From Pandoraea capi (GTDB taxonomy: Bacteria; Pseudomonadota; Gammaproteobacteria; Burkholderiales; Burkholderiaceae), in the NCBI RefSeq assembly GCF_902459735.1, contig NZ_CABPRV010000006.1, positions 62,001 through 126,000 on the forward strand: a stretch of 64,000 bases of DNA, in the 5' to 3' direction. The notes below the pieces were generated by a model. That model was not told where the DNA came from and searched no databases. It saw only the letters and a program-made list of their open reading frames with translations. Shown one piece after another: positions 1-64,000 of this stretch. Positions within the stretch are counted from its first letter, which is position 1. Each line of letters begins with the position of its first letter. The position numbers and the translations under genes were made by a program.

Positions 1-164
1 AACGTGGTTCGTACCTGACCGTCGGCAGCCCGATCAAGTTCTCGGGTCTGAAGCCGGAAATCACGGGTTCGCCGCTGCTGGGCGAGCACACCGACGAGAT
101 CCTGTCCGAGCTGGGTTACAGCAAGGACCAGATCGCGAATCTGCACGCAGCACGTTCGGTCTGA
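1..164 (+). CDS. frc: Formyl-CoA transferase-like protein, C-terminal end (partial)
   Basis: Only the last 53 codons are inside the window; the reading frame enters at base 3 and stops with TGA at 162-164. The tail carries the [17 protein letters not shown] block typical of the C-terminus of class III (CaiB/BaiF/Frc) CoA-transferases. It is very close to the end of the complete frc gene at 1438-2685, so the two are paralogues in the same orientation with a PAS gene between them. The family moves CoA between small carboxylic acids; formyl-CoA to oxalate is the best-known case. The oxalate assignment is inferred from the neighbour, because the catalytic part lies outside the window. Confidence 0.8.
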
Positions 165-210
165 GTTCGCTCAGTCGTTAGCCGTCAGGCAAACGCTGTC
201 ATGCCGCACT

Positions 211-240
211 CACCGTTGCCGCCTTCGGGCGGTAACGGTG
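211..240 (+). terminator. Hairpin after the first frc, probable terminator
   Basis: A 13-bp stem (CACCGTTGCCGCC against GGCGGTAACGGTG, with a single G-T pair) closes a TTCG tetraloop, 46 bases after the stop codon. There is no T tract, so it may act as a Rho-assisted terminator or an mRNA-stabilising hairpin. Confidence 0.55.
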
Positions 241-407
241 TACGCGGCCGCAGGTGAGGTGCCCATGGGTGCGGTTCCGTGCGGAGCCTGCACCCATTTT
301 TATTTTCGGGACCGTGCTGTCCTCTAATTGATGTAATTTATTGGCATGTTTGGCATCGATGCCAATCGTGACCATCGCATTTCCCCCATAAGATTATTGG
401 AGACACC

Positions 408-848
408 ATGAGCGCATCCGTCGACGTCAATCAACTGGTGCAGGTCGTAGGCGACGCCATTGTCGTCGCCGACCCCACGAACATCATCACGCTGTGGAAT
501 TCGGGCGCGGAGAAGATGTTCGGCTTCTCGGCGGCGGAGGCTGTCGGGCAGCCGCTCGATATCATCATTCCCGACCGGCTGCGCGCGCGTCACAACGAGG
601 GCTATGCCAAGACGATGGAAACGGGGCAGACGAAGTACGGTAGCGATCTGCTCAAGGTGCCGGCCGCGCACAAGGATGGCCGTGCCATGTCGATTGCGTT
701 CACCGTGGCCTTGCTGCATGGCGCGGCGGGAGAGGTGACCGGCATCGTCGCCGTGATTCGCGACGAGACGGCGCGTTTTCAGGAGGACCGTCAGCTGCGC
801 AAGCGCGTGACCGAACTCGAAGCGAAGCTGGCCGCGACGGCGAGTTGA
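408..848 (+). CDS. Small single-domain PAS sensor protein
   Basis: 146 residues, almost entirely one PAS fold (about residues 8-125) followed by a short charged helix (EDRQLRKRVTELEAKL). The segment LWNSGAEKMFGFSAAEAVGQPL is the typical PAS core, and the C-terminal GIVAVIRDET is the usual end of an S-box PAS. There is no kinase, GGDEF or DNA-binding domain, so it is a stand-alone sensor. A GGAG ribosome site lies just before the ATG. It sits between two frc-like genes in the same orientation, which suggests, without proving, a sensing role linked to oxalate or formyl-CoA metabolism. Ligand and partner cannot be read from the sequence. Confidence 0.8.
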   Translation: MSASVDVNQLVQVVGDAIVVADPTNIITLWNSGAEKMFGFSAAEAVGQPLDIIIPDRLRARHNEGYAKTMETGQTKYGSDLLKVPAAHKDGRAMSIAFTVALLHGAAGEVTGIVAVIRDETARFQEDRQLRKRVTELEAKLAATAS

Positions 849-945
849 CCCTCGTGACGATGACGAGCCCGCGCAAGTCGTGAGCCTGGTGAAGCGTATG
901 AGACGGCGTTAGCCGACGTAGCGCGTTCGCCGCGGATGGAAAAGA

Positions 946-980
946 AGCACCGATGCGTAGATGCGCACCGGTGCTTTTTT
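946..980 (+). terminator. Rho-independent terminator after the PAS gene
   Basis: Stem AGCACCG-TGCG pairs with CGCA-CGGTGCT across one A/C mismatch and a 6-base loop, followed directly by TTTTT. This is a classic intrinsic terminator about 100 bases after the PAS stop codon. Confidence 0.8.
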
Positions 981-1437
981 GCTTTTTAAGCGAAGGAACC
1001 GGCGAGCCGCGCGACTAATAAGTATTTTGTATTCAATATATTTAAAGAGTATTGATAACTCTCTCTGATCGATCGCCTGACTTTCATCGCGGTGACACAT
1101 GCCTGTAAACCCCTAGCTCGATGGGGTAATTCCAGACTTGTTGCAATGCAGAGTCCCTTTATTCATAGGCTTCTCGGCGATTTCGATCCAGAAATGCCGC
1201 GACACAGCAAAACGCATCGGCAACAAAAAGCCGTTGATAAAATATCGTGTATGAAATACCGTATATCACAACATTCGATCGACGCAGATGATGGCGCCCG
1301 AAGAGGCGACGACCTGCGTCAGACCCGGCGAGGCTCGCGATATTGCTGCAATCGAAAGGCATGGCGCTCACGTGTTTTTCGAGGCGCACCTCGCATACCC
1401 ATTACATAAACGCCGTCGCATCAGGAGGAGACAAACC
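981..1437. other. Non-coding upstream region of frc
   Basis: About 460 bases with no convincing gene; the reading frames here lack ribosome sites and have poor codon usage. It is more AT-rich than its surroundings at 1010-1060 and 1220-1280. A weak dyad (GTAT-gaa-ATAC) lies near 1249-1259. It presumably holds the promoter of the frc gene at 1438, but I cannot name a clear -35/-10 pair. Confidence 0.4.
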
Positions 1438-2685
1438 ATGGGAAAGGCACTCGAAGGTGTGCGCATTCTCGACTTCACGCATGTGCAGTCCGGGCCAACG
1501 TGTACGCAGTTGCTGGCCTGGTTCGGCGCGGACGTGATCAAGATCGAACGCGCGGGTCACGGCGACGTTACGCGCGATCAGCTGCGCGACATTCCCGACG
1601 CGGACAGCCTTTACTTCACGATGCTCAACAGCAACAAGCGTTCGATCACGCTTGATACGAAGCATCCGGAAGGCAAGGCAGTGCTCGAGCGCATGATTCG
1701 CGACTGCGACGTGCTCGTGGAGAACTTCGCACCGGGCGCCCTCGATCGCATGGGCTTCACCTGGGAACACATTCACTCGCTCAACCCGCGCATGATCGTC
1801 GCCTCGGTCAAGGGCTTCGGTCCCGGTCCGTATCAGGACTGCAAGGTGTACGAGAACGTGGCGCAGTGCGTTGGTGGCGCCGCCTCCACGACCGGTTTCG
1901 ACGACGGCCCGCCCATGGTGACGGGCGCGCAGATCGGCGATTCCGGCACGGGTCTGCATCTGGCGCTGGGCATCGTCACGGCGCTGTATCAGCGCACGAT
2001 GACCGGTCAGGGCCAGCGCGTGCTCGCCGCCATGCAGGACGGCGTGCTGAACCTGTGCCGCGTGAAGTTGCGCGACCAGCAGCGTCTGGAGCGTGCACGC
2101 GTGATGGAAGAGTATCCGCAGTACCCGAACGGCGAATTCGGCGATGCGGTGCCGCGCGCCGGTAACGCCTCGGGTGGCGGCCAGCCGGGCTGGATCCTGA
2201 AGTGCAAGGGCTGGGAGACGGACCCGAACGCTTACATCTACTTCATTACGCAGGCCCCGGTGTGGGGTTCGATCTGCAAGGTGATCGGCAAGCCCGAGTG
2301 GGTCGAGCATCCGGATTACGCCACGCCGCGCGCGCGTTTGCCGCGTCTGCGCGAGATCTTCGACACCGTCGAACAGTGGACCGTGACGAAGACCAAGTTC
2401 GAAGTCATGGGCATTCTCAACGAGTACGACATTCCGTGCGGTCCGATCCTCTCGATGAAGGAAATCGCCGAAGACATGTCGCTGCGCGAGACCGGCACCA
2501 TCGTCGAAGTCGATCACCCGAAGCGCGGCAAGTACCTGACCGTCGGTAACCCGATCAAGCTCTCGGACAGCCCCACGAATGTGGAGCGTTCGCCGCTGCT
2601 CGGCGAGCACACCGACGACGTGCTCTCGGAGTTCGGCTACAGCGCGCAGCAGATCTCGGCGCTGCGCGAAGTCGGCGCGGTCTGA
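1438..2685 (+). CDS. frc: Formyl-CoA transferase-like class III CoA-transferase
   Basis: 415 residues, close to the 416-428 usual for Frc. The start is the ATG at 1438, preceded by AGGAGGAG; a longer frame exists upstream but has no ribosome site. It opens with [16 protein letters not shown], the CaiB/BaiF substrate-entry segment, and contains the IGDSGTG motif whose aspartate forms the aspartyl-CoA intermediate in Frc. The C-terminal [15 protein letters not shown] block is conserved. Known Frc enzymes pass CoA from formyl-CoA to oxalate for decarboxylation by Oxc. No oxc is in the window, so it may lie to the left, beyond the first paralogue. Choosing formyl-CoA transferase over another family member rests on overall resemblance and the tandem arrangement. 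Confidence 0.85.
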
Positions 2686-2700
2686 CGCACGCGGGGGATT

Positions 2701-2771
2701 CGACCTCTCGACCTCTCGACCTCACGCCCTTAAGCATGCAACGTTAAGCACGCAACGTTAAGCACGCAAGC
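2701..2771. repeat. Two short tandem repeats downstream of frc
   Basis: Three copies of an 8-base unit (CGACCTCT, CGACCTCT, CGACCTCA) at 2701-2724 are followed by three copies of a 14-base unit (TTAAGCAYGCAACG type) at 2730-2771. They are non-coding, between frc and the next gene. These are simple slipped-strand repeats with no CRISPR-like spacers. Confidence 0.8.
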
Positions 2772-2920
2772 AGGCGCGGCAAAGGACAAGTGGCCGCCCC
2801 GAATCGAAAGTGTCGCAAGTGTCTGCAAGAGGCAGATGTGAATGACTTCAAGACATCGTGTGAGGCGCGCGCCTGGCAGCCGCTGCCGTGCCGCCTCACC
2901 GCTACAGGAATGGCAAACGC

Positions 2921-3694
2921 ATGAAGCTCTGGACCCGTTTCAAGACCGCACATGGCCGCATCGGCTTTGGCCTGTTGCAGGGCGATCACATTCTCGAACA
3001 TCGCGGCGATCTTTACGATCAACCCGTCGCCACGGGCGCAACGATTGCGCGCGACGCGGTCGATCTGCTGTGTCCCTGCGAGCCCTCGAAAATCGTGGCG
3101 CTCTGGAACAACTTTCACGCGCTCGGCGCGAAGCTCGGCAAGGCCGCGCCGTCGCATCCGCTGTTTCTCATCAAGCCCGCCACCACGCTCAACGGTCCCG
3201 AGGGCGTGATTCGCCGTCCGGCCTCGTATGCCGGGAAGATCGTCTTCGAGGGCGAACTGGGCATCGTGATCGGCAAGCGCGCGAGCCACGTGAGCGAGGA
3301 AGCGGCACGCGACTACATCCTCGGTTACACGCTGGTCAACGACGTCACGGCCGCTGAAATCATCGAGCAGGACGGCAACTTCGCGCAGTGGACGCGCGCG
3401 AAAGGCTTCGACACGTTCGGCTGCCTCGGCCCGGTCATCGCCGAGGACTTCGACTGGCGCGAGGCGGAACTCGTCACGACGCTCGACGGCACCGAGCGTC
3501 AGCGCTATCCGCTCGCCGACATGATCTTTAATCCGTGGCAACTCGTCGCGCGTTTGTCGCAGGACATGACGCTGTTGCCCGGCGACGTGATCGCGGTCGG
3601 CACGTCGATCGGCGTGGGCTCGATGAAAGAAGGCGCGCTGGTGGAAGTGAGCATCGACGGACTGGGCACGCTGGCCAACCGCATGGGCGGCTGA
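2921..3694 (+). CDS. Fumarylacetoacetate hydrolase family protein
   Basis: 257 residues. The FAH/HpcE-type fold is visible from CLNN-like NFHALGAKLGK onward, with the metal-binding acidic motifs FEGELGIVIG and LVNDVTAAE, then FDTFGCLGPVI and the C-terminal GDVIAVGTSIGVGSM. Members cleave or isomerise diketo-acids (acylpyruvate, fumarylpyruvate, homoprotocatechuate pathway intermediates) using Mg2+ or Mn2+ in the cytoplasm. The exact substrate cannot be assigned. The ATG at 2921 has AGGAA ten bases upstream. It follows frc in the same direction after 235 bases that include tandem repeats, so co-transcription is possible but not shown. Confidence 0.85.
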   Translation: MKLWTRFKTAHGRIGFGLLQGDHILEHRGDLYDQPVATGATIARDAVDLLCPCEPSKIVALWNNFHALGAKLGKAAPSHPLFLIKPATTLNGPEGVIRRPASYAGKIVFEGELGIVIGKRASHVSEEAARDYILGYTLVNDVTAAEIIEQDGNFAQWTRAKGFDTFGCLGPVIAEDFDWREAELVTTLDGTERQRYPLADMIFNPWQLVARLSQDMTLLPGDVIAVGTSIGVGSMKEGALVEVSIDGLGTLANRMGG

Positions 3695-3854
3695 GTCCGG
3701 CATACATACCGCAGATGGCAGATCGCAGGGCGCGATCTGCATCGCGAGCAACCGATTTCACGGTGGTCGGCCGGGGTGGCAATGGCCTGAGTCGATCGCC
3801 CTTTTTCATTCGGCAGACCGGAACGATCTGCCCGGGCATGACAAATGATGGGAC

Positions 3855-4811
3855 CTATTTCGTGTCGCTGCCTGCGGGCGGCGGCACGGGGCTTTTGTAG
3901 GCCATCATGCAGTCGATCAACGCGGCGCCTTCGGAGAGCAGGAACTGACGGAAGGCGAGCGCGACCGGCGGCAGCCGTTTGCTGCGGCGATGCACGACGT
4001 ACCAGCTTTGCCACGCCGGAAAGCCCTGCACGTCGAGCACCGTCAACTGACCCGTCTGCAACTCCATGCCGACGGTGTGTGCGGACAGGAAGCTGACGCC
4101 CATGCCTGCAATCACCGCCTGCTTGATGGTTTCGGTGCTGGCGATCTCCATCGCGATCTTCAGTTGCTGGGTGCGATGACCGAAGGCGTCTTGCAGGGAA
4201 TTCCAGGTGTCGGACCCGCGCTCGCGGCTGATGAACGGTTCTTGCGCCAGCCGTGAAAACGGAATCTGTTTCTGACCGGCCAATGCATGGCCGGGCGGCG
4301 CCACGATGATGTACGGGTGCGGCGCGAAGGCTTCGTTGATCGTATCGATTTCGTGGGGCGGACGCACCATCACCGCCAGATCGGTCAGGTTTTCGGTGAG
4401 CTGATGCAGCAGTTCCTCGCGGTTATGCACCGTGAGATTGAGGGTGACGCCAGGATGGCGCACGGTGAATGCGGCGAGCAGGCGAGGGAAAAAGTAGTCG
4501 CCTGCGCTGATGACGGCCACGTTGAGCTTGCCGCCCGTAATGCCCTTGAGGTGATCCATCGCCTCTTCGGTCTCACGGAACAGCGCAATGATCGCGCGGC
4601 TGTAATGCAGCATTTCGTTGCCTGCCGGCGTCAGGAAGATCTTCTTGCCCAGTTGCTCGAAGAGCGGAAGTCCGGCGTGTGTCTCAAGTTGCTTGACCTG
4701 GGTCGAGACGGCCGGTTGCGTGAGGTGAAGTTCTTCGGCGGCGCGCGAGAAGCTCAGATGGCGCGCCACGGCTTCGAAGACTTTCAACTGGCGGAGCGTG
4801 GCGTGTTTCAT
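3855..4811 (-). CDS. LysR-family transcriptional regulator (CbbR-like)
   Basis: 318 residues. The N-terminal winged HTH (about residues 5-65) reads MKHATLRQLKVFEAVARH then LTQPAVSTQVKQLE, the characteristic LysR recognition helix. It is followed by a periplasmic-binding-protein-like effector domain. The overall type is closest to CbbR/CysB-like LTTRs that sense a small metabolite. It is convergent with the FAH gene and divergent from the small gene at 5128. LTTRs often control the divergent neighbour and themselves from the shared 316 bp region. The target cannot be proven from sequence. Confidence 0.88.
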   Translation of the reverse strand: MKHATLRQLKVFEAVARHLSFSRAAEELHLTQPAVSTQVKQLETHAGLPLFEQLGKKIFLTPAGNEMLHYSRAIIALFRETEEAMDHLKGITGGKLNVAVISAGDYFFPRLLAAFTVRHPGVTLNLTVHNREELLHQLTENLTDLAVMVRPPHEIDTINEAFAPHPYIIVAPPGHALAGQKQIPFSRLAQEPFISRERGSDTWNSLQDAFGHRTQQLKIAMEIASTETIKQAVIAGMGVSFLSAHTVGMELQTGQLTVLDVQGFPAWQSWYVVHRRSKRLPPVALAFRQFLLSEGAALIDCMMAYKSPVPPPAGSDTK

Positions 4812-5127
4812 GCGGCGGAGGTTCGTTTGGGAAGGAGGTGAGCGATGCGCTACGACGTGTCGTGTGTTCGCACCACCGTCTTCGCGAAGTATAAGTAATC
4901 GTTGATGGTTTGCATAATTAACTTTAACTGTCTTTTATATGTCGGGCTGCGTAATCTGCAATGGCAGCCCGCATGAAAGTGGTGTGACGACAAAGCGAAA
5001 AATGTAGAAGCAGCGCGTAACGGCCGGTGAAACGCCAGGCAAATTGCCCGGCGAGAACCAGCAAAGGCAACGCGCTTACGTCAGGCGCCACGCGGGTTTG
5101 GACGATCACTCTTTGGGAGACGCCATC
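4812..5127. promoter_or_regulatory. Divergent promoter region between LysR and small gene
   Basis: 316 bases without a gene. The part nearest the LysR gene (4890-4940) is AT-rich and contains several TTA/TAA triplets spaced roughly as in LTTR boxes (TNA-N7/8-TNA). It is the most likely place for autoregulation and for activation of the gene at 5128. No exact operator is claimed. Confidence 0.4.
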
Positions 5128-5502
5128 ATGTCGGTCATCGAAACGCACATCAAACCCGCCGCCCTGGCACCGGTTGCCAACGCTCATCTGCATGCGTTCA
5201 ACAACGCATTCGTCGAACTGGGTCTGGACTGGTATTGGGATAACCACACCTACACCCGTTTGCTGCACACCACTGGTAACCAGGATTTGCCGCTGGCGTA
5301 TCTCGAAGGCGCTTCGGCGCAGGCGTTGCGCATGGCCGAGCTGGTGTTGATCGGGGCTTACCTCGATGGCCATCAGCCGCACCTGCTGCGCGCCTACGAA
5401 CCGGAATTCCTTTGCGACCTGATTCACTGCACCAAGGTGCGTTGCTTCGAAGCGGCCAATGAAGGTCGTTCGATGCTGGCGCCGAGAGCCGTTGCGGCCT
5501 GA
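5128..5502 (+). CDS. Conserved-looking small protein of unknown function
   Basis: 124 residues from the ATG at 5128, which follows TTGGGAGACGCC (GGGAGA ribosome site); a longer in-frame reading from 5044 has no such site. It is soluble with no signal peptide or membrane segment. There are aromatic and His-rich stretches (LGLDWYWDNHTYTRLL) and two cysteines near the C-terminus (LCDLIHCTKVRC). Codon use matches the surrounding genes, which supports a real gene. It lies 42 bases before pntAA and divergent from the LysR regulator. I do not recognise the family and assign no function. Confidence 0.65.
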   Translation: MSVIETHIKPAALAPVANAHLHAFNNAFVELGLDWYWDNHTYTRLLHTTGNQDLPLAYLEGASAQALRMAELVLIGAYLDGHQPHLLRAYEPEFLCDLIHCTKVRCFEAANEGRSMLAPRAVAA

Positions 5503-5544
5503 GTTTCACAACACGACAGGGGCTCAGACCCCGAGACAATAACT

Positions 5545-6675
5545 ATGCATATTGGCATTCCAAAGGAGACGGCCGGCGGCGAATCCCGCGTCGCGGCCAC
5601 ACCGGAAACGGTGAAGAAGCTGGTGGGCGCAGGGCATCGCGTCACCGTGGAGCATGGCGCCGGAGAGGCGGCGAGCGTACCCGATGCGGCGTATGTCGCG
5701 GCGGGCGCGTCGAGCGGCACGGCTGCCGAAGCGTTCGGTGCGGAGATGGTGCTGAAGGTGCGTGCCCCGTCGGTCACGGAGATCGGCCAGATGCGCCGTG
5801 GCGCCGTGGTCGTGGGGATGCTCAATCCGTTCGATGCCGAGAACAACGCACGCATGGCGGCCGCTGGCATCATCGGCTTCGCACTTGAAGCCGCGCCGCG
5901 CACCACGCGTGCGCAGAGCATGGACGTGCTCTCCTCGCAGGCCAACATTGCCGGTTACAAGGCCGTGATGCTCGCTGCGAACCTTTATCAGCGCTTCATG
6001 CCGATGCTCATGACGGCTGCCGGTACCGTGAAGGCGGCGCGTCTCGTTGTGCTGGGCGCTGGCGTTGCGGGCTTGCAAGCCATCGCGACGGCCAAGCGTC
6101 TGGGGGCGGTCATTGAAGCCTCGGACGTGCGTCCGGCCGTGCGCGAGCAGATCGAATCGCTCGGCGCGAAGTTCATCGACGTGCCGTTCGAGACCGACGA
6201 GGAACGTGAGATCGCCAAGGGCGTGGGCGGCTATGCACGTCCGATGCCCGCGGCGTGGCTTGCGCGTCAGGCGCAGTTGGTCCACACGCGCCTTACGCAG
6301 GCTGACATCGTCATTTCCACCGCGCTGATCCCGGGGCGTGCTGCGCCGACGCTGATCGCCGAAGACACCGTCAAGGCGATGAAGCCCGGCTCGGTGATCA
6401 TCGACCTTGCGGCCGGACGTGGCGCCAACGGCGGCGGCAACTGCCCGCTGTCGGTGGCTGACGAAGTGGTCAAGGTCCACGGCGTGACCATCGCCGGTTA
6501 CACCAACCTCGCCGGTATGGTCGCGGCGGATGCCTCCGCGCTTTATGCCCGTAACGTGCTGGACTTCCTGAAGCTCGTCATCGACAAGGAAGGCAAGTTC
6601 GTCATCGATACCAACGACGACATCGTCGCCGCGTGCCTCATGTGCCGCGACGGTCAGGTGCTGCGTGCGGCATAA
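5545..6675 (+). CDS. pntAA: Proton-translocating NAD(P)+ transhydrogenase, subunit alpha part 1
   Basis: 376 residues, corresponding to the soluble NAD(H)-binding domain I of transhydrogenase. It begins MHIGIPKET, the conserved AlaDH/PNT N-terminus. The Rossmann motif VLGAGVAGLQAIATAKRLGA lies near residue 175, and the C-terminal part has IDLAAGRGANGGGNC and the loop that contacts domain III. Domain I binds NADH and passes hydride to NADP+ in PntB, driven by proton influx, making NADPH. The alpha subunit is split into two genes here, the usual three-gene layout of Rhodospirillum and many proteobacteria. A small GGGG-CCCC hairpin (5519-5532) lies just before the start; the ribosome site is weak. 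Confidence 0.95.
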   Translation: MHIGIPKETAGGESRVAATPETVKKLVGAGHRVTVEHGAGEAASVPDAAYVAAGASSGTAAEAFGAEMVLKVRAPSVTEIGQMRRGAVVVGMLNPFDAENNARMAAAGIIGFALEAAPRTTRAQSMDVLSSQANIAGYKAVMLAANLYQRFMPMLMTAAGTVKAARLVVLGAGVAGLQAIATAKRLGAVIEASDVRPAVREQIESLGAKFIDVPFETDEEREIAKGVGGYARPMPAAWLARQAQLVHTRLTQADIVISTALIPGRAAPTLIAEDTVKAMKPGSVIIDLAAGRGANGGGNCPLSVADEVVKVHGVTIAGYTNLAGMVAADASALYARNVLDFLKLVIDKEGKFVIDTNDDIVAACLMCRDGQVLRAA

Positions 6676-6690
6676 AGGGGAAGCGCAAAC

Positions 6691-7029
6691 ATGGAATTGA
6701 TCAATCACACGGTGATCAACCTGATCATCTTCGTGCTGGCGGTGTACGTCGGCTATCACGTGGTGTGGAACGTCACACCGGCACTGCACACGCCGCTCAT
6801 GGCGGTGACCAACGCGATCTCGGCCATCGTGATCGTGGGCGCAATGCTCGCCGCCGGCCTCACCGAAGGCAACCTCGGCAAGACGATGGGTGTCGTGGCC
6901 GTGGCACTTGCGGCGGTGAACGTGTTCGGGGGCTTCCTCGTCACGCAGCGCATGCTGGAGATGTTCAAGAAGAAGGATAAGGCGCCTGCCAAGGCCGCCA
7001 ATGACGAAGCAGCAAAGGGAGCGCACTGA
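6691..7029 (+). CDS. pntAB: NAD(P)+ transhydrogenase, subunit alpha part 2
   Basis: 112 residues with three hydrophobic helices (about residues 8-27, 35-57 and 64-84) and a basic, Ala/Lys-rich tail. This is the small membrane piece that completes the alpha subunit of the proton channel (domain II). The motif [19 protein letters not shown] is strongly conserved in the family. It starts 15 bases after pntAA with AAGGGGAAG as ribosome site and ends one base before the pntB start. It is part of one operon and would sit in the inner membrane. Confidence 0.95.
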
Positions 7030-7030
7030 C

Positions 7031-8470
7031 ATGAGCATGAATCTTGTGACGCTGTTGTATCTGGTCGCGTCGATCTGTTTCATTCAGGCGCTCAAGGGCT
7101 TGTCGAATCCTAAGATGGCGCGACGCGGTAACGCGTTCGGCATGATCGGCATGACGATTGCCGCGCTCACGACCGTGGCGCTGATCTTTGAACTGCGCAA
7201 GCTGTCGGGCGGTAACTATGCGGGCCTCGGTCTGATTCTGGCGGGTCTCGTCGTCGGTGGCGGTATCGGCGCCTACGTCGCTCGCAAGGTCGAGATGACG
7301 AAGATGCCGGAACTCGTGGCTGCCATGCACTCGCTGATCGGTCTGGCTGCTGTCTGCATCGCGGTCGCTGCTGTGGCCGAGCCGGCTGCGTTCGGCATCG
7401 TCGCCGCAGGGGAAGCTTTGCCGCCGGGTAACCGCATCGAACTTTTCATCGGTACGTTCGTCGGCGCGATCACGTTCTCGGGTTCGGTCATCGCCTTCGG
7501 CAAGCTCTCGGGCAAGTACAAGTTCCGTCTGTTCCAGGGTGCGCCGGTCGTGTTCAAGGGCCAGCACATGGTGAACCTGGCACTGGCGATTGCGATGATC
7601 GGCTTCGGCATTGCGTTCTTCACTACGCTGAGCTGGACCCCGTTCGTCATCATGACGGCCATCGCCTTCGTGCTCGGCGTGCTCATCATCATTCCGATCG
7701 GCGGCGCCGACATGCCGGTCGTGGTCTCGATGCTGAACTCTTACTCGGGCTGGGCTGCGGCCGGTATCGGTTTTTCGCTGAACAACCCGATGCTGATCAT
7801 TGCCGGTTCGCTCGTGGGTTCGTCGGGCGCGATCCTGTCGTACATCATGTGCAAGGCAATGAACCGCTCGTTCTTCAACGTGATTCTGGGGGGCTTCGGT
7901 GCACAGGCCGGTGCGGGCGCTGCGGGTGGCGAGCAGCAGCAACGTCCGGTCAAGTCGGGCTCGCCTGACGACGCCGCGTTCCTCATGAGCAACGCCGAAT
8001 CGCTGGTGATCGTGCCGGGTTACGGTCTGGCTGTGGCCCGTGCACAGCACGCACTCAAGGAACTGACCGACAAGCTGGTCGAGAAGGGCGTGAACGTGCG
8101 CTACGCGATTCACCCGGTGGCGGGTCGTATGCCGGGTCACATGAACGTGTTGCTCGCCGAAGCCGAAGTGCCGTACGACCAGGTTCTGGAAATGGACGAG
8201 ATCAACGGCGAATTCGGTCAGACGGACGTGGTGCTGGTGCTCGGCGCAAACGACGTGGTGAACCCGGCAGCGAAGAACGATCCGCAATCGCCGATTGCCG
8301 GCATGCCGATTCTCGAGGCATACAAGGCCAAGACGATCATCGTCAACAAGCGTTCGATGGCGGCGGGCTACGCCGGGCTGGACAACGATCTCTTCTACCT
8401 CGACAAGACCATGATGGTCTTCGGCGACGCGAAGAAGGTCGTCGAGGAAATGGTCAAGGCGGCGGCCTGA
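7031..8470 (+). CDS. pntB: NAD(P)+ transhydrogenase, subunit beta
   Basis: 479 residues from the ATG at 7031, which lies one base after the pntAB stop; AAAGGGAG within the end of pntAB serves as ribosome site. The N-terminal two thirds is hydrophobic with eight or nine membrane helices. The C-terminal third is the NADP(H)-binding domain III, with VIVPGYGLAVARAQH, HPVAGRMPGHMNVLLAEA and VLVLGANDVVNPAA, all signature segments. It forms the proton channel with PntAB and exchanges hydride with PntAA. The operon ends at a GC-rich hairpin after this gene. Confidence 0.96.
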   Translation: MSMNLVTLLYLVASICFIQALKGLSNPKMARRGNAFGMIGMTIAALTTVALIFELRKLSGGNYAGLGLILAGLVVGGGIGAYVARKVEMTKMPELVAAMHSLIGLAAVCIAVAAVAEPAAFGIVAAGEALPPGNRIELFIGTFVGAITFSGSVIAFGKLSGKYKFRLFQGAPVVFKGQHMVNLALAIAMIGFGIAFFTTLSWTPFVIMTAIAFVLGVLIIIPIGGADMPVVVSMLNSYSGWAAAGIGFSLNNPMLIIAGSLVGSSGAILSYIMCKAMNRSFFNVILGGFGAQAGAGAAGGEQQQRPVKSGSPDDAAFLMSNAESLVIVPGYGLAVARAQHALKELTDKLVEKGVNVRYAIHPVAGRMPGHMNVLLAEAEVPYDQVLEMDEINGEFGQTDVVLVLGANDVVNPAAKNDPQSPIAGMPILEAYKAKTIIVNKRSMAAGYAGLDNDLFYLDKTMMVFGDAKKVVEEMVKAAA

Positions 8471-8486
8471 TCGAAGACGTGTACGG

Positions 8487-8511
8487 GGCGCGCCGCCGCG
8501 TGCGGCGCGCC
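8487..8511 (+). terminator. GC-rich hairpin ending the pnt operon
   Basis: A perfect 10-bp stem (GGCGCGCCGC against GCGGCGCGCC) with a 5-base loop lies 16 bases after the pntB stop. The following TTCGCCATTT is only moderately T-rich, so termination strength is uncertain. Confidence 0.65.
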
Positions 8512-8555
8512 TTCGCCATTTCGATGGCTCGTAGGTCTACTTACTGGCAGGGAAC

Positions 8556-9506
8556 ATGAACGTATCGCTGAGACAACTCAAGGTCTTCATGGTCGTGGCG
8601 CGCAGCAAGAACTTCAGCCGCGCGGGCGCCGAGATCGGCCTGACACAACCGGCCATCAGCCGCTGCATCAACGAACTGGAAGGGCAACTGGGCCTGCGTC
8701 TGGTGGATCGCACGACGCGCGAAGTGGCGCTCACGGATGCCGGCGTCACGCTCGCGAGCAACCTCGATCGCGTGCTCGACGAGCTCGAAATTGCGCTGCT
8801 TCAGACGCACGGCGCCGAAGCGCGCACGACGGGACGCGTTCGCATCGGTGCCGCGCCGACCATCTCCGCGACGCTGATGCCGCGCGTGCTGCTGGCGTCG
8901 CAGGCCACCTATCCCGATATCGCACTCGCGCTCGTCGACCAGATGCAACGCGCGGTGCTCGATAGCGTGCGGGCGGGCGACGTCGACTTCGGTATCGTGG
9001 TGGCGCCGCAAGGTGCCGACGATCTGACGACCGAGCATCTGATGAGCGAGCCGTTCTGTCTCGTGTGCCGTACCGATCATCCGCTCGCCTCACAGGCGGC
9101 CGTGCATTGGTCGGAGCTTTCGGGCGAAAACCTCGTGCTGCTCAACCAGAGCTCGGGCAGCCGTCCGCTGATCGATCGCGCGCTCACGACGCAGAAGGTG
9201 CAGGGCACCATCACGCAGGAGCTGGGACACGTGAGCACCATCTTCCGCATGGTGCAGGAGGGACTGGGCGTGAGCGTGCTGCCGCCGCTGGCGTTGCCGC
9301 TGCCGGAGAATTCCACGCTGGCGGTGCGTCCGTTGCTGCCCGCCTTCGAGCGCAACATCGTGCTGGTACGTCGCAAGAACCGCTCGCTTTCGCCTGTCGC
9401 CCATACCGTGTGGGAGCTGATTCATCGTGTGGTGCGCGAGCGTAACAAGGGATTCGCGCTGGCCATCGAACAGGCGCAAGCTGCTGCGGCGGGCGTGGTC
9501 AACTGA
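8556..9506 (+). CDS. LysR-family transcriptional regulator
   Basis: 316 residues. The winged HTH occupies the first 65 residues: SLRQLKVFMVVARSKNFSRA then LTQPAISRCINELE. It is followed by the two-lobed effector domain (VRIGAAPTISATLMPRVL, DFGIVVAP, GLGVSVLPPLAL). CAGGGAAC precedes the ATG. It lies after the pnt operon terminator, so it is probably its own transcription unit. The downstream 500 bases are non-coding. Effector and target genes are unknown. Confidence 0.88.
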   Translation: MNVSLRQLKVFMVVARSKNFSRAGAEIGLTQPAISRCINELEGQLGLRLVDRTTREVALTDAGVTLASNLDRVLDELEIALLQTHGAEARTTGRVRIGAAPTISATLMPRVLLASQATYPDIALALVDQMQRAVLDSVRAGDVDFGIVVAPQGADDLTTEHLMSEPFCLVCRTDHPLASQAAVHWSELSGENLVLLNQSSGSRPLIDRALTTQKVQGTITQELGHVSTIFRMVQEGLGVSVLPPLALPLPENSTLAVRPLLPAFERNIVLVRRKNRSLSPVAHTVWELIHRVVRERNKGFALAIEQAQAAAAGVVN

Positions 9507-10003
9507 ATCCCCGATTCGAATCAACGACTTGCCTATCCTCATCAAGGACTTGTCCACAGACTTGAACACAAAATCTGTGGATAAGCCGACGACACTCGAA
9601 GGCGATTTGCCTGCGAGTGTCGCCGTCTGATCGTATCCCTCGAAAACCTCAATCCGATCAAGCGCTTGGGTAGCATGCTCCGTTCGTTGTCCACAGCTTT
9701 GTGAACAAAAACGGTGGATAAGTTGCGCCGATGAATTGCGCCCATGAGACTCGCGCACCGTGCCCCATCACGGTTCGCTGCGTCGTCATGCATGCCTCGA
9801 TCCCGCTTTTTTCATCGTCACATTGACGCGTAACCGACGTCCGTCGGCCGCGATGTTGCGAAACGAGCACTGTACTGTCACGTAGAGTGCGCTAAAATTC
9901 TCAACATCGATTGCGAGTTCCGCAACGCTGGCGACTCGCACATCCTCATCAAACGACAACGCAGAAGTCTCTGCCGCGTCACGTCTGCATTTCTCCAATT
10001 TCC
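9507..10003. other. Non-coding region with DnaA-box-like repeats
   Basis: About 500 bases without a credible gene. The middle (9550-9721) holds two copies of a roughly 38-base element rich in TTGTCCACA/TTATCCACA 9-mers, listed separately. The rest, 9730-10003, is the presumed upstream region of the MFS gene and shows nothing I can name. Confidence 0.6.
9550..9721. promoter_or_regulatory. Cluster of four DnaA-box-like sites in two direct repeats
   Basis: Four 9-mers match the DnaA R-box (TTATNCACA): TTGTCCACA at 9550-9558, a perfect TTATCCACA (bottom strand) at 9576-9584, TTGTCCACA at 9687-9695, and TTATCCACC (bottom strand) at 9713-9721. Within each copy the two sites face each other across 17 bases. 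The two copies are direct repeats of one another, 137 bases apart. No dnaA, dnaN, gyrB or rpmH gene is near, so it is not the usual oriC context. It could be a DnaA-titration or reactivating locus, or a DnaA-regulated promoter; this is inference. Confidence 0.55.
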
Positions 10004-11266
10004 ATGACTTCTGATATTGCGCAGCCGCGCACGGGCTTTTGGCCTGCGCGCGCGGCAACGATGGCATTGCTGTTTTGCAGCGGATTTCTTTACGCGACGT
10101 GGGGCGTGCATGTGCCCACCGTCAAGGCGATGTTCGACCTGAACGATGCGAGCCTGTCGGTGGCGATGTTTGCCGTGGCCGGCGGCGCTATCGTCACGAT
10201 GTCGCGCATGGCCCGCTGGGTCGGACGCGCCGGCAGTCAGCGCGCCAGTCTGCATTCGGGGATCGCGCTCGCGCTCACGAGCGCCTTCATTTTGTCGATG
10301 CCGAATTATTGGGCGCTGGTGGGATGGCTGGCACTCTACGGCGCGGCGAACGCGACCTACGACGTGGCCGTGAATGCGCAGGCCGCCACGCTCGAAGCGC
10401 GTTACCGCAAACCGATCATGGCGTCGTTGCACGGCTGCTTCAGTCTCGGCGGGATGGCGGGGGCGCTGGTCGGTGGTGCCTGGCTCGCGCATCACGGATC
10501 GCCGCAGTGGCACCTCGGCCTCGCGGCGCTCGGCTGCGCCGTGGTGATCGTGGTCGGCTCGCGCTTCATGCAGCCTGACATGTTGCCCGGTGAAGCGCTG
10601 GTCGGGAGCGATGGTGAAGCGTTTCGCGTGAAGCACACGCCGCCGCCGGCACTGAGCGAGGCGTCGCGCCGTCAACTGCATCGCAAACTTACGGGCTTTG
10701 GCGTGCTGGCGTTCCTCGGGCTGGTAGTGGAAGGCGCCATGTACGACTGGACGGCGGTCTACATGCGCGAAGTGGTCTCGGCGCAGGGCGCGTGGATCGG
10801 CGCCGGATATGCGGCGTTCTCTGTCGGCATGGCTGCCGGACGTTTCAGCGGCGACCCCGTGCGTGCCCGCATGGGCGGGGCGCGGTTGCTGCGCGTGAGC
10901 AGTCTGCTGTGTGTCGGCGGGGTGCTGCTCGCGCTGTTCTGGCGTGAACCGGCCGCAGCGGTTGCGGGCTTCGCGCTGGCGGGGCTGGGCTTGTCGAACG
11001 TCATGCCGGTGATGTTCGCCGCCTCGGGGGAAGTGGCGCGTAGCGCGGGCATGGCGAGCGCCGAAGCCATCGCGGTGATGGCGCGTCTGGCTTATCTTGG
11101 TTTGCTGATCGGACCGGTGCTGATCGGCGCGATCGCCCACGGCATCAGCTTGCCGGTGGCGCTGGGCGCCGGGCTGTTGTGCATCGTGCCGATTGCGCTG
11201 CTGGCGCCGAAGATGCTGGCGGGGGTAGACGGACGCGCCGCAAAGCCCGAGTTGCTGAGCAAGTAA
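10004..11266 (+). CDS. MFS transporter (YbjJ-like)
   Basis: 420 residues with about 12 hydrophobic helices. The chosen start is the ATG at 10004, just before the first helix (MALLFCSGFLYATWGVHVP); the frame can be extended leftward but without a ribosome site. The WGVHVPTVKAMFDL segment and the glycine-rich helices with NATYDVAVNAQAATLE resemble YbjJ-type major facilitator proteins. Their substrate is not firmly known. It stands alone between the DnaA-box region and a convergent hydratase gene. It is an inner-membrane protein, and I cannot tell import from export. Confidence 0.82.
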   Translation: MTSDIAQPRTGFWPARAATMALLFCSGFLYATWGVHVPTVKAMFDLNDASLSVAMFAVAGGAIVTMSRMARWVGRAGSQRASLHSGIALALTSAFILSMPNYWALVGWLALYGAANATYDVAVNAQAATLEARYRKPIMASLHGCFSLGGMAGALVGGAWLAHHGSPQWHLGLAALGCAVVIVVGSRFMQPDMLPGEALVGSDGEAFRVKHTPPPALSEASRRQLHRKLTGFGVLAFLGLVVEGAMYDWTAVYMREVVSAQGAWIGAGYAAFSVGMAAGRFSGDPVRARMGGARLLRVSSLLCVGGVLLALFWREPAAAVAGFALAGLGLSNVMPVMFAASGEVARSAGMASAEAIAVMARLAYLGLLIGPVLIGAIAHGISLPVALGAGLLCIVPIALLAPKMLAGVDGRAAKPELLSK

Positions 11267-11306
11267 GCGACTGGGCTTCGGGCGCGCCGGAAAGACTTGA
11301 GCGCGC

Positions 11307-12065
11307 TTACTTCAGCGTGACGCCCACTTCGCCGATGCCCTCGATGGTGCCGCGCAACTCACCCTTGCCGGCGGCAGGGATCATGCCGACGTACGAGCCG
11401 CACGTGATGATCGCGCCCGCGCGCATGGTGATGCCGCGCTTGCCGTTGTGATTGACGAGCCAGGTGAGCAGGGCGCGCGGATCGCCGCCGGTATTGAAGA
11501 CTTTTGCCGGGGTGATGTCACGGCCGTCGAGCGTGAAGACCGCCTTCGGCTTGAGGTAGTCGAAACCGGCGTCGTAACCGCGGCCGCTACCGATCACGAG
11601 CGCGCCGTTGTTCTGAAGATCGGCCAGTGCGAACCGGCTGTCGAGACCTTTCTCGGCAAAGCGGCTGTCCGTGATTTCGATGGTGGTGAGCATATCGTCC
11701 ACGAACATCATCGCCTCGCGTTCGTCGTATCGGCCTGGTTTGATATCGCGCGCCAGACGGAACGCAATCTCCAGTTCGAGTCCCGGACGGAAGAAGTCGT
11801 CGAGCGCGAGCGCGCCACCGGCGTCGCTCACCACGGACGCCGGGATCGGTGCGCAGTTCGGCAGGTCCGTCGGCGTCTTCGCACCGACCTTCCAGGCGGC
11901 GATCGTGTCGCCGAGCAGATCCAGCGTGCGCAATTGCACGGCGTAAGCGGCGTTGGCGTCGGCCGGCCGCAGCGCCGCGGCGGGCGAGTCGATGGGCGTG
12001 TCGCCGCGACGGGTGTCGGCCAGCAGGCGGGCCAGCGATTCGACGGCGGGTTGGGTCTCGAACAT
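11307..12065 (-). CDS. 2-keto-4-pentenoate hydratase-family protein
   Basis: 252 residues with the MhpD/XylJ-type hydratase-decarboxylase fold related to FAH. Visible blocks are AAWKVGAKT, the acidic metal-site region LELEIAFRL, ITDSRF and TCGSYVGMIPA near the C-terminus. The family adds water to 2-hydroxypenta-2,4-dienoate or decarboxylates 4-oxalocrotonate in meta-cleavage pathways. No other meta-pathway gene is adjacent, so the true substrate is open. AGGAGATTCGCAAG precedes the ATG, a good ribosome site. It is divergent from the GntR regulator at 12389, which is a plausible controller. Confidence 0.82.
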   Translation of the reverse strand: MFETQPAVESLARLLADTRRGDTPIDSPAAALRPADANAAYAVQLRTLDLLGDTIAAWKVGAKTPTDLPNCAPIPASVVSDAGGALALDDFFRPGLELEIAFRLARDIKPGRYDEREAMMFVDDMLTTIEITDSRFAEKGLDSRFALADLQNNGALVIGSGRGYDAGFDYLKPKAVFTLDGRDITPAKVFNTGGDPRALLTWLVNHNGKRGITMRAGAIITCGSYVGMIPAAGKGELRGTIEGIGEVGVTLK

Positions 12066-12388
12066 CTTGCGAATCTCCTAGGGGAAGGGCGATGCGCCGG
12101 TCAGTCGCCGGTCGCATGTCGCCACACATCGTATACAAAATTCAGGCGATGTTGCGGTGCGACGCAAACCTGTCGCTTTCTCGGTGAAAACACCACATAA
12201 CGTAGTCAAAACAGTGTCGATCTGCGAGAATCGATCCTCGTAATATTTCGTAATAATTAGTAATATTCCGAGAAATATTGCGTGATTTCGTGTGCGGCAT
12301 ACCTCTGACTGTGATCGTTGCCGCTTGCGAAAGTGCTGTGCGTACCGTCGTTGTCTTTCCTTCCGAAACGAATGACCAGGGCAAGCCT
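12066..12388. promoter_or_regulatory. Divergent regulatory region with GTATAC site and AT-rich dyad
   Basis: 323 bases between the hydratase and GntR genes. ATCGTATACAAA (core GTATAC at 12131-12136) resembles operators of FCD-type GntR regulators. Further right is an AT-rich stretch with a perfect 8-base inverted repeat, AATATTTC at 12242-12249 and GAAATATT at 12272-12279. These are the best candidates for autoregulation and control of the hydratase. Confidence 0.5.
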
Positions 12389-13108
12389 ATGCACTCCGTG
12401 ACTTTGAACGCCGTACGCGATCACACCATCCATCCGCCCGACGTTGCGGCCAGCCAGCCGATTAGCCGTCAGGCGTTGCATCTCGCCGTGATGGACCGTC
12501 TGCGCAAGATGATTACCGAAGGCGTGCTGCCGCCGGGCTCGCATCTGAACGAGCGCGCACTGTGCGAACAACTGGGCGTGTCGCGCACGCCGCTGCGCGA
12601 GGCGTTGAAGATGCTGGCGGTGGAGCGTCTCATCGATCTGCTGCCCAATCGCGGCGCGCGTGTCGTGACGCTGTCCGCGAGCGATATCGCCGATGCGTTC
12701 GAATTGCTGAGCGGTCTCGAGGCGCTGGCGGGCGAGCTGGCTTGCGAGCGCATCACCCAGGTCGAATTCGATGAGATTCAGGAACTCCATAGCGCGATGG
12801 ACGCCTGCTACGCAAACGGCGATTTGCCCGGCTACTTCGACTGCAATCAACGGATCCACGACCGCATCAATGCGGCGGCGCGCAACCCCGCGCTCACGCA
12901 GATGTATCAGGCGGTCAATCACCGGCTTCAGGCATTGCGCTTTCGCTCCAATCTGCACGCGGGCAAATGGGAACGTGCGATCGACGAGCACGTCGAGATG
13001 TTGCGCGCACTGCATCGCCGAGACGGTGTGGCGCTCGGCCGGTTGCTGCGCGCTCACCTCATGGCGAAGTGCGCGGCGGTGCTTGCGAACGTGCGCGTTG
13101 CCGCCTGA
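12389..13108 (+). CDS. GntR-family regulator, FCD subfamily
   Basis: 239 residues. The winged HTH at about residues 30-95 has the GntR pattern (LHLAVMDRLRKMITEGVLPPG, then SRTPLREALKMLAVERLIDL). The all-helical FCD ligand-binding domain follows, with the metal-binding histidines in FDCNQRIHDRI, NHRLQ and IDEHVEMLRAL. Such proteins usually repress catabolic genes and respond to organic acids. The ATG at 12389 follows CAGGGCAAG. It is divergent from the hydratase gene and convergent with a second GntR gene 51 bases away. Confidence 0.9.
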   Translation: MHSVTLNAVRDHTIHPPDVAASQPISRQALHLAVMDRLRKMITEGVLPPGSHLNERALCEQLGVSRTPLREALKMLAVERLIDLLPNRGARVVTLSASDIADAFELLSGLEALAGELACERITQVEFDEIQELHSAMDACYANGDLPGYFDCNQRIHDRINAAARNPALTQMYQAVNHRLQALRFRSNLHAGKWERAIDEHVEMLRALHRRDGVALGRLLRAHLMAKCAAVLANVRVAA

Positions 13109-13159
13109 GCGGCGGCAAGCTTCAAGTCTGCCGGATATGCCGGACAAGGCCGCGCGCAA

Positions 13160-13834
13160 TCAGGCCGCGCGGCTCATGCTGACGAGCCCTTCGTTGAGCA
13201 TCGCCGCAACGTAAGCGTCGGTCTTGCTGCGCAAGTGAGCTTCCATCAGCGTACGTAGACGTTTGCCATCGCGCCGACGCATCAGCGCGAGCATCTCCGC
13301 ATGCTCATCGACGGCCTGACGCCAGCGCTCAGGCGTGGGTGTCAGACGCTCGCGCACGTGGCGCAGCCGGGCGTTGAGATTGTGGAAGTATTCTGCTAGC
13401 GGCCCGTTATCCGCCATGCGCAGAATGCTCAGGTGAATTTGCTGGTTCAGCGCGAAGTAGGCGGCATGATCGGTGCGTGCGTAAGCGGCTTCCATCTCGT
13501 CCTGCAAGCGCGCTAACTCGTTCAGATCCGCATCGGACGCCTTCTCGCACGCCTGCTCGCCCGAGAGTCCTTCCAGCACGGCCATCACGGCAAGCAGATT
13601 CACGACCTCATCCACGCTTACCCGCGCTACGCGCGCGCGGCGTGTCTCGGAAATCTCCACCAGCCCCTCGTTCGCCAGACGCTTGAGCGCCTCGCGCAGC
13701 GGCGTGCGCGATACCGCCAGTTCGTCGCAAAGCGCGCGCTCGGACAGTGGTGCGCCGGGACGCAGGTCGCCGCGCACGATGCGCGCTTTCAGGGCTTCGT
13801 AGGCTGCGGCATTCAGCGATGCAGAGGTGGTCAT
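13160..13834 (-). CDS. GntR-family regulator, FCD subfamily
   Basis: 224 residues from the ATG at 13834; a TTG start at 13891 would add 19 residues and cannot be excluded. The winged HTH covers residues 5-70 (YEALKARIVRGDLRPGAPLS, SRTPLREALKRLANEGLVEI). The FCD domain follows with YFALNQQIHLSI and VDEHAEMLALM, which carry its metal-site histidines. It is divergent from the enoyl-CoA hydratase/CoA-transferase pair at 14045-16085, and two related palindromes lie between them. This makes it the likely repressor of that pair and of itself. Confidence 0.9.
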   Translation of the reverse strand: MTTSASLNAAAYEALKARIVRGDLRPGAPLSERALCDELAVSRTPLREALKRLANEGLVEISETRRARVARVSVDEVVNLLAVMAVLEGLSGEQACEKASDADLNELARLQDEMEAAYARTDHAAYFALNQQIHLSILRMADNGPLAEYFHNLNARLRHVRERLTPTPERWRQAVDEHAEMLALMRRRDGKRLRTLMEAHLRSKTDAYVAAMLNEGLVSMSRAA

Positions 13835-13849
13835 GCGTGAGGATTGCAA

Positions 13850-13865
13850 AAATGGAATGCCAATT
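13850..13865. promoter_or_regulatory. Candidate GntR operator 1
   Basis: The imperfect palindrome AAATGG-aatg-CCAATTT lies 15-31 bases upstream of the gntR start at 13834. It shares the TGG-N4-CCA core with the perfect palindrome at 13981-13992, as expected for an autoregulatory operator of the PdhR/LldR type (TTGGT-N-ACCAA). Confidence 0.5.
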
Positions 13866-13980
13866 TTGAGGTTGATGTCATCGTCCGTCAATCCGCCATG
13901 TCCTGGTTTTCCATGTTAACCCTTATTTTTTGCATTGCTGCTTGCCAATGACGTATCGATAAATTTATCGTTTACGAAAA

Positions 13981-13992
13981 TTGGTATACCAA
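13981..13992. promoter_or_regulatory. Candidate GntR operator 2
   Basis: TTGGTATACCAA is a perfect 12-base palindrome, 53 bases before the GTG start of the enoyl-CoA hydratase gene. It fits the known consensus of FCD-type GntR regulators and sits in the divergent region shared with the gntR gene at 13160-13834. Confidence 0.6.
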
Positions 13993-14044
13993 AAAATCGA
14001 AACCGGACGACATTGGGTGCGTGCCGGCGATTGAAGGAGGCAAT

Positions 14045-14824
14045 GTGGCATCGACCGTTCTGACCGAGCGACTTGGCGCAGTCGCGCTGGTCACGCTCAA
14101 CCGTCCCGAGAAGCTCAACGCATTGACCAAGCCGATGTGGCAGGCCTTGGGGGACACCATCCTGACGTTGTCCGAGTCGCCGGATGTGCGCTGCATCGTG
14201 CTGCGCGGCGCGGGCGAGAAGTCGTTCGCGCCCGGTAACGACATCGCTGAGTTCGAGACGGATCGTGCCAATGTCGAAAAGGCGCGGGCCTACGGTGCGC
14301 TCATGCACCGCACGCTCGACGCGCTGGCGAACTGTCCGGTGCCGCTCGTCGCGATGATTCATGGCATTTGCGTTGGCGGCGGCATGGAGATCGCGGCGTC
14401 CTGCGACATCCGGATCTGTGGCGAGTCGAGCCGTTTCGGCGCACCGATTAACAAGCTGGGACTCGTGATGGCGCACGCGGAGTTGTCCGGGCTCGTGCGC
14501 CTGCTCGGTCCGACGAAGGCGCTCGAGATTCTGCTCGAAGGGCGGATTTTCGATGCGCAGGAAGCGCTGCGCATCGGCCTCGTCACGCGTGTGGTCTCCG
14601 ACACCGACGTGACGCGCGAAGCCCTGGCGAGTGCGGAGCGCATTGCCGCCGGTGCACCGCTCGTGGCTCGCTGGCACAAGCGTTTCGTACGAGAACTGGT
14701 CAGTGGCAAGCCGCTCACGCCGGCACAGATCGACGAAGGATTCGCATGCTTTGGCACGGCCGATTTTCAGGCCGGCTACCGCGCCTTCCTCGCGAAGACG
14801 ATGCCGGTTTTCGAGGGGCGCTGA
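14045..14824 (+). CDS. Enoyl-CoA hydratase/isomerase family protein
   Basis: 259 residues from a GTG start at 14045, preceded by GAAGGAGG. The crotonase fold shows both oxyanion-hole segments (SFAPGNDIAEF near residue 60, and HGICVGGGMEIAASCDIRI near 105) and FGAPINKLGLVMAHAELSGL. Crotonases hydrate or isomerise CoA thioesters in the cytoplasm. It is followed one base later by a class III CoA-transferase, so the pair likely activates an acid as its CoA ester and then hydrates or cleaves it. The substrate is unknown. Probably repressed by the divergent GntR protein through the palindrome at 13981-13992. Confidence 0.88.
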   Translation: MASTVLTERLGAVALVTLNRPEKLNALTKPMWQALGDTILTLSESPDVRCIVLRGAGEKSFAPGNDIAEFETDRANVEKARAYGALMHRTLDALANCPVPLVAMIHGICVGGGMEIAASCDIRICGESSRFGAPINKLGLVMAHAELSGLVRLLGPTKALEILLEGRIFDAQEALRIGLVTRVVSDTDVTREALASAERIAAGAPLVARWHKRFVRELVSGKPLTPAQIDEGFACFGTADFQAGYRAFLAKTMPVFEGR

Positions 14825-14825
14825 C

Positions 14826-16085
14826 ATGACCGGGACCAATGGAGGAACGAAGGTGGCGCAAACGAAGAAGGCCGGCCCGTTGCAGGGCGTGAAAGTGATC
14901 GAACTGTCGCACATCATGTCCGGGCCGGTGTGCGGCATGATGCTCGCGGACATGGGCGCCGACGTCATCAAGGTCGAGAAGATGGACGGGGACGATGCGC
15001 GTCGGTTCGCGCCGATTCTCTCGCACGGCGAATCGGCGTCGTTCATGATGCTCAACCGTAACAAGCGAGGCATCGCGCTCAACCTCAAGACCGAAGGCGG
15101 CTGCGCCGTGCTGCGCAAAATGCTCGCGAGTGCGGACGTCGTCACCGAGAACTACCGCAAAGGCACCATGGAGAAGCTGGGCCTTGGCTACGAAACGCTG
15201 CGCGAGGCGAACCCGGGCCTGATCTATTGCTCGATCTCCGGCTATGGACGCACGGGACCGTACGCGGACAAGGGCGGCTTCGACCTGATTGCACAGGGGC
15301 TCTCCGGCCTGATGAGCGTGACCGGCGAGCCGGGGCAGGCGCCCATCAAGGCGGGCTCGCCGATTGCGGACATCAACGCGGGTATTCTGGCGGCGCTCGG
15401 CATCTCGGCGGCGTACGCGCACCGGTTGCGCACGGGGGATGGGCAGATCGTGGACACGTCGCTGCTCGAAGCGGGTTTTCAGCAGATGTACTGGGCCGCG
15501 GCCAATTTCTTCGCGAGCGGCGAAAATCCGCCGAAGTTCGGTTCCGCGAATCCGACGAGCACGCCGTACCAGGCCTTTCGTACGCAGGACGGCTGGATCA
15601 ACATCGGCGCGGCGAATCAGGCGAACTACGAGCGTCTGCTTCAGGTGCTCGACGCGCCCGAAATCGCCGGCGATCCCCGCTTCGCCACCAACGCCGGGCG
15701 CACGGCGAATCGCGAGGCGCTTGTCGAGCGTCTCACCGCTTATCTGATGCGCGACACCACGGCGCGCTGGGTCGAGCGGCTCGATGCCGTCGGCATGCCG
15801 GTCGGGCCGGTGCTGCCGATTTCGGAAGCCGTGTCGCACCCGCAGATCGTGGCGCGCGAGATGGTCGTCGAAACCGTCCATCCGCTGGATGGCCCGACGC
15901 GTAGCATCGGCCTGCCGATTCGTTTCTCGCAGACCCCCAAATGCACCGGCGGTCCCGCGCCCCGGCTCGGCGAACACACTTACGAAGTGCTGGCCGAATA
16001 CGGCTTCGATGCCGGGCACGTGCACGATCTCGTCGCACAGGGGGCGGTGCATGTGCTGGCGGACGTGGCCGAGGTGAACGCATGA
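14826..16085 (+). CDS. Class III (CaiB/BaiF family) CoA-transferase
   Basis: 419 residues from the ATG at 14826, one base after the hydratase stop. A GTG at 14853 with GGAGG upstream is a strong alternative start and would remove nine residues. It shows GVKVIELSHIMSGPVCGMML, DVIKVEKMDGDDAR, the catalytic-aspartate region SPIADINAGILAALG and the C-terminal LGEHTYEVLAEYGFD. It transfers CoA from a donor thioester to a carboxylic acid. It forms a two-gene operon with the crotonase before it and is distinct from the frc-like genes at the left end. Confidence 0.9.
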   Translation: MTGTNGGTKVAQTKKAGPLQGVKVIELSHIMSGPVCGMMLADMGADVIKVEKMDGDDARRFAPILSHGESASFMMLNRNKRGIALNLKTEGGCAVLRKMLASADVVTENYRKGTMEKLGLGYETLREANPGLIYCSISGYGRTGPYADKGGFDLIAQGLSGLMSVTGEPGQAPIKAGSPIADINAGILAALGISAAYAHRLRTGDGQIVDTSLLEAGFQQMYWAAANFFASGENPPKFGSANPTSTPYQAFRTQDGWINIGAANQANYERLLQVLDAPEIAGDPRFATNAGRTANREALVERLTAYLMRDTTARWVERLDAVGMPVGPVLPISEAVSHPQIVAREMVVETVHPLDGPTRSIGLPIRFSQTPKCTGGPAPRLGEHTYEVLAEYGFDAGHVHDLVAQGAVHVLADVAEVNA

Positions 16086-16255
16086 TGTATGCGCGGCGCC
16101 TCTCATGCGGATTCGCCGCGAGTTGACGCTTCGAAGCTAAATTCGTCAGAACTTCTCTTTCGGTGGTCGGTCGGTTTTTTTGAGCTGGCCGCGGCAATGG
16201 CGTGGTCGGCCACCGATTCATCTGACCCGACGGCAACGTTGTAAGGAGGGAAGGC
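16086..16255. other. Non-coding spacer before the small ORF and GH15 gene
   Basis: 170 bases with no gene. It probably contains the promoter for the GH15 unit. An AT-rich patch with TTTCGGTGG-TCGG-TCGGTTTTTTTG lies around 16158-16180. No clear terminator for the CoA-transferase gene is visible. Confidence 0.4.
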
Positions 16256-16426
16256 ATGACCCTTGGCAGAACCCTTGGCACAACCCCTCGCATACCGCTG
16301 GCTTCCACGCCCCCACGATGGTCGCGCGAGCACGACGCGCGTACCATGGGGCTTCCTGCGCTTGCAGTTCCGCGATCGCCCAAGCGTGCATCGCGGGATA
16401 TCGTTTCTCCCACGAACGCGAGGTGA
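16256..16426 (+). CDS. Possible 56-codon leader or small protein before GH15
   Basis: An ATG at 16256 lies six bases after TAAGGAGG, a full-strength Shine-Dalgarno sequence. The frame runs 56 codons and stops three bases before the ATG of the glycosidase. The product is basic (MTLGRTLGTTPRIPLAS start, Arg-rich) with a short repeat RTLGT/LGRTLG at the beginning. The very strong ribosome site and the near-abutting stop and start suggest translational coupling with the GH15 gene, whose own ribosome site is weaker (GAGGTGAGC). Codon choice is not decisive, so it may be a chance frame. Confidence 0.4.
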   Translation: MTLGRTLGTTPRIPLASTPPRWSREHDARTMGLPALAVPRSPKRASRDIVSPTNAR

Positions 16427-16428
16427 GC

Positions 16429-18309
16429 ATGCCGGCACGCATTGAAGATTACGCAATGATCGGCGATTGCCGAAGCGCTGCGCTGGTGGCGCGCGACGGT
16501 TCCATCGACTGGCTCTGCTGGCCGTACTTCGATTCCCCGGCGTGTTTCGCCGCCTTGCTCGGCGGCCCGGAGCATGGCCGCTGGAAGATCGCCCCGGACG
16601 ACTCGCGTGCGACCTGCACCCGTCGCTATCACGACGACACCCTGATTCTCGAGACACGCTTCGAAACGGTCGAAGGCTGCGTCGCGGTGATTGACTTCAT
16701 GCCGCTGCGCGATGGCGCGGCCGATCTCGTTCGTCTGGTGAAGGGCGTGCACGGTACCGTATCGATGTCGATGGAGTTGATTCTGCGCTTCGATTACGGG
16801 GCGTCGGTGCCGTGGTCGCGTCCACTCGACAGCGACGATCCCACGGGCCCCGGCATGCGGCTCATCGCCGGACCGGACAAGGTCGTGATGCGCACCCCCG
16901 TCGAGATTCAGGATGTGCCGGGAAGTCTGCGCGCGCGCTTCGACGTGAAGGCGGGTGAGACCGTGCCGTTCGTGCTCTCGCGGGTGTCGTCGCACCACGC
17001 CGATCCGCGCGAGATCGACCCGCTCGCGGCGCTCACCGATACCGAGCGCTACTGGCGCGCGTGGGCCAATCGCTGTCAGCTCGACGGGCGCTGGTCCAGC
17101 GCGATTCGTCGCTCGCTTATCGTGCTCAAGGCGCTCACGTTCGTGCCGACGGGCGGCGTGGTGGCGGCGCCCACGACGTCGCTGCCCGAGCAGTTGGGCG
17201 GCGAGCGTAACTGGGACTATCGCTATTGCTGGTTGAGGGATGCCACGCTGACCTTGCAGGCGCTGATGCTCGGCGGCTACTACACCGAGGCCAGCGACTG
17301 GAGTCGCTGGCTGGTGCGTGCAGTCGCGGGCGCGCCATCTCAGGTGCAGATCATGTACGGGCTGTCGGGCGAACGGCGTCTGCCGGAATGGGAGGTCGAC
17401 TGGCTGCCCGGTTACGAAGGATCGAAGCCCGTGCGCGTGGGTAACGGCGCGGTCGGGCAGTTGCAACTGGACGTCTACGGTGAGGTGATGGACGCCATGC
17501 ATCAGTCGCGCCTTGGCGGGCTGCCGCCGGACGATGCCACGTGGGAAGTGCAAACGAAACTCGTGGCGCATCTCGAGACCGTGTGGCGAGAGCCTGACGA
17601 GGGGATCTGGGAGGTGCGCGGCGGGCGTCAGCACTTCACCTACTCGAAGGTGATGGCATGGGTGGCGTTCGACCGCGCGATCAAGTCGGCCGAGCGGTTC
17701 GACTTGCCGGGGCCGGTGGCGCACTGGCGGCAACTGTGCAAGGAGATTCACGCCGACGTCTGTGCGAACGGCTTCGACAAGTCGCGCAACGCCTTCATGC
17801 AGGCCTACGGTTCGTCGGAGATGGACGCGAGTGTGCTGATGATCCCGCTGGTGGGTTTTCTGCCGCCGGACGACCCGCGCGTGATAGGTACCGTCGAAGC
17901 CGTCGAGCGCGAGCTGATGAAGGACGGACTGGTGCAGCGTTATCGCACGAGTCGTGTCGACGACGGCTTGCCGGCCGGTGAGGGCGCGTTCCTCGCGTGC
18001 AGCTTCTGGATGGTCGATTGTCTGGTGATGATCGGCCGTCACGCGGATGCGCGCGCGCTCTTCGAACGGTTGTTGTCGTTGCGCAATGACGTGGGGTTGC
18101 TGGCCGAGGAATACGACACGACGCACGAGCGACAGGTCGGCAACTTCCCGCAGGCGTTCTCGCACATCGCGCTCGTTCATGCGGCGATTCGTCTCGAGGC
18201 GCTCGCCGACGATGACCGTGCCGACGACGCGGCCGTCCGCCCCGACACCGAAGACGAAGGGAGGTTCGAGCATCTGGAGCACGTGGGGTATCGCGCCATT
18301 CGGGCGTGA
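16429..18309 (+). CDS. Glycoside hydrolase family 15 protein (glucoamylase/trehalase type)
   Basis: 626 residues. The N-terminal beta-sandwich begins RIEDYAMIGDCRSAALVARDG, and the (alpha/alpha)6 barrel starts around residue 235. GH15 hallmarks include LPEQLGGERNWDYRYCWLRD (substrate-binding tryptophans) and, later, LLAEEYDTTHERQVGNFPQAFSH with the catalytic base glutamate region. Bacterial members of this length act on maltose-type glucans or trehalose in the cytoplasm; no signal peptide is seen here. A GTG six bases upstream is also in frame. It is often found with trehalose metabolism genes, but none are adjacent. Confidence 0.88.
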   Translation: MPARIEDYAMIGDCRSAALVARDGSIDWLCWPYFDSPACFAALLGGPEHGRWKIAPDDSRATCTRRYHDDTLILETRFETVEGCVAVIDFMPLRDGAADLVRLVKGVHGTVSMSMELILRFDYGASVPWSRPLDSDDPTGPGMRLIAGPDKVVMRTPVEIQDVPGSLRARFDVKAGETVPFVLSRVSSHHADPREIDPLAALTDTERYWRAWANRCQLDGRWSSAIRRSLIVLKALTFVPTGGVVAAPTTSLPEQLGGERNWDYRYCWLRDATLTLQALMLGGYYTEASDWSRWLVRAVAGAPSQVQIMYGLSGERRLPEWEVDWLPGYEGSKPVRVGNGAVGQLQLDVYGEVMDAMHQSRLGGLPPDDATWEVQTKLVAHLETVWREPDEGIWEVRGGRQHFTYSKVMAWVAFDRAIKSAERFDLPGPVAHWRQLCKEIHADVCANGFDKSRNAFMQAYGSSEMDASVLMIPLVGFLPPDDPRVIGTVEAVERELMKDGLVQRYRTSRVDDGLPAGEGAFLACSFWMVDCLVMIGRHADARALFERLLSLRNDVGLLAEEYDTTHERQVGNFPQAFSHIALVHAAIRLEALADDDRADDAAVRPDTEDEGRFEHLEHVGYRAIRA

Positions 18310-18403
18310 TGCTCCGGGAAGGGGGGGCTTTAAAGAAAGCGGTAAGGATGCCGTAAATACTTTCATATCCTTACGCCTTAATTTTCTCGGAGTCCCCCCC
18401 TCC

Positions 18404-18979
18404 ATGACCATCATCATTCCGACCAAGAGCAGCGCGACGTCCAGCATGCTCGACATCTGGCAGTCGCATATCCAGCAACAGCAGGCCGACAAGGCGCAGG
18501 CCGCGCAGGCCGGGACGAAACCGGCCGGGACCGCCAATTCAACCCATACGGCCAGCCAAACGAGCGCGACGCCGGCTTCAGGGGCCGCCGGAAGCGCGAA
18601 TGCCACGGGTACGACCAACACGTCGAATCCGAATGGCATTTCCGAAGCGCCCGCGAGCGATGGCGTCAGCCAACTGGGCGACAAGACGCTCGTGGACCTG
18701 CGTTCGGTGAATCAGAGCGCAAAGGATCAGGGCAAGGCGCAGGCCGCGCCGGACGCGGGCGCTGCGGGCAATGACATCGCCTCGCAGACCATCAAGAAGC
18801 TCAAGGAGATGCTCGCCAAGGTCATGGCGCAGCTCGACGCGGTGCGCAACAACGACCGTCTGCCGCCTGAAGAGAAACTCCAGCAGGTCAACGCGCTGTC
18901 GTCGCAGGCCATGTCGATTCAGGCGCAGATCCTGGCGCTGATGAGCCCGACCGGCAATCACGTCGACACGACGGCCTGA
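18404..18979 (+). CDS. FlxA-like protein with low-complexity N-terminus
   Basis: 191 residues. Residues 20-95 are Ala/Thr/Ser/Gly-rich low complexity. Residues 115-180 form an amphipathic coiled-coil (IKKLKEMLAKVMAQLDAVRN, PPEEKLQQVNALSSQAMSIQ, AQILALM) of the kind in the FlxA-like family. E. coli FlxA is expressed with late flagellar genes, but the function of the family is unknown. GGAG lies 11 bases before the ATG, separated from it by a run of seven C. No flagellar gene is nearby. The family call rests on the coiled-coil pattern only. Confidence 0.6.
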   Translation: MTIIIPTKSSATSSMLDIWQSHIQQQQADKAQAAQAGTKPAGTANSTHTASQTSATPASGAAGSANATGTTNTSNPNGISEAPASDGVSQLGDKTLVDLRSVNQSAKDQGKAQAAPDAGAAGNDIASQTIKKLKEMLAKVMAQLDAVRNNDRLPPEEKLQQVNALSSQAMSIQAQILALMSPTGNHVDTTA

Positions 18980-19176
18980 TGGCTTGATGGTCCGACGGGC
19001 CTGACCCCCGTCCAGCGCCCACCGGACGGCATCTCACTGATGCACGAGAGGCATCGATTGCTGCGAAACGTGCATCGATGAGTCGGTGCGGCGCGGGGTG
19101 AAAGCGCGCTAAAATTCTGCCTTCGCTTAATTCTTCTCTGACTCGTGGCTCGCCGCCGCGCGCCGTCCCCCGCCGC

Positions 19177-20622
19177 ATGAAGCAAGACAAGACGCTCACC
19201 GCCCTGCTATGGATCGTTGCGGCGGGCTTTTTCATGCAGGCGCTCGATACGACCATCGTCAATACGGCACTCCCGGCGATGGCTGCCAGCCTTGGCGAGA
19301 ACCCGCTGCGCATGCAGCCGGTGGTCGTTTCTTACTCGCTCACGATGGCCATGCTGACGCCCGCGTCCGGCTGGCTCGCCGATCGTTTCGGCACGCGACG
19401 CGTCTACTTCGTCGCGATCCTGCTGTTCGTGCTCGGCTCGATCGCCTGCGCGATGGCGCACACGCTGCCGCAGCTCGTGATCGCGCGGGTGCTGCAAGGG
19501 GCAGGCGGGTCGATGCTCCTGCCGATCGGGCGTCTGGCCGTGCTGCGCACGTTTCCCGCCGGCGAGTATCTGGCGGCGCTGGCCTTCGTGTCGATTGCCG
19601 GGCAGGTCGGCCCGATGATCGGCCCAGTGCTTGGCGGCTGGCTCGTGCAGGTGGCGTCATGGCACTGGATCTTTCTCATCAACGTGCCGATCGGTCTTAT
19701 CGGTAGCCTTGCGGTGAGACATTACCTCCCGCGTCCCAAACAGGACGAGGTCATCGACACCGGTTTCGACTGGATCGGCTTCACCTTGCTGTCGGTCGCG
19801 ATGGTCTCGTTCACGCTGGCGCTCGATCACCCGTTCTCCGATACGGGATGGTGGCCGTCGGTGTTGCTCGCACTGCTCTGCGTGGCGACGACCGTGGGCT
19901 ACTGGCCCTACGCCCGTCGTCGGGCGGCACCGTTGTTCCCGCTAGAACTGTTCGAGACGCGCAGCTTCAGTCTCGGCCTCCTGGGTAACCTCGTCGCCCG
20001 TATCGGCAGCAGCGCCGTGCCGTTTCTGCTGCCGTTGCTGCTTCAGGTCGCCATGGGTTACAGCCCGTTGGCCTCGGGCCTGATGATGTTGCCGGTCGCG
20101 CTGGCGGGCATCGTCGTCAAACGCATGGTCACGCCGCTCGTGGTGCGCTTCGGCTACACGCGCTTTCTGATGGTCAATACGGCCGTCGTCGGCGGATCGA
20201 TTGCCAGCTTCGCACTGTTCGGGCCGGGCTGGCCGATCTGGCTGGGCCTGCTGCAACTGGCAGTCTTCGGCGGTGCGAACTCGATGCAGTTCGCGGCGAT
20301 GAACAGCGTCACGCTCAAGGATCTGGGCACGCGTCGCGCGAGTGCCGGCAACGGCCTGTTCTCGATGGCGCAGATGCTCGCTCTCGGGCTGGGGGTGACC
20401 ATCGGCGGCCAGTTGCTGGCGCTGTTCGGCCATCTGGCCGGTCAGGCGGGAGAGATCGGCGTTGGCGGTACGGTCGCTGGTTTTCGCATGACGTTCGTCT
20501 GCGTCGGCCTGATCACGCTCGCGTCGGCGCTGGTGTTCCGTCGCGTGGAAGATCCTGCGGCAGGGGCGAGCCGTGACGGTGGCGCAACGCCTGCGGCGTC
20601 TGCCACCGATCTCAAGCGCTGA
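19177..20622 (+). CDS. DHA2-family MFS drug exporter, MdtD-like
   Basis: 481 residues with about 14 hydrophobic helices. The N-terminus ALLWIVAAGFFMQALDTTIV with NTALPAMAASLGENPLRMQ matches the start of E. coli MdtD closely. The antiporter motif C region (GQVGPMIGPVLGGWL) and the motif A loop (GWLADRFGTRRVY) are both present. The family extrudes amphiphilic compounds with proton motive force across the inner membrane. No membrane-fusion partner is adjacent. It ends convergent to the ABC binding-protein gene with a shared hairpin between them. The physiological substrate is not known. Confidence 0.88.
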   Translation: MKQDKTLTALLWIVAAGFFMQALDTTIVNTALPAMAASLGENPLRMQPVVVSYSLTMAMLTPASGWLADRFGTRRVYFVAILLFVLGSIACAMAHTLPQLVIARVLQGAGGSMLLPIGRLAVLRTFPAGEYLAALAFVSIAGQVGPMIGPVLGGWLVQVASWHWIFLINVPIGLIGSLAVRHYLPRPKQDEVIDTGFDWIGFTLLSVAMVSFTLALDHPFSDTGWWPSVLLALLCVATTVGYWPYARRRAAPLFPLELFETRSFSLGLLGNLVARIGSSAVPFLLPLLLQVAMGYSPLASGLMMLPVALAGIVVKRMVTPLVVRFGYTRFLMVNTAVVGGSIASFALFGPGWPIWLGLLQLAVFGGANSMQFAAMNSVTLKDLGTRRASAGNGLFSMAQMLALGLGVTIGGQLLALFGHLAGQAGEIGVGGTVAGFRMTFVCVGLITLASALVFRRVEDPAAGASRDGGATPAASATDLKR

Positions 20623-20646
20623 GGCAAACCGCTGAAGTAAGCCTCT

Positions 20647-20693
20647 GAGGCAAACGTCAGATCGGACACCACGTCTGACCTGAACGTTGCCTC
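20647..20693. terminator. Shared hairpin between convergent genes
   Basis: The arms GAGGCAAACGT (20647-20657) and ACGTTGCCTC (20684-20693) pair with one bulged base, and an inner CAGA/TCTG pairing extends the structure. It lies in the 84-base gap between the MdtD-like gene and the leftward ABC binding-protein gene and could terminate both. Confidence 0.55.
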
Positions 20694-20706
20694 ATTGCTT
20701 CACTGC

Positions 20707-21975
20707 TTACTTCTTCACCAGCGCACACTTCGATTCCGCGAGCGGGGCGAACGCCTTGTCGGCAGGAATCGTCTCCAGAATCTTGTACAGATCCCATTCC
20801 GACTTCGACTCCGCCGGTGTCTTCACCTGCACCAGCAGCATGTCGTGCACAAGCTTGCCGTCGGCGCGAATCTGACCGTTGCGGATCACCGGGTCGTCGA
20901 TCTTCATCGACTTGAGCTTGGTCATCACGGCGTCGGCTTCGTCGGTGCCTGCGGCCTGAATCGCCTTCAGATAGTTGAGCACGGCCGAGTAGACGGCGGC
21001 CTGCATCATCGTCGGCATCTTCTTGTGCTGCGCGTAGAAGCGTTGTGCGAAGGCGCGTGAACGGTCGTCCTGATCCCAGTAGAAGCCGTTCGTCAGAATC
21101 ATGCCCTGCGCATTCTTCAGGCCCATGCCGTGGACCTCGGTGATCAGGGAGAGCAGCGGCGTGAACACCTGCTTGCCGCTCTGGATGATGTTGAACTGCG
21201 ATGCCTGCTTGACGGTGTTGAGGGTATCGGTGCCGGAGTTGGCCAGCGCGATGACCTGTGCGCCGGACGTCTGCGCCCGCAGCAGGTACGACGACAGGTC
21301 GGGCGAGTTGACCGGATGCTTCACCGAGCCGACGACCTTGCCGCCCTGACGCGTGAGGATCTCGCTCGCATCCTTTTCCAGCGCCTGACCGAACGCGTAA
21401 TCGGCGGTGATGAAGTACCACGATTTGAGCCCGCGACGCAGCAGCGCCTGCGAGGTCGAGTTCGCCAGCGCGTAGGTGTCGTACATCCATTGCACGCTGT
21501 GCGCCGTGCATTGTTCGTTACTGATGGCCGACGATCCGGCGCCGGTGACGAGGGCGATCTTCTTCTTTTCGTCGGCGATGCGGTCGACCGCGAGCGCAAC
21601 GTTCGAGAACGTGAGGTCGGTAATCATGTCGACCTTGCCCCGGTCGTACCACTCGCGGGCGATGGTTGCGCCGGTATCGGTCTTGCCCTGCGAGTCGGCC
21701 GAGATCAGTTCGATGGGGGCGCCGAGCACCTTGTGGTCTCGCGAGAAGTCGTCGATGGCCATGGTGGCGGCCAGCACGCTGCCTTTGCCCGCGTTGTCGC
21801 TCGACACGCCCGACAGGTCGGTGAGCACGCCGATCTTGACGACGCCGTCCGAGATGGCGGCGGCGTGCGCCGCGGCGGCGCTCAGGGCAAGCGACGACAG
21901 GGATGCGAGGGAAGTCAGGGCAAGTGAAGCAGCGACGGCAATCGTACGGCGCAAATGGCCGGCAAGGCTGGGCAT
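20707..21975 (-). CDS. ABC transporter substrate-binding protein, branched-chain amino acid type
   Basis: 422 residues. The N-terminal signal peptide spans about residues 1-40 (basic start, long Ala/Leu/Ser core, AHAAA cleavage region). The mature part is a LivK-type periplasmic binding fold: VKIGVLTDLSGVSSDNAGKG, then VDMITDLTFSNVALAV and YFITADYAFGQALEKDA. Such proteins capture amino acids, amides or aromatic acids in the periplasm and deliver them to a LivHMGF permease. No permease genes are adjacent, so it is an orphan binding protein. GGAGACACGTC precedes the ATG. Confidence 0.88.
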   Translation of the reverse strand: MPSLAGHLRRTIAVAASLALTSLASLSSLALSAAAAHAAAISDGVVKIGVLTDLSGVSSDNAGKGSVLAATMAIDDFSRDHKVLGAPIELISADSQGKTDTGATIAREWYDRGKVDMITDLTFSNVALAVDRIADEKKKIALVTGAGSSAISNEQCTAHSVQWMYDTYALANSTSQALLRRGLKSWYFITADYAFGQALEKDASEILTRQGGKVVGSVKHPVNSPDLSSYLLRAQTSGAQVIALANSGTDTLNTVKQASQFNIIQSGKQVFTPLLSLITEVHGMGLKNAQGMILTNGFYWDQDDRSRAFAQRFYAQHKKMPTMMQAAVYSAVLNYLKAIQAAGTDEADAVMTKLKSMKIDDPVIRNGQIRADGKLVHDMLLVQVKTPAESKSEWDLYKILETIPADKAFAPLAESKCALVKK

Positions 21976-22177
21976 GACGTGTCTCCAATGTTCGAGTGAT
22001 TCGCGCTATGGCGACCTGCCGCCGGCATCTCTGATGGATGACCCGTGCGGCAAGTCTCGAACATCTTAAACATCACGTAATCGATTGCGCAATCCGTAAT
22101 ACGCTCGGCACGCATGGGGATTTCCCGACCTTTCCGATTTGCTTTGCTGTGATCCGGGCGCCGGATTTGCTACCCGG

Positions 22178-22891
22178 TCAATTCGGGCAGCGGGGTGTTG
22201 CCGTGCCTTGTGCGCTGGTGGCGATGGCGTTGCCGATGCCGTCCGCCAGCCGGTCGACGAGCTTGCGCTGTGCGCTCACGACCCCGGCGATGCCTCCTGA
22301 GGCGAGTTCGGTGCCCGCAAAGCGGCACGTCAGCACCATGTCGCCCGGCACCTTGCGAACACTCCATACGGCGGTGAGGGCGGCTTGCTCACCGGGCACG
22401 GATTCGAAGCGCTGTACCGACGTCGACACCCGGTACACCGTCAATCCGTCGGCACGCGGGAGTCCGTAGACGTCCATTGCCCCCAGGCGCTGGGTGAGGT
22501 CGCGAGAGATCGTGGACGTCAGCTCCGTCTTGAGCGGGGCGGACCAGCGGGATTCTTCGAGGATATCGACGCGTCCGCCACCGCGTGTGACAACGATCTG
22601 CGGCCGGTCGACCTGCTCGGGCACCGCGACCGGCGAGACCTCCAAGGCATATGGCGCGGCCGGTGCGGCCGGTGCGATTGCGCCGGTCGTCGCGCCGGCG
22701 TTCGCGGCCCCGGTCGTGCCGGTCGTGCCGGTCGCGTCGGTGAGCGTGTAGAACGTGGACTGCGGCGACGCGCAGCCGGCCAACACCAGCGCGAGGGTGG
22801 CTGCGGCGGCGAGTGCCGCCAGCGGGGTGGCGCGCGCCGCTGACGTCGAACGCGGGGGCTGGCTACGGGTCATCTCGGGCGGCCTCGTCAT
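22178..22891 (-). CDS. pqiC: PqiC-type outer-membrane lipoprotein
   Basis: 237 residues. The lipobox LVLAGC lies at about residues 35-40, giving a lipidated Cys. A Thr/Gly/Ala-rich linker follows, then the PqiC/DUF330 (ABC auxiliary lipoprotein) fold with YALEVSPVAVPEQVDRPQIV and WSAPLKTELTSTISRDL. In E. coli PqiC is an outer-membrane partner of the PqiB tunnel and supports envelope lipid transport. The ATG overlaps the pqiB stop (ATGA), so it is translationally coupled and last in the operon. Confidence 0.88.
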   Translation of the reverse strand: MTRPPEMTRSQPPRSTSAARATPLAALAAAATLALVLAGCASPQSTFYTLTDATGTTGTTGAANAGATTGAIAPAAPAAPYALEVSPVAVPEQVDRPQIVVTRGGGRVDILEESRWSAPLKTELTSTISRDLTQRLGAMDVYGLPRADGLTVYRVSTSVQRFESVPGEQAALTAVWSVRKVPGDMVLTCRFAGTELASGGIAGVVSAQRKLVDRLADGIGNAIATSAQGTATPRCPN

Positions 22892-24570
22892 GGTTGCGGA
22901 TCCTTCGGTTTGCCGCGCAGCAGTGCTTCAGGGTGTTGCTGCAAGTAATCGGCTAGGGTGTTAAGCGAGCGCAGTGTCTTTGTCAGTTCCTGCATGGCCT
23001 GACGCACGTCCTGCTGCACCGGGGCATCTTCGGACAGGGTTCGCTCGGCGGCGCCGAAGCTCTTCTTCGCTTCGCCCAGCGTGGCCTTCGCCTCGGGCGC
23101 GATTTCGCTGTCCAACTGACGGAACAGGCCTTGCGCACTCTCCAGCGTCTTGTCGAGCTTGCGCAGCGAGGAATCGAGATTCTGTCCGATGCTGTCGAAC
23201 GGAATCTTGTCGAGCTTGCTGGCAATGTCGGCGATCTGAAGCTGCAACTGGTCGAGCGTATTCGGCACGGTCGGCATTTGCAGCGTGTTGTCGATCATCT
23301 CGGCCTTGGCAGGCTTCGCGCTCGGGAAGAAGTCGAGCGCCACGTACAACTGACCGGTCAGCAGGTTGCCGGTGCGCAACTGGCCGCGCAGGCCGCGCTG
23401 CACGAGGGCGTCGAGAATCTTGTGACTGTTCAGCTCCGTGGGCGGCACACTGTTTTTCGGATCGCGACGGCGCAGGCGATCCGGGTAGATGTCCACCGTC
23501 ACCGGCATATTGATCTGCTTGGTGGCCTGATCGAATTCCACGCCGATCGACGTGACTTCACCCAGCGTGATACCCCGGAAGTCCACGGGCGCGCCGACAA
23601 CCAGCCCGCGCAGCGACTGCTGGAAGCGGAACACCACGCGTACCGGATGCGTGTCGGGCGCCTTCATGGCGGTCGCTTCGTCCGGCGCCAGACGGAATTC
23701 CTGTCCCGGCTTGGCGATTACGCCCGCGCCCGAGTCGCTCGGCGCCTGGAAGGCGATGCCGCCGATGACCACCGACGCCAGCGATTGCGTATTGACCTGG
23801 AAGCCGCTCGAATCGAGTCGCAGATCGATGCCGCTGGCATGCCAGAAGCGCGTGTTGGTGCCGACATACTGGTCGTAAGGCGCCTGAACGAAGACACGCA
23901 GCGTGACACCCTTGCCGTCGGGATCGAGCGAATACGCCTCGACCTGACCGACCTGAATACGCCGGTAGTAAATGGGGGAGCCGATGTCGAGCGAGCCGAT
24001 GTCGGCGGCATGCAGCACGAACGGCTTGCCCGGCTGCCCGCTGGAGACGACGGGCGGCACTTCCAGTCCGGTGAAATGACTGACGCTTTCCTTCGACTTG
24101 CCGGCGTCCGCGCCGATGTAGGCGCCGGAGAGCAGCGTCGACAAACCCGAGACGCTGCCGCCGGCCACGCGCGGGCGCACGACCCACCAGCGCGAATCCT
24201 TGACTGCGAAGTTCTTGGCGTTCTTGGTGAGGTCGACCGTCACGCGCACGTGCGAGAGGTCGTCGGACAGCTCGATGCTCTTGACCGTGCCGATGTCGAC
24301 TTCCTTGTACTTGACCTTGGTCTTGCCCGCTTCGAGGCCTTCCGCCGTCTTGAAGTCGATGGTCACGCTGGGGCCGCGCTCGATGAGCACCTTTGCCACG
24401 AGCGAGAGTCCGATCACCGCGGCGACCAGCGGGATCAGCCAGACGAGCGACGGCGCCCAGCGCTTGCGCGGCTCGATGGCCGGTGTGGGCAGGGTGCCGG
24501 TGCCGCCGGGCGGCGCGCCTTTCGACGGTTGCGGATCTTGGGTGTCTTTCGGGTCTTTCGGATCAGTCAT
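22888..24570 (-). CDS. pqiB: PqiB, MCE-domain lipid transport protein
   Basis: 560 residues. A Pro-rich cytoplasmic tail (1-35) precedes one transmembrane helix (about 38-62, SLVWLIPLVAAVIGLSLVAK). Three MCE domains follow, starting near residues 65 (VTIDFKTAEGLEAGKTKVKY), 180 and 310. A helical C-terminal region (about 430-550) forms the needle seen in PqiB. It makes a hexameric tunnel spanning the periplasm for lipid movement between membranes. Its start overlaps the end of pqiA2 by eight bases. Confidence 0.92.
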   Translation of the reverse strand: MTDPKDPKDTQDPQPSKGAPPGGTGTLPTPAIEPRKRWAPSLVWLIPLVAAVIGLSLVAKVLIERGPSVTIDFKTAEGLEAGKTKVKYKEVDIGTVKSIELSDDLSHVRVTVDLTKNAKNFAVKDSRWWVVRPRVAGGSVSGLSTLLSGAYIGADAGKSKESVSHFTGLEVPPVVSSGQPGKPFVLHAADIGSLDIGSPIYYRRIQVGQVEAYSLDPDGKGVTLRVFVQAPYDQYVGTNTRFWHASGIDLRLDSSGFQVNTQSLASVVIGGIAFQAPSDSGAGVIAKPGQEFRLAPDEATAMKAPDTHPVRVVFRFQQSLRGLVVGAPVDFRGITLGEVTSIGVEFDQATKQINMPVTVDIYPDRLRRRDPKNSVPPTELNSHKILDALVQRGLRGQLRTGNLLTGQLYVALDFFPSAKPAKAEMIDNTLQMPTVPNTLDQLQLQIADIASKLDKIPFDSIGQNLDSSLRKLDKTLESAQGLFRQLDSEIAPEAKATLGEAKKSFGAAERTLSEDAPVQQDVRQAMQELTKTLRSLNTLADYLQQHPEALLRGKPKDPQP

Positions 24571-25207
24571 GATCGTCCTGTTCGGTGTCGTCGTCGCGGA
24601 TCTGATCCCAGATCAGGCGAGGGTCGAACTGCATGGAGGCCAGCATGGTGAGCACGACCACGGAGCCGAAGGCTACGATGCCGGGGCCGGCCTGAATCAC
24701 GGCCAGCGACTGAATGTTCACGAGCGCCACCATCAGCGCCACGACGAAGACATCGAGCATCGACCAGCGGCCAATGAACTCGACCATGTGATACAGCTTT
24801 GTGCGTTGGCGCGGTTTCCAGCGCACGCCGCGCTGCGCGGTAAAGCACAGCAGCGACAGCGCAAAGAGCTTGAGCATCGGGACGAGAATGCTCGCGGTGA
24901 AGACCACGATGGCCAGATCGTACTCGCCACTGGTCCAGAAATAGATCACGCCGCTCATGATGGTGTCGCTGGAGTTTCCGAGCAGCGAACGGGTCTGCAT
25001 CATGGGCAGCACGTTGGCGGGAATGTACAGGATCGCCGCCGCAATCAGCAAGGCCCAGGTGCGGGTGAGGCTGTCGACCTTGCGCTGGTGCAGCACCGCG
25101 TTGCAGCGCGGGCAACGCGCCTTCTCCAGTGTCTTGACCTCGCGCGAAAGGCGCCCGCAAACATGGCACGCAACGAGTCCTGCCGCTTTGGCGGAGAGAT
25201 ATTTCAT
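24563..25207 (-). CDS. pqiA2: PqiA-family membrane protein, second half
   Basis: 214 residues. An N-terminal zinc-ribbon pair (CHVCGRLS and CPRCNAVLHQR, residues 16-45) is followed by four membrane helices. This equals one half of E. coli PqiA, which fuses two such units in 417 residues. The start ATG at 25207 overlaps the stop of the first half (ATGA). The frame remains open further left in sequence, but that part overlaps pqiA1 in another frame and is not coding. It acts in the inner membrane with PqiB. Confidence 0.88.
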   Translation of the reverse strand: MKYLSAKAAGLVACHVCGRLSREVKTLEKARCPRCNAVLHQRKVDSLTRTWALLIAAAILYIPANVLPMMQTRSLLGNSSDTIMSGVIYFWTSGEYDLAIVVFTASILVPMLKLFALSLLCFTAQRGVRWKPRQRTKLYHMVEFIGRWSMLDVFVVALMVALVNIQSLAVIQAGPGIVAFGSVVVLTMLASMQFDPRLIWDQIRDDDTEQDDHD

Positions 25208-25932
25208 CGTGTCACCGGGCGCGACGGCATCGCTTTCGTGGCATTTGCGGCATTCGTCGTGGATGGATCGGCAGCCTTCGCCGCCTTCAACGCTTCCACG
25301 GCCGGGTCGGGCGTGCGGTCGATCACGATCCAGAGATTGCGCAGGTCGTAGGAGAGCATCAGCGCGAGCAGCATGGTCAGCGCGCCGAACGCCCAGAGGG
25401 CAATGCCGGGCAGCACGCTGGCCATGGCCGAGAGTTTGACCAGCGAAACCAGTACGCCGAGCATGAAGACCTCGATCATGCCCCACGGGCGGCAGAACTC
25501 GATGGCGCGCATCACGTGGAACACGCCATACGGGCGTCGACCCAGCGAGAGCGGCGTAATCAGATGAATCAGCGCGAGCAGTTGCGACAGGGGGAACAGC
25601 ACGGTCGTGGCGAACACGAGCAGCGCGACGAGCCACATGCCTTCCCGATACAGTGCCCAGGCGGCGCCCACGAGCGTCGTCTCGGTGTAGATGCCCTGTA
25701 CCTCGATCTCGACGATAGGAAACGCGTTCGCGATGGCGAACACGATCAGACACGTCAGGGTGAGCGCGAGCACACGCGACAGGCGCAGGTCGGGAGAGCG
25801 GTAAAGCACTGAGTGACAACGAACGCAGCGAGCAGTCTCGTGCGGCGGCAGGTCCGTGCGACGGTGCAGGGTGTCGCAGTTCGGACAGGCGATCAGGCTC
25901 GTCACGTCATCTTCTGGGGGCAATGTATCCAT
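25204..25932 (-). CDS. pqiA1: PqiA-family membrane protein, first half
   Basis: 242 residues. The zinc-ribbon motif CPNCDTLHRR ... CVRCHSVLYR is at residues 16-45, followed by four membrane helices (VLALTLTCLIVFAIANAFPI and others) and a charged Ala-rich tail. Together with the next gene it replaces the single two-unit PqiA of enterobacteria. It is the first gene of the four-gene pqi operon, and all four genes overlap by 4-8 bases. The ribosome site is weak. The operon is divergent from the formate dehydrogenase genes, with 190 bases between them. Confidence 0.88.
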   Translation of the reverse strand: MDTLPPEDDVTSLIACPNCDTLHRRTDLPPHETARCVRCHSVLYRSPDLRLSRVLALTLTCLIVFAIANAFPIVEIEVQGIYTETTLVGAAWALYREGMWLVALLVFATTVLFPLSQLLALIHLITPLSLGRRPYGVFHVMRAIEFCRPWGMIEVFMLGVLVSLVKLSAMASVLPGIALWAFGALTMLLALMLSYDLRNLWIVIDRTPDPAVEALKAAKAADPSTTNAANATKAMPSRPVTR

Positions 25933-26122
25933 TACCGGGGACCGTGACCAAAGTGACGCTCAGAATACCAAAATGTCAAGGAAGTTCCCATGTAATCCCC
26001 CGCAACTAAAGCTCAACGCAACATACGGCATGGTTTGTGCTAAGTCACGGAAATCATTACTTCTTTGCTCTATACTCAACACACTCCCGCAAAGTTTCTC
26101 AAAATTTGAGGAGAATTCCCCC

Positions 26123-29100
26123 ATGCTTAATATGTCCAGGCGCCAGTTCCTCAAAGTGAGTGGCGCAACGCTGGCCGGGTCCAGCCTGGCAATGCTCGGG
26201 TTCGCGCCCGACGCGGCGCTGGCGGAAGTCCGTCAGTTCAAGCTGGCGCGAGCGACCGAGACCCGTAATACCTGTCCGTACTGTTCCGTGGCCTGCGGGC
26301 TGCTCATGTACAGCTACGGCGACGGTGCGAAAAACGCGAAGAAGAGCGTTTTCCACATCGAAGGCGACCCCGATCACCCGGTCAATCGCGGCACGTTGTG
26401 CCCGAAGGGCGCCAGCCTCATCGACTTCATCCACAGCCCGAACCGCCTCACCTATCCGGAATACCGCAAGCCGGGTTCCGACAAGTGGGAACGGATTTCG
26501 TGGGACGACGCGCTCGATCGCATCGCCAAGCTGATGAAGGCCGACCGCGATGCCAACTTCGTCGAAAAGACGGACGACGGCATGACGGTCAACCGTTGGG
26601 TGACGACCGGCATGCTGGCCGCGTCGGCATCGAGCAACGAAGTCGGGTACATCACGCACAAAGTCATCCGCAGTACCGGGATGCTGGGATTCGATAACCA
26701 GGCACGTGTCTGACACGGCCCGACGGTGGCAGGTCTTGCCCCGACGTTTGGCCGTGGAGCGATGACGAACCATTGGGTCGACATCAAGAACGCGGATCTG
26801 GTACTCATCATGGGCGGCAACGCGGCCGAGGCACACCCGTGCGGTTTCAAATGGGTGACCGAGGCGAAGGCGCACAACAAGGCGCGCCTGATCGTCGTCG
26901 ACCCGCGCTTCAACCGTTCGGCATCGGTCGCGGATTATTACGCCCCGATCCGTACCGGCACGGATATCGTCTTCCTCGGCGGGTTGATCAACTACCTGCT
27001 CACGAACGACAAGATCCAGCACGAATACGTCAAGAACTACACCGACTTCACCTTCCTGGTGAAAGACGAGTTCGCGTTCGAAGACGGCATCTACTCGGGT
27101 TATAACGCCGAGAAGCGTACGTACGACAGGAGCTCCTGGGACTACCAGAAGGGCGCGGACGGTTACGTCATCACCGACCCGACGCTGCAACATCCGCGTA
27201 CGGTGTTCCAGTTGATGAAGCAGCATTACTCGCGCTACACCGTCGACATGGTCGAACGGGTGTGCGGTACACCGGCCGACAAGGTCGAGTACATCTACAA
27301 GCAGATCGCCGAGTGTTCCACCCCCACGCGCACCATGACCATCATGTACGCGCTGGGCTGGACGCAGCACTCGATCGGCTCGCAGATGATCCGTACCGGC
27401 GCCATGGTGCAGCTTCTGCTGGGCAACATCGGTGTGGCGGGCGGCGGCATGAACGCGCTGCGCGGTCACTCGAACATTCAGGGCCTGACCGATCTGGGCC
27501 TGATGACCGATCTGCTGCCGGGCTACATGTCCTTGCCCAAGCAGGCCGAGCAGACCGTCGAGCAGTATCTGACGGCGCGCACGCAAAAGCCGTTGCGTCC
27601 GAATCAGTTGAGCTACTGGCAGAACTATCCGAAGTTCTACGTCAGCCTGATGAAGGCGTGGTGGGGCGATGCGGCGACCGCCGAGAACAACTGGGGCTAC
27701 GACTATCTGCCCAAGCTCGACAAGCCGTACGACCTGCTGCAAGTGCTTGAGCTGATGAACCAGGGCAAGATGACCGGTTACATCGCGCAGGGCTTCAACC
27801 CGCTCGCGGCGGCCCCGGCCAAGTTCAAGTGGGATCAGGCGCTTGCCAAGCTCAAGTTCCTCGTGATCATGGACCCGCTGGCGACCGAGACGTCGGAGTT
27901 CTGGAAGAACTTCGGCGAGCACAACAACGTCGACTCCAGCAAGATCCAGACGGAAGTGTTCCGCCTGCCGACGACCTGTTTCGCCGAGGAAGACGGCGCG
28001 CTGGTCAACTCCGGCCGCTGGCTGCAATGGCACTGGAAGGGTGCCGAGCCGCCGGGCGAGGCGCGCACCGACATCGAGATCATGTCGGGCCTGTTCCTGC
28101 GCATTCGCGAGATGTACAAGACGCAGGGCGGCAAGTATCCCGATCCGATCGTGAATCTGGCATGGCCATACGCCCAGCCGGAGAGCCCGTCGCCCGAGGA
28201 GCTTGCCAAGGAGTACAACGGCCGCGCGCTCAAGGACATCGTCGATCCGAAGGATCCGACCAAGGTCACGCGCAAGGCCGGTGAGCAACTGGCTGGCTTT
28301 GCGGAGCTGAAGGACGACGGCAGTACGTCGTCGGGCTGCTGGATCTTCGCGGGTTCGTGGACGCAGGCGGGTAACCAGATGGCACGTCGCGACAACAGCG
28401 ATCCGACCGGTATCGGTCAGACGTTGAACTGGGCGTGGGCGTGGCCGGCGAACCGTCGCATTCTGTACAACCGTGCGTCTGCCGACCTCGCGGGCAAGCC
28501 GTTCAATCCGAAGCACAAGCTGGTGTGGTGGAACGGCAAGGCCTGGACCGGTGCCGACGTGCCGGACTTCAAGGTGGACGAAGACCCGGCCGGTGGCATG
28601 AGTCCGTTCATCATGAACCCGGAAGGCGTGGCGCGCTTCTTCGCCAAGGCGGGTATGGCCGAAGGGCCGTTCCCCGAGCACTACGAGCCGTTCGAGACGC
28701 CGCTGGGCTACAACCCGCTGCATCCGAAGCAACCGAAGGCCACGAGCAACCCGGGCGCCCGCGTGTTCCCGGACGATCTGGCCACGATGGGCAAGGCGGA
28801 CAAGTTCCCGTATGTGGCGACGACCTATCGTCTGACCGAGCATTTCCACTACTGGACCAAGCATGCGCTGCTGAACTCGATCATCCAGCCGGAGCAGTTC
28901 GTCGAAATTGGCGAGGCGCTGGCCAAGGAGATCGGGATCGTGGCGGGTGACACGGTCAAGGTGTCGTCCAACCGCGGCTATATCAAGGCCAAGGCGGTCG
29001 TCACCAAGCGTCTGCGGGCGCTCAAGGTGGACGGCAAGACGATTCACCACGTGGGCATTCCGATTCACTGGGGCTTCAAGGGATTGACCAAACCCGGGTT

Positions 29101-29191
29101 CCTCGCGAACACGCTGACGCCGATCGTAGGCGACGGTAATTCGCAGACACCTGAGTTCAAGTCGTTCCTGGTGAAGGTCGAGAAGGCATAA
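26123..29191 (+). CDS. fdnG: Formate dehydrogenase major subunit, selenocysteine-containing
   Basis: 1022 residues when the in-frame TGA at 26711-26713 is read as selenocysteine (residue 197); E. coli FdnG has 1015. The context before it (FDNQARV) and after it (HGPTVAGLAPTFGRGAMTNHW) is exactly that of the FdnG/FdoG Sec site. The N-terminus has a Tat signal (SRRQFLK, then a hydrophobic core, ALA cleavage). The 4Fe-4S site reads CPYCSVACG with the last Cys in TLCPKG. It binds bis-MGD and Mo or W in the periplasm, oxidising formate. GAGGAGAA precedes the ATG. A possible -10 TATACT lies at 26071-26076. Treating this TGA as a stop would wrongly split the gene in two. Confidence 0.96.
26711..26756 (+). 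promoter_or_regulatory. Bacterial SECIS element of fdnG
   Basis: Directly after the UGA, CACGGCC (26714-26720) pairs with GGCCGTG (26750-26756). The apical stem GGCA/TGCC (26728-26731, 26737-26740) encloses the loop GGTCT. The apical GGUCU loop with a short stem is the known SelB-binding feature of fdhF/fdnG SECIS elements. SelB, encoded at 33323-35269, would bind here. Confidence 0.88.
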
Positions 29192-29200
29192 GGGGGCGCC

Positions 29201-30145
29201 ATGGCATTGCAATCACTGGATATCAAACGGCGCTCGGCAACGACCTTGCCGTCGCCCTCGGTGCGTGAAGCGCACACGGGCGACGTCGCCAAACTCATCG
29301 ACGTTTCGAAGTGCATCGGCTGCAAGGCGTGTCAGACCGCCTGCATGGAGTGGAACGATCTGCGCGACGAAGTCGGTACCAACGTCGGCGTGTACGACAA
29401 CCCGGCCGACCTGACGGCGGACTCGTGGACGCTCATGCGTTTCACCGAGTACGAAAATCCGAAGGGCGACCTCGAGTGGCTCATCCGCAAGGATGGCTGC
29501 ATGCATTGCGAGGATCCGGGCTGCCTGAAGGCCTGTCCGTCGCCGGGCGCCATCGTGCAGTACGCGAACGGCATCGTCGACTTCCACGAGGAAGCGTGTA
29601 TCGGCTGCGGGTACTGCATTACCGGGTGCCCGTTCAACATCCCGCGTATCTCGCAGAAGGATCACAAGGCATATAAGTGCACGCTGTGTTCCGATCGCGT
29701 GTCCGTGGGGCTGGAGCCGGCCTGCGTGAAGACGTGCCCGACCGGCGCGATCATGTTCGGCACCAAGGACGCCATGAAGGATCAGGCGGCCGAGCGTATC
29801 GAAGACCTGAAGTCGCGGGGCTTCGACAACGCAGGGCTGTACGATCCGGCGGGCGTGGGCGGCACGCACGTGATGTATGTGCTGCATCATGCCGACAAGC
29901 CGTCGCTGTATCACGGCCTGCCGGACAATCCGCGCATCAGTCCGATGGTGACGTTCTGGAAGGGCATCGCCAAACCGCTGGGGGTCGCCGCCATGGCGCT
30001 CACGGCGATCGCCGGCTTCTTCCACTACATCAAGACCGGTCCGAACGAAACGACCGAGGAAGATGAAGAGGAAGCCCGCCGGTACGATGCGTCTCGCAAG
30101 GGGCCCGACGGCTCGAAGGGCGTTGTCACGCACGAGGAGGTCTGA
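29201..30145 (+). CDS. fdnH: Formate dehydrogenase iron-sulfur subunit
   Basis: 314 residues. Four ferredoxin-like cysteine clusters are visible: [35 protein letters not shown] and [20 protein letters not shown]. These hold four 4Fe-4S centres that pass electrons from FdnG to the cytochrome subunit. A single C-terminal membrane helix lies near residues 262-280 ([19 protein letters not shown]), followed by an acidic tail. It starts 10 bases after fdnG with AAGGGGGC as ribosome site and belongs to the same operon. Confidence 0.95.
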
Positions 30146-30147
30146 CC

Positions 30148-30789
30148 ATGTCGCAAGAACACAGCGAACACAAGAAAGACGATCTGATCGAGCGCTACAA
30201 CGCTGCGGAGCGCATCAACCACTGGATTGTCGCGGGCACGTTCATCCTGCTCGCGCTCTCCGGGCTGGCGCTGTTCCATCCGTCGATGTTCTGGCTTACC
30301 AATCTGTTCGGTGGCGGGCCGTGGACGCGGGTGCTGCATCCGTTCGTCGGTCTCGTAATGTTCGTCGCTTTCGTCTGGCTCGCCATGCGGCTCGCCCGCT
30401 ATAACAAGTTCGAGCAGCGCGACACCGAGTGGATGAAGAAGATCGGCGACGTGCTCAACAATCGTGAAGAGAATCTGCCGGAAGTCGGGCGTTACAACGC
30501 CGGACAGAAGCTGCTTTTCTACGTGATGGTGTTGTGCATGATCGGGTTGTTGCTCTCGGGGATCGTGATCTGGCGCGCGTACTTCGCGTTCTACTTCCCG
30601 ATCTGGGTGATTCGTCTGGCGTCCGACGTGCACGCGGTGTGTGCATTCGTGTTGATTTGCGGCATCATTACGCACATCTACGCGGCGATCTGGATCAAGG
30701 GTTCCGTGCGCGCCATGACGCGCGGTACCGTCACCCGCGGCTGGGCGTGGAAGCACCATCGCGCCTGGTACAAGCAGCTCAACAAATAA
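30148..30789 (+). CDS. fdnI: Formate dehydrogenase cytochrome b556 subunit
   Basis: 213 residues with four membrane helices and the heme-b histidines expected of the family (ERINHWIVAGTFILLALSG early, VLHPFVG, SDVHAVCAFVLICGIITHIYA late). It anchors the complex in the inner membrane and reduces quinone. It begins three bases after the fdnH stop with GAGGAGG upstream, so it is tightly coupled. Confidence 0.95.
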   Translation: MSQEHSEHKKDDLIERYNAAERINHWIVAGTFILLALSGLALFHPSMFWLTNLFGGGPWTRVLHPFVGLVMFVAFVWLAMRLARYNKFEQRDTEWMKKIGDVLNNREENLPEVGRYNAGQKLLFYVMVLCMIGLLLSGIVIWRAYFAFYFPIWVIRLASDVHAVCAFVLICGIITHIYAAIWIKGSVRAMTRGTVTRGWAWKHHRAWYKQLNK

Positions 30790-30835
30790 GTCCGGCCTTT
30801 GCTGGTGGCCGGACGCTCTTACGAGGCCGGCCACC

Positions 30836-31867
30836 TTGCAACGCATTCTCGAACCCGGGCAGATCGAATCTCTCGATCGCACCTCCATTCCCCGCCTGCG
30901 CATGCCGCAACGTTCCGAAGTCTTTTCGGCGCGCGCGGCGCGTTTGCGTCAGCTGGCCGACGGGCATCCGCTCGGCGACTACCTGCGACTGATGGCCGCA
31001 CTCGTCGATGCGCAGCAGCGCGTGCTCGACAACTTTCAGCCTGAGCGTCCGTCCCCCGAATCGATTGAACAGGCGCAGCAGCACTGCATGCCGCTCGTGC
31101 CTGCGACCGGCGGCTACGACATTGGCCGCTGGCAACCGTTGCTGACCCCGCTGCTCGACGCCGTTGCCGCGCAAGCCGATCTGCCGGCGGCGGTCAGGGG
31201 CGTTATCGACCGCGTGCGTGCGGCCGATCCGGCGGCGCTCGAAGCGGGCGCGCAGGCGCTGCTCGCCGGCCACGGCAAGGGTGTCGACGCCGCGAGTGCG
31301 CCGTTTCTGATGGCGGCGCTGCAAGTGCTCTGGACGGGCGTGGCCAGCACGTTCGAGGCGGGTGACGTACCGATGCTCGACGTCCCTAATGTCTGTCCCA
31401 TGTGCGGCACGCTGCCGGTGGCAAGCGTCGTGCGTATCGGCGGCGCGCACGAGGGCTACCGCTATCTCTGCTGCGGTCTGTGTTCGACCGAATGGCATAT
31501 GGTTCGCGTGAAGTGCACGCATTGCGAAGCGAGCGAGCATGTCGCGTATCACGTGGTCGACACGTCGGGCGATGCGGCGGCCTCCGGCGCCGAGATCGCG
31601 GCAGCGGACGGCGGCCTGCTCAAGGGGGAGGACGGACGCCCCAAGCTCGACGAGGCGGCCAAGCGCGTCGCATCGGCGCCCATCCGTGCCGAGTCATGCG
31701 ACGACTGTCACAGCTATCGCAAGATTTTCTATCAGGACAAGGACCCGTTCGTGGAGCCGGTCGCCGACGACCTCGCCAGTCTCGCGCTCGATGTGCTGAT
31801 GGGCGAAGCCGGGTATGCACGCGCCAACGGGAATCCGTTGCTCTGGCAAAACGCCGAAGAGGCCTGA
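30836..31867 (+). CDS. fdhE: Formate dehydrogenase accessory protein FdhE
   Basis: 343 residues from a TTG start at 30836 (GAGG upstream); the opening QRILEPGQIE matches the usual FdhE N-terminus. An ATG at 30902 would be too late. The conserved paired cysteine motifs are present: CPMCG, CCGLCSTEW, CTHCEA and CDDCHSYRKIFY, which bind iron in FdhE. The protein is needed for maturation of respiratory formate dehydrogenases and interacts with the catalytic subunit. It follows fdnI by 46 bases. Confidence 0.92.
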   Translation: MQRILEPGQIESLDRTSIPRLRMPQRSEVFSARAARLRQLADGHPLGDYLRLMAALVDAQQRVLDNFQPERPSPESIEQAQQHCMPLVPATGGYDIGRWQPLLTPLLDAVAAQADLPAAVRGVIDRVRAADPAALEAGAQALLAGHGKGVDAASAPFLMAALQVLWTGVASTFEAGDVPMLDVPNVCPMCGTLPVASVVRIGGAHEGYRYLCCGLCSTEWHMVRVKCTHCEASEHVAYHVVDTSGDAAASGAEIAAADGGLLKGEDGRPKLDEAAKRVASAPIRAESCDDCHSYRKIFYQDKDPFVEPVADDLASLALDVLMGEAGYARANGNPLLWQNAEEA

Positions 31868-31880
31868 GAGGATGACAGGG

Positions 31881-33326
31881 ATGACGGGAATGCCGATGGT
31901 CAAACAGGATGACATGCGGGCGGGCGCGGCTGATTTGCCGTCGCTCGACCGGTTGCTCGGCATGCCCGAGCTTCAGGCGGCGCTGGTCGACTTCGGTCGC
32001 ACACAGGTCACGGGCGCGTTGCGTCGCGATCTGGACGCGTGCCGGGCGTCGGCGCTGGCCGGCACGCTCACGCATGACCTGCTGACGCCGGCGGCGTTCG
32101 GTGCCCGCATCGTCGGCGAGCTGAGCGCGCGCAACCGGCCGACGCTGCGTCCCGTCTTCAATCTCACCGGCACCGTGCTGCACACGAACCTCGGGCGTGC
32201 GTTGTTGCCCGAAGTGGCCATCGAATCGGTCATCCAGGCGCTCACCGCGCCCGCTAACCTTGAATTCGATCTGGCGACGGGCGGACGTGGCGACCGCGAC
32301 GATCTCATCGCCCCATTGCTGTGTGAGCTGACCGGTGGCGAGGCGGCGACCGTCGTCAACAACAATGCGGCGGCCGTGCTGCTGATGCTGGCAACGCTCG
32401 CCAAGCGTCGCGAAGTCGTGGTCTCGCGCGGCGAGCTGGTCGAGATCGGCGGCGCGTTTCGCATTCCGGACATCATGACGCATGCGGGCGCGACGCTCGT
32501 CGAGATCGGCACGACCAACCGCACGCACCCGGCCGACTATCGCAATGCCATCGGCGACAAGACGGCGCTGCTGATGAAGGTGCATTGCAGTAATTACGAA
32601 GTGACGGGCTTCACCAAGAGTGTCGACGTCTCGGAAGTCGTCGAGATCGCGAAACCGCACGGTGTGCCTGTGGCGGTGGATCTGGGCAGCGGTACGCTCA
32701 CGCCGATGGAGCGCTGGGGATTGCCGCACGAGACGACCGTGCAAGAGACGATCGCGGCAGGCGCCGACCTCGTCACGTTCTCGGGCGATAAACTGCTCGG
32801 CGGACCGCAGGCGGGCATGATCGTCGGGCGCAAGGATCTCATCGCGAAGATCAAGAAGCATCCGCTCAAACGCGCGCTTCGCGTGGGCAAACTGACGCTG
32901 GCGGCATTGGAGCCGGTGTTGCGTCTGTATCGCGATCCGGACCATCTCACCGAGCGGTTGACGACGCTGCGTCTGCTCACGCGCACGCGCGCAGAAATGG
33001 CGGCGCAGGCCGAGCGGCTGGTGCCGGTGCTGGCGAAGTCGCTTGGTGATGCATATACCGTAATGGCCGCCCCGATGGTCAGCCAGATCGGCAGCGGCGC
33101 GTTGCCGGTCGAGCAACTGCCAAGCTACGGGCTGGCGATTGCACCGGCCGGCGGTGTCAGGCGAGGGGGCGGTCGCGCGCTCGCCAGACTCGAAACGGCG
33201 TTGCGCGAGCTGCCGTATCCTGTCATCGGACGCATTGCCGATCAGACCCTCTGGCTCGACCTGCGCTGTCTTGAAGCGGATGACGAGCCGCGTCTGGCGT
33301 TGCAGTTCGCGGAGCTTCGCGCATGA
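31881..33326 (+). CDS. selA: L-seryl-tRNA(Sec) selenium transferase
   Basis: 481 residues from the ATG at 31881, nine bases after GAGG. In-frame ATGs at 31872, 31890 and 31896 are also possible, so the first few residues are uncertain. The PLP-dependent fold is clear: NLTGTVLHTNLGRALL, EFDLATGGRGDRDD, VVNNNAAAVLL, and the PLP lysine in FSGDKLLGGPQAGMIVG. SelA turns seryl-tRNA(Sec) into selenocysteyl-tRNA using selenophosphate. It lies 13 bases after fdhE and overlaps selB by four bases. Confidence 0.95.
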   Translation: MTGMPMVKQDDMRAGAADLPSLDRLLGMPELQAALVDFGRTQVTGALRRDLDACRASALAGTLTHDLLTPAAFGARIVGELSARNRPTLRPVFNLTGTVLHTNLGRALLPEVAIESVIQALTAPANLEFDLATGGRGDRDDLIAPLLCELTGGEAATVVNNNAAAVLLMLATLAKRREVVVSRGELVEIGGAFRIPDIMTHAGATLVEIGTTNRTHPADYRNAIGDKTALLMKVHCSNYEVTGFTKSVDVSEVVEIAKPHGVPVAVDLGSGTLTPMERWGLPHETTVQETIAAGADLVTFSGDKLLGGPQAGMIVGRKDLIAKIKKHPLKRALRVGKLTLAALEPVLRLYRDPDHLTERLTTLRLLTRTRAEMAAQAERLVPVLAKSLGDAYTVMAAPMVSQIGSGALPVEQLPSYGLAIAPAGGVRRGGGRALARLETALRELPYPVIGRIADQTLWLDLRCLEADDEPRLALQFAELRA

Positions 33327-35269
33327 TCGTCGGCACCGCGGGTCACATCGACCACGGCAAGACGAGTCTGGTGCGTGCGCTGACGGGCGTCGATACCGAT
33401 CGTCTCAAGGAAGAAAAGGCGCGCGGTATTTCCATCGAACTGGGCTATGCCTACACGCCGTTGCCCGACGGCGAGGTGCTGGGTTTCATTGATGTGCCCG
33501 GGCACGAGAAGCTGATTCACACGATGGCGGCCGGTGCGGTCGGCATCGACTTCGCGCTGCTGGTGATCGCGGCAGACGACGGCATCATGCCGCAGACGCG
33601 TGAGCATCTCGCCATCCTGACGATGCTGGGTGTGAAGCATGGCGTTGTCGCGTTGTCGAAGGCGGATCGCGTGGATGCCGCGCGTCTCGCGGCGGTGACG
33701 CAGGAAATTTCGCAGTGGCTCGCGGACACACCGCTCGCGCAGGCCGACGTGATACCGGTGTCGGCGACGACGCCCGGTGACGCCGGTGTGAGCGCGTTGC
33801 GCGAGTATCTGACGCGTGCGGCGCAAGCGTTGTTGGCGTCCGGCAATGCCGCGCGTCGTGACGACGCGCTGTTCCGTCTGGCCGTCGATCGGGTATTCAC
33901 GCTGGCCGGGCATGGCACGGTCGTCACCGGCACGGCGTTTGCGGGCACCGTGCGTGTGGGCGATACGCTTACGGTGATGCCGCAGGGATTGCCTGTGCGG
34001 GTGCGCAGCATTCATGCGCAGAATCGGGCGGTGGATGCCGGTAGGGCCGGCGAGCGCTGCGCGTTGAATCTGGCGGGCATCGAACGGGACCAGCTCGGCC
34101 GGGGTGACTGGATCGTCGCGCCGGGGCTGTCGGCGCCGTCGACGCATGTGGACGTCGAGCTGCACTGGCTGGACGGCAGCGCACCGCTCACGCAATGGTT
34201 TCCGTTGCACGTGCATCTGGGCACGACACACGTGCAGGCGCGCACGGTGCTGCTGGGCGGCGACACGCTTGCACCGGGGCAGTCGATGCGTGTGCAACTG
34301 GTTTTCGATACCCCTGTTTGCACGATGCCGGGCGACCGCTTCATCGTGCGTAATCCGCAGGCGACGGCGACTGTCGGGGGCGGGCGCGTGCTCGATCCGG
34401 CGGCGCCTGAGCGCAAGCGTCGCTCGGCGGCGCGGCTGGCGTGGCTCGACGCCGTGGCCGACTATCTCGACGGCAACGGGCTCGATGCGCTGCTGGCGCA
34501 ATCGCCGTTCGGTCTGACGAGCTCACAGGTGGTGGCGCTCACGGGGTTGTCGGCGGAGGGCGCTGGCCGACGAAATGCCGATCCCGCGACGGGCCAATGG
34601 ACGTGGCCGCAGCATGCCGTCGTGCTGCCCGGTGCGGAAGGTGAGTCACTGGCCTTCGCGCCGCAGGCGTGGGAGGCGATGCGCGCGCGCGTGGTGACGT
34701 CGCTGGGCGACTATCACGCGCGAGTGCCGGATGATCCGGGGCTGGACGCGGGGCGTCTGGGCCGCATGGCGTGGCCCGCGCTGGATGCCGGGCGTTGGCG
34801 GGTGATCGTGCATTCGTTGCTGAGCGACGGCACGGTGGCGCGTACGGGCGCGTGGTGGCATCTGCCGACGCATCGCGTCGAGATGACGGACGAGGAGAAT
34901 GCACTGGCCGAGGCATTGTTGCCGAAGGTGGCGCAGGGGCGCTTCGATCCGCCGTGGGTGCGCGATATGGGGCGTGAGTTGAACGTGCCCGAGGATCGTG
35001 TGCGTGCGGTGCTGCGCAAGCTGGCGCGGCAGGGGCGGGTGCATCAGATCGTCAAGGATCTGTTTTACGACGACGCGTGCGTGCAGGCGTTGGCGGACAT
35101 CGTTTCCGGTGCTGGTGGCCGGGTGGAGGCGGGCGCGTTTCGGGATGCGACGGGTCTGGGGCGCAAGCGCGCGATTCAGATTCTGGAGTTCTTCGATCGT
35201 GCGGGATATACTCGCCGCGTTGGTGACTGGCATGTGCAGCGTCCCGGCGTGACGTGGGGCGGTGCGTAG
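33323..35269 (+). CDS. selB: Selenocysteine-specific elongation factor
   Basis: 648 residues. The N-terminal EF-Tu-like GTPase has G1 [10 protein letters not shown]3 DVPGHE and G4 SKAD. Two beta-barrel domains follow, and the C-terminal third consists of winged helices (for example [17 protein letters not shown] and [16 protein letters not shown]) that bind the SECIS hairpin. It brings Sec-tRNA(Sec) to the UGA in fdnG. The ATG overlaps the selA stop (ATGA), so the two are translated together. selC follows 97 bases downstream. Confidence 0.95.
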
Positions 35270-35366
35270 TTCAAATTACAGCATTACGGCATCAAGGCAT
35301 TACGGCAGGGCTTCGCGCGGTGCGCGGGCGTTGTCATCACACAGCACTCTCATTGCACCCTCTTAA

Positions 35367-35462
35367 GGAAGGCATCCGTATCCGGTGATGCGGCCGGGCT
35401 TCAAACCCGGTTGGGGGCGTCAGACGCTCCCAGGTCGGTTCGACTCCGGCTGCCTTCCGCCA
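35367..35462 (+). tRNA. selC: Selenocysteine tRNA (anticodon TCA)
   Basis: A 96-base tRNA with the unusual selC shape. The 8-bp acceptor stem GGAAGGCA/TGCCTTCC is followed by discriminator G and an encoded CCA. The anticodon stem is CCGGG/CCCGG with anticodon TCA at 35401-35403. A long variable arm (TTGGGGGCGTCAGACGCTCCCA region) and the T-loop GGTTCGACTCC are present. It reads UGA as selenocysteine. It lies just downstream of selB and marks the left edge of the AT-rich island. Confidence 0.95.
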
Positions 35463-35492
35463 TCTCAGACTTTCAGCGGTTTTCGGTTGATG

Positions 35493-35538
35493 CTGTCGGT
35501 TCACCCATCGGTTTGCCAAACGATGGGAGAACCGACAG
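35493..35538. terminator. Long inverted repeat after selC
   Basis: CTGTCGGTTC-a-CCCATCG at 35493-35510 pairs with CGATGGG-a-GAACCGACAG at 35521-35538, a near-perfect 18-bp stem. GTTT/AAAC in the loop extends it further. It lies 30 bases after selC. No T tract follows, so it may be a tRNA-gene terminator or a boundary sequence of the island. Confidence 0.6.
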
Positions 35539-35730
35539 ATCTGCGCTAGTTAGGTAAAAGCTTGCACTTTTACTCAAGGATTCATGAACAAGCTGAAAGG
35601 TAGCGCCTCTGGGCTACGTTCAAGCTTCGAGTTAGCGCAATTCTTTGTTTTGTCGCATTGGATTCCAAAATGGTTGAGCTATACTTTGCTTCTGGACGTT
35701 ATTCCTGATTGATAACTAACGGGGAAAAGA
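35539..35730. other. AT-rich leader of the defence island
   Basis: About 190 bases, visibly more AT-rich than the core genome, with no gene. It likely holds the promoter of the gene at 35731; TTGAGCTATACTTTG around 35675-35690 contains a -10-like TATACT. No integrase, and no repeat of the selC 3' end, was seen here. Confidence 0.45.
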
Positions 35731-36372
35731 ATGGCTGCTGAACTTCCGTATCTGGCCAGCTATAAGAACGTTGCTGAGCTTTTTCAAAGAATTTTGGCTG
35801 CGAAAAAGCCTGAGTCTTTTACGACAAGATATCTTGCTGAGACGATTGGGCTTAAAAGTGCAACTGATCGGCAACTCATTACCATGTTAAAGACGCTCGG
35901 TTTTCTTGATAGCGCCGGCCGACCGACCCCAGATTACGATCAGTTGAAAAATTCCAGTCGAGCTCCGAAAGCTATTGCTGCGGCTATTCGTCGAGCCTAT
36001 GAGCCGCTATATGCCGCAAACGAAGCGGCCCACGAGTTGTCAAATTCGGAACTGAAGGGGCTCATCTCTCAAGTGGCGGGCTCAGATACCGGGATTACGT
36101 CGAAGATTCAAGGTACATATTCCTCCCTAATTAAGCTCGCCGACTTTAGCGGAAATGCTGGCGCCCCGCTTGATTCATCCAGTGTGCCGTTTGCGAAGGA
36201 GTCAAAGGACGGAAGCAGCGAATCCACCGGCGGCACTGCGGAACGAGTTAGCATAGGTTCCAAGCTTAGACCTGAGTTCCATTACAACATCCAAATTCAC
36301 CTGCCCGCAAATGCACTTGAAGAGACGTATCTCAACATCTTCAATGCTCTTCGAAAGTCATTTGAATCGTGA
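35731..36372 (+). CDS. DUF5343-like protein
   Basis: 213 residues. The N-terminal part (LPYLASYKNVAELFQRILAA, FTTRYLAETIGLKSATDRQL, ITMLKTLGFLDSAGRPT) looks like a winged-helix region of the DUF5343 type. The middle is helical and the C-terminus (RPEFHYNIQIHLPANALEETYLNIFNALRKSF) matches the family tail. Codon use is AT-richer than in core genes. GGGGAAAAGA precedes the ATG. It overlaps the HEPN gene by four bases and forms a two-gene unit with it, arranged like an antitoxin-toxin or sensor-effector pair. Function is not established; the family name is from recall of the pattern, not a search. Confidence 0.65.
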   Translation: MAAELPYLASYKNVAELFQRILAAKKPESFTTRYLAETIGLKSATDRQLITMLKTLGFLDSAGRPTPDYDQLKNSSRAPKAIAAAIRRAYEPLYAANEAAHELSNSELKGLISQVAGSDTGITSKIQGTYSSLIKLADFSGNAGAPLDSSSVPFAKESKDGSSESTGGTAERVSIGSKLRPEFHYNIQIHLPANALEETYLNIFNALRKSFES

Positions 36373-36932
36373 ACGATCAGCGCCTCGCACTTTTCCTTAT
36401 GCTCGGACAAACGGCATCCCGGGAAATGAAAAAGTTGCCCGGGCTTGTCCCTCCGGATCCGTTGCGTGTTTCTGGTTCGCATGATTTGGCCGTCACCATG
36501 CCAGAAACAGTACGCCAAGCCATCGATGCGGCAGAAGTGTATAAGCTTTTTTTTGTCTTCGAGAACTACTTGCGTGACTTCGCCTTAGAAGTGTTGTCCG
36601 GCGATGGTCAGGTTGATTGGTGGCCTAAAGTGCCCAGAGACGTTCAGGAGGAAATCGAAAAGTTGGAGGAGACGGAGGAGGCGAAGAGTTGGATGGCTCT
36701 TGGGTCTCGAGACAAGTTTTCGCTAATGACATATCCGCAGGTTCTCCGAGTGATAGAGAGCTGTTGGAAAAGCGATTTTGAAGAATTGGTTCGCGATAAG
36801 GCGCTGATCCAAGAGGCGCGGATGGCCGGACACCTTCGAAATGCCATCTGTCATATGTCGTCGATACCTGAGGAGGAGGTTGCGCGAGTGCGCCAGGTAA
36901 TGAGGGATTGGTTTCGTCGAATCGCGCCTTGA
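36369..36932 (+). CDS. Swt1-type HEPN domain protein, probable RNase
   Basis: 187 residues from a GTG start that overlaps the preceding stop by four bases. The C-terminal helical region carries R157-N-A-I-C-H162, an Rx4H motif with the polar residue after Arg that marks catalytic HEPN ribonucleases. Upstream helices (VYKLFFVFENYLRDFALEVL and FSLMTYPQVLRVIE) fit the Swt1/HEPN arrangement. HEPN RNases act as toxins or abortive-infection effectors by cutting tRNA or mRNA. Together with the DUF5343-like partner and the neighbouring PARIS genes, a defence role is likely. This is inference from motif and context. Confidence 0.7.
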   Translation: MNDQRLALFLMLGQTASREMKKLPGLVPPDPLRVSGSHDLAVTMPETVRQAIDAAEVYKLFFVFENYLRDFALEVLSGDGQVDWWPKVPRDVQEEIEKLEETEEAKSWMALGSRDKFSLMTYPQVLRVIESCWKSDFEELVRDKALIQEARMAGHLRNAICHMSSIPEEEVARVRQVMRDWFRRIAP

Positions 36933-37267
36933 TTCCGAGCAGTAATCACTCAGTCGGGCTTGCTACGATCGACAACAACCGCACGGTCGCAAGTAACTAT
37001 AGTGGATCTAATCGATCCGGACACTAATTTAGGCGAAAATGCTCGCCATGAAGAGGTGTCTGATGATCAAAAAACGTCATTCTTTCCCCCCCCCCCCCCC
37101 CCGCCCCCTAGTTCAAATCGCATCCATGAGCGAGTAGAGGGGCGTACATGGTCGCCATCGACTAAACGATCTCCCAAGCAAGAGTTTCTCGACCAAATGG
37201 CTGTGCGGAATACGAGGCACGGACTGATCATGATAAACTCACCGCGTTCAAGAGAGACTAAAAAAAT
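36933..37267. other. Spacer with run of 17 C, possible IS remnant
   Basis: 335 bases between the HEPN gene and ariA. The stretch 37000-37080 (GGATCTAATCGATCCGGACA, then GGCGA-aaatgc-TCGCC and ATGAAGAGG) looks like the left end of an IS3-type element, but too little remains to be sure. A homopolymer of 17 C occupies 37086-37102, followed by G and five more C. An open frame here would encode a poly-proline stretch and is not considered a gene. The last 60 bases presumably carry the ariA promoter. Confidence 0.5.
37086..37102. repeat. Homopolymeric C17 tract
   Basis: Seventeen consecutive C, followed by G and CCCCC. It is about 165 bases before the ariA start and not inside a recognised gene. 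Such tracts are prone to slippage and to sequencing error. Confidence 0.9.
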
Positions 37268-38521
37268 ATGTTCAAAATATCTACAATCGATATAAGCGGA
37301 TTTTGGGGTAAATTCAGGGTTGAGTCTGATTTTAATGATAATGTCAACATTATCATTGGGAAAAATGGGACGGGCAAAACAACGTTCATGAATATTTTGG
37401 ATGCTGTTTTAAGTGTTGATCCAGATGGTCTTTATCAAAATGAATTCTCTGAAGTAAAAATAAAATTAAATGATGGGGGGAAAACCAAGACCATTAGGGC
37501 TGTAAAATACGAATCGGAAACTACTCCATTTCCAGTCGTTGACTACTATATTTCGAATCAAAAGTTTAATCTTCCAATTGTAAATATGGACGAAATTCGT
37601 TCATATCCGCTTAGTTTTAGAAGGCGCTCGCTCGAAGAGTCAGCTAAAATTCGCGAGATACTATCGGGTTTGGTTCGACTTGCATCGCTCTCCGTCTATC
37701 GATATCGACTCGATCCCGATGCTGATAGGCGTGAGGCTGGCCGTCAATCAGCCTCTGTGTTATCTCCTGTTGACTCGAGGCTACAAGAGCTGCGCCAAAG
37801 GCTTACTCAGTATCAATTTGAGCTTTCTATCTCGGCTCAGAAGATATCGTCCGATCTTCAGAAAGATGTGTTGATTTCGTTGCTGTATAACCAGGAACGC
37901 AAGGATGGAAACACGTACAATATCAATTTCACTGAGGACGTGGAGCGGCAAAATCTCATTGCGGCATACAGACATTTGGGGTTAAGTGGGAACGACATTA
38001 CCGGGAGAATTCAAAAACACATTTCTGCCGTTGGGAAAACTATCAAGGACATTAAGGATGGCGTGAATAATATTGATTTCGCGCCGCTCGATGCCCGCGT
38101 TCGCACTGGACATGTCATTGAATTGTCCCTGGAAGCAGAAAAACAGACGAAGGCAGTTTATTCTCAGGTCACTCAGTTCCTTGAGATACTAAAAACATTC
38201 ATCCCCGATAAAACCTTCAGCTTCCAAGGCGCCGAGCTCACAGCATCCGGGTCCGGTCCCATTCCCCTTCCGAAACTCTCATCGGGCGAGAAGCAGCTTC
38301 TCATTCTGTTTATCGAAGCGCTGCTGCAAAGACAACAGCCGTATATCTTCCTAGCCGATGAACCTGAGCTATCTCTTCATATCTCGTGGCAGCGGCAAGT
38401 AATTTCGGCAATCATCAAGCTAAATCCTAATGCCCAAGTGATTGTTGCAACGCATTCGCCGGAAATTGCCGGAAAATTCAAGAAATTTATCATTGCTATG
38501 GAGGATATCCTTCATGCATGA
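37268..38521 (+). CDS. ariA: PARIS-type AAA/ABC ATPase AriA
   Basis: 417 residues. Walker A GKNGTGKTT starts at residue 31. The ABC-type signature LSSGEKQ is at 337-343, and the Walker B with catalytic glutamate (IFLADEPELSLH) at 360-371. A switch segment VIVATHSPEIAGKF lies near the C-terminus. This is the AAA_15/AAA_21 architecture of AriA in the Phage Anti-Restriction Induced System, where the ATPase scaffold senses phage-encoded anti-restriction proteins such as Ocr and releases the nuclease AriB. The match in length and gene order, with the DUF4435 gene overlapping by eight bases, supports the call. Codon use is AT-rich, as for acquired DNA. Confidence 0.82.
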   Translation: MFKISTIDISGFWGKFRVESDFNDNVNIIIGKNGTGKTTFMNILDAVLSVDPDGLYQNEFSEVKIKLNDGGKTKTIRAVKYESETTPFPVVDYYISNQKFNLPIVNMDEIRSYPLSFRRRSLEESAKIREILSGLVRLASLSVYRYRLDPDADRREAGRQSASVLSPVDSRLQELRQRLTQYQFELSISAQKISSDLQKDVLISLLYNQERKDGNTYNINFTEDVERQNLIAAYRHLGLSGNDITGRIQKHISAVGKTIKDIKDGVNNIDFAPLDARVRTGHVIELSLEAEKQTKAVYSQVTQFLEILKTFIPDKTFSFQGAELTASGSGPIPLPKLSSGEKQLLILFIEALLQRQQPYIFLADEPELSLHISWQRQVISAIIKLNPNAQVIVATHSPEIAGKFKKFIIAMEDILHA

Positions 38522-39350
38522 ACTTGAATATTCACGCGATGCGTTCAATGCGTTAAGCGCATTTTATCGGTGCGATAAGATATTGTATGTTGAGGGGGAT
38601 GACGACGAATTATTTTGGGCTGCTATTTTTGAGGCGTGTACTGGAGTTAAAGTTGTTGCGGAATCGCTTGGAGGTTCGGAGGAGTTAGATAAGAGAATTT
38701 CTCGGATCATCGAGGACGACCTAGATGTTCTTGCTGCACGTGATGCCGACTATGGTTTGATCAGTGGTAGAAACATCCAAGATCCACGAATTTTATATAC
38801 TTATGGGTATTCTATAGAAAATACGCTATATAATTCGTTGGCGGTTGCTCAAATAGCACGTCTTTGGACTAAAGGGAAAAATAAATCTATTGGTAAAATT
38901 GCCAATGAATGGCTTGATCGTTTCTATTCGATTTTGAATGATATGATTGTGTATGATTTTGCCAATGATTTGCACGATTGCGGCGTTTCTGTGGTCGGCG
39001 ATAGTATTTCAAAGTTTTCGGATAAAGCCAATCCGCATGAGCTCAATGTGACGCAGGTTCAGAAGCATTTGAAATTTTGCGCCCAAACTATCTCTATTGC
39101 GATGCTGAGTGCTGCGGAGAATAAACTGGCCGCTAATGTCCGTCAACGATCTGACTGGCTAAGAGGTCATTTTCTTACATCCGCGATACTTCAGTTTGTC
39201 AGCGCGCAGATAAAGCAGGCGGGGCTTGCAGGGAAGATCTCGTACAATGCGCTATATGTAAGTGCCTTGCAGCAGTTCGAGGCAACCTTCAAAAAGGGAC
39301 ACCCTCACTTCGAATACTATGAGACTGCCGCGAGGTCGGCGGTGTCGTAG
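38514..39350 (+). CDS. ariB: PARIS-type DUF4435 TOPRIM nuclease AriB
   Basis: 278 residues from the ATG at 38514, nine bases after GGAGG and overlapping the ariA end by eight bases. The TOPRIM core is visible: KILYVEGDDDELFW with glutamate 27, and AARDADY with D77 and D79 as the DxD pair. The protein is of the DUF4435 type. In E. coli PARIS, AriB is released from AriA during phage attack and cuts host tRNA-Lys, stopping growth. The same role is inferred here. The main alternative is another OLD-like ATPase/TOPRIM pair, but separate DUF4435 and AAA genes favour PARIS. Confidence 0.82.
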   Translation: MHELEYSRDAFNALSAFYRCDKILYVEGDDDELFWAAIFEACTGVKVVAESLGGSEELDKRISRIIEDDLDVLAARDADYGLISGRNIQDPRILYTYGYSIENTLYNSLAVAQIARLWTKGKNKSIGKIANEWLDRFYSILNDMIVYDFANDLHDCGVSVVGDSISKFSDKANPHELNVTQVQKHLKFCAQTISIAMLSAAENKLAANVRQRSDWLRGHFLTSAILQFVSAQIKQAGLAGKISYNALYVSALQQFEATFKKGHPHFEYYETAARSAVS

Positions 39351-39467
39351 GTCGAACCAACCGTGGTAAGCAGAAGCGGACTTCAATAATGAATCTACGG
39401 TCGAAGCGTCTTAACGGCGCTTCCCGCGGCGTTTGGAGGGAAGGGGATCAGAAGGTACGATCGCCGG
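39351..39467. other. Non-coding stretch after ariB
   Basis: About 120 bases from the ariB stop to the start of the IS remnant. GCGTCTTAACGGCGC at 39406-39420 is a small dyad. No gene seen. Confidence 0.4.
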
Positions 39468-39627
39468 TGACCTGCTCCCCGCGCATAGTACGGTGGCGGT
39501 GTAGGGTCCGTTCCAGAGAGGAGCGGCAATGAAAAAGCGATGCACCGAAGGGCAGATCATTGGCTTCCTGCGAGAGGCCGATGAATTGTTTTTCAGTGAA
39601 TCGTCTTTTTCATGTCCAATCTCCTGA
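39468..39627 (+). pseudogene. Truncated IS3-family transposase orfA with left IS end
   Basis: The ATG at 39529 begins MKKRCTEGQIIGFLREADE, clearly the N-terminus of an IS3-family orfA (MKKRFTEEQIIGFLREAE type). It then leaves homology after about 19 codons and stops at 39627. About 60 bases upstream, TGACCTGCTCCCC at 39468 looks like the terminal repeat of this IS group. The rest of the element is missing. It marks the right edge of the island and shows past transposition. Confidence 0.75.
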
Positions 39628-39883
39628 CTACGTGATTGGACTCTAAATCGCCGCGCTACTCAAATCGGGGGAGACATCTGAACCGCCAGTCGGTCTTTTC
39701 CGTGGCGGTGTTCCGCAATCGTCACGCCGTTGGCCACACATTGTCGCTCGCGGCTCGGCGACGTAATACCGGGTAATACGCGCTTACACATTCGCGACGG
39801 CGCAACGTCAACATGCGTCGCTGCGCATGCGTTTACGACGGTAGATGCCACGCATCTGCCCTCAAATGCCCGGACGATTCACC
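39628..39883. other. Non-coding region, return to core composition
   Basis: About 250 bases between the IS stump and the small lipoprotein gene. GC content rises again here. Frames on both strands are short and lack ribosome sites. Nothing else recognised. Confidence 0.4.
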
Positions 39884-40120
39884 ATGAAATCTCAAACCTT
39901 TTACACATTAGCCGCGTCGCTGCTGTTGGGCGCTTCGCTGTCCGGCTGCGTGGTCGCGCCGGTCGCCCCGGTGGAGCCCGCGACGGTCGCGCCTGCCGGT
40001 GTCGTCTACGTCGCACCCGTCGGCGTCGTGCCGGGTCCCGGTTATTCGTGGCGCTATCACGCGCACTATGGCTGGGGATGGTGGCATCCGCGCTATGGCT
40101 GGCATCGCGGTTGGCACTGA
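39884..40120 (+). CDS. Small putative lipoprotein, Pro/Val- then Trp/His/Gly-rich
   Basis: 78 residues from the ATG at 39884. A signal peptide (MKSQTFYTLAASLLLGASLSGC) ends in the lipobox LSGC, so Cys22 would be lipidated. The mature part is a Val/Ala/Pro-rich stretch followed by a Trp-, His-, Gly- and Tyr-rich tail (HYGWGWWHPRYGWHRGWH). Similar short lipoproteins are common in Burkholderia relatives, with no known function. A longer frame from 39845 exists but would spoil the signal peptide. Confidence 0.65.
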   Translation: MKSQTFYTLAASLLLGASLSGCVVAPVAPVEPATVAPAGVVYVAPVGVVPGPGYSWRYHAHYGWGWWHPRYGWHRGWH

Positions 40121-40242
40121 CGCGATGTCGGGCGCTCGGAAGTGACGCGTACGGTGTCCCTTGCCATGCGTGGCGTCATCAGCCGGTGGCGATCGTGACC
40201 TGTGGCGGACACGGCGGGACGAAGTGGACCAGGCCGGGCGTC

Positions 40243-41691
40243 TCAGGAACTCTGGCTGCCCGGCATTTGCCATCCACCGCCGAGTGCCTTGTAAAGCGCC
40301 ACCGACGCTTGCAGCCGCGCGAGCCGTAACTGCACTTGCAGATCCAGCGCGGTGAACAGCGTGCGCTGCGTGTCGAGCAGCGTCAGCAAGGTATCCGCTC
40401 CGGCGCGGTAACGCGATTGGGCGAGGGTGAATGCCGTGCGCGCTTGCGTCAGTTCGCGTTGCTGTGCGTCCTGCTGACGCTCGATGCCGTCAATGGCGTT
40501 GAGCGAGGCTTCCACGTCGCCGAACGCGGCAACGATCGTCTTCCGGTAATCCGCAAGTGCCGCTTCGCGTTGCGCGACGCGCAGATCGCGCGCGCCCGCG
40601 AGCGCACCGCCATGAAAGATGGGGGCGCTCAGGCTCGCCGCGACACTGTAGATCGGATTCTCCAGCACCGTATTCAGACGCCCACCCGAAAACCCCACGC
40701 CGCCCGTGAGCGAGATCGATGGCAGCATGCGTGCGCGGGCTTCGAGCACGTCGGCATCGCTGGCGGCGAGCACCGCTTCGGCGCGCGCGATGTCGGGGCG
40801 ACGCGTGAGCAGGTCGCTGGGCAACGACGCGACGGCCGCCGGTGCGGTGAGCGCGTCGAGCATCGGCGTGTCCAGCGGCACGTCGCCCAGATGGTGTCCC
40901 GTCAGCACCGCCAGGGTATTTTCACTGTCCGTCGCGTCCTGACGGCGCGCCGCGAGGTTGCGCAGTTGCGCATCGTACAGTCCCTCCTGTTGCGCCAGAT
41001 CCAGCGGACTTGCCTGACCCGCGCGTGCCTGAGCACGAACCAGACGCAGGACCTCCGCCGCAATATCGCGCTGCTGTGTGGCGATGGACGCACGCTCGCG
41101 GGCTGCGGCCAGCGCCAGCCAGAGATTGGCCGCGCCCGCCGTCGCCGTGAGCCGCACCGTATCGCGGTCAAACGCGCTCGCGCGTAATTGCGCCAGCGCA
41201 CTGTCGCGTGCGGCGCGATTCGCTCCCCAGAAATCCAGCTCGTAAGTGGCCGATACGCCTAACGTCAGCGCAGTGCCCGACACGTCGGCATTCCCGCCGA
41301 TGCGGCCCTGCCGTGATGCCGAGGCGTTGCCGTCGAGCGACGGCAGCAGCGATGCGCCCGCAATGCGCGCGAGCGCCTGCGCTTGCCGCACCCGGGCGTA
41401 AGCCGCCGCGACATCCAGACTGTCGCGCGCCGTCATGGCGATCACCCGATCAAGCGATGCGCTGCCGAAAGCCTGCCACCACGCCTGATCGACGGCGTGA
41501 TCGGGCAAGGGCGTAGACGCGCCTGCGCCGCTTTGGAACGCGCTCGGCGTGGCGACGTCGCGGGACGCGGGCGGCTCGTGCAGTGCGCACCCGCTGACGA
41601 CGACCGCAGCACAAACGAGCGTCAGGGAACGCAGCGGCAGCGAGGCCATCGCCTTGCGCAGTACGGGGAGGGAGGTGGGCTTGCAGCGCAT
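40243..41691 (-). CDS. NodT-family outer membrane efflux lipoprotein (OmpQ-like)
   Basis: 482 residues. Signal and lipobox lie around residues 20-35 (LTLVCAAVVVSGC). Two repeated OEP domains follow with the TolC-like helices (DVAAAYARVRQAQALARIAG, ATYELDFWGANRAARDSALA, ARAEAVLAASDADVLEARA). It forms the outer-membrane channel of a tripartite pump. It starts five bases after the macB-like gene. In pyoverdine producers the same trio is PvdR-PvdT-OmpQ, and position beside NRPS siderophore genes supports that parallel role here: export or recycling of the siderophore. Confidence 0.9.
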   Translation of the reverse strand: MRCKPTSLPVLRKAMASLPLRSLTLVCAAVVVSGCALHEPPASRDVATPSAFQSGAGASTPLPDHAVDQAWWQAFGSASLDRVIAMTARDSLDVAAAYARVRQAQALARIAGASLLPSLDGNASASRQGRIGGNADVSGTALTLGVSATYELDFWGANRAARDSALAQLRASAFDRDTVRLTATAGAANLWLALAAARERASIATQQRDIAAEVLRLVRAQARAGQASPLDLAQQEGLYDAQLRNLAARRQDATDSENTLAVLTGHHLGDVPLDTPMLDALTAPAAVASLPSDLLTRRPDIARAEAVLAASDADVLEARARMLPSISLTGGVGFSGGRLNTVLENPIYSVAASLSAPIFHGGALAGARDLRVAQREAALADYRKTIVAAFGDVEASLNAIDGIERQQDAQQRELTQARTAFTLAQSRYRAGADTLLTLLDTQRTLFTALDLQVQLRLARLQASVALYKALGGGWQMPGSQSS

Positions 41692-41696
41692 GGCGG

Positions 41697-43763
41697 TCAG
41701 TCGCTCGCGAGAGCAACGATGGGATCGAGGCGAGCCGCCTGACGTGCTGGCATGTAGCCGAACACGAGGCCGGTCGCGAGGGCGCATCCGAACGCGGCGA
41801 GCATGGCCCGCACGGAGAACACCAGATCGACGCCCCAGAAAATGAGCACCAGTCCGACGGCCAGACCGGAAACGAGGCCCAGCACACCGCCGACGGTCGA
41901 GACCATGACGGACTCCGTCAGGAACTGTCGCAGGATGTCGGTCTGCCGCGCGCCCGTCGCCATGCGGATGCCGATCTCGCGCGTGCGTTCGCGCACGGTC
42001 ATGAGCATGATGTTCATCACGCCGATCCCGCCGACGATGAGCGAAATGGCCGCAATCAGTCCGAGCGTGAGCGTCAGTGTTTGCTGGGCTTCGCTCTGCG
42101 CCTTGAGCGAAGCCGCCTGATTGTAGACCTGGAAGTCCTTCACATGATGGGCTTCGGTGAGCACGCGCGTGATGTCTGCCGCCGTCTCGTCGACCTTGTC
42201 GAGGTCGTGCACGAGCACGGAAATCCACGACAGGTTGGCGGTGCCGAAAACCCGTCGGCTACCGGTGCTGGACGGCACGAGCACCACGTCGTCGTCATTC
42301 GACTGACCGGACGTCGCCCCCTTTTCCGCCAGCACGCCGATGACCTGGAACGGCACATTGTTCACCAGCACGTATTGTCCCAGCGGGTCGACGGGTCCGA
42401 ACAGCTTGGTGCTGATGCGCTTGCCGAGGACCGCGACCGTCGCCAGCGAGCGCACGTCCTGCGGCGTGAAGAAGGTGCCCCGCGACACGTTCCAGTTCAG
42501 CACGTGGGGGGCTTGTTCGGTGACGGCCCACAGGCGCGTGCCGACATCCACATTGGCAGCGCGCACGATGGTCTTGCCCGCGAAGAAGGGCATCGCGATA
42601 TCGACGTTGGGCACCTGCGCGACGAGCGCGGCGTCCGCTTCCGATAGCGTGCCGCCGGGGCCGCGCTCGGTATCGCCGCCCGGCGTCACATACATCCGGT
42701 TGGTGCCGAAACTCGCAATCTTGGCCATGACAGTGCGTTGTGTGCCGGTCCCGATGGCGAGCATCACGATGACCGACGCGACCCCGATGATGATGCCCAG
42801 TAGCGTGAGCAGCGTTCGGAAGCGATTCACGAGCAGGACCTGCCACGCTGCCTGCACTGCCTCGTAGATGTCTGCCCACGGAGACGCCGAGCGCGAGAGC
42901 CCGTGCGCCATTGTGGTCGCGAAGTTTTGCGCGTTCAGCGTCCAACCGGCGCTGTCCGGCGGCGCTGAGGTGTCGGGGGACGGTGGCAGATCGCCCGCGC
43001 TACCGTCGTGCTGCGCCTCGCCGCTATCCGAAACGATCAGCCCGTCGCGAATTTCGATGACGCGGCGCGCCTGTGCGGCGACCCCACGGTCGTGGGTAAT
43101 CAGAATGACGGTGTGACCCGCGTCGGCAAGCTCGCGCAGCAACGCCATGACTTCGGCGCCGCTTCGCGTGTCGAGCGCGCCGGTCGGTTCGTCGGCAAGA
43201 ATGATGCGCCCGCCGTTCATCAGCGCCCGGGCGATGGACACCCGTTGCTGCTGACCGCCCGAGAGCTGGTGCGGACGGTGGTGAATCCGTCCATCCAGTC
43301 CCAGCCGGGTGAGCAGTTCCGTCGCCCGGTGGTGCCGGTCCGCGCGCGACATGCCCGCGTAGACGGCGGGCACCTCGACGTTGTGCAGTGCGTCGAGGGT
43401 ACGGATCAGGTGATAGTTCTGGAACACGAAGCCGAACGCTTCACGGCGCAGCCACGCGAGTTCATCGGCACGGAACGACGCAATGTCCTGACCGGCGAAC
43501 CGGTATTGCCCGGAGGTGGGGCGGTCCAGACAGCCGAGCAGGTTCATCAACGTCGACTTGCCGGAGCCGGAAGCGCCGACGATGGCGACGAATTCCCCGG
43601 CATCGATGCGCATCGAGACGCCGCGCAGTACCTGCGTCGCCGGCGTGCCGCCTTCGCCACCATAGCTGCGGCAGATGTCGACCAGTTCAATCAGCGGGAT
43701 CGCCTGCGAGGCAGGCGCAGGCGGCTCGCCGGATGTCGGCGCAGCATGGGTGTCGGTTACCAC
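41697..43763 (-). CDS. macB: MacB/PvdT-type ABC exporter, ATPase-permease
   Basis: 688 residues from a GTG at 43763 with GGGAGG five bases upstream; the frame stays open much further but that part overlaps macA. The N-terminal ABC domain has Walker A GASGSGKST, signature LSGGQQQR and Walker B ILADEPTGALD. After a linker come the first membrane helix (about residue 310, LLTLLGIIIGVASVIVMLAI), a periplasmic domain and three C-terminal helices with GIRMATGARQTDI. MacB proteins drive export of siderophores, peptides or macrolides from the periplasm through the channel. Its start overlaps the macA stop by seven bases. Confidence 0.93.
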   Translation of the reverse strand: MVTDTHAAPTSGEPPAPASQAIPLIELVDICRSYGGEGGTPATQVLRGVSMRIDAGEFVAIVGASGSGKSTLMNLLGCLDRPTSGQYRFAGQDIASFRADELAWLRREAFGFVFQNYHLIRTLDALHNVEVPAVYAGMSRADRHHRATELLTRLGLDGRIHHRPHQLSGGQQQRVSIARALMNGGRIILADEPTGALDTRSGAEVMALLRELADAGHTVILITHDRGVAAQARRVIEIRDGLIVSDSGEAQHDGSAGDLPPSPDTSAPPDSAGWTLNAQNFATTMAHGLSRSASPWADIYEAVQAAWQVLLVNRFRTLLTLLGIIIGVASVIVMLAIGTGTQRTVMAKIASFGTNRMYVTPGGDTERGPGGTLSEADAALVAQVPNVDIAMPFFAGKTIVRAANVDVGTRLWAVTEQAPHVLNWNVSRGTFFTPQDVRSLATVAVLGKRISTKLFGPVDPLGQYVLVNNVPFQVIGVLAEKGATSGQSNDDDVVLVPSSTGSRRVFGTANLSWISVLVHDLDKVDETAADITRVLTEAHHVKDFQVYNQAASLKAQSEAQQTLTLTLGLIAAISLIVGGIGVMNIMLMTVRERTREIGIRMATGARQTDILRQFLTESVMVSTVGGVLGLVSGLAVGLVLIFWGVDLVFSVRAMLAAFGCALATGLVFGYMPARQAARLDPIVALASD

Positions 43764-44950
43764 TGGAACCTCCCGGCCCCGGCGCGAACGGTGCTCACCG
43801 AGGTAATCAGCGCGTCGCCCTGTTTCAGGCCGTCGAGAACCTCGCCGTCGAGACGATCGCGCAGGCCGATGCGCACCTTGCGCTCGACGGGCTTGCCGTC
43901 GACCAGCACGTTGGCCGTGAAGACCCCCGCCTGCGCGTTGACGGGCACGAGCGGCGTCATCGGGGCGAGCAGCACATTCTTCGCCGAGGCGATGATGAAG
44001 AACACCTGCGCGGTCATCTCCGGCATGAGCACGCCGTCGTCGTTGTCGACGTCGACCAGCACGGTGTAAAGCACGACTTTGCCCGTGCTGCCTGTCGGAC
44101 TCTGCTGTGAAGTATCGGCGCCGCTCTTGTCCAGTGGCGTGGGCGGCGCGGGCAGTACCTGACGCACCGTGCCGTGCCAGCGTCGCGGGCCGGTGTCGGT
44201 CTGCCCGCCGAGGGTGGTGAAGTACACGGGCATGCCCGCTTTCACGTGCCCGATGTCGGCCTCGGAGACTTGCGTCCACACGGTCATGTGAGACAAGTCC
44301 GCGATGCGCATGATGAGCGGGGTCTGATAGGTGGCGTTCAGGGTCTGACCTTCGCGTGCGTCGAGGGAGACCACGGTGCCGGTAATCGGCGCATAGATGC
44401 GCGTGTAGCCCAACTGCGCTTCGTCGCCCTTGAGCGTTGACGTCGCCCCGTTGATCTGGGCATGCAGGTCGTTGATCCTGGCCACCGCCACGTCCAGATT
44501 GGCTTGCGCAGTCTGCACGTCTTCGAGTCGCGTCGCGCCGTCGCTCATCATCTGCTGCTGACGGGCTGCGCGCTGGGCCGCCAGCACACGCTCGGCATGG
44601 GCCTGCGCCAACTGGGCGTGCAGGCTGGCGAGGCTGGCCCGGTCCGCATCGACTTTGGCTTGTTGCACCGCCGGATCGATCTCGACGAGCAGATCGCCCT
44701 TATTGACCCGGGCCCCCGCCTGAACATGCAGACGGCGAATCGCGCCGGACGCCTGTGCACCAACGTCCACGTAGTTTCGCGGACGAAGATTGCCCAGCGC
44801 CGTGACGCTCAGCTCCAGGTTGCCCCGGTTGACGGTCGCGGTTTCCACATGCTCGACGTGTCGAAATATCGTGAACCACAGCACGAATGCCAGAAGTGCA
44901 ACGACAAGGAGGAACAGGGCGCTACGAATTCGCTTCGGTTTGAGTGGCAT
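43757..44950 (-). CDS. macA: MacA/PvdR-type periplasmic adaptor
   Basis: 397 residues from the ATG at 44950 (MPLKPKRIRSALFL, then one membrane helix). An ATG at 45049 is in frame but lies directly next to the likely -10 box, so it is not favoured. Barrel-sandwich and hairpin segments are typical: GNLRPRNYVDVGAQASGAI, VDADRASLASLHAQLAQAHA, YTRIYAPITGTVVSLDAREG. It joins MacB to the outer-membrane channel. It is first in the three-gene leftward operon, under a Fur-type promoter at 45050-45078. Confidence 0.92.
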   Translation of the reverse strand: MPLKPKRIRSALFLLVVALLAFVLWFTIFRHVEHVETATVNRGNLELSVTALGNLRPRNYVDVGAQASGAIRRLHVQAGARVNKGDLLVEIDPAVQQAKVDADRASLASLHAQLAQAHAERVLAAQRAARQQQMMSDGATRLEDVQTAQANLDVAVARINDLHAQINGATSTLKGDEAQLGYTRIYAPITGTVVSLDAREGQTLNATYQTPLIMRIADLSHMTVWTQVSEADIGHVKAGMPVYFTTLGGQTDTGPRRWHGTVRQVLPAPPTPLDKSGADTSQQSPTGSTGKVVLYTVLVDVDNDDGVLMPEMTAQVFFIIASAKNVLLAPMTPLVPVNAQAGVFTANVLVDGKPVERKVRIGLRDRLDGEVLDGLKQGDALITSVSTVRAGAGRFQW

Positions 44951-45049
44951 CTGCTTCGATGGCGTGCACGGCCGAGCCTCATCAGGTCTCGGCACGTCGT
45001 TTGGTGAACGAACGGGTGGTTGGCGAAAGCCGTCACTGACGCGGCGCAT

Positions 45050-45078
45050 AGTATAGAACGATTCTCATTTACAGAGAA
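45050..45078 (-). promoter_or_regulatory. Fur-regulated promoter of the exporter operon
   Basis: On the minus strand, AAATGAGAATCGTTC (45071-45057) is a good Fur-box match and is followed directly by TATACT (45055-45050) as a -10. Iron-loaded Fur would cover the promoter, so export genes should be on only when iron is low. The -35 is weak. Confidence 0.65.
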
Positions 45079-45174
45079 ATCCTATCGTATCCGTCGAGCC
45101 GATAAATTCGAGAAGCCTGTCATATAGATATTACAAAGATGACCAATATTTAGAAGTAAATGAGCAAAATTCGG
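45079..45174. other. AT-rich centre of the divergent siderophore promoter region
   Basis: About 100 AT-rich bases between the two Fur-controlled promoters. No gene or other motif recognised. Confidence 0.4.
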
Positions 45175-45235
45175 TTGACAGAGGCGATGTGTCTTTTGTA
45201 GATTCCACCTCACTAATGAAGAATGATTCTCATTA
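45175..45235 (+). promoter_or_regulatory. Fur-regulated promoter of the biosynthetic genes
   Basis: TTGACA at 45175-45180 and TAGATT at 45199-45204 (18 bases apart) form a sigma-70-type promoter. The dyad TAATGA...TCATTA at 45214-45235, with internal GAATGATTCTC, is a strong Fur box just downstream. This predicts iron repression of the rightward operon starting with mbtH. No ECF-sigma promoter of the OrbS/PvdS type was seen. Confidence 0.7.
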
Positions 45236-45330
45236 ACTTGCTAAGAATCCTCGTAACGACCCTCGCATACATCGGGCGTTCGACGGAGAAATAAGTTGTA
45301 AGGAATACGAACCATCAAGGGAGTTATTCA

Positions 45331-45579
45331 ATGAGCTGGGATGACGAAAACGCGGAATTTGAAGTTGTCGTGAACCACGAGGCGCAGTATTCGATCTGGC
45401 CGAGTTACAAGGCAATCCCCGGTGGCTGGCGCGCCGTGGGCATGAAAGGCAACAAGGCGGCTTGTCTCGCGTACATCGAAGAGCACTGGACCGACATGCG
45501 ACCGCTCAGCCTGCAAAAGGCGATGAGCGAGCAGGCCGGGCAGTCGGCCGCTGTCGACGCCTCTGCGTCGGTGCACTGA
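45331..45579 (+). CDS. MbtH-like protein
   Basis: 82 residues. It has the conserved MbtH core: [15 protein letters not shown], the PGGWRAVG turn, and [17 protein letters not shown]. The three invariant tryptophans are present. MbtH proteins bind adenylation domains of NRPSs and are needed for their folding or activity. The last 18 residues are an extra tail. It is the first gene of the Fur-controlled biosynthetic run and serves the NRPS starting at 49317. Confidence 0.95.
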
Positions 45580-45630
45580 TTGGGCCGGCACCCTCGCCTG
45601 CACCCTATCGCGCCGACGCCTTCCGACACA

Positions 45631-46392
45631 ATGCGCCCCCCGATCCTCCTGTTCTGTCTTCCCTATGCGGGAGGCAGCGCGGCGATTTTCCGCGACTGGC
45701 AGCGTTCGCTGCCCGACTGGATTCGTGTGGTGACGCTGCATCCGGCCGGTCGCGGTGTACGTCATGGCGATACGCCGGTCCATCGCTGGCCGGCATTCGT
45801 CGACGACATGGCGAAACAGGCACTGACGTCCCTTGTCGTGCCGGGGCAGGCGCCGTTACCGTTCGCCATCTTCGGTCACAGCATGGGGGCGCTGGTGGGT
45901 CTGGAACTCGCGCATGTGCTGCGGGCCCGGCTGGGCGTGACGCCTTGCTGGTTCGGTGCGTCGGCGAGTCTGGCGCCGAGCCTGCGTGAGCGTGAGACAC
46001 ACTGGCTGACGTGCGACGACATGACGTTCAAGGCCGAAGTCCGGCGTCTTGGCGGCATGCCGGACAGCCTGCTGGAGAACGACGAGTTCATGGCGCTGGT
46101 CATGCCCGCCCTGCGTGCCGACTTTCACCTGTGCGGCACTTACGATCCGCCGGCACGCGCGCCGCTGGCGTGTCCGCTGCTGGCGATCAACGGTGAGGAC
46201 GACGCGCGTTGCATCGTTCCCGCAAACGACCCCGCGTGGGCAGGCGAGACGACGGGGCCATTTGCCTCGGCGCGCGTGCCTGCGGGGCATTTCTTCATCA
46301 ATACCCACCGAGATGCGCTGCTGGCGCAGGTGATCGCGCATCTGCGCGACGCTGTCGGTGTGAGCGAAACGCCTGTCCGGGCGCTCGCCTGA
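45631..46392 (+). CDS. Type II thioesterase of the NRPS cluster
   Basis: 253 residues from the ATG at 45631; a TTG at 45580 is in frame and would close the gap to mbtH, but neither has a clear ribosome site. The alpha/beta hydrolase features are present: LFCLPYAGGSAAIFRDW, the nucleophile motif FGHSMGALVGLELA, the aspartate region INGEDDARC and the histidine in PAGHFFI. These enzymes remove wrongly loaded or stalled groups from carrier domains. It is co-directional with mbtH and the rest of the cluster. Confidence 0.92.
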   Translation: MRPPILLFCLPYAGGSAAIFRDWQRSLPDWIRVVTLHPAGRGVRHGDTPVHRWPAFVDDMAKQALTSLVVPGQAPLPFAIFGHSMGALVGLELAHVLRARLGVTPCWFGASASLAPSLRERETHWLTCDDMTFKAEVRRLGGMPDSLLENDEFMALVMPALRADFHLCGTYDPPARAPLACPLLAINGEDDARCIVPANDPAWAGETTGPFASARVPAGHFFINTHRDALLAQVIAHLRDAVGVSETPVRALA

Positions 46393-46405
46393 CGTCAATA
46401 CGGAG

Positions 46406-47857
46406 ATGGACATCGTGCAAGGCCTCCCCCCGCTGTTCGATTTCGCCCCCTATCTCGAAGTGCGCGACGAAACGTTGCCCCTGATTCGGGAATTCGCGTC
46501 GCATATGGCGTTTCGTAGTGCCGTCGTCGAGGAGTTGGAGCTGGACGAAGACTTCTATCGCCGACCGCTGCGTCCCGAGGATCTCGAATTCCTCCAGTTC
46601 AAAAAGGCGGTGCGCGCCGAGACGGTCAGCCGTTTGCCGATGCTCGCGTCCCAGCGTCTGCTCATGTGCATCAACGAGGTCGGTATCGCCCGTATGCCGC
46701 GCCCCGGCGATGCCGAGGGTTTCGCCAGCGCCGATGCGTTCTACAGCGAGCGCAATCAGGTGCTCGGTGCACGCATCCGGCCGTATCTCGAGAACTATGC
46801 CTACACGTTCCTCGGCAATGAGGGCAAGGCCGACACCACGCCGGCGTCGCTGACCGAAGCCCTGCGTGCCATCGTGCAGACCGAACATGCGTGGTGGAGC
46901 GAGATGTTCGCGCTGCTCCAGCGCAACGAGTATCTGCCCGAGGGCCTGCGCTTCATCATGATCCAGCGCTGGAGCCTCGCGCCGTCGCGTCGTGCTGCCG
47001 TTGCACGTGCGGTGGCCTCCGGGTATTTCGACGCCGTCTCACCGGATGCCCGTCCTGTCATGGTCGATGCCGCGCAGGACGCCTTGCTTACCCGCGTCGC
47101 CGCGGCACTCGACCTGACGCGCCGCGAGCATTCGTACTGGCAGTTCTATCTGCCGACGAGCCTTGCCAAGTGCAACCTGCTGTACGCGCTGGGCGCACGT
47201 CCGGACCGGGCTTTTGCGTTGCTGGGCGCGGCGTTCGTTGCCGAGGCCGAAATGCTGGCGTTCTGTCAGGCCGCCGCTGCCGCCTGCCCGCACATGCTCC
47301 ATGGGTTGCCGATTCAGCAGCCGACGCTGGAAGACGCCGTGGCGGAGCTGCTTCGCCGTGCCTCGGCTGCGACGGCGCAAATCGACGACAAGTACGCCCA
47401 GCAGGGCCTGTATCGCGTCAGTCAGGGGCTCGGCGCTGCCGAACTCATGGCCGCACGGGGCCGTTGGGACCTCGGCGAGCAATTGCGCTGGCTGTCGGCC
47501 ATCGAGCGTTACGTCGCGTTTGCGAAGCAAGTCGAGGGACGTATCGAAGTCGAATGCCCGGGCATCGACCGGGAGACGTTCGTCGAGCCTCGCGAGATGT
47601 GTTCGACCACGCACGTGCACAACGACCACCGTCTGGTCGTCATCGAGTCGGGCGACATGATCTTCTGGGGCAACCTGGGGATGCAGCTCAAGATGAAGCA
47701 GGGCGACAGCGTGCTGATTCCGGATGGCCGTCTGCATGGCTCGACCGTGGTGTCGCACGAATGCACCTACCATCAGCCGATCATCCCCGACGAATGGATC
47801 GCGGCACTCCATGCGGGCACCATGCCGGCGCCGCAGTCCTCCGCTGCACTCGCCTGA
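46406..47857 (+). CDS. grbD: GrbD/SznF-like cupin protein, probable graminine biosynthesis
   Basis: 483 residues. A long helical region (about 20-370) is followed by a C-terminal cupin domain with His403, His405 (THVHNDH) and His444 (GRLHGS). The spacing of these three histidines (+2, +39) equals that of the cupin iron ligands I recall for SznF, the streptozocin N-nitrosourea-forming enzyme. GrbD of the gramibactin cluster is the siderophore relative. The helical part occupies the place of SznF's heme-oxygenase-like di-iron domain, but I do not see its Hx3DxxH motif, so only the cupin iron site looks intact. Likely role: N-N bond formation in making graminine from arginine together with the gene at 48070. 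Assignment is by motif and context, not by search. Confidence 0.72.
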   Translation: MDIVQGLPPLFDFAPYLEVRDETLPLIREFASHMAFRSAVVEELELDEDFYRRPLRPEDLEFLQFKKAVRAETVSRLPMLASQRLLMCINEVGIARMPRPGDAEGFASADAFYSERNQVLGARIRPYLENYAYTFLGNEGKADTTPASLTEALRAIVQTEHAWWSEMFALLQRNEYLPEGLRFIMIQRWSLAPSRRAAVARAVASGYFDAVSPDARPVMVDAAQDALLTRVAAALDLTRREHSYWQFYLPTSLAKCNLLYALGARPDRAFALLGAAFVAEAEMLAFCQAAAAACPHMLHGLPIQQPTLEDAVAELLRRASAATAQIDDKYAQQGLYRVSQGLGAAELMAARGRWDLGEQLRWLSAIERYVAFAKQVEGRIEVECPGIDRETFVEPREMCSTTHVHNDHRLVVIESGDMIFWGNLGMQLKMKQGDSVLIPDGRLHGSTVVSHECTYHQPIIPDEWIAALHAGTMPAPQSSAALA

Positions 47858-48069
47858 CGAGTGCACCTCATGCCCATGCGCGGCGACGCCGGCGCGCCCA
47901 CCTAGCGCCGGCGACCAGAGACTCAAGGCTATCGACTCGAATAGCCTGTTAGTACTACTAAATTCTAGGCACGTTCACACATCCCGCCGCCGGCTGTCCG
48001 GCGACGGTCGATGCGTGACGCAATGACAGCCGGCTCGGGCCGGCGCGCGCAGTTTCGACGGAGAAGCTC
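47858..48069. other. Spacer with small hairpin between grbD- and grbE-like genes
   Basis: 212 bases. AGGCTAT (47926-47932) and ATAGCCT (47941-47947) form a 7-bp hairpin, followed by an AT-rich patch with TAGTACTACTAAATTC that could be a promoter. No gene seen. Confidence 0.45.
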
Positions 48070-49194
48070 ATGCAGCTCGATCCCCCCGATACCCTGGGTT
48101 CCCAACGCTCTACCTCTGCCCCCGATGCTTCCGGGAATTCCCCTGCGCCCAAGCGCACCACGGCCAGCGACTGGCGCTCGCGCGTCATTCTCGGCGATCA
48201 GGTCGGGGATATCGAATTGCCTGACTGGCTGGAGACCTCGTACGAGACGCTGCGCACGCAGGTCATGCACCCGGAGTATCCGTGCTTCTTCGGCACGATC
48301 GCCGAGCGGCGCGGCGAGATGTTCTACACCTTCGTCAACGGCAAGGACAATGCGTCGCTGCCCGCCACGATGCTCACGTTCGCGCGTCTCGCGTCGCAGC
48401 CGGAATTCCGACGCAACAACATCGCGATCTTCTACGAGCCGGACGCCACGCCGCTCACGCACGCCGAATATCACGACCTGTTCTGGAACACGTTGCAGTA
48501 TCTGCACAACGTTGACCCCGATCCGGAGGCGGATCATCAGGTGCCGCCCTCGCACGAGGACTGGGAGTTCGGCTACGGCGGGCTTCAGATGTTCGTCGTC
48601 TGCGCCTGCCCGTCGTTCTCGTTGCGCCACAGTCGCAACCTCGGGCCGGGCATGGTGCTGCTGTTCCAGCCGCGCGCGGTGTTCGTCGACACCATCACGA
48701 ACAAGGTGATCGGGCGTCAGGCGCGCGAGCAGGTGCGCGAGAGACTGCGCAAGTGGGACGCCGTCGGCCCCCACCCGGACCTGGGCTTCTACGGCGATCC
48801 GGGCAACCTCGAATGGAAGCAGTACTTCCTTGAGGACGAGAACGTTGCCGCAGCCGATCAATGCCCGTTCCTCAAACGCATGCGTCGCGCCACGGAAGTC
48901 GCCACAGCGCCGACGGTGCAGGCCGACGCAGGCACGTCGGCGCCGATGCTCGGAAAGATTGCCGTCCATCCCAAACCGCACCCGACGCCATCCGTTTCCC
49001 CCGCGCACGTCGCTCATGCGGGTCACACCGGTCATGACGCGCATCTGGCGCGTCAGATGCATGCCGATGCGGGGCACGGACGGCTGATCGAGCAGGGCGA
49101 CGGCGAAACGAGCGACATGCCGGGCAGCCATAAATCGCATTCCGGGCCGCATGCGCAGGCACCCGTGCGCAACGACGGCGAGCATCCCGAGTAG
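48070..49194 (+). CDS. grbE: YqcI/YcgG-family heme enzyme (DcsA/GrbE-like), His-rich tail
   Basis: 374 residues with GGAGAAGCTC before the ATG. Residues 40-275 have the YqcI/YcgG pattern: MHPEYPCFFGTIAERRGEMF, FWNTLQYLHNVDPDPEADH, FVVCACPSFSLRHSRNLGPG, and the closing EDENVAAADQCPFLKR. DcsA of this family is a heme-dependent N-hydroxylase of L-arginine in D-cycloserine synthesis, and the gramibactin-type protein GrbE belongs with it. It would make N-hydroxyarginine for graminine. Residues 290-374 form an unusual low-complexity tail with many His (HPKPHPTPSVSPAHVAHAG and more), absent from what I know of the family. Confidence 0.75.
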   Translation: MQLDPPDTLGSQRSTSAPDASGNSPAPKRTTASDWRSRVILGDQVGDIELPDWLETSYETLRTQVMHPEYPCFFGTIAERRGEMFYTFVNGKDNASLPATMLTFARLASQPEFRRNNIAIFYEPDATPLTHAEYHDLFWNTLQYLHNVDPDPEADHQVPPSHEDWEFGYGGLQMFVVCACPSFSLRHSRNLGPGMVLLFQPRAVFVDTITNKVIGRQAREQVRERLRKWDAVGPHPDLGFYGDPGNLEWKQYFLEDENVAAADQCPFLKRMRRATEVATAPTVQADAGTSAPMLGKIAVHPKPHPTPSVSPAHVAHAGHTGHDAHLARQMHADAGHGRLIEQGDGETSDMPGSHKSHSGPHAQAPVRNDGEHPE

Positions 49195-49316
49195 TCGGCG
49201 CCCCCTGTCGGCATGCCAGCGAGGCGCGGCCCTTCGGTCGCGCCGTTCGCCTTGGATGACACGCATGCCACGAACGCAATGAATCGCAAAGAATGCAACG
49301 AACTTCAGGCACTCCG

Positions 49317-51340
49317 ATGTCCCAGACTCCCAAGCACATGGTTGAGCGACTGCAATCGCTCGCAATCGAACGTCCGAACGACACCGCACTGATCTGCGTG
49401 CAGGCTGGCGGCGAGACGTCGCACGGCTACGCCGAGCTCGACCAGCGTGCCAACGCGCTCGCGCACCGGCTCGGTGGGGGCGCGCTCAAGGGCGAGCGCG
49501 CCATTCTGCTCATGGACAGCGGCCTGTCGTATTTCACTGCATTCTTCGGCTGCCTTTACGCGGGCGTGCTCGCCGTGCCCGCCTTCGCGCCCGGGCGCAC
49601 GCGAGACGCGTACGCGGAGCGCCTGCGCGTGATGCTCGCGGACGCGCAGGCCCGCTGGGTGCTGGTGACCCCGGAGCACGCGCAGATCGCTCGCTCGCTG
49701 CTGGACCTATACGGGGAGACGGCGGAGCTGATCGTCATCGACGATTCGGGCGCCCCGGCGTCCACCTCGCGCATCGCCATCGATCTCACGTCGGAAGACA
49801 TCGCGTTCCTGCAATACACGTCGGGGTCGACTTCGGCCCCCAAGGGCGTGATGGTCACGCACGGTAACCTGATCGCCAATGAGGTGGCGATTCAGGAGCG
49901 TCTGGGCGTCACGCCGTCGGACGTGTTCGTGAGCTGGCTGCCGCTGCCGCACGATATGGGCATGATCGGCACGATGCTCCAGCCGGTCTACACGGGTATC
50001 CCGCTCGTGCTGATGTCGCCGAATCACTTCCTGGAGCAGCCGATCCGTTGGCTCGAAGCGATTGCCCGGCACGGGGGCACGATCTCGGGGGGGCCTGACT
50101 TTTCGTACCGTTTGCTCACTGAGCGTGTGCGCGATGCGCAGATGGACGGCATCGACCTGTCGAGCTGGCGTGTCGCGTTTTCCGGCTCGGAGCCGGTGCG
50201 CCACGACACGCTGTGCGAGTTCGTCGAGCGCTTCGGCGCGTGGGGCTTCCAGCCGGGCGCGGTCTATCCCTGCTACGGTCTGGCCGAAGCGACATTGCTC
50301 GTGACCGGGGTGACGCGTTCAAGCGGGATGTCGTCGCTGTCAGTGGACGGTGCCGACGGTGAGACCAAGTGGCTCGTGAGTTGCGGCAAGGTGCCGCAGG
50401 GACACGAGGTGCGCATTGTCGACCCGACCCGCGGCAAGACGCTCGGCGACGGCGAGATCGGCGAAATTCGCTTCAACGGCCCGAGCGTGACGGCGGGGTA
50501 CTGGCGCAATCCGGAGGCCAGCGCCGAGACGTTCGTCGAGGGCGAAGGCCGTCGCTGGCTGCGCACCGGCGATCTGGGCATGACGCGAGGCGATCACCTC
50601 TACGTGACCGGTCGCGTGAAGGACCTGATCATCGTGCGCGGCCAGAACGTGTATCCGCAGGATGTCGAACAGGTCGTCGAAGCGGAACTGGACATCGTTC
50701 GGTCGGGCCGCGTGTCGGCATTCGCGGTGGAAATCAACGGTCGCGAGAGCATCGGTCTCGCCGCTGAAATCTCGCGCCGCACGCAGAAGCTGCTGACGCC
50801 AGCACAGATCGTCGACGAACTCGACGCCGTGATCGCCCCCCGCTTCGGCGAAGCGCTCGGTGTCGTGGTCCTGCTCAATCCGGGCGGTCTGCCGAAGACA
50901 TCGAGCGGCAAGCTGCAACGTTCCGCAGCGGCGCGCGGCTGGCGCGAGCGCACGCTCGACGCCTGGGCGGTGTACGCCGACGGGACGTTCGACGAGGCAT
51001 ACGGTGCGTCGCATAACGAGGGCGTGGAAGCGAAACCTGTGGCAGGTGAAGCGTCGCCGGACACCGTGTCCGGACGTCTGGCGGTGATCTGGGCGGATGT
51101 TCTGGGCCACGCTACCGATGCCGTCGATGTGGGCAGCGCCCACTTCTTCCGTCTCGGCGGCAATTCGATTCAGGCGGTGCAACTGGCCGCGCGCGTGCAG
51201 GCCGCGTTCAATGTGCCGTTCGACGTTCGCGACGTCTTCGAACAGGCCGCCCTGCGCGATGCTGCGCGGCTCGTGACGCAACGTCAGGGCGAGGTCGCGC
51301 AGAAGGGAACGGCCGGGGCCGTTCCGCTGATTGCGCGCAA
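49317..51340 (+). other. NRPS loading module: FAAL + carrier
   Basis: The adenylating domain is of the fatty-acyl-AMP ligase type. FLQYTSGSTSAPKGVMVTH lies near 49803, then SWLPLPHDMGMIG (a FAAL hallmark) and FSGSEPVRHDTL. The A8-like TGRVKDLIIVRGQNVYPQD comes around 50610. The carrier motif LGGNSIQAVQL has its serine at 51165-51167. It activates a fatty acid and loads it on the first carrier. Confidence 0.88.
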
Positions 51341-54300
51341 TGCCGCGTATGACACCGTTGCACCGCTCACGCACGCGCAGCGCCGTCTCTGGTTCCTGTG
51401 GAATCTCGACGCCTTGGATACCGCGTATCACGTGGGCGGCCGGCTGACGTTCGGCGTATCGCCTGATGCGTCGGCATTGGAAGGGGCGTTGCGCGCCAGC
51501 GTGGCCCGTCACGCCGCCTTGCGCACCACGTTCGATACCGATGCGCAGGGCGAACCGGTGCAGCGGGTTGCGGGCATCGACACGGCGTCGCGCTTCACGA
51601 TAACGCAGACGCGACTCGATGACGTGGCCTTGCTCGACGCAGCGGCGCAGGCGTGGATCGATGCGCCGTTCGATCTTCGCGATGGCCCCCTGATGCGCGC
51701 CGCGCTGTTCACGACACCGGATCGTCGCGCGCATCTGGTCGTGGCATTGCATCACATCGTCTGCGACGCCTGGTCGATGCAGGGCTTCGTCGACGCGCTG
51801 GCAGACGACTATCTGGCTTGCCTGAACGGCCAGCCGACGCCGACGACCGACGATCCTGCCGCGCTCAGATATACCGATTTTGCCGTCTGGCAGCGCGATC
51901 AACGCGAGCACGAATCACGACAGCAGGAACTGGCCTACTGGTGCACCCATCTGGGCGACGAGCCTGCGCCGGCCATCCTTGGCGACCGCACGCGTGCGGG
52001 GAATGCGCCGCGACGCGCCGCCGCCCACGCGTTCGACTTCCCGCCGCAGGTTCACGCGGCACTGACGGGCGCGGCGGCGACGCACGGCGTGACGCCGTCC
52101 ATGCTGATTCTGGCGGCGTTGGGCCTCGTGCTGCGCCGTCACACCGCGAGCCACGACGTGCGTATCGGCATGCCCGTGGCGAATCGCCAGCATGCGGGCA
52201 CCGCACCGCTCATGGGGCTGTTCGTCAATACCGTGGTGATGAAGCTCGACGTGCAACCGGCCGGCACGCTGGCGGCGCTGCTCGCGCAGGTGCGCGACAC
52301 GGCGCTTGAAGCGCAGCGGCATCAGGACCTGCCGTTCGACGTGTTGCTCGACGCCCTGGCGCCGCATCGCAGCATGGGCCAGACGCCGCTGTTCCAGGTC
52401 ATGTACAACCATGTTCAGCAAGACGAGCGTTCGCTCACACGCTGGCCGGACATGGCCGCTACGCTGCATGGCATCGACGCGAGTGCTGCGCAATTCGATC
52501 TCACGCTGGACGTGCAGGCGTTCGCCGATGGCCGTCTCACCCCCCGATTCCGTTACGACGCCGACACGTTCGACGCCTCGACCATCGCGCGTCTGGCCGA
52601 TCACCTGTGTAACGCGGTGCAAGCGTTCATCGACCATGCCGCGACGGCGGTGCGGGACGTGGCGCTGATCGACAGGAACGAGCAGGACCGGCTGATGCAG
52701 TGGAGCGCGAGCCAACCGGTGTCGCCGGGCTTGCCGTTGCATCGGCGCATCGAAGCGCACGCCGCGCAAACACCGGACGCGATCGCCGTGACGTTTGAGG
52801 ACGTCGGTATGACGTACCGTGAGCTGAACGCGCGTGCGAACCGGCTGGCTCACGTGCTCATTGCGCGCGGCGTGAGGCGCGAATCGCGCGTGGGCGTTGC
52901 GCTGGAGCGTTCGCCGGACATGGTCGTCGCGATTCTGGCCGTACTCAAGGCGGGCGGCGCCTATGTCCCGCTCGACCCGCAATATCCGGCGGATCGCCTG
53001 AGTTTCCTGATGTCCGATAGCGGCATGGCGTTGCTGCTCACGCGCGAAAGTCTGCGTGAGCAACTTCCGGTGCCTGACGGCGTGCAGACGCTGCTGCTCG
53101 ATCATCACGATCATGAGCACGCAAGCGCGGCCGGGGATTCGGACGAGACGTCGCCGGGCAATCCGGACGTGCCGGTGCTGCCATCGCATCTGGCCTACAT
53201 CATTTACACCTCCGGTTCGACCGGCAAGCCGAAGGGCGCGCTCGTCACGCATGCGAATGTCGGGCGTTTGCTCGACGCCACGGATGCCGACTTCCGTTTC
53301 GGCGCGCAGGACGTGTGGACGCTGTTCCACTCCTATGCGTTCGACTTCTCGGTCTGGGAAATCTTTGGCGCGCTGTGCTACGGCGCACGGCTCGTGATCG
53401 TGCCGTACCTCGTGAGCCGTGCGGCGGACGACTTCCTGACGCTGTTGCGCCGCGAGCGCGTGACCGTGCTCAACCAGACGCCGTCGGCGTTCCGTCAGTT
53501 GCTGCAAGTCCCGGCGCTGGCGACGGCGGACGATCTGACGTTACGCGTGGTCGTGTTCGGCGGCGAGGCGCTGGAGCCGCAGACGCTGCGTCCGTGGTTC
53601 GAGCGCTTTGGCGACGCCCACCCGCGGATGATCAACATGTACGGGATCACCGAGACGACGGTGCACGTGACGTTCCGCCAGATCACGCAGGACGACCTCG
53701 CCGTGACGCGCAGCCCCGTGGGACGTGCCATCGTCGACCTCGGGCTGTACGTGCTCGACAGCGAGGGCGAACTCGCGCCCATCGGCGTGCCGGGCGAACT
53801 GCACGTGAGCGGGGCAGGCCTCGCACGCGGCTACTGGCAACGCGCATCGCTGAGCGCACAACGCTTCATCCCGGACACCTTCGCGGCAGACGGCGGCCGA
53901 CTGTACCGGACCGGCGATCTGGCGCGCTGGCGTGCCGATGGTGAGCTGGATTACCTCGGACGTATCGATCATCAGGTCAAGATTCGCGGTTTTCGTATCG
54001 AACTGGGCGAGATCGAGGCGCAACTGCTCGCGCAGCCCGGCGTACACGGTGCGGTCGCGAGCGTGCAGGAAGGCCCGGGCGGCGCACGTCTGATCGCGCA
54101 CGTGGCGGGCATCGCTCAGGTGCCTGCGCTGCGCAGTGCGCTGGGTGCGGTACTGCCGGATTACATGGTGCCCAAGGCGATCGTGGTCATGCCGGTGTTT
54201 CCGCTGACCGCGAACGGCAAGGTGGACCGCCGTGCCTTGCCTGCGCCCGAGTTCGGCCGTGGCGGCGACGTCGCGCCGCGCGCGGGCACCGAAGCCGTGC

Positions 54301-57300
54301 TGGCCAAGGTCTGGCAGGATGTGCTGGGCGTCGCCTCCGTGGGACGACACGACAACTTCTTCGCGATCGGTGGCGACTCGCTGCTCACGCTCAAGGTCGT
54401 GACGCGTGCAACGCAGGCGGGCCTCGCACTCGCGCCGCGGCATCTGTTCGAGCATCAGAGTCTGGCGGAACTGGCCGAAGCGCTCGACCATGAAGGCGGG
54501 GTGCAGGGCGGGCAGGGGGACGTGGGGACACAGCCCGCGCTCGTGCCGGTGCCTCGCGGCGCCGACGCGGTGCTGCCGCTGTCCTACGCGCAGCAACGCC
54601 TGTGGTTCCTTTGGCATCTGCAACCGGAAAGCTCCGCGTACCACATCGCAGGCGGATTGCGGTTGCAGGGTAAGTTCGATCACCGCGCGAAACAGGCGGT
54701 TCAGGCCGCGTTCGATACGCTTGTCGCTCGCCACGAGTCCTTGCGTGTGACGTTCGCACAGGCGCAAGGCGACGCGCAAAGTGCAGGCGGACCGGTCGCC
54801 GCGCGCCAGGTCGTGCACGACACCATGCCGGTGGCTGTGCGTCATCACGACGTTTCGGGCACCGCCGATCCGCAGGCCGAAGCCGTAGCGCTCGCCAACG
54901 CATTCGCGCGCGAGACGTTCGACCTGTCGCAGGGCCCGCTGTTGCGCGTGGGCATCGTCACGTTGAGCGCCGACGAGCATCATCTGCTTGTGTCGATGCA
55001 TCACATCATCTCCGACGGCTGGTCGATCGACCGCATGCTCGACGAGTTCGTCACGTGTTATCGCGCGGCGCTGGACGGTACGACGCCGGTGCTACCGGTG
55101 TTGCCGGTTCAGTACGCCGACCACGCCGTGTGGCAACGCCGCTGGCTCGATGCCGGCGAGCGGGAGCGTCAACTGGCGTGGTGGCGCGCCACGCTGGGCG
55201 ATCGGCATCCGGTGCTGGCGTTGCCGGCGGATCGGGAGCGCCGGTCGCTCGCGGATTACACGGCCGCACGCCATACGTTCGTGCTGCCGGCGGCGCTCAC
55301 GCGCCAATTGCGGGCAAGCGCCCAGCGTCACGACAGCACGCTTTTCGTGGCGTTGCTGACCGCTTACATGGCGACGTTGTATCGTCATTCCGGCCAGCGT
55401 GACATTCGCGTCGGCGTTCCCGTTGCCGGGCGCGAGCGTCCGGAAGTGAACGACGTGCTGGGCTGCTTCGTGAACACGCAGGTCCTGCATGCGCAACCGC
55501 TACGCACGCAGACGCTTGGCGCTCTGTTGCACACGGTGCGTGCGAATGCCGCCGGAGCGCAGGCGCATCGGGATCTGCCGTTCGACGTGCTCGTCGACGC
55601 GCTCCATCCCGAGCGGAACCTGCGGCACACCCCGATTTTTCAGGTGGTGCACAACCATCGCCAGCCCGATCACCATGTGTTCGACGCGCTCGACGGCCTG
55701 ACGGTCTCGCGTATCGATATCGCGGGCCGGAACGTGCAGTTCGAATTGACGCTGGACACGGAGGAGGCTGCCGATGGCTCCGTGAGCGCGGCGATGACCT
55801 ATGCGCGCGAGATCTTCGACGAGGCGAGCGTTGCTTGCTGGGCCGCGCACTTCGTGAACTTCTGCGAGGCGCTGGCAGGCGATCCGTCCATTGCCGTGGG
55901 GCAGGTGACGTTGCGCAACGCCGACGGCAGCATCATGCCGCTGGTGGACGACGTGCCCAGCGATTTCATGCTTGCACACGGTGGCGAGAGCGCTAATGCC
56001 GGGGCGCGTGCAGGGGCGCATCGCGGCGCCTTCGAGACGCCGGCGTCGCCCGCCGAGCAGGCCGTCGCTGCCGCATGGCAGTCGGTGTTGCAAATCGACC
56101 GCATCGGCCGTCACGACAACTTCTTCGAGATTGGCGGCGACTCGATCCTGAGTCTGCAAATCGTGACGGCCCTCGCGCGCGAGGGCTGGAAGATCACGGC
56201 ACGCCAGTTGTTCGAAGCACAGACCGTCGCCACGCTCGCCGCATTGGCGCAGCCGATCTCCGAGGCAGGCGCGGCGAGTCCGTCGAACGGCCGGGAAGTC
56301 GCCGCGATTGCGGACGTGGGCGCCAATGGCGACATCGAAGCGATGTATCCCGCTACGCCGTTGCAAAGCGGGCTGTTGTTCCACAGCCTGATGCAGTCCG
56401 GGCGCGGCATCTACGTGAACCAGAAGCGTCTGACGCTGCGCGGTGCGCTCGATCACGACCGTATGCGCGGCGCCTGGACGCAGGTCATGGCACGTCACGC
56501 CATTCTGCGCACGCATTTCAGCTGGGCGCACGGAGGTGACGCGATGCAGGTCGTCTCGCGTCATGTCGGGTTGCCTTACACGCGTCATGACTGGTCCGTC
56601 GGGCCGCAGGCGACCTACGACGCGCGTCTGCATGCCTGGCTCGCGGACGATCTGGCGCAGGGCTTCGACCTCGCCGTCGCGCCGCTGCTGCGTGTGAACC
56701 TGTTCGCGCGCCCCGACGGTCTCACGGATCTTGTCTGGACCGACCACCACGTGTTGCTCGACGGCTGGAGCGCCGCACGTCTGCTCGCCGAGGTGCTGGC
56801 GATCTATCGCGGCGAGTCGTTGCCCGAGCAAAGCGCATTGCCGCAGTACGGCGAGTACGTGCGCTGGCTGGACACGCAGACCGATCACGCCGACTACTGG
56901 CAAGCCCGCATGCGCTCGCTGGACGAACCGGCGACGCTGGTCGCCAGTCTGCCGGCAGGGCCGACCGCACACGACGCCACGTCGAGCACCCTGCTGCAAG
57001 TCGACGACGTGCTCGACGCCACGCTGGACACCCGCCTTCGCGATGCGGCGCGCCGGTATCACGTCACGCTCAACACGATGGTGCAGGCCGCGTGGGCGAT
57101 GTTGAGTTCGCGCTACGGCAACCGCACACAGGTCGCTTTCGGCGTCACGCTGTCCGGCCGCGAGAACGATCTGCCGGGGATCGACCGGACGCTGGGCCTG
57201 TTCATCAACAGCTTGCCGCTGTGGATCGATGTGCCTGCGGCGTCGAGCGTTGCCGACTGGCTTCAGGACGTGCAGCAGCGCGGCACGGCATTGCGCGCCG

Positions 57301-60300
57301 TCGAGACCACGCCGTTGCGTCAGGTGCAGCAGTGGACCGGACGCGCCGCCGAAGCGCTGTTCGACACCCTCGTCGTCTTCGAGAACTATCCGATCGATGC
57401 GGCCGTGCGTGCCGACGACGCGTCGTTGTCGCTCGCCGCCTTCGCCACGACCGAGCAGACCCATTACCCGCTGGTGCTCGCCGTGCTGCCCGGCGACACG
57501 CTGACGTTGCGCTGGAAGGCCAGGGCGTCGCGCATCGCGCCGCAGATCCTGCGCCAGTTGCAGGACGATCTGCGCGCGATTCTCGACCAACTGGCCCGCC
57601 CGGCCAACGACGTGCTGCCGAATGTCGGCGCCATCACGCTGTCCGGACGGATCGAACCGTCTCCGCTCACCTGTCACGCGTTCGAGCCGGTGATGCATCG
57701 CATTGCGGCGCAGGCGTGGGCGACGCCGCAACGTCCGGCCATCCATTGCGAAGGCGTCCGGTGGACGTACCAGACGCTGGACACGGCGGCCAACAGCATT
57801 GCCGTGGCGCTGGCCGCGGCCGGCGTGCTGGCCGACGAGCGTGTCGGGCTGTGCGTCGAGCGCTCGCCGTGGATGACGGCGGCGTTGCTCGGCGTGCTGC
57901 GTGCCGGGGGCGCCTTCGTGCCGCTCGATCCGTCGTATCCGTCCGACCGGCTGGCGTTCATGATGGAAGACGCGGGCGTGCGTCGCGTGTTGGCCGACGC
58001 CGCGACCGCGCAGGCGATGGCCGATGTCCTGAGCGGCCATGAAGTCATCGTCGTCGATACGCTGGACCGGGCGTCGACCGAGGTCGTTTGTCAGGAAGTG
58101 CATCCCGAACAGCTTGCCTACGTCATCTATACGTCGGGCTCGACGGGGCGTCCGAAGGGCGTGGCGATCTCGCATGGCGCATTCAGCCAGCACATCGACG
58201 ACTTCCTGAGCACGTACGCGATCTCGCAGGACGACAAGCAACTGCAATCGTCCACGATCAATTTCGACGTGGCGCTGCACGAGATGCTGCCGGCCCTGTG
58301 CAAGGGCGGACAAATCGAGATGCGCGGCGCGCAGGCGTGGGATCTGGAGACCACGAGCCGTCATCTGAGCGAAGAGGGTGTGACCTTCTCGCGGATTCCG
58401 ACCGCCTATTGGCAGCAATGGCTGCGCAATCCGCCGTCGCGCGAAGCGCTCGCCGGGCTGCGTCAGATCACCGTCGGCGGCGAGGGGCTGCCCGGCGATG
58501 CGCTGCGTCAATGGCAGGATGGCCCGCTGGCGGGCATTCAGCTCGATAACCTCTACGGCCCGACCGAGACGACCGTGGCCTGCATGTTCCGCCGCACGTG
58601 CGACGAAGACACGCAGCACGCCATCGTCTCCATCGGTGTGCCGTATCCGTCGCGCCGTGTCTACGTGATCGATCAGCACGGTCTCGAGGCGCCGGTCGAT
58701 GCGCTGGGCGAGCTTTGCATCGCGGGCCACACGCTGGCGCGCGGCTATCTGGGTCGCGCCGCATTGAGCGCGGAGAAGTTCGTGCCGGACCCGTTCATCG
58801 GCAACGGTGCCCGGATGTACCGCACCGGGGACCTCTGCCGACGCCGCGCCGACGGCCGCATTGATTTCCTCGGCCGTCTGGACGCGCAGGTCAAGCTGCG
58901 CGGCCTGCGGATCGAACTGGGCGAGATCGACGCGGTGCTGCGTCAGGTCCCGGGGGTTCGCGACGCGGTCGTGGCGCTGGTCGGCGCAGGCGAGGGCGCG
59001 CGACTGGCCGGCTACGTCGTGGGCGACGTGGCGGACGTGGTGCTGCGCCGCTCGCTGGAGCGCAAGTTGCCCGCGCACATGGTGCCGTCGGTGTTCGTGA
59101 ACCTCGATGCGCTGCCGGTCATGCCGAACGGCAAGACCGACCGTGCTGCGCTGCCGATGCCGCAGGACATGGCCTCGCGTGAACGTCAGGCGCCGGTGGG
59201 CGCCGTACAGACCGCCCTGCGCGACATCTGGCGCGACGTGCTGGGACGCGATGATGTTGGCGTGACGGACAACTTCTTCGAGATCGGCGGCGATTCGATT
59301 CTGAGCCTGCGCGTGATTGCGCAGGCCGCCGCCGCCGGGCTCAAGCTCACGCCGCGCCATATCTTCGACGCGCCGGACATCGAGCGGCTCTCGCTGCTGG
59401 CGGAGCCGCTGCACAGCCGCGAGACACACGTGGAGTGCCGCGATCCGCTGCCGCTCACGCCGATTCAGGCGACGTTCTTCCAACGTCACCCGCACGGCGA
59501 AGCGCATTGGAATCAGGCCGTGCTGCTGCATAGCGCATCCATGCCGGACGTCGCCGCGCTGCGACGCGCGCTGGACGCCGTCATGCAGGCGCACGACGCG
59601 CTGCGGCTGCGCTTCACGCGCACGCCGTCGGGCTGGCAGCAGCAGGTCGTGGCGGTGGACGCGCATAACCTGCTCGAAACGCTGGACCTTCGCGCCGAGA
59701 CGGACTGGCGTGCGGCCATCGACCGCGAGGGCACCCGTGTCCATCGCTCGCTCGACATCGGGCAGGGACCGCTGCTCAGGGCCAGTCTCATGCAGGTGCC
59801 CGAGGGCGCCTATCTGCTCGTCACCATCCATCACTTGGCGGTCGATGGCGTGTCCTGGCGCGTATTGCTCGACGAGCTGGAGCGTGCCTACCACGCCGCG
59901 CACGAATTGCGCGCGATCGAGCTTCCGGACAATACCCCTTGGAGCGTATGGGTGCAGGCGGCCGCCGATCATGCCGATTCGGCCGGCGTCATCGACGAAT
60001 TGCCGTGGTGGCGCGACGCGCTCACCGGTGCGAAACCGCTGTTCGACGGCGCCAGTGCGGGTAAGCCCCGTCAGACCCGTCAGTGGTCGCTCGGCGCGCA
60101 GTCGACGCGCGAACTGGTGACGCAGACCCGCAGCCGTCTTGGCATGCAGGTGGACGAAGCGTTGTTGGGCGTGCTGGCCCGCTCGCTGGGCGATGTCTTC
60201 GGCTGTGCGGACGCGGTCGTTGCCGTCGAAGGTCATGGCCGCGAAACGTTAGGCTCGCTGGGTCAAGCCGAGCATGCCCAGCTCGATCTGAGTTCGACCA

Positions 60301-63300
60301 TCGGCTGGTTCACGACGCGCTACCCGGTGCGCTTGCCATCGACCGGTGCATTGGACGAACAGCTTCTCGCGACGAAAGACACGTTGCGCGACGTCCCGAA
60401 CAAGGGCCTGCACTGGGGCCTGCTGGCGTGGCACGCGCGCGACGACGTGCGCGATGCGCTCGCCACGCTGCCTGTCGCACAGGTCGGCTTCAACTATCTC
60501 GGCAACCTCGATCAGGCGGTCGCGAGCGGCAGCCTGTTCGCGCTGTCGACGCTGCCCTGCGGCGAGATGGCCGTGGCGGCACCTGCACCGTTCGCGCTCG
60601 ATCTGAACGCACGTATTCAGGACGGTGCGCTGTCGATTACGTGGGACTACGACCCCGATCTGCTCGATGCCGCACAGGTCGAGCAGTGCATCGCGCGTTT
60701 CGACGCGCAGGTGCAGGCCGTGGTGGCCGCGACACGCGAGCGTGCTCGCCTCTTCTCGCGCAGCGACTTCCCGCGCGCGGCGCTGACTGCGGCGCAATGG
60801 CAACGGCTGTCGCTGGAAGCGTCGGGGGTGGAGGATGTCTATCCCGCCACGGCAGTCCAGCAGGGGTTGCTGTATCACGATCTGTCGTTGCCCGGCGAGG
60901 GCATGTACATCACGCAAAAGCGTGTGACGCTCGTTGGCGAGCTCAATGTCGACGCCCTGCGCGCGGCGTGGGAGCACGCCGTTGCACGTCACGCCGCGCT
61001 GCGCACGCGTTTCGCGTGGGGCCATGGCGGCCCGATCCTGCAAATCGTACAGTCGCGCGCCGAACTGCCGTTCACCGTGCATCCGGTGGCGGCGCACAAC
61101 GAAACGACGCTAGCCTTCGAGGCCCGTTTCTCACAGTGGCTGGCGAACGATCTGCGTGCCGGATTCGACGTCGAGCGCGCACCGCTGCTGCGGGTGAACG
61201 TATTCCTGCGCCCAGACAATGCAGCCGATCTGGTGTGGACAGCGCATCACGCCATTACCGACGGCTGGAGCAGCGCCTTGCTGATGGCCGAAGTGGTCGG
61301 TACCTATCGGCGGGTGTGCAACGGCGAGACGCGGGGACAGGCGAACGCGGCACCGGCGGTGCCGTACAGCCGTTACGTCGACTGGGTCTCGCGTCAGCCG
61401 TCTTCACGCGACTGGTGGGTGGCGCAAGCCGGTGATGCGTCCGAGCGCGGGCAGTTGCTGGCCTACGCCGCTGGCGAGTCCAGCGCCGCGGGGCAAGCGC
61501 TTACCTTCGAGGATGTGCTTCCCGACACGCTTGGCGCGAGACTCACCGAAGCCGCTCAGCGCTATCAGGTCACGATCAACACGGTGATGCAGGGCGCGTG
61601 GGCGATGCTGATTTCGCAGCATAGCTTCCGCCAATGCGTGACGTTCGGCGTGACGGTCTCGGGCCGTCCCGCGTCGCTGCCCGGCGCGCAGGACATGCTC
61701 GGCCTGTGCATCAACTCGTTGCCGCTGTTCGTCGCCGTCGAGCCGTCGCGCGACCTGGGGGAATGGCTGCGCGCGTTGCAGGCACAGAACGTCTCGCTGC
61801 GCGAGCACGAGCACACCCCGCTCGCCTCCGTCCAGCAATGGCTCGGCATGAACGGCACCGCGCCGTTCGATAGCCTGATGGTGTTCGAAAACTATCCGGT
61901 GGCAGCCGGGCTGCTCGATGGCGATGCGTCCTTGCGCGTCGGCCAGGTGCAGGGATGGGAGCGCACCAACTATCCTGTCACGCTCACGGTCGCCACGCGC
62001 GGCACGCCCACGCTGGGCTGGCGCTTCGACGCGACGCGTTGTTCGGACGCACTGGCGACACGGCTGCGTCGCGAGTACCTGACGTTGCTGAATGCGTTGG
62101 CCGACGCCCCGGCGACCGGCCAGCGCGTGGTTGACGCACTGACCCCGAACGCCGACACGACGAACGCACTCGCGGCGTTGGGCGAGGCCGTGGCGACCGA
62201 CGTCGCGACGACCCTGGTGGCCGCACGCATCGCGGCGCAGGCGCGACGCACCCCCGATGCCGTGGCGCTTGTCCTCGACGAGCGCAGCCTGAGCTTCGCT
62301 GAACTCGACGCTGCGGCCAACAGGCTGGCACACCGCCTGATCGGCATGCATGTCACGCCGGAAGCGCGCGTCGGTGTCGCGATGCATCGCTCCATCGACA
62401 TGGTGGTCGCGTTGCTGGCCGTCATGAAGGCAGGCGGCGCTTATGTGCCGCTCGATCCGGCTTATCCGGCGGCGCGCATCGCGCACATGATCGACGATAG
62501 CGGGGTGCGCGTCGTGCTCTCACAGGCAGACGTCTCGCTGTCGTTGTCGGCGGGCGTGCAGCGTCTAGATATCGACGCGTCCGTTCTGGCCGACGGTCAG
62601 CCGCTGCCGCCCGACGCGGCGTTGCACAGGGACAATCTGGCGTACGTCATTCACACGTCCGGCTCGACCGGCGTTCCGAAGGGCGTGGCGATCTCGCACG
62701 GCGCGCTCACGGGCCACGTCGACGCCACCATTGCCTACGCGAAGCTCAGTGCCGCCGACCGGGTGCTGCAATTCTCGACGGTGAACTTCGACGGCTTCGT
62801 CGAACAGCTTTTCCCGAGCCTGTGTGTCGGCGCGACGGTCGTGCTGCGCGGCCCGGATGTCTGGTCGAGCGACGAGTTTGTCGCGCGCGTACGCCATCAC
62901 GGTGTGACGGTGGCGCACTTGCCGACGGCCTACTGGCACGCGCTGACGCAGGATCTGGCCGATAGCGCCGAATCCCTCGCGCCGCTGCGTGAATTCCACG
63001 CCGGGGGCGAAGCGATGTCCGCGCAGGCATTGCGCCGCACGCGCGCGAGCGCCGGGCTGGCGCCGGTCACGCTGATCAACACTTACGGCCCGACCGAGGC
63101 CACCATTACGGCGACGGTCTACGATGCGGCGGAGATCGGTGCCGACGCGCTGCCGTCGCTGTCGGCCTTCGTGCCCATCGGACGTGCGCTGCCGGGACGT
63201 CGGTTGTATGTCGTGTCGCCGGATCTGTCGCTCGTGGCGCGCGGTGCCCCGGGCGAACTCCTGATCGGTGGCGACCTGCTCGCGCGCGGGTATCTGAACC

Positions 63301-64000
63301 GCCCGGCACTCACCGCCGAACGCTTCGTACCGGACGCCTTCGAGAATGACGGCGCGCGCCTGTATCGCACCGGCGATCTGGTGCGCTGGCGTGACGATGG
63401 CGCGCTTGATTATCTCGGTCGCATTGACCATCAGATCAAACTGCGTGGCTACCGGATCGAACCGGGCGAAATCGAAGCCGCGCTGACGGCGCAGGCAGGC
63501 GTGCGGGAAGCCGCTGCGATCGTGCGCACGGACGGCGCCCGCACGCGTCTGATTGCCTATGTGGGCCGTGAGCCATCGCAAGCCGTGGACGGCGGCCGAC
63601 TGCGCGAGGCGCTCGCCAACGCGCTGCCCGACTACATGGTGCCCGAGACGGTCGTCGTGCTCGACGCCCTGCCGCTCACCCCGGGCGGCAAGGTCGATCG
63701 CGTGGCGCTGCCGGACCCCGGAGCCGCCGTCACGGCGTTTGAAGCCCCGCAGGGCGAGACCGAGCGCGTGCTTGCCGACTTGTGGCAAACGGTGCTGGGC
63801 GTCCCGCAAGTGGGGCGTCACGACAACTTCTTTGCACTGGGCGGCGATTCGATCCTGAGTCTGCAAGTCGTGGCGCGTGCCCGTCAGAAGGGGCTGTCGT
63901 TGTCGCCGAAGCAACTCTTCTCGGCGCCGACGCTCGCCGCGCTGGCCGCGGTGACGACACCGGCCGAGGCCGGTGCCGCACGCGTGACGACCGACGACGC
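49317..64000 (+). CDS. Giant NRPS for lipopeptide siderophore (partial, runs off window)
   Basis: At least 4894 residues with no stop. The start is the ATG at 49317, eight bases after AGG; an in-frame ATG at 49293 lacks a ribosome site. Domain order: FAAL-T, C-A-T, C-T, C-A-T-E, C-A-T, continuing to the right. Carrier serines lie at 51165, 54378, 56142, 59295 and 63849 (first base). The fatty-acyl-AMP ligase at the front means the peptide begins with a fatty acid. The A-domain pocket residues of module 1 read DFWNVGMVHK, one change from the threonine code DFWNIGMVHK; the other two codes are unfamiliar. Module 2 has no A domain. With the GrbD/GrbE-like genes, the product is predicted to be a gramibactin-type siderophore. 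Codon use and GC are those of the core genome. Confidence 0.93.
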   Translation, partial: MSQTPKHMVERLQSLAIERPNDTALICVQAGGETSHGYAELDQRANALAHRLGGGALKGERAILLMDSGLSYFTAFFGCLYAGVLAVPAFAPGRTRDAYAERLRVMLADAQARWVLVTPEHAQIARSLLDLYGETAELIVIDDSGAPASTSRIAIDLTSEDIAFLQYTSGSTSAPKGVMVTHGNLIANEVAIQERLGVTPSDVFVSWLPLPHDMGMIGTMLQPVYTGIPLVLMSPNHFLEQPIRWLEAIARHGGTISGGPDFSYRLLTERVRDAQMDGIDLSSWRVAFSGSEPVRHDTLCEFVERFGAWGFQPGAVYPCYGLAEATLLVTGVTRSSGMSSLSVDGADGETKWLVSCGKVPQGHEVRIVDPTRGKTLGDGEIGEIRFNGPSVTAGYWRNPEASAETFVEGEGRRWLRTGDLGMTRGDHLYVTGRVKDLIIVRGQNVYPQDVEQVVEAELDIVRSGRVSAFAVEINGRESIGLAAEISRRTQKLLTPAQIVDELDAVIAPRFGEALGVVVLLNPGGLPKTSSGKLQRSAAARGWRERTLDAWAVYADGTFDEAYGASHNEGVEAKPVAGEASPDTVSGRLAVIWADVLGHATDAVDVGSAHFFRLGGNSIQAVQLAARVQAAFNVPFDVRDVFEQAALRDAARLVTQRQGEVAQKGTAGAVPLIARNAAYDTVAPLTHAQRRLWFLWNLDALDTAYHVGGRLTFGVSPDASALEGALRASVARHAALRTTFDTDAQGEPVQRVAGIDTASRFTITQTRLDDVALLDAAAQAWIDAPFDLRDGPLMRAALFTTPDRRAHLVVALHHIVCDAWSMQGFVDALADDYLACLNGQPTPTTDDPAALRYTDFAVWQRDQREHESRQQELAYWCTHLGDEPAPAILGDRTRAGNAPRRAAAHAFDFPPQVHAALTGAAATHGVTPSMLILAALGLVLRRHTASHDVRIGMPVANRQHAGTAPLMGLFVNTVVMKLDVQPAGTLAALLAQVRDTALEAQRHQDLPFDVLLDALAPHRSMGQTPLFQVMYNHVQQDERSLTRWPDMAATLHGIDASAAQFDLTLDVQAFADGRLTPRFRYDADTFDASTIARLADHLCNAVQAFIDHAATAVRDVALIDRNEQDRLMQWSASQPVSPGLPLHRRIEAHAAQTPDAIAVTFEDVGMTYRELNARANRLAHVLIARGVRRESRVGVALERSPDMVVAILAVLKAGGAYVPLDPQYPADRLSFLMSDSGMALLLTRESLREQLPVPDGVQTLLLDHHDHEHASAAGDSDETSPGNPDVPVLPSHLAYIIYTSGSTGKPKGALVTHANVGRLLDATDADFRFGAQDVWTLFHSYAFDFSVWEIFGALCYGARLVIVPYLVSRAADDFLTLLRRERVTVLNQTPSAFRQLLQVPALATADDLTLRVVVFGGEALEPQTLRPWFERFGDAHPRMINMYGITETTVHVTFRQITQDDLAVTRSPVGRAIVDLGLYVLDSEGELAPIGVPGELHVSGAGLARGYWQRASLSAQRFIPDTFAADGGRLYRTGDLARWRADGELDYLGRIDHQVKIRGFRIELGEIEAQLLAQPGVHGAVASVQEGPGGARLIAHVAGIAQVPALRSALGAVLPDYMVPKAIVVMPVFPLTANGKVDRRALPAPEFGRGGDVAPRAGTEAVLAKVWQDVLGVASVGRHDNFFAIGGDSLLTLKVVTRATQAGLALAPRHLFEHQSLAELAEALDHEGGVQGGQGDVGTQPALVPVPRGADAVLPLSYAQQRLWFLWHLQPESSAYHIAGGLRLQGKFDHRAKQAVQAAFDTLVARHESLRVTFAQAQGDAQSAGGPVAARQVVHDTMPVAVRHHDVSGTADPQAEAVALANAFARETFDLSQGPLLRVGIVTLSADEHHLLVSMHHIISDGWSIDRMLDEFVTCYRAALDGTTPVLPVLPVQYADHAVWQRRWLDAGERERQLAWWRATLGDRHPVLALPADRERRSLADYTAARHTFVLPAALTRQLRASAQRHDSTLFVALLTAYMATLYRHSGQRDIRVGVPVAGRERPEVNDVLGCFVNTQVLHAQPLRTQTLGALLHTVRANAAGAQAHRDLPFDVLVDALHPERNLRHTPIFQVVHNHRQPDHHVFDALDGLTVSRIDIAGRNVQFELTLDTEEAADGSVSAAMTYAREIFDEASVACWAAHFVNFCEALAGDPSIAVGQVTLRNADGSIMPLVDDVPSDFMLAHGGESANAGARAGAHRGAFETPASPAEQAVAAAWQSVLQIDRIGRHDNFFEIGGDSILSLQIVTALAREGWKITARQLFEAQTVATLAALAQPISEAGAASPSNGREVAAIADVGANGDIEAMYPATPLQSGLLFHSLMQSGRGIYVNQKRLTLRGALDHDRMRGAWTQVMARHAILRTHFSWAHGGDAMQVVSRHVGLPYTRHDWSVGPQATYDARLHAWLADDLAQGFDLAVAPLLRVNLFARPDGLTDLVWTDHHVLLDGWSAARLLAEVLAIYRGESLPEQSALPQYGEYVRWLDTQTDHADYWQARMRSLDEPATLVASLPAGPTAHDATSSTLLQVDDVLDATLDTRLRDAARRYHVTLNTMVQAAWAMLSSRYGNRTQVAFGVTLSGRENDLPGIDRTLGLFINSLPLWIDVPAASSVADWLQDVQQRGTALRAVETTPLRQVQQWTGRAAEALFDTLVVFENYPIDAAVRADDASLSLAAFATTEQTHYPLVLAVLPGDTLTLRWKARASRIAPQILRQLQDDLRAILDQLARPANDVLPNVGAITLSGRIEPSPLTCHAFEPVMHRIAAQAWATPQRPAIHCEGVRWTYQTLDTAANSIAVALAAAGVLADERVGLCVERSPWMTAALLGVLRAGGAFVPLDPSYPSDRLAFMMEDAGVRRVLADAATAQAMADVLSGHEVIVVDTLDRASTEVVCQEVHPEQLAYVIYTSGSTGRPKGVAISHGAFSQHIDDFLSTYAISQDDKQLQSSTINFDVALHEMLPALCKGGQIEMRGAQAWDLETTSRHLSEEGVTFSRIPTAYWQQWLRNPPSREALAGLRQITVGGEGLPGDALRQWQDGPLAGIQLDNLYGPTETTVACMFRRTCDEDTQHAIVSIGVPYPSRRVYVIDQHGLEAPVDALGELCIAGHTLARGYLGRAALSAEKFVPDPFIGNGARMYRTGDLCRRRADGRIDFLGRLDAQVKLRGLRIELGEIDAVLRQVPGVRDAVVALVGAGEGARLAGYVVGDVADVVLRRSLERKLPAHMVPSVFVNLDALPVMPNGKTDRAALPMPQDMASRERQAPVGAVQTALRDIWRDVLGRDDVGVTDNFFEIGGDSILSLRVIAQAAAAGLKLTPRHIFDAPDIERLSLLAEPLHSRETHVECRDPLPLTPIQATFFQRHPHGEAHWNQAVLLHSASMPDVAALRRALDAVMQAHDALRLRFTRTPSGWQQQVVAVDAHNLLETLDLRAETDWRAAIDREGTRVHRSLDIGQGPLLRASLMQVPEGAYLLVTIHHLAVDGVSWRVLLDELERAYHAAHELRAIELPDNTPWSVWVQAAADHADSAGVIDELPWWRDALTGAKPLFDGASAGKPRQTRQWSLGAQSTRELVTQTRSRLGMQVDEALLGVLARSLGDVFGCADAVVAVEGHGRETLGSLGQAEHAQLDLSSTIGWFTTRYPVRLPSTGALDEQLLATKDTLRDVPNKGLHWGLLAWHARDDVRDALATLPVAQVGFNYLGNLDQAVASGSLFALSTLPCGEMAVAAPAPFALDLNARIQDGALSITWDYDPDLLDAAQVEQCIARFDAQVQAVVAATRERARLFSRSDFPRAALTAAQWQRLSLEASGVEDVYPATAVQQGLLYHDLSLPGEGMYITQKRVTLVGELNVDALRAAWEHAVARHAALRTRFAWGHGGPILQIVQSRAELPFTVHPVAAHNETTLAFEARFSQWLANDLRAGFDVERAPLLRVNVFLRPDNAADLVWTAHHAITDGWSSALLMAEVVGTYRRVCNGETRGQANAAPAVPYSRYVDWVSRQPSSRDWWVAQAGDASERGQLLAYAAGESSAAGQALTFEDVLPDTLGARLTEAAQRYQVTINTVMQGAWAMLISQHSFRQCVTFGVTVSGRPASLPGAQDMLGLCINSLPLFVAVEPSRDLGEWLRALQAQNVSLREHEHTPLASVQQWLGMNGTAPFDSLMVFENYPVAAGLLDGDASLRVGQVQGWERTNYPVTLTVATRGTPTLGWRFDATRCSDALATRLRREYLTLLNALADAPATGQRVVDALTPNADTTNALAALGEAVATDVATTLVAARIAAQARRTPDAVALVLDERSLSFAELDAAANRLAHRLIGMHVTPEARVGVAMHRSIDMVVALLAVMKAGGAYVPLDPAYPAARIAHMIDDSGVRVVLSQADVSLSLSAGVQRLDIDASVLADGQPLPPDAALHRDNLAYVIHTSGSTGVPKGVAISHGALTGHVDATIAYAKLSAADRVLQFSTVNFDGFVEQLFPSLCVGATVVLRGPDVWSSDEFVARVRHHGVTVAHLPTAYWHALTQDLADSAESLAPLREFHAGGEAMSAQALRRTRASAGLAPVTLINTYGPTEATITATVYDAAEIGADALPSLSAFVPIGRALPGRRLYVVSPDLSLVARGAPGELLIGGDLLARGYLNRPALTAERFVPDAFENDGARLYRTGDLVRWRDDGALDYLGRIDHQIKLRGYRIEPGEIEAALTAQAGVREAAAIVRTDGARTRLIAYVGREPSQAVDGGRLREALANALPDYMVPETVVVLDALPLTPGGKVDRVALPDPGAAVTAFEAPQGETERVLADLWQTVLGVPQVGRHDNFFALGGDSILSLQVVARARQKGLSLSPKQLFSAPTLAALAAVTTPAEAGAARVTTDD
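51350..54490 (+). other. NRPS module 1: C-A-T, predicted threonine
   Basis: The C domain starts THAQRRLWFLWNL. Its active-site motif is HHIVCDAW (first His at 51750), with Ala where HHxxxDG normally has Gly. The A domain runs from about 52720 to 54230, with YTSGSTGKPKG, FDFSVWEIF, NQTPSAF, FGGEAL and NMYGITETTVHVT giving the pocket code DFWNVGMVH plus K. The carrier serine is at 54378-54380. Confidence 0.82.
54565..56250 (+). other. NRPS module 2: C-T without adenylation domain
   Basis: A complete C domain (SYAQQRLWFLWHLQ; HHIISDGW with first His at 54999) is followed by only about 70 residues of linker and then a carrier domain (DNFFEIGGDSILSLQ, serine at 56142-56144). There is no trace of an A domain between them, so the carrier must be loaded by another A domain in cis or in trans. 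Confidence 0.85.
56330..60800 (+). other. NRPS module 3: C-A-T-E, D-configured residue
   Basis: The C domain has YPATPLQSGLLFH and HHVLLDGW (first His 56745). The A domain pocket residues I read are D-V-H-S-T-G-L-V-A plus K, a code I do not recognise. The carrier serine is at 59295-59297. An epimerisation domain follows (59445-60790), with HHLAVDGVSW, VEGHGRE, TIGWFTTRYPV and VGFNYLGNLD, so the residue is converted to the D form. Confidence 0.82.
60820..64000 (+). other. NRPS module 4: C-A-T, continues past the window
   Basis: The C domain (YPATAVQQGLLYH; HHAITDGW, first His 61245) follows an E domain, so it should be of the D-L accepting type. The A domain has YVIHTSGSTGVPKG, FDGFVEQLF, AHLPTAYW, HAGGEAM and NTYGPTEATITATV. 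This gives a pocket code D-G-E-A-H-G-T-I-T plus K, not one I can assign. The carrier serine is at 63849-63851, and the frame is still open at the window end. Confidence 0.82.

Follow-up and report, generated by a model that had tools for sequence, protein, structure and literature searches.

A conserved Pandoraea gene cluster predicted to encode a siderophore with two graminine residues

Introduction

Gramibactin of Paraburkholderia graminis binds iron through two graminines and one beta-hydroxyaspartate (PMC6771848; PMC9679993), and its published description sets it apart as a chain of six amino acids (PMC9679993) with a C8:0 acyl group (PMC11837247). The grb cluster is described as encoding a GrbD/GrbE pair, a graminine-incorporating NRPS, an MbtH protein, a thioesterase and transport genes (PMC6771848; PMC9679993). 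Graminine is reported to derive from arginine (PMC9679993), and knock-outs demonstrated that grbD and grbE are required for it (PMC6771848). The second relative, tistrellabactin, is encoded by the mob genes on a plasmid of Tistrella mobilis and is described with one graminine, a hydroxamate and three Gln; one of its modules reportedly lacks both C and A domains, and the GrbE part is fused to an NRPS. Related chemistry is carried out by SznF of the streptozotocin pathway, a cupin with three histidines that also keeps a diiron oxygenase site, and by the Streptomyces pair ChmM/ChmN of chalkophomycin, in which an SznF homologue without the diiron-binding residues accompanies a YqcI/YcgG haem arginine N-oxygenase; the account of that system describes a copper-binding product and another A-domain code for graminine (PMC10849742). 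Finally, the genus Pandoraea itself is known for pandorabactin, a siderophore with hydroxamate ligands from N-hydroxyornithine and with beta-hydroxyaspartate, whose pan genes are described as starting with a FAAL domain and forming six modules.

Here we analyze a Pandoraea locus that shares with grb the GrbD/GrbE pair, the graminine-incorporating NRPS, the MbtH, thioesterase and transport genes and the predicted set of two graminines and one beta-hydroxyaspartate. It differs from gramibactin biosynthesis by its 11 adenylation domains, a module devoid of adenylation domain and an acylase that continues into a HemS-like domain. The graminine siderophore locus is real, intact and conserved, and we are highly confident that this cluster, probably under iron regulation, serves to make and secrete a bis-graminine peptide siderophore and to take it up again. 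The compound class is known; we found neither the predicted 11- or 12-residue product nor the acylase fusion described in the open-access literature, where the only Pandoraea siderophore that we identified is a hydroxamate. If the prediction is true, NO-releasing, light-sensitive graminine siderophores would occur in a genus some members of which are opportunists in cystic fibrosis, and the fusion and the incomplete module are testable features that would extend how such siderophores are built.

Results and discussion

Extent and gene content of the locus

The DNA analyzed, hereafter the window, is a stretch of 64,000 nucleotides corresponding to contig bases 62001-126000; positions above 64000 keep the window numbering on the fetched contig. 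Gene content, domain order, pocket codes, ligand residues and conservation were computed directly, and the reactions, regulation, product and deacylation proposed below are predictions drawn from them. The locus spans about 40.2 to 108.2 kb and is cut by the window edge. An earlier note on this DNA had placed a probable graminine lipopeptide siderophore locus at 45331-64000. Every component that it named was found, the efflux pump lying outside that range (40243-45049, minus strand), and the contents of the range stand, whereas its end is merely the window edge: NRPS 1 runs on to 77669 and further NRPS genes to 97270.

The pump genes encode, on the minus strand, an OmpQ-like outer-membrane efflux protein (40243..41697; PF02321, 144 bits), a PvdT/MacB-like ABC exporter (41697..43766; MacB_PCD 146 bits, ABC_tran 111 bits, FtsX 63 bits) and a PvdR-like membrane-fusion protein (43757..45049; HlyD_D23, 58.7 bits). 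The first open reading frame extends to 42228, with a real start probably near 41690, and the second extends to 44279, its start position being approximate. OmpQ-like copies are 76-78% identical in the four other Pandoraea clusters and 47% identical in Chitinasiproducens. Genes on the plus strand begin with an MbtH-like protein (45331..45579; PF03621, 81.8 bits), a type II thioesterase (45580..46392; PF00975, 135.8 bits), a GrbD-like cupin/haem-oxygenase-like protein (46406..47857), a GrbE-like YqcI/YcgG protein (48070..49194) and NRPS 1 (49293..77669, of which the window holds the part to 64000; domains mapped with Pfam). Beyond the window and still on the plus strand follow NRPS 2 (77662-80928), a TonB receptor (81162-83411), NRPS 3 (about 83456-97270), the acylase-HemS fusion (97267-100878), a Peripla_BP_2 binding protein (100942-101862), a FecCD double permease (101840-103864), an ABC ATPase (103903-104802), a PvdE-like cyclic-peptide exporter (104812-106551; TIGR01194, 573 bits for a cut-off of 286) and a phosphopantetheinyl transferase (107399-108151). 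By these family matches the receptor, binding protein, FecCD permease and ATPase are iron-uptake genes, and the first three would re-import the ferric complex. A plus-strand frame of 237 residues at 106591-107304 is without family and is matched in just one of the four other Pandoraea clusters; the true gene at this place is probably on the minus strand.

Candidate Fur boxes were scored against what we take to be the 19-bp Fur consensus. The two best sites of an 80-kb stretch are both located in cluster promoters: the top match at 45219..45237, ahead of the MbtH gene (15/19), and the site at 107327, ahead of the transferase gene (14/19). Shuffling the bases of the divergent region (281 bp) 1000 times gave a match of 15/19 in 3 cases. 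Sites ahead of the pump operon (45054..45072) and in the receptor promoter (81043/81049) score 13/19 and were graded weak, because the same score is likewise attained at four places outside the cluster promoters (37418, 42786, 53100 and 71711). The Fur-box-like sites are good at two promoters and weak at two; the gene cluster is probably iron-regulated.

A GrbD/GrbE pair for graminine formation

The GrbD-like protein, for which an NCBIfam scan returned no family, matches the solved SznF over residues 48-457 (E 3.6e-35). The SznF-type triad of histidines noticed earlier is borne out: three histidines align with H407, H409 and H448 of SznF, and all 40 homologous loci, representing 36 distinct sequences, retain them. 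These loci comprise 14 from a named genome collection, the Tistrella locus and 25 of 30 Burkholderiaceae loci, the five left out being those of the window's own genome and of four Pandoraea; 15 of the 45 GrbD-positive Burkholderiaceae genomes gave no locus for alignment. The diiron half of SznF has a different fate. Its ligands, presumably E189, E215, H225, E281, H311, D315 and H318 (numbers that fit the residues of the solved structure), are replaced at six of seven positions in the window protein, E215 by D and H311 by E among them, and only E281 is kept. The protein does not fit a bifunctional enzyme of the SznF type, and a separate haem-type enzyme is encoded next to it. Among the 40 loci, E281 is retained in 37, D315 in 7, E215 in 6 and H225 in 3.

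The phylogenetic check suggested by the earlier note was run with MobE of tistrellabactin, 51% identical to the window protein, as a stand-in for P. graminis GrbD. The window protein groups with MobE and the other homologues, and a split with support 1.0 and branch length 2.19 separates this group from SznF and two SznF-like proteins; within the GrbD clade the placement of the window protein with MobE is weak, their smallest shared clade comprising 20 sequences with a support of 0.17. The two SznF-like proteins, encoded on plasmids of Gloeothece and Azospirillum (L098:5872-7263 and L099:5890-7305), keep all seven diiron ligands together with the cupin histidines, and each gene is directly followed by a Rieske-type gene; such pairs are possible unexplored N-N bond pathways.

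The candidate for arginine N-hydroxylation proposed earlier also holds up. The GrbE-like protein belongs to the YqcI/YcgG family (PF08892, 203 bits) and matches the AglA structure (E 3.5e-34), and all 39 sequences compared share its Cys72, which aligns with the YPC motif of AglA. A GrbE gene is present in all 15 GrbD-positive records searched and lies 110-440 bp from GrbD in 38 of the 40 loci, the remaining two ending near a contig edge (L016) or being short (L071). Pandoraea GrbE proteins carry a histidine-rich C-terminal tail of about 95 of their 374 residues; in most other genera the matches end at about residue 277-308.

We infer that GrbE, as a haem enzyme, would hydroxylate arginine at the guanidine nitrogens and that GrbD, as a mononuclear-iron cupin, would rearrange this product to L-graminine with its N-nitroso-N-hydroxylamine side chain. 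The published account of chalkophomycin states that ChmN, a YqcI/YcgG enzyme, produces dihydroxyarginine and that N-N bond formation by the GrbD-type partner ChmM was not reconstituted (PMC10849742). Since a haem enzyme replacing the lost diiron half is already in print for ChmM/ChmN according to this account, the proposed mechanism of graminine formation is not new (PMC10849742).

The assembly line and its predicted product

The acyl-starting NRPS accompanied by MbtH and a type II thioesterase, as read earlier, is present: the open reading frame from 49293 opens with a fatty acyl-AMP-ligase-like loading domain and carrier (49353..51269, plus strand), which reach up to 394 bits with NCBIfam FAAL models, below their cut-offs. 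The domain map of NRPS 1 reads FAAL-T, C-A-T, C-T, C-A-T-E, C-A-T-E, C-A-T, C-A-T, C-A-T, C-TauD. NRPS 2 consists of a C-like domain without the HHxxxDG motif, then A and T, and NRPS 3 of four C-A-T modules and a thioesterase, bringing the assembly line to 11 adenylation domains and one A-less C-T module. The window holds, on the plus strand, module 1 (C-A-T, 51357..54479, Thr-type pocket DFWNVGMVH), module 2 (C-T, 54570..56243, C motif HHIISDG and intact carrier GGDS), module 3 (C-A-T-E, 56343..60791) and module 4 (C-A-T, 60837..63950), the E domain of which lies just beyond the edge. The pockets of modules 1 to 6 are Thr-type, none, DVHRTGLVA, DGEHHGTIT, Thr-type and DPEDHMTVT; those of modules 7 to 12 are DGEHHGTIT, Asp-type DLTKVGHVG, Gly-type, DGEDHGTVT, Gly-type and DVHRTGLVA. 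The Gly codes, gapped in the reading of this cluster, were completed from the clusters of relatives, and we presume that these pockets indeed select Gly.

The reported graminine code, DVHRTGLVAK (PMC10391617), is found identically at positions 1-9 in modules 3 and 12; its tenth position is Lys517. The same script retrieves it from tistrellabactin MobF, where the paper reports it. Two of the 11 amino-acid adenylation domains carry this code in each of five Pandoraea clusters and in Chitinasiproducens. Together with the constant presence of GrbE and the grouping with MobE, this upholds the assignment to the graminine type made in the earlier note. Codes for Thr and Asp are given in PMC3207962. 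As DGEDHGTVTK is reported for ornithine, beside DGEDHGTVVK for lysine (PMC12283262), the related basic pockets are probably ornithine-like; no published code matching DGEHHGTIT (present twice) or DPEDHMTVT was found in the open-access literature. The Asp-type pocket comes after the TauD domain fused to NRPS 1; a search of the open-access literature for an "interface domain" beside Asp hydroxylases found no paper. Two E domains carry the motif HHLAVDGVS and form a clade of their own with one Tistrella domain. The C domain at 56343, ahead of graminine module 3, falls among C domains of the post-epimerase type, yet there is no E domain upstream of it.

In the mechanism that we propose, the FAAL-like domain would prime the NRPS, and the 11 adenylation domains with the A-less module would build a chain of 11 or 12 residues, predicted as acyl-Thr-(Thr?)-Gra-X-Thr-X-X-betaOHAsp-Gly-Orn-Gly-Gra. 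Three Fe(III) ligands would be provided by the graminines at positions 3 and 12 and the beta-hydroxyaspartate at position 8. For a linear, deacylated chain Thr-Thr-Gra-Orn-Thr-Orn-Orn-OHAsp-Gly-Orn-Gly-Gra the calculated [M+H]+ would be about 1341.7, against 1240.6 with module 2 skipped and 1323.7 for a cyclic form; Lys or Dab at the Orn positions would change these values.

Most likely, the Thr adenylation domain next to module 2 also charges this module with a second Thr. The absence of any adenylation domain between the C domain and the carrier of module 2 would also suit a skipped module, giving an 11-mer, or a module that receives a different residue in trans from some other adenylation domain, and we grant this reading a real but lesser chance. 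We consider the module to be in use because both motifs mentioned above and the arrangement itself are kept in the six clusters examined. In the yersiniabactin synthetase an adjacent A-less module is loaded in cis. Tistrellabactin is also reported to gain a residue beyond its adenylation domains (PMC10391617). Both cases speak against the alternative reading.

The same data bear on whether the cluster could instead make pandorabactin or another hydroxamate siderophore, which shares with our prediction the genus, a FAAL-type start and a beta-hydroxyaspartate. A PF13434 search found no full-length ornithine/lysine N-hydroxylase in the window's genome, the best match there having 54.6 bits as against 394-404 bits in 12 other Pandoraea. 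Module order and codes also differ from those of pan, and the graminine code is present. The pandorabactin paper describes a hydroxamate/beta-hydroxyaspartate siderophore without mention of graminine or diazeniumdiolate, from which we conclude that pandorabactin is not the product of this cluster. Pandorabactin is accordingly ruled out, and a hydroxamate product of any kind appears vanishingly improbable. The earlier note had mentioned a related compound from Pandoraea; the one found in print is pandorabactin. The name "pandorachelin" is said to denote a Pandoraea graminine siderophore. Neither this name nor any graminine siderophore from Pandoraea was found among the open-access papers listed. 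The one match for diazeniumdiolate and Pandoraea in the open-access literature concerns fragin.

Conservation and distribution of the cluster

The gene order of the block is the same in four other Pandoraea, with proteins 64-94% identical except for one unassigned frame matched in one of them only, and we regard the block as real and not a product of chance on account of this conservation. The FecCD match in one of these genomes (G022) spans only 405 of 674 residues. Among the Pandoraea clusters the NRPS proteins share 74-84% identity and the GrbD proteins 90-93%; in the named genome collection the closest GrbD relatives are those of Pandoraea iniqua, Pandoraea sp. PE-S2T-3 and P. horticolens, at 92% identity. 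All five Pandoraea clusters (the window's own, G013, G014, G015 and G022) have an identical module order, A-less module included, and their pocket codes agree, gap positions aside, save for an I/V difference in one Thr-type pocket of G014. Module order is also the same in Chitinasiproducens palmae (G051), where DAEHHGTVT replaces one DGEHHGTIT, one further I/V difference occurs and three domains of NRPS 3 were matched in two pieces. Giant reading frames devoid of internal stops and the NRPS identities and shared order across five Pandoraea genomes argue against a degraded or silent relic, for which no support was found in the window's genome and which we hold to be most improbable. The cluster is thus best read as intact.

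GrbD-like genes are found in 5 of 32 Pandoraea genomes and in 45 of 398 sampled Burkholderiaceae genomes (E <= 0.001), including G246, where the match is weak (28.7 bits), and G335, where it is split in two. One Burkholderiaceae copy (G353:C2:1020140-1021567) has an in-frame TGA and possibly belongs to a decaying cluster. Full-length ornithine/lysine N-hydroxylases are carried by 12 of the 32 Pandoraea, none of which is among the five with GrbD, and 15 genomes have neither. With a chance of 0.077 for zero overlap, which is not significant, and with species that are not independent, this hints at alternative iron strategies within the genus without proof or established mutual exclusion.

The acylase-HemS fusion and the fate of the lipid

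The next gene after NRPS 3 codes for a PvdQ/MacQ-type Ntn acylase (PF01804, 345 bits) continued by a C-terminal part with the HemS/ChuX fold. The acylase reaches 483 bits with the NCBIfam PvdQ model, below the cut-off of 950. Its best solved relative is 5c9i, a "protein related to penicillin acylase" (686 bits), with PvdQ at 355 bits, and its GSN motif aligns with the GSN of 5c9i. When the HemS-like part was searched in the 398 Burkholderiaceae genomes, 99 matched: strongly the five Pandoraea GrbD carriers, more weakly and in two pieces Chitinasiproducens, and weakly the other 93. The fusion itself was found in 6 of the 398 genomes, all six carrying the graminine cluster. Ten weaker HemS matches in long frames (616-1239 residues) were rejected as further fusions, none having an acylase match, and the frames of the remaining weak matches are too short to include an acylase. 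A plasmid search returned 9 records, all below 60% identity. Unfused PvdQ-like acylases are encoded in other GrbD-positive genomes, so only the fusion is peculiar to Pandoraea, shared with Chitinasiproducens. The mob genes of Tistrella also include an unfused 36% match to the acylase (385010-386983), a predicted Ntn hydrolase according to its description.

A role of the fused HemS/ChuX domain as an ordinary haem binder for released NO was rejected: five of the six fused copies lack the "DTHQF" segment, which is conserved in six standalone HemS proteins and contains what we take to be their haem ligand histidine, and the sixth has no match to it. The domain may rather serve in maturation or siderophore binding.

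By family-level matches only, the cluster holds a pyoverdine-style set of PvdE-like exporter, acylase, membrane-fusion, MacB-type and outer-membrane efflux genes. Maturation could then follow the pyoverdine scheme, with lipid-anchored synthesis, removal of the acyl chain in the periplasm, and then secretion, as the PvdE-like exporter, the PvdQ-like acylase and the PvdRT-OmpQ-like pump suggest. With such an acylase and exporter encoded, the term "lipopeptide", used in the earlier note, may describe just an intermediate.

Being nearer to the penicillin acylase-related protein and below the PvdQ cut-off, the acylase could act on signal molecules instead, for example acyl-homoserine lactones, in which case it would be unrelated to the siderophore and the product would keep its fatty acid as a true lipopeptide. 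Megapolibactins and plantaribactin are acylated (PMC6771848), the latter reportedly with C12:0 where gramibactin has C8:0 (PMC11837247). However, in the six clusters examined the acylase is encoded after the last NRPS and ahead of the iron-transport genes, together with a PvdE-like exporter; in G041 an unfused acylase gene shares a contig with GrbE, at a distance of about 42 kb; and tistrellabactin, with its predicted Ntn hydrolase, is reported without a detected acyl group (PMC10391617). We judge retention of the lipid to be the less probable outcome, although one to be taken seriously, and favour deacylation. The full combination, a 12-residue bis-graminine siderophore of twice the gramibactin length, with PvdQ-type deacylation, a repurposed HemS/ChuX domain lacking the usual haem histidine (perhaps siderophore-binding) and a Thr from the A-less module, is put forward as a tentative and, taken as a whole, rather doubtful proposal.

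Sequences adjoining the cluster

Next to the pump genes, a block of low G+C content (35731-39350) encodes an HEPN_Swt1 protein, an AAA_15 ATPase and a DUF4435 protein. The G+C fraction is 0.496 for 36001-40242, compared with 0.632 for 1-36000 and 0.669 for the cluster, and this block is possibly a defence island.
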